Source of the DNA: Solirubrobacterales bacterium
GTDB taxonomy: Bacteria; Actinomycetota; Thermoleophilia; Solirubrobacterales; Solirubrobacteraceae
Reading direction: 5' to 3'
Length of the DNA stretch: 32,728 nt
NCBI GenBank assembly: GCA_019247075.1
Contig: JAFAPR010000096.1
Span: 1 to 32,728, forward strand
The translations under genes and the position numbers were made by a program. Within the stretch, counting starts at the first letter, position 1; every line of letters begins with the position of its first letter. Shown here piece after piece: positions 1-32,728 of this stretch. Under the pieces are notes generated by a model, which saw nothing but the letters and a program-made list of their open reading frames with translations, searched no databases and was not told the DNA's origin.

Positions 1-273
1 CAGAATCATCGTGTCGGCCCGCGCGGATTCGCGTTCGCGCCGCGCGGTGTTCCACACGCGTTCCTGGTCAGGTCGTCCGAGGCGCGCATTCTCTGCCTCG
101 AGACACCGGGCAGCGCGGAGGCGTTCTATCGCGGCGCGAGCGAGCCGGCACCGCCTCAAGGCGACCCCTCCGGACCAGTCGACTTCGCACGCGTACGCGA
201 GTCCGCGCAACGCACCGGAGGAATGCAGGTTGTCGGCCCCCCGCCGTTCGAATCGCAGCCACAGGCTGATTAG
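1..273 (+). CDS. Cupin-domain protein, 3' end only (5' cut by window edge)
   Basis: The frame starting at base 1 is open for 90 codons and ends in TAG. It is absent from the ORF track because no start codon lies in the window. The visible protein reads FAFAPRGVPHAFLVRSSEAR near its N-terminal side, which is the second conserved strand region of single-domain cupins (P-x-G-x-x-H-x-F). The tail contains LETPGSAEAFYRGASEPAP and ends PPFESQPQAD, typical of small quercetinase-like cupins of Actinomycetota. The metal-binding first motif would lie outside the window. Substrate unknown. The family call rests on the PHAF motif and tail, so it is good for the fold and weak for function. Confidence 0.7.
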   Translation, partial: QNHRVGPRGFAFAPRGVPHAFLVRSSEARILCLETPGSAEAFYRGASEPAPPQGDPSGPVDFARVRESAQRTGGMQVVGPPPFESQPQAD

Positions 274-315
274 CCGCGGTTGTTCCTCCGCCGGGTTCGA
301 GCCCCACGTGGCCCT

Positions 316-354
316 CTTGGATGTTTACCGCGCTATTCGCGGGAAACATCCAAG
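316..354. other. Strong 17-bp hairpin (perfect 11-bp outer arms)
   Basis: CTTGGATGTTT and AAACATCCAAG are perfect inverted repeats. Inside them, after one A/G mismatch, CCGCG pairs with CGCGG around a CTATT loop. The whole forms a 17-pair stem with a single mismatch and a 5-nt loop. It lies 43 bp after the cupin stop and just before a LysR remnant. There is no T-run, so a classical intrinsic terminator is not shown. It could be a Rho-independent-like terminator, an operator, or the scar of a small palindromic element. Confidence 0.6.
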
Positions 355-389
355 CGTCGTCCCGCGCCTCCCGGGTCAACGACTGCTAG

Positions 390-617
390 ATGCCTCAGGC
401 GATGGTCGCCGCTGGCGCCGGGATCTCGCTGCTGCCGCAGCTGATGCTCCACCCGCTACGCGCCGGCGTCGTCGCCAAGCCGGTGACCGAGCACACCCCG
501 CTCAGGCGCATCTCGGCCGCCCGCCGTGCGGCCCGCTACCGGCCGGCGGCCGCGGACAAGTTCCTCGCGCTCGTAGCGCACGCGGCGCGCGAGCACGCCG
601 CCACGTCGCGAGGCTGA
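390..617 (+). pseudogene. LysR-type regulator remnant, C-terminal fragment
   Basis: The 75-residue frame reads MPQAMVAAGAGISLLPQLMLHPLRAGVVAKPV. This is the VAAGxGIxLLP segment and following strand of the effector-binding domain of LysR-family regulators, and the tail ending in FLALVAHAAREHA also fits that family. The usual protein has about 300 residues, so the winged-helix half and most of the effector domain are missing. A TAG codon lies directly before the ATG and the upstream DNA (hairpin, cupin) is unrelated. It cannot bind DNA as it stands. I read it as a decayed gene end; expression as a small protein is possible but unsupported. Confidence 0.65.
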
Positions 618-664
618 CAATCCCCATCGGCCAGTATCGGCGAGGTGCGTATCGTCCCTGAGTG

Positions 665-1107
665 ATGGGGGAGGCGGTCATACGTCGACAGGGCGAAGGC
701 GAGCGACATGCCGCCGGTAGCTCGGCGATCATCCTCAAGGCCACGGGTGACGATACCGCCGGGTCGCTCTTCCTCGCCGAGACGACCATTGAGCCCGGAT
801 TCCCCGGGCCGCCGCCTCACCGCCACGAGCACCTGTACGACATGTTCTACGTGCTCGACGGTGTGCTTACGATTCGTCTGGGCGATGAGAGACATGAGAT
901 CGCCCCGGGCACGTTTGTTGCGTACCGCCCGGCGTGGCGCACACCTTCAGCAACGCGAGCGAAGCTCCGGTTCGGTTCCTGAACTTCAATACTCCGGCGG
1001 GCTGGGAGAACTACATGAGGGATCTTGGCGAAGCGGCCAAGGCTGGGCCACTCACGCCGGACGTGATCGGTCGGATCGCGTCCCGCTACGACTTCCAGTC
1101 CGTCTGA
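665..1107 (+). pseudogene. Cupin-domain protein interrupted by a one-base frameshift
   Basis: The first frame encodes a small cupin with PGPPPHRHEHLYDMFYVLDG, where H-x-H-x(n)-Y/E supplies metal ligands, followed by GVLTIRLGDERHEIAPGTFVA. The frame then degenerates near base 929 into YRPAWRTP and stops at 982. In the neighbouring frame the protein continues as PPGVAHTFSNASEAPVRFLNFNTPAGWENYMRDL and ends at a TGA at 1105-1107, exactly as an intact 145-residue cupin would. One lost base therefore separates the halves. The start is GTG 662 or ATG 665; no strong ribosome site is visible. It is either a recent pseudogene or an assembly error. Substrate unknown. Confidence 0.75.
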
Positions 1108-1404
1108 GAAGAGTTTCGGACTGCTCGCCCCTGTCGATCAAACCAGCGCTTTGGCCGGGGGCGGTCTTACGGTGCGGTTCGCGCTGGCTTGGCCAGTGTT
1201 ACTGGCCGACGAGCTGCGTGGTGAGCTCGCGGCCAAAGCCGCTTGAGACGACGGTGATCCCCCCGGCGCTCGGCCCGGCGCTGGAGCGCGGGGTGGACCT
1301 CGACTGGGAGATTGCGAGGCGACCCGGGGGCGCGGGGGCACCGATGCGCACCCTGCAGGGGTGGATGGACCAACGCGCCGCGGCAACGGTCGCCCGCCCC
1401 TCGT
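1108..1404. other. About 300 bp without a convincing gene
   Basis: All six frames give only arginine- and proline-rich shadow translations. A short plus-strand stretch reading TVRFALAWPVLLADELRGELAAKAA before a stop at about 1245 has protein-like composition and might be a gene remnant, but I recognise no family. No clear promoter, RNA or repeat was seen. Confidence 0.4.
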
Positions 1405-1875
1405 CTATCCGAGTTTGCGGTAGATCTGAGCCTTGTAGCCGGGGAACGCAACCGCGAGATTCCGACCGGCCTGCTTGTGCCGCGCGTCAGTGGCAGGCGG
1501 GGCGTTGAGCCATGACTGGAGCACGGCGCGTCCCTGGGTCGTGTACTGGATACCGAGCAGGCTGAGGTGCTCTGGTCCGGCGATCATCGGATATCCAGCT
1601 GCGGGGCTTGTCGGCAGTTCCAATTCATTCATGAGCGTCTGACTCGTCATGTTCGGCATCTGGAAGAGGTCCGCGGTGGGGCTCGTGGTTCCGCAGCCAC
1701 CCGCGGCCAACGCGGCGACCGTGACAACTGCCACGGCCGACGCGCGCCGGGTCACGCGGCCCAACCCCCGTCTTGCTAGAGCGCCCGCACCCGCGCTTCG
1801 CGGCCAAGCGCGGTAACGCGATTTAGGCGCGCGACCGCCAAGCCTCGCACCGCCGCCAACATCTACTCGAACCAT
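1405..1875 (-). CDS. Putative small lipoprotein, unknown function
   Basis: The preferred start is the ATG at 1875, which follows a strong GAGGAGGA ribosome site at a good distance; the longer ORF start at 1956 lacks one. The 156-residue product has a hydrophobic stretch SAVAVVTVAALAAGGCGTTSP ending in a lipobox-like AGGC, so the mature protein should be a lipid-anchored surface protein of about 85 residues. The basic region before the signal is unusually long (about 40 residues), so a GTG at 1755 just before TRRASAVAV is a credible alternative. The mature part contains LSLLGIQYTTQGRAVLQSWL and no domain I know. It may share an upstream strand with the next minus gene, but a gap separates them. 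Confidence 0.6.
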   Translation of the reverse strand: MVRVDVGGGARLGGRAPKSRYRAWPRSAGAGALARRGLGRVTRRASAVAVVTVAALAAGGCGTTSPTADLFQMPNMTSQTLMNELELPTSPAAGYPMIAGPEHLSLLGIQYTTQGRAVLQSWLNAPPATDARHKQAGRNLAVAFPGYKAQIYRKLG

Positions 1876-2028
1876 CCGGATCGTCCTCCTCGGATTGCCT
1901 AAAACAGTAGACGGTCCCGGGGAAAGGCGCACAGTCCTCGAGAGCGCGATTATCAAGCGTCTTTGGCGCCGACGCCACGCCGCGACACCGCCAGATCAAA
2001 GCTCGGCTTCGCACTGACCGCCAGCGTC

Positions 2029-2592
2029 TCAAGGAGCTGGTCTCACCACGATGTTCATCCCGCTCAGCGCTTTCAACACCTTCCGGGTCTGGCGATATGG
2101 ACGGGTGTAATTGATGAGGGTGTCGAGCGGATACCAAGCCCCGATCCAGGCAATCACGACCGCAAGGCCGTCACCGAAGAACGTCTTTATCAGTTGTGGG
2201 TCGGAGCTGTTCGTGATGATCGTCGACACGGTGAGCCCGGCGACGAAGAGGAACATGCCGATTACGAGCGCCCGGTACGCGTCGTGGCGAAACGCCCGCA
2301 ACTCATTGGTGGTTTGGCGCAGCCGCAACTCGCAGTAGGAGATGATCATCCATCTCACCCATTCCTCCACCCCAGGTCGCAGCTCGGACGCGGGCAACTC
2401 AATCGCGGCGCTGGTCACTTCGCTGAGCCGCCTGGCGCCCAGCTCGTTCACGAGCTCGTCGAGTCCGGATTGCAGTCGCAGCGGCGAGCTTTGCATCGCA
2501 GCGACTGGCAACGGCTGGAACAACTCCTGAACGGTGCGGAGCCGGATAGCGATCTCGGTCCCACGGGGCGTTGACCCGTTCCTGGAGATCAT
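2029..2592 (-). CDS. Membrane protein of unknown function (two transmembrane helices)
   Basis: A 187-residue protein begins with a helical region (VQELFQPLPVAAMQ, LDELVNELGARRLSEVTSAAIEL) carrying many charged residues. Two hydrophobic segments follow, ALVIGMFLFVAGLTVSTII near residue 110 and FGDGLAVVIAWIGAWYPL near residue 143, and a short basic tail. Likely topology: large N-terminal cytoplasmic domain and hairpin anchor. The WYPLDTLINY segment after the second helix is a compact conserved-looking loop. It lies 77 bp downstream of the broken mntP-like gene on the same strand, so co-transcription is possible. No family is recognised. Confidence 0.65.
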   Translation of the reverse strand: MISRNGSTPRGTEIAIRLRTVQELFQPLPVAAMQSSPLRLQSGLDELVNELGARRLSEVTSAAIELPASELRPGVEEWVRWMIISYCELRLRQTTNELRAFRHDAYRALVIGMFLFVAGLTVSTIITNSSDPQLIKTFFGDGLAVVIAWIGAWYPLDTLINYTRPYRQTRKVLKALSGMNIVVRPAP

Positions 2593-2669
2593 GAGCGCAG
2601 CTTAATGTCGTCGGTTACCAGCACGGCCGCGTTGAGCGCCGCGCTCCAACCACCTTCTCCTGCGGAGGT

Positions 2670-3257
2670 TCACGAGAGGAGCCTCTCAAGCAGCAACGCG
2701 AACCCGAGCGCAGTAAGCGCGAGTCCGGCCAGAAGCTCGGCACCCTCTCTGAGACGCGCGCTGATCCGGTCACCAAGGCGGAGCCCGAACTGCGTGACGA
2801 CGAACGTTTGCGCGGCGATCAGTCCGATCACCAAGCCCACCGGGAGGCGCAGAAGGCCGAGGGTAAAGCCGATCGCAAGCTCGTCGATGCTGATGCTCAG
2901 ACCCAGCAACAGGGCTCCGAATCCATGAGGCCGAGTCAGTTCCACCAGCCGTTGCTCGTCTTGTTCAGTGCGCGCGAAGAGGGTCTAGAGGCCGAACGCG
3001 AGCAGGACACCGATCGCGACATAGTCGGCGCCCTTGCCAATCGCGCGGCCCAGCGCCACCCCCAGTGCCAACCCAATGAGTGGCATACCGGCCTCGAAGA
3101 CGGTGAACAGCACCGAGACCCGGAGCCTGCTGGCCGGGGAGACCCCGATCATTCCGAGCGCTGCAGAGACAGCGAGCGTGTCGAGGCCGAGGGGGAGTAC
3201 GAGCGCGAGAAGCTTGGGGAGCAGGACCCAAGCGTAAGCGCGATCCTGACCAACCAA
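2670..3257 (-). pseudogene. mntP: MntP-type manganese efflux pump split by an in-frame TAG
   Basis: Two ORFs in the same frame together make about 195 codons, the usual length of MntP (DUF204). The first half has LPLGLDTLAVSAALGM, the helix-1 motif with the conserved aspartate, and FTVFEAGMPLIGLALG. The second half repeats the pattern with GLSISIDELAIGFTLGLLRLPVG, the second conserved aspartate. They are separated only by TAG at 2985-2987 (GVLLAFGL*TLFART), with no frame change. The family has an inverted-repeat fold of two three-helix halves that exports Mn2+ across the membrane. The start is uncertain (TTG 3257). A GTG at 2945 could restart the second half. It may be a nonsense mutant, a sequencing error or a genuine split transporter. 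Confidence 0.75.
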
Positions 3258-3296
3258 AAGGAACCGCGCCGCGATGCGCCAGGTACGTTAGAGCGG

Positions 3297-4295
3297 ATGG
3301 CCGCCGCCCCCGAGCCCGATGTCCGCGCTCAGATCGCAACTCGCTACCGGCGCTTCGCGCATTTCGGTGCGGCGCGTCGCTCGCCGGTGTACGAGCGCAT
3401 CACCAATGCCATCGCCCGGGACGCGCAGATTCTCGACTGGCTGGCCGAGATGCCGGAAAGCAAGCAGCAGCCGAATTTGTTGCTTGGCGCGGTCCGTTTC
3501 TTGTACGGCACACCCGAGGATCCCCACGCCTTCCTATCGCTCGTGCACGAGCGCTGGGACGAAGTCGCGGCGCTGATGCGCGTCCGCTCCACTCAGACCA
3601 ACGAGCCGGCGCGATGCGCAACGCTGCTGCCGGTCCTGGCGCGGCTGCCGCAGCCGATGGCCCTGCTGGAGGTCGGCGCCTCCGCCGGGCTCTGCCTGCT
3701 CCCCGACCGTTACGCCTACGAGTACGACCGCGCAGTGATCGAGCCCAGCATGCCGTCGCGCGCGGTGGCACCACGCTTCAGCTGCCGGGCGTCCGCGCGT
3801 ACGCCGCTTCCGCGGCGTAACGTTGAGGTTGCCTGGCGCGCGGGCCTCGACCGGCGGCCGCTCAATCTCTCAAGCGACGACGACGTGCGCTGGCTGGAGG
3901 CGCTGGTCTGGCCCGGAGAGGAGTACCGCATCCCGCGTCTCCGCGCGGCGATCGAGGTGGCCCGCGCGCACCCGCCACGCCTTGTCGTTGGCGACCTGCG
4001 CACTGACGTCAAACGGTTGGCCGCAGAGGCGCCTGCCGACGTCACGCTGGTCGTCTACCACACGGCCGTGCTCGCCTACGTGGGCGAAGCTGAGCAACGC
4101 GCCGCATTCGCGCGCTCAGTGGCCGAGATCGGTGGGGTGTGGGTCGCCAACGAGGGGATTGAAAGCATCCCCGGCGCTCCCAGGCAGCCCTTCGGGAAAC
4201 CCGCGCGCGAGGATGCCTTCTTGCTGTGGGTCGACGGCGAGCCGGTCGCGTGGACGGACTCCCACGGCACATGGATCGACTGGCAAGCGCGCTGA
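3297..4295 (+). CDS. DUF2332 family protein
   Basis: The long ORF starts at 2808, but its first 163 codons overlap the mntP-like gene and look like shadow sequence. The ATG at 3297 gives a 332-residue protein of normal family length. Recognisable DUF2332 features are the N-terminal QIATRYRRFAHFGAARRSPVYERI, the central LLEVGASAGLCLLPDRYAYEY and the C-terminal TLVVYHTAVLAYV and VWVANEG stretches. The central motif resembles the glycine-rich loop of methyltransferase-like folds, but no activity is established for the family and I infer none. It is divergent from mntP (39 bp between starts) and convergent with the DUF1697 gene, with stops only 10 bp apart. Confidence 0.85.
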   Translation: MAAAPEPDVRAQIATRYRRFAHFGAARRSPVYERITNAIARDAQILDWLAEMPESKQQPNLLLGAVRFLYGTPEDPHAFLSLVHERWDEVAALMRVRSTQTNEPARCATLLPVLARLPQPMALLEVGASAGLCLLPDRYAYEYDRAVIEPSMPSRAVAPRFSCRASARTPLPRRNVEVAWRAGLDRRPLNLSSDDDVRWLEALVWPGEEYRIPRLRAAIEVARAHPPRLVVGDLRTDVKRLAAEAPADVTLVVYHTAVLAYVGEAEQRAAFARSVAEIGGVWVANEGIESIPGAPRQPFGKPAREDAFLLWVDGEPVAWTDSHGTWIDWQAR

Positions 4296-4305
4296 GATCG
4301 GACAT

Positions 4306-4839
4306 CTAGGCGTCCGCCATCTGAAGCAGGGCCTCGACCGTGGTCCAGTTGCGCGAGGTTGCGCTGACCCCCAGTCCCTGCCCGCCCAACTGCGCCCACA
4401 GCCGCGAGCGGGCAACGCCCTCCGGGTGCCAGGCGTATAGCTCCCGACCGATCGCCACGAGGCGCTCGTCGGCCGTGGCCAGCGCGGCAAGCCTTTGGAT
4501 CGCCTGCCGGTCGAGCTCATCCGATAGGAACGTCACCTGGTAGCGCTTCGGGTTGACGGCGATCCTCGCGAGCGGGTTGCGCGCGACGACTTCGGCCAGC
4601 TCGTCACGGGTTCTGACGACGACGTCGATATCGAGGCCGAAGCCCTCGGCGATCGCGCGCTTGCATTCGCCGGCCAGGCGCGCCGGGGGCAGGTCGGCCG
4701 ATAGCACCGCATTGCCGCTCTGGAGATAGGTGCGGACATCCTCGAAGCCCTCTTTCCCGAGCAGGTCTCGCAGCGCCGGCATCGCGATCCGGTTGCGTGG
4801 CCCGAGATTGATGCCCCGCAGAAGGACGATTTGGCGCAC
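4306..4839 (-). CDS. DUF1697 domain protein
   Basis: Starting at GTG 4839 the 177-residue protein opens with RQIVLLRGINLGPRNRIAM, the hallmark N-terminus of DUF1697 (vaLLRGINvG...). It continues with LRDLLGKEGFEDVRTYLQSGNAVL, the equally conserved RTYLQSGN segment. A C-terminal RNWTTVEALLQMA closes the domain as in other members. The 90 ORF codons upstream overlap the divergent START-like gene and are a shadow. The family is widespread and cytoplasmic; its biochemical role is unknown. No Shine-Dalgarno sequence is seen before the GTG, so translation may be leaderless. It converges on the DUF2332 gene. Confidence 0.88.
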   Translation of the reverse strand: MRQIVLLRGINLGPRNRIAMPALRDLLGKEGFEDVRTYLQSGNAVLSADLPPARLAGECKRAIAEGFGLDIDVVVRTRDELAEVVARNPLARIAVNPKRYQVTFLSDELDRQAIQRLAALATADERLVAIGRELYAWHPEGVARSRLWAQLGGQGLGVSATSRNWTTVEALLQMADA

Positions 4840-4902
4840 GACGGGAAGGTAACGTGCGGGCCAGCAGTCAATCGCTTTTAGTGCGACGAGTGGGAGTTTC
4901 AG

Positions 4903-5310
4903 ATGATCACCAGCAGCGTTGAGATCGACCGGCCGCAGAGCGAAGTGTTCGCCTACCTCGACCAGCTCGACAAACACGCCGAGTGGCAGGGGGCCCTCAC
5001 CTCCGTGCGGGTCGAAGGCGAAGGACCCGTCGGGGTCGGCACGAAAGCCATCGAGACCCGCAAGGTGCCCGGCGGGGAACGCGAGACGACGTACGAGATA
5101 ACGGCGCACAACCCGCCCACAACTAGCTCGTGGAGAGGACTGGACGGGCCGGTCCGACCCAGCGGTACCGTCACGGTCGAGCCGCTCGATGACTCGCGCT
5201 CACGTGTAACCGTGGCCTTCGACCTGGAGGGCCACGGGCTCGGCAAGCTGCTGCTTCCGTTCGTCAGGCGCAGGCCCGCAAGCAGGTCCCCGCCGATCAG
5301 GCGAAGCTGA
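4903..5310 (+). CDS. SRPBCC (START-like/polyketide cyclase) protein, C-terminus probably frameshifted
   Basis: The protein starts MITSSVEIDRPQSEVFAYLDQLDKHAEWQGALTSV, the first strand and helices of the SRPBCC hydrophobic-pocket fold. GVGTKAIETRKVPGG and a long strand SRVTVAFDLEGHGLGKLLLPFV follow. After this the frame reads RRRPASRSPPIRRS. Moving one base near 5269 gives RRQARKQVPADQAKLKEILESQS with a stop at 5334-5336, which is the usual amphipathic last helix of the family. A one-base indel is therefore likely. Function is probably binding a small hydrophobic ligand; the ligand is unknown. A GGGAG ribosome site lies before the ATG. It is divergent from the DUF1697 gene. Confidence 0.75.
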   Translation: MITSSVEIDRPQSEVFAYLDQLDKHAEWQGALTSVRVEGEGPVGVGTKAIETRKVPGGERETTYEITAHNPPTTSSWRGLDGPVRPSGTVTVEPLDDSRSRVTVAFDLEGHGLGKLLLPFVRRRPASRSPPIRRS

Positions 5311-5376
5311 AGGAGATTCTGGAAAGTCAGAGCTGACGTCGGGGCAGGCCGTACGCCGCCCTCGTCGCGGGTATCG

Positions 5377-6834
5377 CTAGCCGTCGTCGACGAGCCCGAC
5401 CAGGGGTCCGAGCAGCCGACGCGACCGTCGCGAGACGCCGGGGAGCTCGACCAGGCGGTGGGTGGGCGGGGCCCCTCCCCTCAGTCGCTCAAGCTGCTCG
5501 CGGGCGATTGGTCTGAAGCGCGTGTCTACGGCGTCATGCGGATTGTCGTTGGCAAGGGTCGCCGGATCGATCCCGAGGTGCTCCGACCATAGCCGGACCC
5601 GAGTCGCCCGAGCGATCCGGCGGTCGGTGCTGACGACATTCATCTCGGTGTCGTTGAGCAGCGAGTGCGAGTTGAGATTTGCCGAGCCGACCGTGAGCCA
5701 GCGATCGTCGACGATGCCGACCTTGGCGTGGACGTAGAGGCGGTCATCCCGCTCCCCGCTCAACGAGCGGACGGTCACTGCCAGCAGGCGCCCGGCGCCG
5801 TTGTCGGCGGCCGCCAGGATCCCGAGCTGACCGCTGGTGTCATCCTGGCCGTTGTTGGCTCGCGCCGGCAGCAAGACAAGGAGCCGGAAAGTGGGCGTCG
5901 GTGGGTCACGCAGCTTGTCCGCCAGGAGGTCCACGATCTCGGGCGACCACAGGAACTGGTTTTCGAGGTAGATGAAGCTCTGGGCCTGCCGGATGGCGCG
6001 GACGTAGCTCTCAAGCACCCGGAACTCCCCGCGCGGGACGGCGTCGTACATCCCCTCCGCGATCGTGCGTACCACTTGGACCTCGTGGTCGCCGGCCCCC
6101 GGCGGCGGCTGTGCCGGCTGGATCCGCTCGCCGGAAAGCTCCCTCCACCGCAACGCGAAATGCTCGTCCACGTCGGCGATTGCGGGGCCGCGCAGCCGCG
6201 TGCCCACATCATGCCAGCCGAGCCGCCGGCGAGCAGGGTGGTCGCTTGAGTCGTACCGGTCGCCGGCGAAGTCGGTCATGTCGATTCCTCCGACGAACGC
6301 GACCTCGCCATCGACAATCACTGCCTTCTCGTGGTGGCAGTGGAAGGGGTGCTCGCGCGGGTCGGGCTGGCAGTGGATTTGTGTCCGGCGCGTTAGTGCG
6401 GTGACCGCCTCGCGCACCTCGGCCCGCGTGGGGTGGAACGCTGGGAACGGCGCTCCCGCCCACACGAGCACCTTGACGTCGACTCGCTCGGCCGCCTCGG
6501 CAAGGACCTCGCCGAGAACAGCCCGGCGCTCGTCGCGCACGAGCTCGAAGTGAGGCGCGACGTGCCAGCCCATCAGGTGGACAAATTCTCGCGCGCGCCC
6601 GATCGCCTCGACGATCGCGGGGAAGGCCTCGGCTCCGTCAACGAGCACGTCCAGCTTGCAGCCAGGGCGCGGGGGCGGGTCGCCAGCGGCCCACAGCGCA
6701 TTGCCCGCGGGTTCCAGCGCGCGCTCCCACCCGAGACGACGAAGGCGGCGGCGGTGCTTGAGGCGGACCGCAGCCTCGATCCCGTTGCCAACCGCCGAAT
6801 CTAGTTGGGTGGCGAAGGAGGCGTGATCCCTCAT
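5377..6834 (-). CDS. Phospholipase D-like / cardiolipin synthase-like protein
   Basis: The 485-residue protein has two HKD phosphodiesterase motifs. The first is HHEKAVIVDGEVAFVGGIDM (His168, Lys170, Asp175) and the second is YVHAKVGIVDDRWLTVGSANLN (His369, Lys371, Asp376). The second is followed by the S-A-N-x-N signature. The layout matches two-domain PLD enzymes that hydrolyse or transfer phosphodiesters of phospholipids. No N-terminal transmembrane helices are seen, unlike classical bacterial cardiolipin synthases, so a soluble or peripheral PLD-type enzyme is more likely. FIYLENQFLWSPEIVD between the motifs is characteristic of PLD proteins. It lies 49 bp downstream of the peroxiredoxin gene on the same strand and may be co-transcribed with it. 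Confidence 0.88.
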   Translation of the reverse strand: MRDHASFATQLDSAVGNGIEAAVRLKHRRRLRRLGWERALEPAGNALWAAGDPPPRPGCKLDVLVDGAEAFPAIVEAIGRAREFVHLMGWHVAPHFELVRDERRAVLGEVLAEAAERVDVKVLVWAGAPFPAFHPTRAEVREAVTALTRRTQIHCQPDPREHPFHCHHEKAVIVDGEVAFVGGIDMTDFAGDRYDSSDHPARRRLGWHDVGTRLRGPAIADVDEHFALRWRELSGERIQPAQPPPGAGDHEVQVVRTIAEGMYDAVPRGEFRVLESYVRAIRQAQSFIYLENQFLWSPEIVDLLADKLRDPPTPTFRLLVLLPARANNGQDDTSGQLGILAAADNGAGRLLAVTVRSLSGERDDRLYVHAKVGIVDDRWLTVGSANLNSHSLLNDTEMNVVSTDRRIARATRVRLWSEHLGIDPATLANDNPHDAVDTRFRPIAREQLERLRGGAPPTHRLVELPGVSRRSRRLLGPLVGLVDDG

Positions 6835-6883
6835 GCTGGGGTCGTCGCCGGAGGGCGCCGCCTCCCCAGGCGAGGTCCAGTCC

Positions 6884-7561
6884 CTAGGTGGGGCTGGGCT
6901 CGCGCTCCTTGGGCTGCGGCACGATGCGGATATACGGCTTCGGCGACTGCCACTCGCCGAACAGCTCCTTGGCCTCGTCGTTCGACACAGAGCCGGCGAT
7001 GATCACGTCCTCGCCCTGCTCCCAGTTGACCGGCGTCGCGACCTTGTGCTTGGCGGTCAGCTGGAGGGAGTCGATCACGCGCAGCACCTCGTCGAAGTTG
7101 CGGCCGGTGGTCATCGGATAGACGAGGATCAGCTTGATCTTCTTGTCGGGTCCGATCACGAACACGTTTCGCACCGTCTGGTTGTCGGCCGGCGTGCGCG
7201 ACTTGGCATCACCGGAGGTCGCGGCCGGCAGCATGCCGTAGAGCTTTGAGACGTGGTAGTCACCGTCGCCGATGATGGGGTAGTTGGGCGCGTGCCCCTG
7301 CGTCTCCTCGATGTCCCTCGCCCACCCCTCGTGGTCTCCGGTGGAATCGACCGAGAGGCCGATGATCTTCACGCCGCGGCGTTCGAAATCCGGCTTGATC
7401 TTGGCCATGTAGCCGAGCTCCGTCGTGCACACGGGCGTGAAGTCCTTCGGGTGCGAGAACAGCACCGTCCATGAATCGCCCATCCAGTCGTGGAAGCGAA
7501 TCCTTCCTTCCGTTGTCTCCGCCTCGAAGTCCGGGGCGGTGTCACCAATTGCAAGCGCCAT
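6884..7561 (-). CDS. 1-Cys peroxiredoxin (Prx6 type)
   Basis: The 225-residue protein carries HPKDFTPVCTTELG with the peroxidatic cysteine at residue 45. It has the long C-terminal domain (TGRNFDEVLRVIDSLQLTAKHKVATPVNWEQGEDV) that marks the Prx6 subfamily. It reduces hydrogen peroxide and organic peroxides in the cytoplasm. No typical resolving cysteine of 2-Cys enzymes is seen, so an external thiol probably regenerates it. A strong GGAGG site lies 6 nt before the ATG. Neighbours on the same strand are ClpP upstream (101 bp gap) and the PLD-like enzyme downstream, consistent with a stress-response setting. The family call is firm. Confidence 0.93.
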   Translation of the reverse strand: MALAIGDTAPDFEAETTEGRIRFHDWMGDSWTVLFSHPKDFTPVCTTELGYMAKIKPDFERRGVKIIGLSVDSTGDHEGWARDIEETQGHAPNYPIIGDGDYHVSKLYGMLPAATSGDAKSRTPADNQTVRNVFVIGPDKKIKLILVYPMTTGRNFDEVLRVIDSLQLTAKHKVATPVNWEQGEDVIIAGSVSNDEAKELFGEWQSPKPYIRIVPQPKEREPSPT

Positions 7562-7662
7562 GTTGGTCCTCCGTATCGGGTCCGAAGGACGATCGTAGCG
7601 TTCCGCCGTCGTGGCCGAGGTTTGTCGCGGCGCCAGGCCAGTGGGCTGTGCCGTCTGCTGAG

Positions 7663-8280
7663 CTAGGCGATCCCGGCACGCCGACGGCCGTTCTGTTGCC
7701 CGCGGTCGCGCAAGACCCGGTCAACCATCCTGTAAGCCACCGCGTCGCCGGGAGTCATGAAATTGTCGCGCTCCATGTCGGCATGAAGGCGCTCGCGCTC
7801 CTGCCCCGTGTGGTTGGCGAGGATCTCTTCGAGCCGTTCCCGCAGCGCGAGTGCCTCGCGCGCGTGGATCTCGATGTCGGAGGATTGGCCTTGAAAGGCG
7901 CCGGTGGGTTGGTGGATGAGAACGCGGCCGTTGGGAAGGATCGCCCGCTTGTCGCGCGCGCCGCCCGCCAGGATGATCGCGCCCATCGACATCGCGATCC
8001 CGACGCAGATCGTCTGCACGTCCGGCTTGATGAACTGCATCGTGTCGTAGATCGCGAGCCCCGCGTAGACCTGTCCACCGGGGCAGTTGATGTAAAGCGA
8101 AATGTCCTTTTCGGGGTCATCCGCCTCCAGGTGAAGGAGTTGCGCGACGATCAGGTTTGCGACCTGGTCGTCTATCTCGCTGCCGAGAAATACCACCCGG
8201 TCGTTGAGCAGGCGGCTGTAAATGTCGAATGAGCGCTCCCCGCGGGCGCTCTGCTCGACCACCATCGGTACCAGTGGCAT
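7663..8280 (-). CDS. clpP: ATP-dependent Clp protease proteolytic subunit (paralog)
   Basis: The 205-residue protein has the full ClpP serine-protease triad: Ser98 in GIAMSMGA, His123 in [10 protein letters not shown] and Asp172 in ERDNFMTP, at the expected spacing. [18 protein letters not shown] is the handle/substrate-loop region. It begins [25 protein letters not shown] like housekeeping ClpP proteins, with GGAGGAG just before the ATG. No clpX or second clpP adjoins it, so it is an orphan copy whose ATPase partner must be encoded elsewhere. AMSMGA replaces the more common AASMGA. It is divergent from the AHSA1-ArsR operon, and one palindromic site lies only 32 bp from its start, so shared control is possible. 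Confidence 0.93.
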
Positions 8281-8311
8281 TGCTCCTCCATTTCGTCGGT
8301 ATCGATAAACT

Positions 8312-8327
8312 GCAACCTTGAGGTTGC
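8312..8327. promoter_or_regulatory. Palindromic operator-like site 1 (probable ArsR box)
   Basis: GCAACCTTGAGGTTGC has 7-bp inverted arms and a 2-nt centre. It shares both half-sites (GCAACC/GGTTGC) with a second copy centred 36 bp away. It lies between the divergent clpP and AHSA1-arsR genes. ArsR-family dimers bind such dyads, and autoregulation by the arsR gene of this operon is the simplest reading; binding is inferred. Confidence 0.65.
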
Positions 8328-8347
8328 GCCGACATTAGCAGGAAAGC

Positions 8348-8363
8348 GCAACCATTAGGTTGC
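8348..8363. promoter_or_regulatory. Palindromic operator-like site 2 (probable ArsR box)
   Basis: GCAACCATTAGGTTGC repeats the half-sites of the first box with a 4-nt centre. It lies directly upstream of the ribosome site GAGAGGAG and the ATG at 8385, so a bound regulator would block transcription or early elongation of the AHSA1-arsR operon. Confidence 0.65.
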
Positions 8364-8384
8364 ATGTTCCGAGAGGAGATCGAG

Positions 8385-8810
8385 ATGGCGATCGAAGACG
8401 TGGCGGTCAGACGCGAAGTGATCCTCCCGGTCGATCGCAAAACGGCGTGGGCCGCACTTGAAGATCCGCAAGAACTGGCAACGTGGTTGGCCGATGAGGT
8501 AGAGATCGAGATTGAGGTCGGCGCCCAAGGATGGCTGCGCTGGGAGGACGGGGAGCAGCGCCATGCGAAGGTCGAGGAAGTCGAGCCGGGGCGTCGGATC
8601 GTGCTGCGGTGGTCAGAGAGCGACGGACCCGAGACACTCGTCGAGATGGTCCTCGACGATGTGTCCGAAGGGACGCGCCTTGTGGTGCTGGAGCTTCCCG
8701 TGGCCCGACTCGAGGCAGTGGCGACCCTTCTCGACCAGGGGCCTCGATTCTCCGGTGGTGCCGAGCTGCGCACGCGGCAAGGACCACAGATGGTCGCTGC
8801 CTTGGCGTGA
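8385..8810 (+). CDS. SRPBCC / AHSA1-type START-like protein
   Basis: The ORF track begins at ATG 8364, which abuts operator 2. The ATG at 8385 follows GAGAGGAG by 6 nt and is preferred, giving 141 residues. The sequence VRREVILPVDRKTAWAALEDPQELATWLADEVEIE is the classic first strand and helices of AHSA1 proteins. GWLRWEDGEQRHAKVEEVEPGRRIVLRW and MVLDDVSEGTRLVVLELP complete the helix-grip fold. It probably binds a hydrophobic ligand in the cytoplasm. The stop overlaps the start of arsR (GTGA), so the two are translationally coupled. Such AHSA1-ArsR pairs are common in Actinomycetota, and the START protein may sense or modify the inducer. Confidence 0.87.
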   Translation: MAIEDVAVRREVILPVDRKTAWAALEDPQELATWLADEVEIEIEVGAQGWLRWEDGEQRHAKVEEVEPGRRIVLRWSESDGPETLVEMVLDDVSEGTRLVVLELPVARLEAVATLLDQGPRFSGGAELRTRQGPQMVAALA

Positions 8811-9148
8811 GCGCGAGCGTCCCCCAGAGCAAACCCGCGGTCGGGGCCGTCTTCAGCGCGCTGTCTGACCCCACCCGGCGCCGGGTGATGGAGCTCCTAG
8901 CGCACCGGTCGTCGGTGACCGCATCCGGATTGGCTGGAGAGCTCCCGATCACTCGTCAGGCGATCGCCAAGCACCTCACGACGCTCGAGCAGGCGGGGCT
9001 CGTGCGCGCCGCCCACGAGGGCCGGGAGACGCACTACGAGCTCACCCCGGAGCCGCTTACCGGAGCCATGGAGTGGATGGCCCTCGCCGGGGCGCGATGG
9101 GACGAGCGGTTGGCGCGACTCGCACGAAGGCTGGCGCGGCAGGCGTAG
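8807..9148 (+). CDS. ArsR-family transcriptional regulator
   Basis: Starting at GTG 8807, which overlaps the AHSA1 stop, the 113-residue protein is almost only a winged helix-turn-helix. It contains VFSALSDPTRRRVMELLAHRSS, then VTASGLAGELPITRQAIAKHLTTLEQAGLV as the recognition region and EGRETHYELTPEPLTGAMEWM as the wing and dimer helix. No metal-binding cysteine motif (such as ELCVCDL) is present, so it is not an arsenic sensor of the classical type. This fits the AHSA1-linked group, whose ligand is unknown. It probably represses its own operon through the two GCAACC/GGTTGC boxes. Its last codons lie in a 23-bp tandem repeat. Confidence 0.9.
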   Translation: MSASVPQSKPAVGAVFSALSDPTRRRVMELLAHRSSVTASGLAGELPITRQAIAKHLTTLEQAGLVRAAHEGRETHYELTPEPLTGAMEWMALAGARWDERLARLARRLARQA

Positions 9149-9183
9149 CAACGCTGGCGCGGCAGGCGTAGCAACGCTGGCGC
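9130..9183. repeat. 23-bp tandem repeat, 2.3 copies, across the arsR stop
   Basis: The unit GCTGGCGCGGCAGGCGTAGCAAC occurs at 9130-9152 and 9153-9175 without mismatch, and an 8-bp partial third copy follows. The first copy contains the arsR stop codon. This looks like a replication-slippage duplication of the gene end and has no effect on the encoded protein. Confidence 0.9.
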
Positions 9184-9201
9184 CCGGCCCCGCTCAGGCC
9201 T

Positions 9202-10089
9202 CTAAACGGCGATCGGCGCCTTGCGTGCACTGCTCGAAGCGCCCACCGAGGCGATTACCACGAGCGCGATCCCGGCGAGCTCGCGCGAGCTGAGGGTCTG
9301 GCCGATCACGAGGAATCCGGCGAGCGCGGCCATCGCCGGCTCGAGACTCATGAGCACGCCGAAGACGTTGGTAGCGATGCGCCGGAGCGCCTCCATCTCG
9401 AAGGTGTATGGAATCGCCGAGGAGAGCATGCCGATGGCTGCGCCCAACAGCAGCGTGTGCGGCGCCAGCAACTGTGCCCCACCCTGCGCGACCCCGACCG
9501 GCAGGGCAACCATCGAGCCCACGGCCATCGCGATCGCAAGTCCGGTGCCGCCCGCGAATGCCTTGCCGACGCGCGCATTGATGAGGATGTACGCCCCCCA
9601 AAGGCAACCCGCCGCCAGCGCCAGAGCCACGCCGAGCGGGTCGAGGGCGTGAGCATCACCGCGCATCAGGGCGACTATCCCCGCAGCTGCGAGCGCCACC
9701 CAAAGAAGGTCAAGCCGGCGACGCGAACCGGTGATCGCGACCGCGAGCGGACCGACGAACTCGATCGTCACCGCGATGCCAAGGGGGATTCGCTGTATCG
9801 CCTCGTAGAAGGCCAGGTTCATCCCCGCGAGCACGAGCCCGAATAGGGCGGCGAGCAGCAGCTCGCTCCTGGTCCGCGCGCGCGGCCGCGGTCGCCAGAT
9901 GACCAGCAGGACGATGCTCGCCGATACGAGTCGCAGCAGCACGGCTCCCGCTGGCCCAACCTGCGCGAAAAGCGTGGTGGCCAGCGCGGAGCCGAACTGC
10001 ACCGAGGCGATAGCCCCGAGGACGAGCGCGGGCGACGGCGTGCGCGACAGTACTCCCTGGGCCGGGACCGAGGTTTGCACCGAAGCCAT
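9202..10089 (-). CDS. EamA/DMT-family exporter, RhtA-like
   Basis: The ATG at 10089 gives 295 residues with about ten hydrophobic helices in two EamA repeats. The second repeat reads SAIPYTFEMEALRRIATNVFGVLMSLEPAMAALAGFLVIGQTL. This closely follows the RhtA pattern (ALPYSLEMIALTRLPTRTFGTLMSMEPA), and FYEAIQRIPLGIAVTIEFVGPLAVA in the first half also matches. RhtA exports threonine and homoserine; substrate here is inferred only at the level of small amino acids or related metabolites. The extra 70 codons of the track ORF overlap the divergent YciI gene and are a shadow. It shares a 42-bp divergent region with that gene. Confidence 0.88.
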   Translation of the reverse strand: MASVQTSVPAQGVLSRTPSPALVLGAIASVQFGSALATTLFAQVGPAGAVLLRLVSASIVLLVIWRPRPRARTRSELLLAALFGLVLAGMNLAFYEAIQRIPLGIAVTIEFVGPLAVAITGSRRRLDLLWVALAAAGIVALMRGDAHALDPLGVALALAAGCLWGAYILINARVGKAFAGGTGLAIAMAVGSMVALPVGVAQGGAQLLAPHTLLLGAAIGMLSSAIPYTFEMEALRRIATNVFGVLMSLEPAMAALAGFLVIGQTLSSRELAGIALVVIASVGASSSARKAPIAV

Positions 10090-10120
10090 CGCTCGATCGT
10101 AGTGGGGGCGGGCAGGCGGG

Positions 10121-10126
10121 TAGACT
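10121..10126 (+). promoter_or_regulatory. -10 box for a leaderless YciI transcript
   Basis: TAGACT fits the TANNNT -10 pattern and ends 5 nt before GTG 10132, which has no ribosome site. This spacing is what leaderless actinobacterial mRNAs show. No good -35 element is seen. Confidence 0.4.
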
Positions 10127-10131
10127 CGCCT

Positions 10132-10422
10132 GTGGTGTTCTTCGCCGTCCGGCTCGAGCGCGGCGGTCCGTGGGACTGGTCGCGTGACCTGCGCGAGCAG
10201 GAGGGCTTTGGCGAGCATGCCCGGTTCATGGACTCGCTGGTCGACGACGGGTTCATCGTGCTCGGTGGTCCGCTCGGAAGCGACCGCGAGATCCTCCACG
10301 CCATCTCAGCCTCCTCCGAGAAAGACGTCCGCGCGCGCCTTACCGAGGACAGCTGGGCCCAGAACGGAATGCTGACAATCAAGTCGGTGGAGCCCTGGAC
10401 GATCCTGCTCGACGGACGGTAG
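10132..10422 (+). CDS. YciI-like protein
   Basis: Two GTG codons, 10132 and 10135, can start the gene; both give a protein of about 96 residues. VFFAVRLERGGPWDWSRDLREQEGFGEHARFMDSLVDDGFIVLGGPLG is the YciI ferredoxin-like fold. It has the conserved H-x-x-F-(M)-x-x-L and the G-x-(L/V)-x-x-G-G-P segments; the histidine (HARF) is the family's proposed catalytic residue. Actual reactions are known for few members. The last part, GMLTIKSVEPWTILLDG, is the usual edge strand. It is divergent from the RhtA-like exporter and followed 104 bp later by the catabolic island. Confidence 0.85.
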   Translation: MVFFAVRLERGGPWDWSRDLREQEGFGEHARFMDSLVDDGFIVLGGPLGSDREILHAISASSEKDVRARLTEDSWAQNGMLTIKSVEPWTILLDGR

Positions 10423-10513
10423 ACAGTCCAGAGAACGCGGCCTGGCGAATCAGCTTTGCGCCCCGCTCCAACCTCGTGAACGCAATCGAGCCTGCGTTCT
10501 GCGCATTTTTGCT

Positions 10514-10519
10514 TATAGT
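10514..10519 (+). promoter_or_regulatory. -10 element (TATAGT) of the SIS-ROK operon
   Basis: GCTTATAGT lies so that transcription would begin near GTG 10527 (7 nt between). The same 9-mer GCTTATAGT occurs before the ABC-transporter lipoprotein gene, also 8 nt from its start codon. No TTGACA-like -35 is found here, so an activator or a weaker promoter is likely. Confidence 0.5.
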
Positions 10520-10526
10520 GAGCACG

Positions 10527-11417
10527 GTGGGCTTGAATCGCGCAGAAACCGCCGCCATCGACGGAGAGGTACACAGCCAGCCGTCGATCTGGCGGCGCGC
10601 CGCGGCGCTGGCGGCCGGGGCCGATCTCCCTTCATCGGGGCAGCGGGTCGCGGTCATGGGCTGCGGCACGTCGCTGTTCGTGGCGCAGGCGATCGCGAAC
10701 TGGCGAGAGGGAAGCGGCCACGGATTGACCGATGCATTCACGCCTTCGGAGATGCCGCTGGGGCGCCGCTACGACAGCGTGATCGCGATCTCTCGGTCCG
10801 GCACCACGACCGAGGTGCTGCAGGCGTTGCGGTCGCTCCCGGAGAGCGACACATTCGCGATCACCGCCGTGGCGGAGAGCCCGCTTGCAGAGAACGTTGA
10901 ACACCTTGTCGCGCTGCCGTTCGCGGATGAGACCGCGATCGTGCAGACGAGGTTCTCGACCAGCGTGGTCGCGCTGTGGCGAGCCTATCTCGGCCACGAC
11001 GTCGACCGCCTCGCGGCGCATGCCGAAGCCAAGCTGACGGCGGGCTTGCCGGACTCGCTCACGACCTCAGAGCAGTTCGTGTTCCTCGGCCACGGGCCGG
11101 CCGTGGGGCTGGCCAACGAGGCATCGCTGAAGTTCCGGGAGGCGGCCCTCGCGTGGAGCGAGGCGTATCCGGCGATGGAGCTCCGGCACGGCCCCATCAG
11201 CGTTCTCGGGCCGAGGAGCCTGGTGTGGTCCCTTGGTGATTTGCCACAGGGGCTTGCGGAAGACGTCCTGGCCACCGGGGCATGTCTTCAGGTCGACGGC
11301 GGGGATCCGCTGCCTGAGATGGTGCGAGTGCACCGTGCCGCGATCGCGTTGGCCCGAGCGAAAGGGCTCAACCCGGACTGCCCGCCACGCCTCGAACGGT
11401 CGGTCGTATTACCGTAG
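10527..11417 (+). CDS. SIS-domain sugar-phosphate isomerase/deaminase or deglycase
   Basis: GTG 10527 is preferred over the track start at 10476 because it sits at the expected start point of a leaderless mRNA and gives the usual SIS N-terminus (RAETAAIDGEVHSQPSIW). The 296-residue protein has two SIS folds: GCGTSLFVAQA and AISRSGTTTEVL in the first, GHGPAVGLANEASLKFREAALAWSEAYPAMELRHGP in the second. Lys202, Glu205 and His221 match the catalytic Lys485, Glu488 and His504 of GlmS at identical spacing. The GlmS C-terminal Lys603 is replaced (RLERSVVLP). There is no glutaminase domain. This fits NagB-II/AgaS deaminases or FrlB/FraB deglycases. ROK kinase follows 22 bp later. Confidence 0.85.
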   Translation: MGLNRAETAAIDGEVHSQPSIWRRAAALAAGADLPSSGQRVAVMGCGTSLFVAQAIANWREGSGHGLTDAFTPSEMPLGRRYDSVIAISRSGTTTEVLQALRSLPESDTFAITAVAESPLAENVEHLVALPFADETAIVQTRFSTSVVALWRAYLGHDVDRLAAHAEAKLTAGLPDSLTTSEQFVFLGHGPAVGLANEASLKFREAALAWSEAYPAMELRHGPISVLGPRSLVWSLGDLPQGLAEDVLATGACLQVDGGDPLPEMVRVHRAAIALARAKGLNPDCPPRLERSVVLP

Positions 11418-11439
11418 AACCGCGGCGGGGCTGGTCGAG

Positions 11440-12366
11440 TTGGATAACCCGCGGGAGCGCGACGTTGAGGTTCTGGCCCTCGACATCGGTGGTACCAAGC
11501 TCGCCGCTGGGATAGTCGACAGGTCGGGCCGCGTTCGTGACCGGCGGGTCATCCCCACCGCCCGCGAGGATGGCGCAGATCGGGTGCTTGAGCGAGCCCT
11601 TTCGCTTGTTGAGGAACTCGTGGCAAACGAACGCCGGGCCGACCGGCTGCCCCTCGGACTGGGCGTATCGACGAACGGCCTCACGCGAGAGGACGGGGTG
11701 GACTTGGCGCCCGCGGTGCCCGGTTGGTCGCAGTTGCGCATCCCCGCTGCGCTGCATACGCGCTTTCCGCAGTTGCGGGCGACCATCATCAACGACGTGA
11801 AGGCCGCGACCCGAGCGGAGCTGGCGTGGGGCGCTCTGCACGGGGTCTCGGAGGGTCTCTACGTCAACCTGGGAACGGGGATTGCCGCGGGCATAGTGTG
11901 GAGAAGACAGGTGATCGAGGGCGCCCACGGCGCCGCCGGTGAGGTCGGCTACATCGTGCCCTCGCTCGAGGCGCTGGCCGATCGGCGTCCCGGGGCCGCC
12001 GTGCTCGAGGAACGCCTGGGAGGGCGGGGGGTCGAGGCGTGGACCGCGACCGAGCGAGGGAAAGCCATAAGCGCGCGGGAGCTGTTTGACAGTTCGAATG
12101 CCAGCCCGATCGAGCGCGAGACGCGCGAGCAGTTGATCGCCGAGATCGCGTTATGGGTCGCAAACGTCGCGATTGTGGTCGATCCCTCCCGCGTTGTCTT
12201 GGGTGGCGGCATGATCCAATCTGGCTCCGAGCTGTACCGGCGGACCGCGGAGATCCTGGGGGAGATAGCTCCGTTTCCGATCGAGGTCGTGCCCGCCCAC
12301 TTTGGCGCCGAGTCCGCGCTGCTGGGGGCGGGGGCGGTGGCACTCTCCGCCGAGCAAACCGGTTGA
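11440..12366 (+). CDS. ROK-family sugar kinase without the zinc motif
   Basis: From TTG 11440 the protein has 308 residues. VLALDIGGTKLAAGIVD (residues 11-27) is the phosphate-binding loop of ROK kinases. ATIINDVKAATRAELAWG carries the catalytic aspartate (about 119), LYVNLGTGIAAGIV is the second phosphate loop and VVLGGGMIQSG the C-terminal ATP segment. ROK kinases normally have GExGH followed by C-x-C-G-x-x-G-C-x-E to bind zinc. Here GEVGYIV has Tyr at 171 and the cysteines are absent. It should phosphorylate an imported sugar or sugar conjugate. The first codons have no DNA-binding domain, so it is a kinase rather than a ROK repressor. Co-transcribed with the SIS gene. Confidence 0.85.
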   Translation: MDNPRERDVEVLALDIGGTKLAAGIVDRSGRVRDRRVIPTAREDGADRVLERALSLVEELVANERRADRLPLGLGVSTNGLTREDGVDLAPAVPGWSQLRIPAALHTRFPQLRATIINDVKAATRAELAWGALHGVSEGLYVNLGTGIAAGIVWRRQVIEGAHGAAGEVGYIVPSLEALADRRPGAAVLEERLGGRGVEAWTATERGKAISARELFDSSNASPIERETREQLIAEIALWVANVAIVVDPSRVVLGGGMIQSGSELYRRTAEILGEIAPFPIEVVPAHFGAESALLGAGAVALSAEQTG

Positions 12367-12391
12367 CAGCGTGCGCGACTCTGCCTAAAGT
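12363..12391 (+). promoter_or_regulatory. Sigma70-type promoter of the GH27 gene, overlapping the ROK stop codon
   Basis: TTGACA (12363-12368), a 17-nt spacer and TAAAGT (12386-12391) form a near-consensus promoter. Its -35 box overlaps the TGA stop of the kinase gene. The implied 5' leader is about 75 nt and ends with GGAGGAG, 5 nt before ATG 12476. The alpha-galactosidase gene can thus be expressed apart from the SIS-ROK pair. Confidence 0.65.
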
Positions 12392-12475
12392 GGCTCGATC
12401 GCGCACAATCAGCGCAGCTTCGCTAAACGAGATGCAACGGCCTGTACGGAGACCCTGCGCGGTGGAGGAGGCCCC

Positions 12476-13888
12476 ATGAGAAGACTGACCCGTCGCCTGA
12501 CGCCAGCGCTCGTCTCACTCGCAGTGGTTTGTGGCGCGTTTGCCGTGAGCGGCGCGCCGTCTGCGCGAGGAGAGTCGCATCCGCCTCGGGGTACGGACCT
12601 GAAGCCGGTGCTCGGCTGGAGTACTTGGAGCTTCTTCAGGAGATCGTCGGATGCCGCCATCGACGAGGCGGCCGCCCGGGCCATGAAACAGAGCGGCCTT
12701 GAAGCGCGCGGCTTTCGGTACATCAATCAGGATGACTTCTGGTATCAGTGCCCGGGGCCACAGGGCCCGAACGTCGATCGCTATGGCAGGTGGGTGACCC
12801 GCGGCGCCAAATTCCCGCCAGGTCCTCATCGGGAGAATGGCATCAAGGTCGTGGCCAGCTACGTGCACAAGCTGGGGCTGAAGTTCGGCATCTACGTAAC
12901 GCCCGGGATCTCGCATCAGGCCGTTGCGAAGAACACGCGCATCCTAGGCACGCCTTACAGAGCCGATGAGATCGCCACCCGGAAAAAGCAGCTCAACTAC
13001 AACTGCGGCGGCATGATGGGCCTCAACTACCACAAGCCCGGCGCTCAGGCCTTCATCAACTCGATCGTGGACGAATTCGCCTCCTGGGGCATCGACTACA
13101 TCAAGCTCGACGGCATCACCGACGCCAACAAACCGGACATCAGGGCCTGGTCTGACGCGATCCGGCAATCGCACCGTCCGATGCAGCTCGACGTCACCGA
13201 GGGTCATTACACCATTGCGCTCGGTCCCACCCTCGATAAGTACGCGACCCAATGGGAGTACACATCCGACATCGAGAACTACGGCGGTAGGGGATTGACC
13301 GACTACGCCAATGTCGCATTGCGGTTTCACACCCTCGCGTTGTGGGAGCCGCGCTACGGCGGGCGGCGGTTCAAGGGCTACAACGACTTCGACTCGGTCG
13401 AGCTCGGCAACTGCAACGGCCCCGTTGGCTCCTCCAATCCCTTCGGCTCGGTCAGATACTCAAAGGGGGATGGGCTAACCCTTCCCGAACGAAAGACCGT
13501 GCTCAGCCTGTGGTCACTGGCGGCCTCGCCCCTAATCCTGGGCACCAACCTGACCAAGCTATGCAAGACTGATTTGAGACTGCTCAGAAACCGGGCGGTG
13601 CTCTCTGTCGAACAGGACGGGATCGACTCGTCGATGATCCTCGACAAGCGCGCGGAGAAAGTGATCGCGAAGAGAGAGCGCCACGGCGATGTCGTGGTCG
13701 GGCTGTTCAATACGACCAGCCACCGGGAGGTGATCTCGACCACCGCACCAGCCATCGGACTGCCCAAACGGCGGAGATACAGGCTGACCGATCTGTGGAG
13801 GCACAGCTCGATCAAGAGCGGCAGGAGAATCACGGCGAGCGTTCCCGCGCACGGCGTGGTGCTGTACCGCGTCACCCCTCGCAAATAG
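12476..13888 (+). CDS. Secreted GH27 alpha-galactosidase / alpha-N-acetylgalactosaminidase-like enzyme
   Basis: The 470-residue protein starts with a signal peptide (MRRLTRRLTPALVSLAVVCGAFAVSGAPSARG) and is probably exported. The GH27 barrel is marked by LGWSTWSFF, YINQDDFWYQ, GLKFGIYVTPG and IDYIKLDG, where Asp212 is the expected nucleophile. WEYTSDIENYG follows with Asp265 as likely acid/base, then DFDSVELGN and LWSLAASPLILGTNL. A C-terminal beta-domain (VVVGLFNTTSHREV ... HGVVLYRV) follows as in other family members. It should remove terminal alpha-linked galactose or GalNAc outside the cell. Several motifs deviate (GIYVTPG for GIYSDAG, YIKLDG for YLKYDNC), so specificity may be unusual. 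It has its own promoter and strong ribosome site. Confidence 0.88.
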   Translation: MRRLTRRLTPALVSLAVVCGAFAVSGAPSARGESHPPRGTDLKPVLGWSTWSFFRRSSDAAIDEAAARAMKQSGLEARGFRYINQDDFWYQCPGPQGPNVDRYGRWVTRGAKFPPGPHRENGIKVVASYVHKLGLKFGIYVTPGISHQAVAKNTRILGTPYRADEIATRKKQLNYNCGGMMGLNYHKPGAQAFINSIVDEFASWGIDYIKLDGITDANKPDIRAWSDAIRQSHRPMQLDVTEGHYTIALGPTLDKYATQWEYTSDIENYGGRGLTDYANVALRFHTLALWEPRYGGRRFKGYNDFDSVELGNCNGPVGSSNPFGSVRYSKGDGLTLPERKTVLSLWSLAASPLILGTNLTKLCKTDLRLLRNRAVLSVEQDGIDSSMILDKRAEKVIAKRERHGDVVVGLFNTTSHREVISTTAPAIGLPKRRRYRLTDLWRHSSIKSGRRITASVPAHGVVLYRVTPRK

Positions 13889-13918
13889 GACCGCTACGCT
13901 CGGGACGGCGTGGCGCGA

Positions 13919-14731
13919 TCAGGCCAGCTTTACCTCGATATGTGCCGCGCCAAAGGGGGCAAGCTGTGCTTCAGACGCCCCAGAATCGGTGACGATCAGG
14001 TCGACCGCGTCAATGTCGCAGATCTTGACGAACTTGACCTGACCGAGCTTCGTGTGGTCAGCGACCACGACAACTCGGGCGGCCCGGCGCACAAGCGCGG
14101 CGTTCGTAAGCGCTTCAGAGTCGTTGTGAGTCGTGCAGCCGGAGTTGCTGTCCACGCCGTCGACGCCGATGAACGCCAGGTCGATGTTGTAGTCCTGAAT
14201 CGTCCGCTCCGCAGCTGGACCGGACAGCTCAAAGGAAGCCGACCGCGCCATGCCGCCGGTAACCACAAGGCGAATGTTCGGGCGCAGCGCGAGTTCGGCG
14301 CCGATGTTGAGGGCGTTGGTCACCACGGTGAGATCGCGGCGTGTTGCCAGTGCCCGCGAGACCTCCATCGTGGTCGTTCCGCCGGTAAACCCGACCACCG
14401 CGCCATCCTCCACCAGGGCGGCCGCGGCCTGCCCGATTCGCCGCTTCTCCGGTGCCTGGCTAGTTTCCCGGTAACGGATCGGGAGCTCATAGCCACGATC
14501 CACGCGAACGGCTCCCCCGTGCGAGCGCAGCACGAGCCCTTGACTTGCAAGTTGGGCGAGGTCGCGGCGAACGGTGGCGCTCGAGACGGATAGCGCGGAC
14601 GCGAGTTCGTCGACGGCCGTCGTCGACTCCGGGTCCGTGAGATTGAGGATTGCACGCAGCCGCTCGACGCGATGCCGCGGTCGCGCGTATCTTGTCGCCC
14701 CGTCCTGACTGCTTCCCTTCATCTCGGCCAT
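13919..14731 (-). CDS. DeoR/GlpR-family transcriptional regulator
   Basis: The ATG at 14731 gives 270 residues; ATG 14722 is a close alternative. RVERLRAILNLTDPESTTAVDELASALSVSSATVRRDLAQLASQGLVLRSHGGA is the DeoR winged helix with its signature. The C-terminal DeoRC domain (VGFTGGTTTMEVSRAL, DLAFIGVDGVDSNSGCTTHNDSEA, VVVVADHTKLGQVKFVKI) binds phosphosugar effectors in this family. It is convergent with GH27 (30 bp between stops) and divergent from the ABC-importer operon, sharing its promoter region. It is therefore the natural local repressor of the importer and perhaps of the whole island, relieved by a sugar phosphate formed by the ROK kinase. That role is inferred from position. Confidence 0.9.
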   Translation of the reverse strand: MAEMKGSSQDGATRYARPRHRVERLRAILNLTDPESTTAVDELASALSVSSATVRRDLAQLASQGLVLRSHGGAVRVDRGYELPIRYRETSQAPEKRRIGQAAAALVEDGAVVGFTGGTTTMEVSRALATRRDLTVVTNALNIGAELALRPNIRLVVTGGMARSASFELSGPAAERTIQDYNIDLAFIGVDGVDSNSGCTTHNDSEALTNAALVRRAARVVVVADHTKLGQVKFVKICDIDAVDLIVTDSGASEAQLAPFGAAHIEVKLA

Positions 14732-14783
14732 CCGGCTCGGCTTCTTCCTCGGCAGAGCCGGCAAGCGCATCCTGCGGGTCGCA

Positions 14784-14834
14784 TATGCGCGTTGACACTC
14801 TGCATGAATGCGCTTATAGTAGTCTGAAATGCGC
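14784..14834. repeat. Three phased (A)TGCGC direct repeats in the DeoR/importer intergenic region
   Basis: ATATGCGC, GAATGCGC and AAATGCGC occur with 23- and 21-bp spacing, two helical turns, flanking both promoter hexamers of the lipoprotein gene. DeoR-family regulators often bind repeated sites, so these are candidate operators. TGCGC is short and common in GC-rich DNA, so chance cannot be excluded. Confidence 0.4.
14792..14820 (+). promoter_or_regulatory. Consensus promoter of the ABC-importer operon (leaderless)
   Basis: TTGACA (14792-14797), a 17-nt spacer and TATAGT (14815-14820) make a near-perfect sigma70-type promoter. The ATG of the lipoprotein gene begins 9 nt after the -10 box, so the transcript should start at or next to it and lack a leader. 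Confidence 0.75.
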
Positions 14835-16226
14835 GCCCGTGGTGCAGATTTGCTAAGGCTCGCGCACTGGCCGGCCGGGCGGCCGTGGCGGCGGAGGATG
14901 GGCCTGGCTCTCGTGGTTCCCGGGCTCGTCCTTCTGGTTGCCGCCTGCGGATCGTCGGGCTCGGGCTCGAACTCGTCCTCCAATAACAGCGCGCCCGCGG
15001 TCAATCTCAAGCACCCGGGGGGCAGCATCACCGTCGCGGTCGCCTACCCAAGCCCGCCCCCCGCGCTCCTGCAACAGTTCACCAAGCAGACGGGGGTCAA
15101 GGTGCGCTGGGTGAACGTGGGCTGGGACGACCTGCAGAGCAAGATCGTGGCCGCCTCCACCGCTCACAGCTACTTTGCCGACGTCACCGATGTGGACTGG
15201 TCGAAGACAGGCGAGTACTACAAGCTGCACTGGTTCTATCCGCTGAACCGATACTTCGCGATCTCGACGCTCTCGGGCCAGATGCCTCAGCTGAGTTCGT
15301 TCGTCGACAATGGCCAACTCGTAGGCATCCCCATGGACGCCTCATTCATGGTGTCGACGATGAACACCAAGCAATTCACCCATGCCGGCGTCACCAAGGC
15401 CCCCACGACGATCGCGCAGTACACGGCCGATCTGCAGAAGCTGAAGAGCTCCGGGGTCAATCCCCATCCACTGAATATTCCGCTCCAGGCCCAGGAGGGT
15501 CTGTCCACCTATTGGTACGAGACGACCGCGGCGTTCGGCGGGCACGTCCTCACCGCGCAACACAAGGCTGCGTTCACCTCTCCCAGCTCGCCCGGGTACA
15601 AGGCACTCGCCTGGATCGTGCACGCGTACAAGTCCGGACTGGTGCCACCGGGGAACATCAACATGGCCGACGTCGCGTCGCTGACTAGCAACATGGCGCA
15701 CGGCATGACCGCCTCGTCCCTCTCGGAGTATTCGGGCGACCTGGCCACGATCTACGACATTCCGAGCAACTCGAGCGTGGTGGGCCAGGTGAAGTACGTA
15801 TCCACCCCGACCGCCAGCGGAGCGCCGGCTCCCAACCTCGGCAACCCTGACGGCGTGGGAATACCGCGGACGGCCCACAACGTGGCGGGCGCTGTCGCGT
15901 TCATCAAGTGGTTGGATAAGCCGAGCAATCAGGCTCTGTGGGCGGGCGCCAACGGAGGCAAGGATGCCATCACCGGCTTCCCGCTCCCGGCCCAGAAGAA
16001 CGCCACCGCCATCCTTGCGTCCTCGCTGCATGGCAAGTCGGGCATTGGCGATCTAAGTCAGCTGCTCCGCGACAGCCAGCCCGTGTTCCAGAACGGCGCG
16101 CCGCCTTGGTATTCGCAGTTCTCAAACGCGGTGTACACGAATGTTCACGCCGCTGCGGCCGGCCAAGAAAGCGTGAAGGCAGCGATCAGCGCGATCGCCC
16201 AGGTCGTCAACCAGAACGCCCCCTAG
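14829..16226 (+). CDS. ABC sugar importer, substrate-binding lipoprotein
   Basis: The 465-residue protein has a signal GLALVVPGLVLLVAAC with lipobox VAAC and Cys40 as lipidation site. A serine/asparagine-rich linker follows (GSSGSGSNSSSNNS). The mature part is a family-1 extracellular binding protein: SITVAVAYPSPPPALLQQFTKQTGVKVRWVNVGWDDLQSKIVAA at the N-lobe, then YFADVTDVDWSK, and GIPRTAHNVAGAVAFIKWLDKPSNQALW in the C-lobe. Such proteins capture mono- or oligosaccharides outside the membrane. Two permease genes follow at once. The start at ATG 14829 is set by the promoter spacing. Substrate cannot be read from sequence; neighbours suggest an alpha-galactoside, amino sugar or sugar-amine conjugate. 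Confidence 0.9.
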   Translation: MRARGADLLRLAHWPAGRPWRRRMGLALVVPGLVLLVAACGSSGSGSNSSSNNSAPAVNLKHPGGSITVAVAYPSPPPALLQQFTKQTGVKVRWVNVGWDDLQSKIVAASTAHSYFADVTDVDWSKTGEYYKLHWFYPLNRYFAISTLSGQMPQLSSFVDNGQLVGIPMDASFMVSTMNTKQFTHAGVTKAPTTIAQYTADLQKLKSSGVNPHPLNIPLQAQEGLSTYWYETTAAFGGHVLTAQHKAAFTSPSSPGYKALAWIVHAYKSGLVPPGNINMADVASLTSNMAHGMTASSLSEYSGDLATIYDIPSNSSVVGQVKYVSTPTASGAPAPNLGNPDGVGIPRTAHNVAGAVAFIKWLDKPSNQALWAGANGGKDAITGFPLPAQKNATAILASSLHGKSGIGDLSQLLRDSQPVFQNGAPPWYSQFSNAVYTNVHAAAAGQESVKAAISAIAQVVNQNAP

Positions 16227-16242
16227 CCGCACCCCCGGGCCC

Positions 16243-17193
16243 TTGTCCGGAACCGAGCTGCTCGAATCTCCCGAAGTCGAGACAGCAGCGCCTAGGCGGT
16301 GGCGGCGGCGAGAGCCGTCGGTGCGGTCGCAGCGCCAGCGGCTGGCTTACATCCTGCTCGCGCCATTGGCCCTGTTTATCGGTGCGTTGACGTTGTACCC
16401 GACGGCCGTGACAACCGTCGAGGCGTTCTTCCGCGAGTACTCGCTGGTAAACAACCACAACTTCGTCGGCTTGAAAAACTTCCATGACGCCTTCTCGACT
16501 CCGGCGATCCGTCAGAGCTTCGTCAATACGGGGATCTACGTGCTGTCCGGAACGGTGCTGTCGGTCGTGCTCGGGATCGCGTTCGCGCTGCTGCTGCGGC
16601 AGCGCTCGCGCTGGCGCGCGCCGCTGCTCGCCCTCGTCGTGCTGCCGTGGGCGCTGCCGCCGGTGGTCGAGGCACTGCTGTGGAGCCGGATCTACGACCC
16701 GACCTTCGGACCCCTGAACGGGGTTCTGAAGTCCATCGGACTGATCAGCCACAACCAGGTGTGGCTCGGTTCCAACCGCTGGGAGGCGCTGGTGCTGATC
16801 GAACTCGTGCAGGTCTGGCAGACCACCCCTCTGTGCGTGTTGCTCATCCTGGCGGCCCTGCAGCTAATCCCGTCGGAGCTCTATGAGGCCGGCGCGGTGG
16901 ACGGCGCGAGCGCCTGGCACGGGTTCCGCTACATCACCCTGCCGCTACTGCGGCCCGGAATCACGATCGCGATGGTCGCGGCCATCACCGCCAGTCTCAA
17001 CATCTTTGATCAGCCCTATATCCTCACCGGCGACGCCAGCGCATCGGCCTCGGTGGGCGTTCAGACCTACCTCGTAAGCTTCCAGAACCTGAACTTCGGC
17101 GAGGGTTATGCGCTGTCGTTGATCATGACCCTGGCGACCGCGGCCATCTCTCTGCTGGTGCTGCGTCTCGTCTACAGAAGGGTGGAGTTCTGA
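16243..17193 (+). CDS. ABC sugar importer permease (MalF/UgpA type)
   Basis: The 316-residue protein has six hydrophobic helices beginning LAYILLAPLALFIGALTLYPTAV. The EAA loop EAGAVDGASAWHGFRYITLPLLRPG near residue 215 contacts the ATPase. The track start is TTG 16243, without a clear ribosome site; GTG 16321 just before the first helix is an alternative. It lies 16 bp after the lipoprotein gene and 17 bp before the second permease gene, so all belong to one operon. It forms the membrane channel as a heterodimer with the next gene product. The ATPase is encoded in the opposite-strand operon nearby. Confidence 0.93.
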   Translation: MSGTELLESPEVETAAPRRWRRREPSVRSQRQRLAYILLAPLALFIGALTLYPTAVTTVEAFFREYSLVNNHNFVGLKNFHDAFSTPAIRQSFVNTGIYVLSGTVLSVVLGIAFALLLRQRSRWRAPLLALVVLPWALPPVVEALLWSRIYDPTFGPLNGVLKSIGLISHNQVWLGSNRWEALVLIELVQVWQTTPLCVLLILAALQLIPSELYEAGAVDGASAWHGFRYITLPLLRPGITIAMVAAITASLNIFDQPYILTGDASASASVGVQTYLVSFQNLNFGEGYALSLIMTLATAAISLLVLRLVYRRVEF

Positions 17194-17210
17194 GCTCGGC
17201 CGCGGCATCT

Positions 17211-18095
17211 GTGCCGCTGGTGAGCCGGCGTCCGTCGGGCCGCACGCGGCGAGTCGCGCGCCGATGGGGCCGCTGGATCGCGCTGGTGCTGGTCGTCATC
17301 TGGTCGCTCTTCCCGCTCTACTGGGGCCTCAGCACGAGTCTGATGTCGAGCGGCGCGGCCGACTCGCTGCCGGTCCACTACTACCCCCACCCGCTGTACC
17401 TCTCCAACTACGGGCAGCTGCTCAACCTTCAGCACGCCAATCTCGGCACGCTCCCATACCAGCTGCGTCAGTCGCTTTTGAACTCCACGATCGAGTCAGT
17501 TGGCACGACCGTCTTGACCGTGTTCGTGGCGATTTTTGCCGCCTACGCATTCGCGCGGCTGGAGTTCCGCTTCAAGCGGATCATCCTCGTGACCACGATC
17601 GCGACGCTGTTGCTGCCCGCGTACGCGACCCTGCTGCCGCTGTACAAGCTCATGACGAGCTGGAACCTGGTCAACACGTACCTCGGGATAATCCTGACCA
17701 ACACATCAGGGTTCCTTCCCCTGGCGATCTGGATCCTCTACAACTATTTCCAGGGCCTCCCGAAAGAGCTCGAGGAGGCGGCGTTCATCGATGGGGCTCG
17801 CCCGCTGGAGGCGCTGGCGCGCGTGATCCTGCCGCTCTCGCTCCCAGGCATCGCTGCCGCGGCCGCTGTCACGTTCCTCTTCAGCTGGTCTCAGTTCCTG
17901 TTCCCGCTGATTCTGACCACTGACTTGAGATCCGAGCCCGCGACGGTCGTGATCGCAGCTCTTTACGGCCCAAGGTTGGTGGCTTTCAGCTTGATGGCCG
18001 CGGCGGGCATGCTTGCGATCGCGGTCCCTGCTGCCCTGGCGTTGCTGCTCAACCGGTACATCGTGAGCGGCCTCACGGCGGGGGCCACCAAATGA
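17211..18095 (+). CDS. ABC sugar importer permease (MalG/UgpE type)
   Basis: The 294-residue protein has an N-terminal helix WIALVLVVIWSLFPLYWGLSTSL and further helices such as IILVTTIATLLLPAYATLLPLYKLM. Its EAA loop is EEAAFIDGARPLEALARVILPLSLPG. This is the shorter partner permease of CUT1-type importers. It starts with GTG 17211. Its TGA overlaps the ATG of the SDR gene (ATGA), so the SDR is translationally coupled to the importer, a strong hint that the dehydrogenase acts on the imported substrate. Confidence 0.93.
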   Translation: MPLVSRRPSGRTRRVARRWGRWIALVLVVIWSLFPLYWGLSTSLMSSGAADSLPVHYYPHPLYLSNYGQLLNLQHANLGTLPYQLRQSLLNSTIESVGTTVLTVFVAIFAAYAFARLEFRFKRIILVTTIATLLLPAYATLLPLYKLMTSWNLVNTYLGIILTNTSGFLPLAIWILYNYFQGLPKELEEAAFIDGARPLEALARVILPLSLPGIAAAAAVTFLFSWSQFLFPLILTTDLRSEPATVVIAALYGPRLVAFSLMAAAGMLAIAVPAALALLLNRYIVSGLTAGATK

Positions 18096-18820
18096 CCGAG
18101 CCAAACCAACCGCTCGCGGGCCGCGTGGTGATCGTTACGGGCGCGAGCTCAGGTGTCGGAGCCGCCGCCACGAGGGCGCTGATCGCAGCAGGAGCGCGCG
18201 TGGTCGCCGTCGCGCGCTCCGGGGAAAGGCTCGGGTCGCTCCAGGTCCCTGACGATGCGAGCCTGCTGAGGGAATCGGCGGACGTGCGCGCGCGCGAGGA
18301 CATGGAGCGCGTCGCCCAGCTCGCCGTTGACCGCTTCGGCGCCTGCGACGCGATCGTCTGCAACGCCGGCGTCGGCGAGTACGCCGACTTCCTGGACATG
18401 ACCCCCGAAACCGTCACCGAGATCGTCGAGACCAACCTGCTTGGAACCGTGTGGTCGATCCGGGCCGTACTGCCGCACATGCTCGCCGCCGGCGGCGGCG
18501 ACATTGTCGTCGTGAGCTCCGTGGTGGCGGTGATGGACTCCGCCGGCGAGGCGGTCTACGCCGCCACCAAAGCAGGCCAGAAGACGCTTGCGGCCTGCTT
18601 GGATCTCGAGCTGCGAAGTCGGGGCGTGCGCCTCTCGACCGTCCTGCCCGGGGGGGTGAAGACCGAATTTGCGATCGGCCGCGGGCGGACGCCCGACATG
18701 CCGGACTTCGCCACCATGCTCGAGCCGGAGGACGTCGCCGCCGTGATCCTCACCATCCTCTCCCAGCCCCGGCACGTCCGGACCACCGTCTGGGGGCTGT
18801 CTCACTTGGAAGAGGACTAG
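18092..18820 (+). CDS. Short-chain dehydrogenase/reductase
   Basis: The 242-residue protein is a classical SDR. It has the nucleotide-binding TGASSGVG (residues 16-23), the NAG motif (91-93), the catalytic serine near 142 in VVVSSVVAV and YAATK with Tyr156 and Lys160. RVVAVARSGERL after the second strand has basic residues that favour NADP(H), an inference. GGVKTEF is the usual loop after the active site. It oxidises or reduces an alcohol/carbonyl in the cytoplasm; the substrate is unknown. The ATGA overlap with the second permease gene makes it the last gene of the importer operon, so a sugar or sugar-derived substrate is likely. Confidence 0.9.
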   Translation: MTEPNQPLAGRVVIVTGASSGVGAAATRALIAAGARVVAVARSGERLGSLQVPDDASLLRESADVRAREDMERVAQLAVDRFGACDAIVCNAGVGEYADFLDMTPETVTEIVETNLLGTVWSIRAVLPHMLAAGGGDIVVVSSVVAVMDSAGEAVYAATKAGQKTLAACLDLELRSRGVRLSTVLPGGVKTEFAIGRGRTPDMPDFATMLEPEDVAAVILTILSQPRHVRTTVWGLSHLEED

Positions 18821-18825
18821 GGACG

Positions 18826-18839
18826 CGCGGCGAGCCGCG
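18826..18839. terminator. Small GC hairpin between two convergent operons
   Basis: CGCGG-CGAG-CCGCG forms a 5-bp stem with a tetraloop in the 40-bp gap between the SDR stop and the ATPase stop. Location suits a bidirectional terminator, but there is no T-run and short GC hairpins are common here. Confidence 0.25.
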
Positions 18840-18860
18840 ACCACCCGCTCGCCCCGGCGC

Positions 18861-20060
18861 CTAGTTCCAGAGCGCCGCGCCCGACTGCGGGTCGAAGAAG
18901 TGCAGTCGCTCGGTGTCCACGACGAACGTGGCCCGCTCGCTGGCGCGTACCTGCGACCGAGTCTGCACGCGCGCCACACCGGTGTCGCGAGCTGCGAGCT
19001 CCGACCCGCCCGAGGCCAAGTCGACGAGCTCCTCCTCCTCGCTGGCGGCCGCGGCGTCCTCGGAGTGGACCCGCGCAGCATCGATGTGGAAGTGGACCAT
19101 CAGCTCCGAGCCGAGCGCCTCGACCAGCTTCACGTCGCCCACGAGGGTGGCTCCATTGAGCTCTGCGCGCTCGAGCGAAGCGTCGCTGAGGTGCTCGGGC
19201 CGGATTCCCACGAGCAGCTTGTGGTCGTTGAACGGCCGCAACGCGGTTCGCTCGGAACGGACGCGGTCGGGCAGCGAAAGCGTCTGCGAGCCAAGGCGGA
19301 CCGCGCTGCCGTCGGGGGAGAGCGTGCCTTCGTAGAGGTTCATCGCGGGAGAGCCGATGAAGGCCGCCACGAATACATTGCCCGGGCGGTCGTAGATCGC
19401 CTGAGGCGCCTGGCACTGCTGCAGGACGCCCGAGCGCAGCACCGCGACGCGATCGCCCATGGTCATCGCCTCGGTTTGGTCGTGGGTCACGTACAGGGTG
19501 GCGACACCGAGCCGGTGCTGGATCTCCGAGATCTCGGCCCGCATCTGCACGCGCAGCTTGGCGTCGAGGTTGGACAGCGGTTCGTCCATCAGGAACACCG
19601 AGGGCTCGCGCACGATCGCCCGACCCATGGCGACGCGCTGGCGCTGTCCGCCCGAGAGCTGCGCCGGTTTGCGGTCCAAGTGCTCGCTCAGGCCTAGGAT
19701 CTTCGCCGCCTCTTTGACGCTTGCGTCGATCCGTTGCTTGGGCACCTTCTTCAGCCGCAGCGCAAAGCCGATGTTGCGGGCCACCGTCATGTGGGGGTAG
19801 AGCGCGTAGTTCTGGAAGACCATCGCGACGTCGCGCTCCTTCGGGGAAAGCTCGTTCACGACGCGGTCGCCGATCCGGACGGTCCCGCCCGTGATCTCCT
19901 CGAGCCCGGCCACCATACGCAGCGCCGTGGTCTTGCCGCAGCCCGAAGGCCCCACCAGCACCATAAACTCGCCGTCGGCCACGCGCAGGTCCAGATTGGA
20001 GACGGCCGTGGTGCCGTTGGGGAAGATTTTGGTCAGCTTGTCGAGGGTGACAGTGGCCAT
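18861..20060 (-). CDS. ABC sugar importer ATPase (UgpC/MsiK type)
   Basis: ATG 20060 gives 399 residues; the longer track ORF reads into the ALDH gene end. Walker A is GPSGCGKT (37-44), the Q-loop is VFQNYALYPHM, the signature LSGGQRQRVAMGRAIVREP starts at 135, and Walker B is VFLMDEP. The C-terminal TOBE-type regulatory domain (LVGIRPEHL) is present and carries an acidic insertion, SEDAAAASEEEELVD. Proteins of this type energise CUT1 importers, sometimes several at once. Here it is separate from its permeases and lies 23 bp downstream of the aldehyde dehydrogenase gene on the same strand, so the two form an operon convergent with the importer genes. Confidence 0.93.
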   Translation of the reverse strand: MATVTLDKLTKIFPNGTTAVSNLDLRVADGEFMVLVGPSGCGKTTALRMVAGLEEITGGTVRIGDRVVNELSPKERDVAMVFQNYALYPHMTVARNIGFALRLKKVPKQRIDASVKEAAKILGLSEHLDRKPAQLSGGQRQRVAMGRAIVREPSVFLMDEPLSNLDAKLRVQMRAEISEIQHRLGVATLYVTHDQTEAMTMGDRVAVLRSGVLQQCQAPQAIYDRPGNVFVAAFIGSPAMNLYEGTLSPDGSAVRLGSQTLSLPDRVRSERTALRPFNDHKLLVGIRPEHLSDASLERAELNGATLVGDVKLVEALGSELMVHFHIDAARVHSEDAAAASEEEELVDLASGGSELAARDTGVARVQTRSQVRASERATFVVDTERLHFFDPQSGAALWN

Positions 20061-20083
20061 CGCCGCGTTCTCGCCGCGCGGGG

Positions 20084-21607
20084 TCAGTCGAGCAGGCGTA
20101 TGTAGGTCATCTTGACCTGGGTGTAGTTCTCGAGTGCGTGCACCGATAGGTCGCGACCGCCGCCGGACTGCTTGTAACCGCCGAAGGGGAGCGAGAGGTC
20201 GCCGTAGTCGTAGCAATTGACGTATACGGTTCCCGAGCTCAGCCCTCGCGCGAAACGGTGCGCCTTGTTGACGTCGCTCGTCCACACCGCGGCCGACAGG
20301 CCGTAGGCGGTGTCGTTGGCGGCCCTCAGGGCCTCCTCCTCTGAGGAGAAGGACTGGACGGCCAGCACCGGGCCGAATATCTCTTCACGTGCGATCCGCA
20401 TCCCGGCGTCCACGCCGGTGAAGACGGTCGGCTCCACATAGAAGCCGCCCGTCTCTTCCCGTGCGCGGTGGCCTCCGTTGTAGAGCTCTGCTCCCTCCCG
20501 GCTGCCAAGGCGGATGTAATCCAGAACGCGCTCCATCTGCCGCTCGTCGACCATCGCTCCCAGTCGCGTGTCAGGGTGCAGCGGGTCCCCGGGCTGCCAT
20601 TGCTCGGCCTGCTGCGCGAGGCGCTCGAGGACCTGATCGCGGATTGACTCGTGCACCAGCAGGCGCGAGCTCGCATTGCACATCTGGCCGGCATTGACAA
20701 AGATCCCCGTGGCCGTCTCTTCGACCGCGAGTTCGAGATCGGGCACGTCGGAGAGGATGACCGAGGGCGATTTTCCGCCGCACTCGAGCTGCACGCCCTT
20801 CATGTTCGAGGCTCCGGCGTAAGTGAGGAACAGCTTCCCCACCTCGGTCGAGCCCGTAAAGGCGATCTTGTCGACCTCCATGTGGAGGCCGAGCGCCTTG
20901 CCCGCCACCTCACCGAAGCCAGGCACTACGTTCAGCACCCCTTGCGGAAGCTCCACTTGGAGCGCCAATTCCGCCAGGCGCAAGATGCACAACGGTGACT
21001 GTTCGGCCGGCTTGACCACCACTGAGTTGCCGGTCGCCAGAGCCGGCGCGAGCTTCCACATGGGCACGTCCAAGGGGTAATTCCAGGGCACCACGATGCC
21101 CACGACGCCGAGCGGCTCGCGCGTCATCAGGGTCAGCGCTGAAGGGCCGGTCGGGCCGACCTCGCCGTAGACCTTGTCGATCGCCTCGGCGTAGTAGCGA
21201 AGCGTGCCGGCGGCGTCGAGCACCTCCTCTCGCGCGTCGGTGATGGGCTTGCCCATGTCCATCGTGATCAGGGTCCCCAGCACGTCGACGTCCGCCTCGA
21301 TCAACTCGGCGAGCGCAAACAGGATCGTCTTGCGGCCTTGCGGCTCGGCATTCCGCCACGCGCCGCCCTCGAACGCCCGCCGTGCGGCGCGCACCGCCCT
21401 GTCGACGTCCTCGGCTCCGCACTCGGCCACATGGCAGAGAATCTCCCCCGAAACAGGACTCACGCATTCGAATCGCGCGCCCGAGACCGCGTCGACAAAC
21501 CGCCCGTCGATGAAGGCATCGCGGGGCCAGTGGGCAATCTGGGCGACAGGCGAGCGCGCGGGCGTGCTCAGGTCCTCGGCTTGCGTCAGAGTTCTCTCCT
21601 CGCTCAA
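20084..21607 (-). CDS. NAD(P)-dependent aldehyde dehydrogenase
   Basis: The protein is a complete ALDH of about 500 residues. PWNYPLDVPMWKLAPALATGNSVVVKPAEQSPL is the cofactor region, VQLECGGKSPSVIL carries the general-base glutamate, and GIFVNAGQMCNASSRLLVHESI has the catalytic cysteine. FGGYKQSGGGRDLSVHALENYTQVK is the C-terminal signature of amino-aldehyde and betaine-aldehyde type enzymes. The start is uncertain: TTG 21607 is chosen, but GAGGAGAG lies after it and the track ORF runs to 21805. It is divergent from the copper amine oxidase gene (108 bp between starts), so the pair can oxidise a primary amine to the acid. The ATPase gene follows 23 bp later. Confidence 0.88.
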   Translation of the reverse strand: MSEERTLTQAEDLSTPARSPVAQIAHWPRDAFIDGRFVDAVSGARFECVSPVSGEILCHVAECGAEDVDRAVRAARRAFEGGAWRNAEPQGRKTILFALAELIEADVDVLGTLITMDMGKPITDAREEVLDAAGTLRYYAEAIDKVYGEVGPTGPSALTLMTREPLGVVGIVVPWNYPLDVPMWKLAPALATGNSVVVKPAEQSPLCILRLAELALQVELPQGVLNVVPGFGEVAGKALGLHMEVDKIAFTGSTEVGKLFLTYAGASNMKGVQLECGGKSPSVILSDVPDLELAVEETATGIFVNAGQMCNASSRLLVHESIRDQVLERLAQQAEQWQPGDPLHPDTRLGAMVDERQMERVLDYIRLGSREGAELYNGGHRAREETGGFYVEPTVFTGVDAGMRIAREEIFGPVLAVQSFSSEEEALRAANDTAYGLSAAVWTSDVNKAHRFARGLSSGTVYVNCYDYGDLSLPFGGYKQSGGGRDLSVHALENYTQVKMTYIRLLD

Positions 21608-21685
21608 TTGTGGGCTCGCACGAGCGTAGGGCAGCGCGGCCTTGCGGACTCTACCACGCGCAATCGGTGTTCTGTTACGCTTGAT

Positions 21686-21695
21686 TTCGCGCGAA
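21686..21695. promoter_or_regulatory. Perfect 10-bp palindrome in the ALDH / amine-oxidase divergent region
   Basis: TTCGCGCGAA is a perfect palindrome followed by AGCGCT, 20 bp before the amine-oxidase ATG. Its central place between two divergent genes suggests an operator. The regulator is unknown; the DeoR protein of the island is a candidate. Confidence 0.35.
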
Positions 21696-21715
21696 GCGCT
21701 GCCATTTGGGCAAAT

Positions 21716-23668
21716 ATGACCGCGATTACGATCTCTCATCCGCTCGATCCGCTCAGGACCGAGGAGATCGTCGCGGTCGCCGCAGCAGTCCGGGCCGCGG
21801 CTCAATACGGCGACCTGAGTGCGCTGGTCCGCTTCATCACGATCGATTTGCGGGAGCCGGACAAGGCCGCGGTCTTGGACTGGAGTAGGAACGGCGGCGA
21901 GCTACCCCCGCGCGACGCGGAAGTGGTCCTGCTGGACGGGGGCGATGGAGCAACGCACGAAGTGACCGTGGCGCTCGACGGCGAGGCGCGGGTGGTGGCC
22001 TGGCGGCGGCGCGACGACGTCCAACCGATGGCTGTCGTCGGCGAGTTGATGGTGGCCGAGGAGCTCGTCAAGCACGACGAGCGGTTCCGTGCGGCTCTCG
22101 CCAGACGAGGCATCACCGACTTCGAAGCCGTCCAGGTAGACGCCTGGCCGGCCGGGAACTTCAATTACGAGGATGAGGTCGGCAGGAGGTTGGCCCGCTG
22201 CGTGGTCTTCATCCGGCCCGCCGGCGAGGAGAACGAATGGGCCCACCCGGTCGACGGCCTGATCGCGCTCGTCGACCTCAACCGTCAGCAGATCCTACGA
22301 ATCGAGGATCACGGCGAGGTGCCGATTCCGACCGAGCCGGGCGATTTCGATGCGACCGCCGCGGGGCCTCCCCGCGACGACATCGCACCGCTCGAGATCG
22401 TCCAGCCGCAGGGGGCGGGATTCACCGTCGACGGCAACGTCATCCGCTGGCAGCGGTGGGAGCTGCACGTCGGGTTCACCTCGCGCGAGGGGCTCGTGTT
22501 GAACCAGGTTGGCTACCACGACCGGGGGCTTTTGCGCTCGATCATCTACCGCGCTTCGCTCTCGGAGATGATCGTCCCCTACGGCGACCCGAGCCCCACG
22601 CACTACTTCAAGAACGCGATGGACGCGGGCGAGAACGGCGTCGGCGTGTGTGCGTCATCGCTCGAGCTTGGCTGCGACTGCCTGGGCGAAATCTTCTACC
22701 TCGAGGCCAACGTCGCGGACGCCGACGGGGCTCCTGTGACGATTCCTAATGCGATCTGCATCCACGAGGAGGATGTGGGCGTGTTGTGGCGCCACATCGA
22801 TTGGCGGCGGGGCGCAGGGGAGGTGCGGCGCTCTCGCCGGCTCGTGATCTCGTCCTTTTCGGCGATCGGCAATTACGACTACGGCTTCTTCTGGTACCTC
22901 TACCAGGACGGCACGATCGAGTACGAGATCAAGCTGACGGGAGTCCTCTCGACCGGCGGAGTGGCTCCAGACGAGAAGCCGCGCTACGGAACGCTGGTGG
23001 CACCGGGCCTCAACGCGATGATCCACCAGCACTTCTTCAACGTGCGACTCGACCTCGACGTCGACGGCCTCGAGAACGCGGTCGAGGAGGTGTGGACCGA
23101 ATCCGAGCCCTTGGGGCCGAGCAACCCTCACGGCAATGCCTACCGCGCGCACCGGCGTCGCTTCGCTTCCGAACGCGGCGCGATCCGGCGCACCGATCCC
23201 GCGTCGGCGCGCTGGTGGGAGATAGTCAATCCCCGCATCCGCCACCGTTTGGGAGCACCGGTGGGGTACCGGCTGATCCCCGGCGAGAACGCGGTCCCCT
23301 TCGCCGCGGCCGAGGCCGCCGTGAGCAAGCGCGCCGGGTTCGTTCGCGAGCACCTCTGGGTCACTCCATACGACCGCGGCGAGCGGTTCGCGGCCGGCGA
23401 GTATCCCAACCAGCATCCCGGTGGCGCGGGCCTTCCCGAATGGACCTCTGCCGACCGGCCGATCGATTGCCGGGACATCGTCGTCTGGTACACCTTCGGC
23501 CACCATCACGTGCCCAGGCCCGAGGATTGGCCCGTGATGCCGGTGGCGACGATCGGTTTCAAGCTAAAGCCGGTCGGCTTCTTCGATCGCAATCCGTCGC
23601 TCGACGTGCCCCCGTCCGTCCCGCACCGCAGCCACCGCGCGCGCGATGGCGGGGGAGCGCCCTCCTAG
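21716..23668 (+). CDS. Copper-containing primary amine oxidase (topaquinone enzyme)
   Basis: ATG 21716 gives 650 residues, the normal length; the earlier part of the track ORF is a shadow of the ALDH gene. The start MTAITISHPLDPLRTEEI is typical. AIGNYDYGFFWYLYQDGTIEYE holds the topaquinone precursor Tyr387 in NYD. YGDPSPTHYFKNAMDAGENGVG carries the catalytic-base aspartate. Copper ligands are the HQH of MIHQHFFNVRLD and a histidine of HHHVPRPEDWPVMP. The enzyme converts R-CH2-NH2, O2 and water to aldehyde, ammonia and H2O2. Relatives act on tyramine, phenylethylamine or histamine; the substrate here is not readable. No signal peptide. Its stop directly abuts the GH4 start. Confidence 0.93.
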   Translation: MTAITISHPLDPLRTEEIVAVAAAVRAAAQYGDLSALVRFITIDLREPDKAAVLDWSRNGGELPPRDAEVVLLDGGDGATHEVTVALDGEARVVAWRRRDDVQPMAVVGELMVAEELVKHDERFRAALARRGITDFEAVQVDAWPAGNFNYEDEVGRRLARCVVFIRPAGEENEWAHPVDGLIALVDLNRQQILRIEDHGEVPIPTEPGDFDATAAGPPRDDIAPLEIVQPQGAGFTVDGNVIRWQRWELHVGFTSREGLVLNQVGYHDRGLLRSIIYRASLSEMIVPYGDPSPTHYFKNAMDAGENGVGVCASSLELGCDCLGEIFYLEANVADADGAPVTIPNAICIHEEDVGVLWRHIDWRRGAGEVRRSRRLVISSFSAIGNYDYGFFWYLYQDGTIEYEIKLTGVLSTGGVAPDEKPRYGTLVAPGLNAMIHQHFFNVRLDLDVDGLENAVEEVWTESEPLGPSNPHGNAYRAHRRRFASERGAIRRTDPASARWWEIVNPRIRHRLGAPVGYRLIPGENAVPFAAAEAAVSKRAGFVREHLWVTPYDRGERFAAGEYPNQHPGGAGLPEWTSADRPIDCRDIVVWYTFGHHHVPRPEDWPVMPVATIGFKLKPVGFFDRNPSLDVPPSVPHRSHRARDGGGAPS

Positions 23669-25024
23669 ATGCCCATCAAGCTGGCGATCATCGGCGGCGG
23701 CTCGAGCAGCTTCGTTCCGCCGCTGATCCGTCGCCTCATCCAGTCTCCCGTGCTCTCGAGCGCCGCGGTGACCCTGATGGACGTCGACGCCGGGCGCCTC
23801 CAGGTGATGGACGCGCTCGCCAACAGGCTGATCGACAGCGAAGCGAGTCCCCTAACCGTGCGGAGCACGCTGGACCAGCGCGAGGCCCTGGTGGACTCGG
23901 ACTTCGTCATCGCCGCAATCTCCGTGGGTGGCATGGACGCGTGGGCGAACGACCTGGAGATCCCTGGGCGCTACGGCCTCGTCATGCACGTAGGCGACTC
24001 GATCGGCCCGGGTGGGGTGATGCGCGCGCTGCGCAACGCGCCTGTCCTGGCGAGTGTGGCCCGAGACGTCTCCGAGGTGGCGCCCAAGGCGTACGTCTTC
24101 AACTACACCAACCCGGCGCCGACGGAGACGATGGCGATGCGCACCGTGCCCGGCGTGAGGGCGTTCGGGCTGTGCTCGTGCGCGCAGTACCCGGCTAACC
24201 CCGCCTGGCTTGCGGAACAGGCCCGGATCGAGCCGGACCAGATCGCGATGCCTCCGGTGGTCGCCGGGCTCAACCATTGCGCCAGCGTTATCGAGCTGCG
24301 GCTCACCGACGGTCGCGATGGGCTCGCGCTTGCCCGCGAGCATGCGCAACAGCCGATCACGAGGTGGGCGCTGGAGTCCTATGGCGTCCTGCCGTACTGC
24401 TGGCGCCACTGGGTCGAGCACTTCCCGCAGATGCAGTGGCTTGAGGAGCCGTATGCGGGAACGGCCCAGGGAGTGAGGATGCGCTACGGCATCACCACCC
24501 ACAGCATGGCGCACGAGCGCGAGCGCATACAGAGGCTTGAGGAGCTCGCGCGGGCGTGGACCGCAGCCGACGCCGGTCCGGTCACGCTCGCCGACCTGCC
24601 CCATGGGCACGAGGATGAAGGGATAGAGGTGATCGACATCATCGAGGCGATCGTCGATAACCGCAACGAGATCCACGTGGTCAACACGGTCAACCACGGC
24701 GCGATCCCCAACCTCCCCGACGACGCGATCGTCGAGGTCAACGCCGCCGTCAACGCGTATGGCATCCGCGCGCTTTACGCAGGACCGCTGCCCGAGGCAC
24801 TCGCCGCCCACCTGCGCCACTACTGCGCGCTCGAGCGGCAGATGGTCAGGGCCGCGCTACAGGGGGACCGCCAGGCGGCTCTCCAGGCCTTTCTGCTCGA
24901 TCCTACGACCCAGGCGCGGCTGGATCTTGAGCAGACCACGGCGCTGCTGGATGAGATGCTCGACGCCAACGCCGAGCATCTGCCGGCCTTCGAGGCTTCG
25001 AGTATCGGCGCCGGCGGCCGCTGA
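23669..25024 (+). CDS. Glycoside hydrolase family 4 enzyme (NAD+- and metal-dependent)
   Basis: The 451-residue protein begins KLAIIGGGSSSFVPPLIRRL, the NAD+-binding loop of GH4. VGDSIGPGGVMRALRNAPVL and VFNYTNPAPTETMAM are conserved substrate and cofactor segments. The metal site is Cys169 in GLCSCAQ and His203 in AGLNHCASV. GH4 enzymes cleave alpha- or beta-glycosides by transient oxidation at C3, acting inside the cell. Subgroups are told apart by residues after the metal cysteine (CHSV in alpha-galactosidases, CDMP and CN-x-P in phosphoglycosidases). CSCA fits none I know. It starts in the base after the amine-oxidase stop, so the two are co-translated. Confidence 0.9.
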   Translation: MPIKLAIIGGGSSSFVPPLIRRLIQSPVLSSAAVTLMDVDAGRLQVMDALANRLIDSEASPLTVRSTLDQREALVDSDFVIAAISVGGMDAWANDLEIPGRYGLVMHVGDSIGPGGVMRALRNAPVLASVARDVSEVAPKAYVFNYTNPAPTETMAMRTVPGVRAFGLCSCAQYPANPAWLAEQARIEPDQIAMPPVVAGLNHCASVIELRLTDGRDGLALAREHAQQPITRWALESYGVLPYCWRHWVEHFPQMQWLEEPYAGTAQGVRMRYGITTHSMAHERERIQRLEELARAWTAADAGPVTLADLPHGHEDEGIEVIDIIEAIVDNRNEIHVVNTVNHGAIPNLPDDAIVEVNAAVNAYGIRALYAGPLPEALAAHLRHYCALERQMVRAALQGDRQAALQAFLLDPTTQARLDLEQTTALLDEMLDANAEHLPAFEASSIGAGGR

Positions 25025-25069
25025 CGACGCCCCGGTTCCCAAAAGATCCTGACTTCCGGCCGCGGGACA

Positions 25070-25173
25070 CGTTTGGGGGTGGGTTTCGCCACCTCTCGCC
25101 CTGGCGGTCCGGGGCGATGCTACGCGCTCCGGTTTCGCCCTCCCGGGCGCGTGTCGGAACCCACCCCCAAACG
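25070..25173. repeat. 104-bp element with perfect 16-bp terminal inverted repeats (MITE-like)
   Basis: CGTTTGGGGGTGGGTT (25070-25085) and AACCCACCCCCAAACG (25158-25173) are exact inverse complements. The 72 bp between them is non-coding and has smaller internal dyads such as CGCCCTGGCG. It sits between the GH4 gene and the edge of a baeRF gene fragment. Size and ends suit a miniature inverted-repeat element or a dispersed palindromic unit. No transposase and no clear target duplication are seen. Confidence 0.6.
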
Positions 25174-25176
25174 CTT

Positions 25177-25307
25177 CGCGCGCGTCGCTCAACCAGGCGC
25201 GGCGGGCAATCTCGTCGGTCACATCGTGGACATCGCCGGAGGCGTGTGCCGCGAACGTCACCGCGCCAGTCTGGTCGTCGACCACGCCCGGAACGGCCGC
25301 GTCGATG
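25177..25307 (-). pseudogene. Fragment of a second baeRF-family gene
   Basis: About 130 bp closely match 28482-28611, inside the baeRF gene further right. On the minus strand the fragment reads AAVPGVVDDQTGAVTFAAHASGDVHDVTDEIARRAWLSDAR, a C-terminal segment of that family. Flanks are unrelated, and the inverted-repeat element cuts the 3' side. It keeps one base (CGTCGGTCAC) that is missing from the longer copy (CGTCGTCAC), so its frame is intact through this stretch. It is a duplication remnant and makes no complete protein. Confidence 0.85.
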
Positions 25308-25464
25308 ACCGGGCGACCGCCCCGCACCGCCCCCGATGCCGTGGGCCGTTAAGGCGCCGCTGGTCGGCGGGGAAACCCGGAGGCCACTGGTCATAGTGTT
25401 GGATCTCGATCGCGGCAGAAGCAGTCCACTGCCGGATAATGAGCGTGAGTAGCGAGAGGAAACT

Positions 25465-25680
25465 TTGACCGAGGGCATCACTGACCGGGCATACAACCTC
25501 ATTTTGCTGGCCGAGGATGAGGCCCGGATGCTTGGACAGGCGATGGCTGAGCGCGGACTCTCGGGCGGAGCAGGGAGCACGTGCTGCGTGGCCTCGCTGA
25601 CGATCCGCCGTGTGGGCGATCCTGCGCGACGTGGGCGTGGACTGCACTAATGCCGGAGGGACTAAACCCGATAGAGGCCG
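25465..25680 (+). pseudogene. Broken Clp N-terminal-domain gene
   Basis: From TTG 25465, after GAGAGGA, the frame reads TEGITDRAYNLILLAEDEARMLGQAMAERGLS. This matches the first Clp_N repeat of ClpC-like proteins (FTDRARRVVVLAQEEARML). The expected G-x-E-H-x-L-x-G-L segment appears one frame away as SREHVLRGLADDPPC, and a third frame continues AILRDVGVDCTNAG, the usual L-x-x-x-G-V end of the repeat. Two frame changes in 200 bp mark it as decayed. The first frame stops in TAATG, overlapping the start of the next gene. Family call is by motif only; no ATPase domain follows. Confidence 0.6.
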
Positions 25681-26372
25681 GCCGGAAACTGCATGAGCAC
25701 GGGGAAGTGGCACATCAGCGGGCCGAGAAGACAGACCATCATGAGATCGAGGACCGTCACTCCCGGACCGTCCAGATCGGCGAGGCGGTGCTGCTGGCCC
25801 TGGTCACGATCGCGGCGGCCTGGGCGGGTTACTCGGCGGCGAAATGGGGGACGGCATCGCGGGTCGATATCGCCCGGTCATTGACGCTGCGCAACCTCGC
25901 CACCCGCGACGAACTCACCGCCATCTCGCTCCGCAACTTCGACTCCTCAACCTTCACCGCCTGGTTCACCGCCTACACCCTGAACAGCCGGCAGAAGGAA
26001 GCGGTCGCGGAGCGCCGCTTCCGGCCGGCGTTCCGGGTCGCCTTCAACGCGTGGATGGCGACCGATCCGCTCCACAACCCACACGCCCCGCCCGGCCCGA
26101 CCTACATGCCGCAGTACAAGCTACCCCCGATGGCACGGGCCGACGCGCTCGACACCGCGGCCAACGTGAAGTTCGACGAGGGCAACCACGCGGGTCTGGT
26201 CAGCGACGAATACATCCGGATCACGGTGTTCCTGGCGGCTGTGCTCTTCCTGGTCGGGATCGGCAGCTCGTTCAAGCTGTACAGCATCCGCTATGCCCTG
26301 ATCTCCTTCGGGACCGCGCTGCTGATCCTCTCCGTCGTGCTGATCCTGCAGCAGCCGGGCCTGCCGAAATAG
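25650..26372 (+). CDS. Membrane protein of unknown function (three transmembrane helices)
   Basis: ATG 25650 gives 240 residues. A charged N-terminal helix (KLHEHGEVAHQRAEKTDHHEIEDRH) precedes AVLLALVTIAAAWAGYSAAKWG near residues 45-66. A soluble middle (about 70-190) contains FTAWFTAYTLNSRQKEAVAERRFRPAFRVAFNAWMATDPL and a proline-rich PTYMPQYKLPPM. Two helices, ITVFLAAVLFLVGIGSSF and YALISFGTALLILSVVLIL, close the protein. The middle domain is probably exported or cytoplasmic between helix 1 and 2. I do not recognise the family. It follows the Clp-N remnant with a one-base overlap; 186 bp to the next gene hold nothing I can identify. Confidence 0.75.
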   Translation: MPEGLNPIEAGRKLHEHGEVAHQRAEKTDHHEIEDRHSRTVQIGEAVLLALVTIAAAWAGYSAAKWGTASRVDIARSLTLRNLATRDELTAISLRNFDSSTFTAWFTAYTLNSRQKEAVAERRFRPAFRVAFNAWMATDPLHNPHAPPGPTYMPQYKLPPMARADALDTAANVKFDEGNHAGLVSDEYIRITVFLAAVLFLVGIGSSFKLYSIRYALISFGTALLILSVVLILQQPGLPK

Positions 26373-26558
26373 CCGCCGTTCCCGCCGCTACATCCGGACC
26401 AGCACCGCGTCGTCACAATCAACACGTCGCACGGGCATGGCGCGAGACACGGTTGGGCACCAGGCCGAGCACACTGCTGATGCGAGGGACGGGAGCCGTG
26501 ATCAGCGAGCCGGCCAGAGTCGACCTGCTCACGCCAGCCGTGTCCGCTCGGCTCGTGG

Positions 26559-28211
26559 TCAGCCCGGCGCGATGATCGGGAGCTCCAGCGACGAAGGGTG
26601 CCGGGGACCGCAGAGGATCTCTACGTCAACCGCCCGCTGCGTGCTCGCCAGCAGCGGGTTCTCCCCGGTGCCCGGATTTCGCACGTAGCGCGGGTGCGCG
26701 CCCGAGGACACCTGCAGACGGATGCGGTTACCGGCTGCGAAGCCGTGGCCGATCGGCCACAGATCGAACTGGACGCGCCATGCGCCGTCCTCGCCGGAGC
26801 GCTCAAACCGCCCCGGAGCGACGCTCGCCAACGCGTCGCAGACATTCCACGAGGCCCCGCCCGGGTCGACGTCGCAGACGCGGGCGAATAGGTCGAAATA
26901 CGGCTCGCTCGCTTGCGCGTACAGTTGCACACGCACCAGGCCGATCGCCTCGAGGGCCACTGCGAGCGGCGGGGTGGTAAAGATGATCACGTCGGCCCGA
27001 GCCTCGAGCCGCCGGTTGTCGCGGACCGGTTTGCCCGAGATCATGACCGGACCGCCTACCGAGGGCGTCGGGTTGGCTGGGTCGTAGCGGTATCGGATGC
27101 TGGCGTCCGGGCCCGCGGCCGGCGGATCCCACGCCAGCCCGCCGTCACCCGCCGGCCACAGCCGGCGGCCCGCGTTCTCGTCCGGGGGCCAGCGCTCGAA
27201 CGCGCGCCAACCGGCTCGATCACCGGTGACGAAGACCCGCACGCGGGCGGTGTCGATGAGCCGTGGATCGCCCAGCAGATGGCCGCGCAGCCACGCCAGC
27301 CCCTCGCGTACGCCGGCGGCGGAGAGGCCCTCCTGTGTATGCGTCCATGGACCGATGATGAGCTGCGGAGGACGGCCGGCGCGCTGAAGCGCCGCATAGT
27401 CCTCCAGTTGCCACGGCGTGAACGCGTCATACCAGCCGGTGACCATCTGTACTCGGGCCTTGACCTTGGCGACTCCGGCGGAGAAGTCGCGCGGCACCCA
27501 GTAGGCATCCTCTCGCTCGGGGCTCGCCAGCCCTTCGCGGAACCAGGCCACCTCGCCGCCGGTGGCCCGGCGGTCGAGGTCGTGCAGCGAAGCTGCCGAC
27601 AACACCGAGCGCAGCCGCCTGAGCGCGAACGCCATCGGCAGCGGCGCCAAACGGCGCTCCTGCGTGGCGATCATCACCAGCCACTGGGCCGAGGTCTCCA
27701 GCGACATGCTGCCGCCCGGATAGCTCTGACCGTGGAACTGCGAGGCGCTGCCCTGGATTACGAGCGCCGCGAGGTCATCGTCCGCGTCGGCCGCGACGGC
27801 CCACTGCACGAGCCCCAGATAACTCTCGCCGGTCATCCCGATCGGCCCGGCGTGCCAGGGCTGGGCGCGCAGCCAGCGCAGGGTGGCAAGGCCGTCCGCG
27901 CGCTCCTCGAAGGGGCTGAACCTCCCCTCGGAGCCGAACGTACCGCGGACGCTCTGAAGCACCACCTGCAGGCCACGCTCGGCCAGCAGGCGGCCGTGCA
28001 GCACGCCAAAGAACTGACCCCTGCCATAGCAGGAGCGGACCAGCACGGTCGGCTGCGGCACCTCCCGAGCCGATTCGGCCACCCAGCGATCGGCTAGCAG
28101 CACCACCCCGTCGTCCATCGGAACGCGCAGGTCACGCTCGCGGAGGACCGCGTGCGTCTGCGCGCGGGGGAGGTCCCACCGCCGCGCGAGGATCCCACCG
28201 AGCAGGGTCAC
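26559..28211 (-). CDS. CocE/NonD family hydrolase (X-Pro dipeptidyl-peptidase type)
   Basis: The 550-residue protein (GTG 28211) starts its domain with RDLRVPMDDGVVLLADRWV, typical of CocE/NonD. The nucleophile elbow is GMTGESYLGLVQWA with Ser130. Asp262 in VTGWYDAFTPWQLEDY and His291 in IGPWTHTQEG complete the triad. A C-terminal jelly-roll domain (ITISG-like FTTPPLAVALEAIGLVRVQLYAQASEPYFDLFARVCDVDP) follows. It hydrolyses esters or acyl-peptide bonds; cocaine esterase and X-Pro peptidases are relatives. No signal peptide is seen, so it is probably cytoplasmic. Upstream lies the baeRF gene on the same strand, 85 bp away. Substrate unknown. Confidence 0.9.
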   Translation of the reverse strand: MTLLGGILARRWDLPRAQTHAVLRERDLRVPMDDGVVLLADRWVAESAREVPQPTVLVRSCYGRGQFFGVLHGRLLAERGLQVVLQSVRGTFGSEGRFSPFEERADGLATLRWLRAQPWHAGPIGMTGESYLGLVQWAVAADADDDLAALVIQGSASQFHGQSYPGGSMSLETSAQWLVMIATQERRLAPLPMAFALRRLRSVLSAASLHDLDRRATGGEVAWFREGLASPEREDAYWVPRDFSAGVAKVKARVQMVTGWYDAFTPWQLEDYAALQRAGRPPQLIIGPWTHTQEGLSAAGVREGLAWLRGHLLGDPRLIDTARVRVFVTGDRAGWRAFERWPPDENAGRRLWPAGDGGLAWDPPAAGPDASIRYRYDPANPTPSVGGPVMISGKPVRDNRRLEARADVIIFTTPPLAVALEAIGLVRVQLYAQASEPYFDLFARVCDVDPGGASWNVCDALASVAPGRFERSGEDGAWRVQFDLWPIGHGFAAGNRIRLQVSSGAHPRYVRNPGTGENPLLASTQRAVDVEILCGPRHPSSLELPIIAPG

Positions 28212-28296
28212 GGCCGGGACGAGGCTGTCGTCGTGATTGGGATCGAGGCCGGCACAACCGCTGGCGACGATATCGCGGCCGCTGCCCTTATCGGAT

Positions 28297-29531
28297 CTAA
28301 CTGACGCGAGTGCAGCCTCGCGACATTAGGCGCATCTGCACGGCGCCGCGAATAGGGATGCGAGCACCGCGGTTGAGCTTCGTGATCACCTTCTCAATGG
28401 CAGCGCGGCCTACAGCCGGTAAACGCAGGATTGCCGCGACCGGCCCCCCGCCCGGAATGTCTGCGCCGCGGACGGCGAGCACGCGCGCGTCGCTCAACCA
28501 GGCGCGTCGCGCGATCTCGTCGTCACATCGTGGACATCGCCGGAGGCCTGTGCCGCGAAAGTCACCGCGCCGGTCTGGTCGTCGACCACCCCCGGCAAGG
28601 CCGCGTCGATGTCGACCAGCAGCGTGTCGACCGCCCCGAAGGTCGCCGCGCGGGCGACCTCGGCGACGTCGGCGAGGGCGCGCCCTTCCGCGGACCGTTG
28701 CCCGTAGAGCTGACGGATGTCGCGCAACTGTGTTGCGTATAGCTGAGCGAGCACCGCGCGGGAGGTCGCGGCGAGGTCGGCGTCGGAGACCGTTTCGGGA
28801 TTCCCGGAGATGCCCTCGGCCAGCAGATGGGGGTACGTGTTGACCGATCTGTAGATGCTGTCCATCGGCTCGGTAGCGGAGAGGATCAGGGGCACCTCGA
28901 GACCGTTCAGTAACGGCCGCAGTGCCCGGTCGACCCGTCTGGCGTACTGGCGCATGCGAACCTTTTGTCCCTCGGAGCCCTGGAGCCGGCGAACGGGCGC
29001 GCGATCAGAGATCGACGATTTGCGCACGGCGGCGGCAACGTTCGAGGGCAGGTCATCTACCCGGATCTCCTCCGGGTCGAGGTCGGGCGTTACCGCGATC
29101 ACGCGGACCGACCCCTGCGCGAGCGCCAGCACGAATGCGACCTGCGGGAACGTGAGCGTCCGCAAAAGCGGCCTGAGGTAGAAACGGTCTGATACCTCAA
29201 CCTGGCCGAGCAGCCGGTTGGGCAGCCTGAACGTGATCAGCCACTGCGACGCCGCGAACATGGCCACGCTCCTGGCCTGGTAACGCCAAAAGCCCTCGTC
29301 GTCGAGCAGGTAGGAGATCTCGTCTTCGAACTGGCGAACGACCCTCGCGCCCACAGCTGCGTCGCGCATCTGCGAGGACGCCTGAGCACTAAGAGTCTTG
29401 AGTTCGATCCGTTCGGGTTCACCGGTCGAGGCGGGGTCGGTGGGCAAGTAGAGCGACACGCTCGAGGGAGCGCGGTGCTCCAGCAGTCGGTCGATCTGGT
29501 CGCGGGTGGGTATGTCCGTGGGCAGGATCAC
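28297..29531 (-). pseudogene. baeRF-family (archaeo-eukaryotic release-factor-like) protein with a one-base frameshift
   Basis: The main frame (29531 to 28494) reads LPTDIPTRDQIDRLLEHRAPSSVSLYLPTDP, then VAFVLALAQGSVRVIAVTPDL and AVDTLLVDIDAALPGVVDDQTGAVTF, as in bacterial eRF1-like (baeRF) proteins. It ends abruptly as DVHDVTTRSRDAPG. Adding one base near 28524 gives DVHDVTDEIARRAWLSDARVLAVRGADIPGGGPVAAILR, which continues to a stop at 28297, the normal family end with its G-G-P-V-A-A-I-L-R. The duplicate at 25177-25307 retains that extra base. Such proteins are proposed ribosome-associated or stress factors; function unproven. It is a fresh mutation or a sequencing error. Confidence 0.8.
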
Positions 29532-29632
29532 GCGATCCCGCTGGCCGCTCGGGTGGGCGCCTGCGCATTCATCATCGAGCTGCGCCTACGTTGACAGCGC
29601 GCGCAAACAAGGAATGCCGCGGCGCTCAAGAC

Positions 29633-30901
29633 TCATGGTCCGCTCGCGATCAGCGCGCTCAGCGCGACCGCAGCGGCGAGTCCCAGCGCCAGGATCACCC
29701 ACTCTGAGCCTCGTTGGTGAAACGCAGCCCGGACGCGGCAGCCCCATTCGCGCACCCACGCCGGGCCCCGTTCGTGAAACGCAGCCCGGAGGCGATAGCC
29801 ATAATCGCGCAGGAACTCTGGGCCCCGTTTATTGAGCGTGATGCGGGGGTGGGAGCCGCTGCCGCCGGTTGTGTGGGGATCGGGCGGCGCCGCTCCTGGC
29901 GCGGCGGTCTCTTCTCCCGCCAACTTCCGGCCGACTCCGGCAGACGACTCTGGCTCGCCTGGAGCCGGTACCTCCGGCTCGGTTTCGAGTGATCCATGTC
30001 TCTCGTACGCACCGCGCGCCACCGCCGCCTCGTCCGCCGTCGCCGCTGGAAAGCGGGTAGCGGCGATGCCGGCGAGCTCTGAAAGCTGTTCCGCGAGCTT
30101 GCGCAGATCGCCGACCATTCGGTTCCGCTCGGCCCAGATGCGATCGAAATCGGTGTGGACCTCGTGGACCCCAATCTCGGCGACCTGTTCCCGCTCCCGA
30201 GCCTTTCGCTCGGACTCTCGTTGTAGCTGGTCCGCGAGCGCGTGGGCGTCCCGTTCGAGCTCCCCGGCCTCGGCGCGGGCCTGCATCAGTCGCTCTTCGG
30301 CCTGGGCGCGGGAATGGAAGGTGACACTTTCGGCGGTCTCGTGGGCCCGAACCAAGATCGACGAGACCTGCTCGCCCGCCCGCTCGAGCGGCCCGCGCAT
30401 GGCTCCCTCGGGAGAGCGCCTGGCGTGTACCGTGCCGACCAGTTGGGCGGCCCTACGGACGTATTCGTCGACCGCGTCGCGGTGATAGCCCCGCAGCACG
30501 AGCGGGAAGTCCACGTTAGCCACGGTTGCGGCCGGATCGTCCGGTAGCTCGGCGAGCTGTCGGGTGACCTCTTGCATGATCGCGTGCCCTGAGGCGGCAG
30601 AGCTTTGGTATGGATGACTACAGCGTTCCATCTCGGCCACCGACGACTGCCGAGGCGTAACTCTGCGCAGGAAGACGCCGACTTCGACCTGCGCCGCCTT
30701 TGAGCACAACACCACTACCGCACCAAAGATCCCTGCGACAAACGCTCCGGCCGCGAACGACAGCAGCACCGGCAGCTCAAGGACTACAAACAGACCGGCG
30801 AGTAGATAGCGAACCTTCGTGTCGTGAACCTCCCTGTCACCAGGGACGATACGCCGATGATCCGTGAGGTGATCTGCCGCCGCGGGCTGTAGGCAGCACA
30901 C
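29633..30901 (-). CDS. DivIVA-like coiled-coil membrane protein with C-terminal repeats
   Basis: The full ORF has 422 residues. It starts with a hydrophobic region VRYLLAGLFVVLELPVLLSFAAGAFVAGIFGAVVVL (about 30-65). VANVDFPLVLRGYHRDAVDEYVRRAAQLV near 127-155 matches the DivIVA N-terminal motif. A charged coiled coil (about 185-270) follows, then a proline/glutamate-rich linker. Two tandem 19-residue units come next (RGPEFLRDYGYRLRAAFHE, RGPAWVREWGCRVRAAFHQ), with RGSEWV starting a third. The protein ends in a single transmembrane helix, ILALGLAAAVALSALIAS. ATG 30577 just before the DivIVA part is an alternative start. A role in cell-pole or septum organisation is inferred from DivIVA only. 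Confidence 0.7.
   Translation of the reverse strand: MCCLQPAAADHLTDHRRIVPGDREVHDTKVRYLLAGLFVVLELPVLLSFAAGAFVAGIFGAVVVLCSKAAQVEVGVFLRRVTPRQSSVAEMERCSHPYQSSAASGHAIMQEVTRQLAELPDDPAATVANVDFPLVLRGYHRDAVDEYVRRAAQLVGTVHARRSPEGAMRGPLERAGEQVSSILVRAHETAESVTFHSRAQAEERLMQARAEAGELERDAHALADQLQRESERKAREREQVAEIGVHEVHTDFDRIWAERNRMVGDLRKLAEQLSELAGIAATRFPAATADEAAVARGAYERHGSLETEPEVPAPGEPESSAGVGRKLAGEETAAPGAAPPDPHTTGGSGSHPRITLNKRGPEFLRDYGYRLRAAFHERGPAWVREWGCRVRAAFHQRGSEWVILALGLAAAVALSALIASGP
29717..29790. repeat. 17-bp direct repeat, 57-bp period, encoding the 19-residue tandem units
   Basis: GTGAAACGCAGCCCGGA occurs at 29717-29733 and 29774-29790. The distance of 57 bp is 19 codons, matching the protein repeat of the DivIVA-like gene. 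The rest of the unit has diverged, so the duplication is not recent. Confidence 0.85.
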
Positions 30902-30940
30902 ACGCCGCTTAGCCAGGCGCCCTGACTCTCGGCAATGGGC

Positions 30941-32425
30941 TTACGGATCTCCGCCGCGTGCGATGTCGGGGATCCGGCCTGCCCAAGGGTCCGCCTGCTC
31001 GAGTTGCGCGGAAACGCTGATCAATCTTGCCTCGGCGGCGAAGGGCGCGGTAAGCATCGTGCCGATCGCGAGGCCGCTTTGAGACCAGTAGAGCGGCAGC
31101 GACACTGCCGGCGAACCGCAGATGTTGGCGATCGGGTTCCATGGGTTGAACGCCAGGTCGTAGTTCCACCAGCCCGCAGCGCTACCCACCGAACGGTTTA
31201 GCTCGCCGAGGGGAAGCGGGGGCTGTGCAAGTGTGGGCGTCAGCCACAGGTCATATTTTTCGAAGAACGCGGCAATCTGCCAGGCCGCTGCTTGCAGGTG
31301 ATCGAGCGCGCGTGTGAGATCCGTGGCGTCGAGTCGACGGGCATGCTCGATCAGCTCCCAGGTGGTCGGTTCGAGCTCCTCGGGCTCCAGCGTGCGCCCC
31401 ATGGCCGCCGTCAACGCGTCGTGCCAAACGGCGTTGCCGACCGCCCACACGTCAAGCATCGTGGTGGTCATCGCAGAGATGTCGAACTGGGGGGCGGCGT
31501 CCTCGACCATGTGACCGATCGCGGAGAGCAGTCCCGCGGTGTGCTCGGCCGCAGCGATGCAGTCGGGGTGCACATCCGCGCCCACGGGGTGCGAGGCCGA
31601 CATACCAATCCGCAGCGGGCCCGGATCGGTGCCAACCTCGTCGCGGAAGGGACGAGCTGCCCGGGGCAACCAGTGAGCGTCCCCCGACACCGGACCGCTC
31701 GAAATGTCGAGCAGCACCGCACTGTCTCTCACCGAGCGCGTGATCGCGTGGACCGTGGCGAGCCCGAACAGCGTCTCGCCAGGCTGCGGGGCCGGGGAGA
31801 TCCGCCCCCGAGTGGGTTTGAGGCCGTACGCCCCGCAGCACGAGGCCGGGATCCGGATCGAGCCCGCACCGTCGCTCGCGCCGCCCACGGCCACCATCCG
31901 CGAGGCCACGGCTGCAGCAGCACCGCCGCTCGAGCCTCCCGCGGTGAGCGAGATGGCCCATGGATTACGGCACGGCCCGTGAACAACCGGCTCGGCCGTC
32001 GAATGGTTTCCGAACTCGGGCGAACTCGTCTTACCGAGAAGGATCATGCCGGCGCGCCGGTAGCGCGCGGCGAGGTTGCTGTCGTGGGTCGCCGGGTCGG
32101 GTAGGTACGCGCGCGAGCCGTCGATCTGCACCACACCCGCGATCTCTTGCCCGCAGTCCTTCAGCAACGCCGGGACACCCGCGAACGGACCGCCTGAGCC
32201 CTGGCCAGCGTCGAGGCGCATGGCGTCTTCACGGGCCTGTGCGAAACGTTCGATGACCACGCAGTTGAGAACTGGGTTCAGCGCCTCGATCCGGGCGATC
32301 GCGGCATCGACGAGCTCGACAGCGCTCACGCGCCCTTCCCGGACCTGTTCGCCCTGTGAGAGGCCGTCAAGCTCCAGCACCTGATCAGCAGTCAACTCGA
32401 GGTGACGACCCTTCGCGTGGCGCAT
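30941..32425 (-). CDS. Amidase-signature enzyme (6-aminohexanoate-cyclic-dimer-hydrolase-like)
   Basis: The 494-residue protein has the amidase-signature core: Lys89 in GVPALLKD, Ser165 in TAGGSSGGAAAAVASRMV and Ser189 in ASDGAGSIRIPASCCGAYGLKPTRGR. Their spacing is that of the Ser-cisSer-Lys triad. ASDGAGSIRIPASCCG, with two cysteines, resembles the NylA-type branch more than GatA. AFNPWNPIANICGSPAVSLPLYW is the usual C-terminal segment. It hydrolyses a carboxamide in the cytoplasm; substrate unknown. GatA is unlikely because no gatB or gatC adjoins. The stop lies 40 bp upstream of the DivIVA-like start, same strand. Confidence 0.9.
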   Translation of the reverse strand: MRHAKGRHLELTADQVLELDGLSQGEQVREGRVSAVELVDAAIARIEALNPVLNCVVIERFAQAREDAMRLDAGQGSGGPFAGVPALLKDCGQEIAGVVQIDGSRAYLPDPATHDSNLAARYRRAGMILLGKTSSPEFGNHSTAEPVVHGPCRNPWAISLTAGGSSGGAAAAVASRMVAVGGASDGAGSIRIPASCCGAYGLKPTRGRISPAPQPGETLFGLATVHAITRSVRDSAVLLDISSGPVSGDAHWLPRAARPFRDEVGTDPGPLRIGMSASHPVGADVHPDCIAAAEHTAGLLSAIGHMVEDAAPQFDISAMTTTMLDVWAVGNAVWHDALTAAMGRTLEPEELEPTTWELIEHARRLDATDLTRALDHLQAAAWQIAAFFEKYDLWLTPTLAQPPLPLGELNRSVGSAAGWWNYDLAFNPWNPIANICGSPAVSLPLYWSQSGLAIGTMLTAPFAAEARLISVSAQLEQADPWAGRIPDIARGGDP

Positions 32426-32566
32426 CCTGCCGCCACGCTACCGAGAACTGCTAGCTCGCGGCTGCTGCGCGAGCTCCAACTGCAGGCGATGGCGCGAACA
32501 ATCGCCGGCTCGCACGGCCCGGCGCTGGCAGAGATGACGGTCATGGCCGTCGGGTCGAGAGCGCTT

Positions 32567-32728
32567 TTACCGCCAGGATCTCGATCCCAAGCGCTGGCTT
32601 AGAGCGTCGACGAAGTCCCGCAGCGATGAGACGTGGTCGTGGTCATCGGCTCCACACTCGCCGAGGGGCGTGAGGTGCCATACGTCGATGCCTGCCGCTT
32701 GGGCACCCCTGACGTCGAAATAGACGGA
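32567..32728 (-). CDS. HAD-like hydrolase, C-terminal end only (5' beyond window edge)
   Basis: The minus-strand frame open from the window edge runs 53 codons to TAA. It reads VYFDVRGAQAAGIDVWHLTPLGECGADDHDHVSSLRDFVDALSQR. The D-V-x-G-A-x-A-A-G-(I/M)-x-x-V-W pattern is the motif IV region and following strand of HAD phosphatases, and S-S-L-R-D-F-V-D-A-L is the usual last helix. The catalytic N-terminal aspartate lies outside the window. No start is visible, so it is missing from the ORF track. The 141 bp between this stop and the amidase start contain nothing I can identify. Confidence 0.6.
   Translation of the reverse strand, partial: SVYFDVRGAQAAGIDVWHLTPLGECGADDHDHVSSLRDFVDALSQRLGSRSWR

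What the first reader, a model, noticed from the sequence alone, without database searches (positions are those of the whole stretch)
10476..25024. Candidate new catabolic island: SIS + ROK + GH27 + ABC importer + SDR + ALDH + copper amine oxidase + GH4
Seen: about 14.5 kb of tightly packed intact genes (ATGA overlap permease/SDR, zero gap amine oxidase/GH4, 23-bp gap ALDH/ATPase). Known: in the Salmonella fra locus a SIS deglycase and a ROK-type kinase degrade a fructose-amino acid Amadori product, while AgaS/NagB-II SIS enzymes act on amino-sugar phosphates. Copper amine oxidase plus ALDH turns a primary amine into an acid. Inference: the island imports a galactosylated sugar-amine conjugate or amino-sugar glycoside, trims it with GH27 outside and GH4 inside, phosphorylates and splits the sugar, and burns the released amine. 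No NagA-type deacetylase is present, which argues against plain GlcNAc/GalNAc use.
Basis: partly seen in the sequence, partly recalled or inferred. Interest (0 to 1): 0.72.

Follow-up and report, generated by a model that had tools for sequence, protein, structure and literature searches.

The report
Amino-sugar gene cluster with amine-oxidase add-on
A soil-type actinobacterium carries a cluster for importing and breaking down what is most likely a galactosamine-containing sugar, with an amine-oxidising gene pair sitting inside it that no related cluster examined has, so the proposed single sugar-amine pathway remains unproven.

Summary
Comparison splits the island in two. (1) A sugar module: SIS, ROK kinase, secreted GH27, DeoR, ABC importer, GH4. 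The SIS-ROK-ABC-DeoR-MalK set, once with GH27, recurs in three same-genus genomes, where it also encodes a LacC/1-PFK-like kinase and a DUF2090 putative aldolase. Across 48 distinct Actinomycetota loci the SIS neighbours are DeoR regulators, class II aldolases and PfkB kinases: the logic of the aga galactosamine pathway. (2) A copper amine oxidase/ALDH pair, absent from all 48 SIS loci; 36 other amine-oxidase loci show no SIS, SBP, GH27 or GH4 beside them. Yet in this one draft genome amine and sugar genes interleave (amine oxidase-GH4 no gap; ALDH-MalK 23 bp), so a lineage-specific link is not excluded. 'No NagA' fails genome-wide: NagA, a NagB-II-like SIS and a PfkB lie on another contig. 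Verdict: aga-type sugar module plus a local amine-oxidation add-on.

The parts
10476..11417 (+). SIS-domain amino-sugar-phosphate isomerase/deaminase (GlmD/NagB-II/AgaS group; true start probably near 10527)
   Evidence: Pfam SIS 47.8 bits; NCBIfam GlmD 76 bits and AgaS 25.6, both below cut-off; 48 distinct Actinomycetota orthologous loci at 43-60%
11461..12366 (+). ROK-family sugar kinase (start approximate, near VEVLALDIGGTK)
   Evidence: Pfam ROK 116.7 bits; 44-52% to the ROK beside SIS in L051 and L064
12476..13888 (+). Secreted GH27-family glycosidase (signal-peptide-like N terminus)
   Evidence: Melibiase_2/Melibiase_C; nearest solved structures 3cc1 (putative alpha-N-acetylgalactosaminidase) and the GH27 beta-L-arabinopyranosidase Abp; 44% to the GH27 in the L051 module; promoter-like site 12363-12391
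13919..14731 (-).
   Evidence: DeoRC 168 bits; AgaR equivalog 204.8 bits, cut-off 260
14898..16226 (+). ABC importer solute-binding lipoprotein (LVAAC lipobox-like)
   Evidence: SBP_bac_8/SBP_bac_1; 55-60% to G005, G007, G026 and L064; TTGACA-17-TATAGT at 14792-14820
16243..17193 (+). ABC importer permease 1
   Evidence: BPD_transp_1; 50% to G248 next to GH4
17211..18095 (+). ABC importer permease 2
   Evidence: BPD_transp_1; 52% to G248 next to GH4
18092..18820 (+). Short-chain dehydrogenase overlapping permease 2 (ATGA)
   Evidence: adh_short 154 bits; no hit in the related SIS modules
18861..20060 (-). MalK/UgpC-type ABC ATPase
   Evidence: ABC_tran + OB_MalK; 61-63% to the module ATPases, but 65-66% to another transporter's ATPase
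20084..21607 (-). Aldehyde dehydrogenase (PuuC-like), start approximate
   Evidence: Aldedh 564.6 bits; NCBIfam PuuC 579.9, cut-off 850; 23 bp upstream of MalK
21716..23668 (+). Copper/topaquinone primary-amine oxidase, no signal peptide apparent
   Evidence: Cu_amine_oxid 525 bits; NCBIfam PRK11504 888 bits over cut-off 651; nearest PDB Arthrobacter phenylethylamine oxidase
23669..25024 (+). GH4-family NAD/metal-dependent glycosidase with an unusual C-S-C-A motif
   Evidence: Glyco_hydro_4 and 4C; motif comparison; 64% ortholog in G009 without amine oxidase beside it

Best explanation
The island is an aga-type amino-sugar (most likely galactosamine or alpha-galactosaminide) import and breakdown module into which a divergent ALDH/amine-oxidase pair has been placed between MalK and GH4. 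Inferred steps: secreted GH27 trims an alpha-galacto-configured glycan outside; the SBP-permease-permease importer, powered by MalK, brings in a short glycoside; GH4 splits it inside; the ROK kinase phosphorylates the amino sugar at C6; the SIS enzyme deaminates and isomerises it to a ketose-6-phosphate (tagatose-6-phosphate); a PfkB kinase and an aldolase finish the job. In relatives those last two are in the operon; here they must come from elsewhere, for example the PfkB on contig C173. The AgaR-like DeoR protein represses the module. Amine oxidase plus ALDH separately turn a primary amine into an acid, releasing NH3 and H2O2, and may simply be co-expressed. Shown: gene content, conserved module membership and non-conservation of the amine pair in the sample. 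Inferred: substrates, reaction order and regulation.
For: SIS orthologs sit with DeoR/AgaR-like regulators (30 loci), class II aldolases (23), PfkB kinases (11) and ROK kinases (11) nearby, and never with an amine oxidase or the ALDH. Same-genus L050/L051/L164 hold SIS-ROK-PfkB-DUF2090-SBP-P1-P2-DeoR-(GH27)-MalK. DeoR is nearest the GlpR (212) and AgaR (204.8) models. The published aga pathway uses AgaR (DeoR), AgaS (SIS), a Tag6P kinase and a class II aldolase (PMC4694137). G248 ties GH4 to the same permeases. The genome holds a separate NagA/NagB-II-like/PfkB set.
Against: No window protein passes an aga or galactosamine equivalog cut-off: SIS 25.6 bits for AgaS (cut-off 529) and 76 for GlmD (580); AgaR 204.8 (260). 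PfkB and the aldolase are missing from the window. GH27 is nearest a beta-L-arabinopyranosidase and a putative alpha-GalNAcase, so its sugar is uncertain. The zero-gap CAO-GH4 and 23-bp ALDH-MalK spacings argue that the amine genes are co-transcribed with sugar genes here. MalK is not diagnostic of the module.
Confidence: 0.6

Rival explanations
1. One integrated pathway for a glycosylated primary amine: the importer brings in a sugar-amine conjugate, GH4 splits it inside, ROK and SIS process the sugar, and amine oxidase plus ALDH oxidise the released amine.
For: In this genome GH4 follows the amine oxidase with no gap and MalK follows ALDH by 23 bp, so sugar and amine genes are interleaved in two likely transcription units.
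Against: 0 of 48 SIS loci and 0 of 36 amine-oxidase loci show the combination. Relatives with the importer (G005, G007) or with the closest GH4 (G009) have no amine-oxidase match at E <= 1e-50. The SIS neighbourhood elsewhere is a tagatose-type route.
Confidence: 0.13
2. Two unrelated neighbours: a sugar module and an amine-scavenging pair whose adjacency is accidental and not co-regulated.
For: Removing the divergent ALDH/CAO pair (20061-23668) leaves a plain divergent MalK|GH4 border, so a single insertion explains the layout (inference). Amine oxidases elsewhere stand alone or beside an ALDH (four adjacent pairs in 22 loci). No shared operator was found between the four promoter regions.
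Against: The tight spacing on both sides of the pair makes shared transcription with GH4 and MalK likely; the operator search was simple and would miss a degenerate site.
Confidence: 0.22
3. The SIS is a fra/frl-type deglycase acting on an Amadori compound, with the ROK kinase as its partner.
For: SIS plus kinase layout; the SIS superfamily includes such deglycases (established knowledge).
Against: Family models and solved structures hit are amino-sugar-phosphate deaminases and synthases, and no deglycase-named model or chain is in the lists. Ortholog neighbourhoods carry PfkB and bisphosphate aldolases, which an Amadori route yielding glucose-6-phosphate would not need.
Confidence: 0.05

Closest known systems
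aga (N-acetyl)galactosamine pathway of E. coli and Streptococcus (AgaR, AgaS, AgaZ/LacC, AgaY, AgaA)
   Same: DeoR-type regulator and an SIS enzyme and, in relatives, PfkB kinase and bisphosphate aldolase around it (PMC4694137)
   Different: ABC import and ROK kinase instead of PTS; GH27 and GH4 glycosidases; DUF2090 or class II aldolase in relatives; in the window the kinase and aldolase are not in the cluster and no member passes the aga equivalog cut-offs
Arthrobacter globiformis phenylethylamine oxidase (AGAO)
   Same: Best solved relative of the amine oxidase (E 3e-164), with TPQ Tyr, the base Asp and the gate Tyr conserved
   Different: Substrate-channel positions differ: AGAO L137 is Trp and W359 is Arg, as in many of the related actinobacterial oxidases, so the amine cannot be assumed to be phenylethylamine
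GH4 alpha-galactosidase (MelA type)
   Same: Fold family, NAD-binding motif and metal His; NCBIfam PRK15076 290.8 bits
   Different: Below the 486-bit cut-off; CSCA (CDCA in G009) replaces the CHS motif of the MelA-like members examined
Salmonella fra / frl deglycase systems
   Same: SIS enzyme plus sugar kinase
   Different: No deglycase-named model or structure among the hits; kinase-aldolase neighbourhood instead
Streptomyces NagS (GlcNAc-6-P dehydratase, an SIS enzyme; PMC12680351)
   Same: SIS superfamily, Actinomycetota
   Different: True NagS is reported only in Streptomycetaceae, related to MurQ, and next to dmdR1; the SIS here scores with GlmD/GlmS/NagB-II models and has a different neighbourhood

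Membership tests
aga galactosamine pathway | SIS deaminase/isomerase of AgaS family over model cut-off | tested here: not met
   AgaS family 25.6 bits against 529.2; GlmD 76 against 580
aga galactosamine pathway | AgaR-type DeoR regulator | tested here: inconclusive
   AgaR 204.8 bits against cut-off 260, second after haloarchaeal GlpR (212.2)
aga galactosamine pathway | Tagatose-6-P kinase and tagatose-1,6-bisphosphate aldolase in the same cluster | tested here: not met
   Absent from the window; kinase and putative aldolase present in same-genus modules L050, L051 and (split over two contigs) L049/L164; a PfkB is on contig C173 and a DUF2090 fragment on C8
aga galactosamine pathway | Deacetylase AgaA/NagA available for the N-acetyl form | tested here: met
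   Not in the window, but NagA 312.9 bits (cut-off 225.65) on contig C173
aga galactosamine pathway | Growth on GalN or GalNAc | not testable with these tools
   Needs a culture or purified enzymes
Copper primary-amine oxidase (PRK11504) | Model score over cut-off and intact TPQ/Cu site | tested here: met
   888.5 bits, cut-off 651; GNYDYG and HQH motifs
Conserved SIS-ROK-ABC-amine-oxidase island | Amine oxidase/ALDH next to SIS-ROK-ABC in other genomes | tested here: not met
   0 of 48 SIS loci; 0 of 36 amine-oxidase loci
GH4 alpha-galactosidase (MelA type, PRK15076) | Score over cut-off and CHS motif | tested here: not met
   290.8 bits against 486; CSCA motif
fra/frl deglycase | Best SIS relatives are fructosamine-6-phosphate deglycases | tested here: inconclusive
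   Searches list GlmD, GlmS, NagB-II and AgaS and no deglycase-named hit, but the presence of a deglycase model in the library was not separately verified

The most novel reading that the evidence does not exclude
A lineage-specific glycosyl-amine catabolic island in which GH4 (with its unusual CSCA motif) releases a primary amine inside the cell that the co-transcribed copper amine oxidase and ALDH oxidise, while ROK and SIS process the galactosamine-type sugar.
Probability: 0.12. Interest if true: 0.65.

Novelty: new variant of a known kind. Interest (0 to 1): 0.32.

Why it matters
It gives a concrete candidate galactosamine route with ABC import, ROK kinase and SIS in uncultured soil Solirubrobacterales-type bacteria, with DUF2090 and class II aldolases as partners that can be tested. 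It also shows that the eye-catching amine-oxidase part is not a conserved partner of this route in the genomes sampled.

Tried and rejected
Full-text searches for a described system with this gene combination found none. A shared operator between the SIS, GH27, SBP and CAO promoter regions was sought by 14-mer comparison and inverted repeats; nothing stood out (no shuffled control was run). MalK identity was considered as proof that ALDH-MalK belongs to the module, and dropped because ATPases of other transporters are equally close (57-66%). NagS was considered for the SIS and rejected on family and neighbourhood. Amine-oxidase channel residues were compared with AGAO but do not fix the substrate; the yeast HPAO specificity paper is not held. 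A pattern search for the hairpin downstream of GH4 was badly set (gap too short; even the window did not match) and says nothing. No structure prediction was run, because no substrate decision would have followed from it.
Full report
What is there. The window is the complete contig C257 of a 3.88 Mb, 367-contig draft genome (87% complete). The claimed genes are intact and the three stated spacings are exact. One gene was missed: a DeoR-family regulator at 13919-14731 on the minus strand. By layout the cluster is about six transcription units, not one operon: SIS-ROK, GH27, DeoR, SBP-perm-perm-SDR, ALDH-MalK and CAO-GH4. Two sigma-70-like sites fall in front of GH27 and the SBP (two found where 1.4 are expected, so weak).

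The sugar module is conserved. Orthologs of the SIS were collected from 150 relatives and from a scan of GTDB contigs: 50 loci, 48 distinct after removing two duplicated contigs, 36 of the 50 with at least 5 kb on both sides. Clustering of their neighbours gives DeoR-type regulators in 30 loci, class II aldolases in 23, PfkB kinases in 11, ROK kinases in 11, GH4 in 10 and NagA in 5; these counts come from 59 fetched stretches, a few of them GH4 or amine-oxidase loci without the SIS. The closest layouts are in the window's own genus: L050 (G005) and L051 (G026), and G007 split over two contigs (L049, L164), with SIS-ROK-PfkB-DUF2090-SBP-perm-perm-DeoR-(GH27 in L051)-MalK; SBPs are 55-60% and permeases about 50-56% identical to the window's. 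The PfkB scores over the 1-PFK subfamily cut-off with LacC (tagatose-6-P kinase) among the next models; the DUF2090 protein weakly matches tagatose-1,6-diphosphate aldolase. In a tree the window SIS pairs with an Acidimicrobiaceae MAG (L064; support 87/93, not decisive) which has SIS-ROK-SBP-perm-perm, also without PfkB between ROK and SBP. This is the logic of the aga pathway as described for E. coli and streptococci (PMC4694137).

GH27 and GH4. GH27 is secreted-looking, 44% identical to the GH27 of L051, and nearest by sequence to a putative alpha-N-acetylgalactosaminidase (3cc1) and the beta-L-arabinopyranosidase Abp among solved structures; the exact sugar is open. GH4 belongs to a rare branch: one 64% ortholog in the genus (G009) and one 36% relative in another family (G248). 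In G248 the GH4 lies directly behind permeases 50 and 52% identical to the window's, so the GH4-importer link is independent of the amine oxidase. Its CSCA motif (CDCA in G009) differs from the CHS, CHG and CN motifs of the other GH4 proteins examined.

The amine pair is not conserved with the module. A tblastn search of all 48 distinct SIS loci with the window's amine oxidase and ALDH gave no hit at E <= 1e-10; some of these contigs are short. Conversely, 22 amine-oxidase loci in the order (two of them other copies in this genome) and 14 in the wider phylum (most with only 1.5 kb flanks) have no SIS, SBP, GH27 or GH4 neighbour; four of the 22 have an ALDH directly beside them, in tandem rather than divergent. 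G005 and G007, which carry the importer, and G009, which carries the closest GH4, have no amine-oxidase match at E <= 1e-50; these are drafts of 88-91% completeness. What remains in favour of a link is local: amine oxidase-GH4 with no gap and ALDH-MalK with 23 bp imply shared transcripts in this genome. Taking out the divergent ALDH/CAO pair (20061-23668) leaves a simple divergent MalK|GH4 border, so one insertion would explain the arrangement (inference; no empty site was seen). MalK cannot decide the matter, being as similar to ATPases of other transporters.

The 'no NagA' argument. It holds for the window only. Contig C173 of the same genome encodes NagA (312.9 bits, cut-off 225.65), a NagB-II-like SIS (198.6, cut-off 430) and a PfkB/1-PFK kinase. 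So plain N-acetyl amino-sugar use is not excluded, and a candidate kinase for the missing step exists elsewhere. A DUF2090 fragment sits at the end of contig C8.

The amine. The oxidase is closest to Arthrobacter phenylethylamine oxidase, but two channel positions differ (L137 to Trp, W359 to Arg), as in many of the related oxidases examined. From general knowledge, copper amine oxidases act on R-CH2-NH2, so the 2-amino group of galactosamine (on a secondary carbon) is not an expected substrate; the pair would have to act on a different amine.

Verdict. Observation confirmed, with one missed gene. Interpretation partly supported: a galactosamine-type import and breakdown module is the best reading (0.6), with the amine-oxidase/ALDH pair as a lineage-specific add-on whose functional coupling is untested. 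No window protein passes an aga equivalog cut-off, so the module is described as working like the aga pathway, not filed as a proven member.

Noticed in passing
window 23669-25024; L055 5223-6551: GH4 with a CxCA motif (CSCA; CDCA in the 64% ortholog) and NHC in place of the usual CHS/CHG/CN motifs; a rare GH4 branch whose specificity is unknown.
   Followed up: partly
L050 6018-6908, L051 12586-13491, L164 1-1002, L053 4310-5209: Stand-alone DUF2090 proteins sit in or beside SIS-PfkB clusters and weakly match tagatose-1,6-diphosphate aldolase models: a candidate function for DUF2090 outside inositol metabolism.
   Followed up: partly
L161 932-4263 (contig C173 of the same genome): A separate PfkB, NagA and NagB-II-like SIS cluster, i.e. 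a second amino-sugar route in this genome.
   Followed up: yes
L062 4714-6669 and L063 3331-5511: Two further copper amine oxidases in the same genome, in different neighbourhoods from the window's and from each other's.
   Followed up: partly
window 25061-25092 and 25151-25182: A 32-nt, 84% complementary inverted repeat just downstream of GH4, without an obvious T run. The search for copies was badly set and uninformative.
   Followed up: partly
window 6884-7561: A 1-Cys peroxiredoxin about 14 kb left of the amine oxidase; could deal with H2O2 but lies outside the cluster.
   Followed up: no
L165 4185-4487: In G248 a second short GH4-like N-terminal ORF lies directly downstream of the GH4 gene, perhaps a partial duplication.
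   Followed up: no
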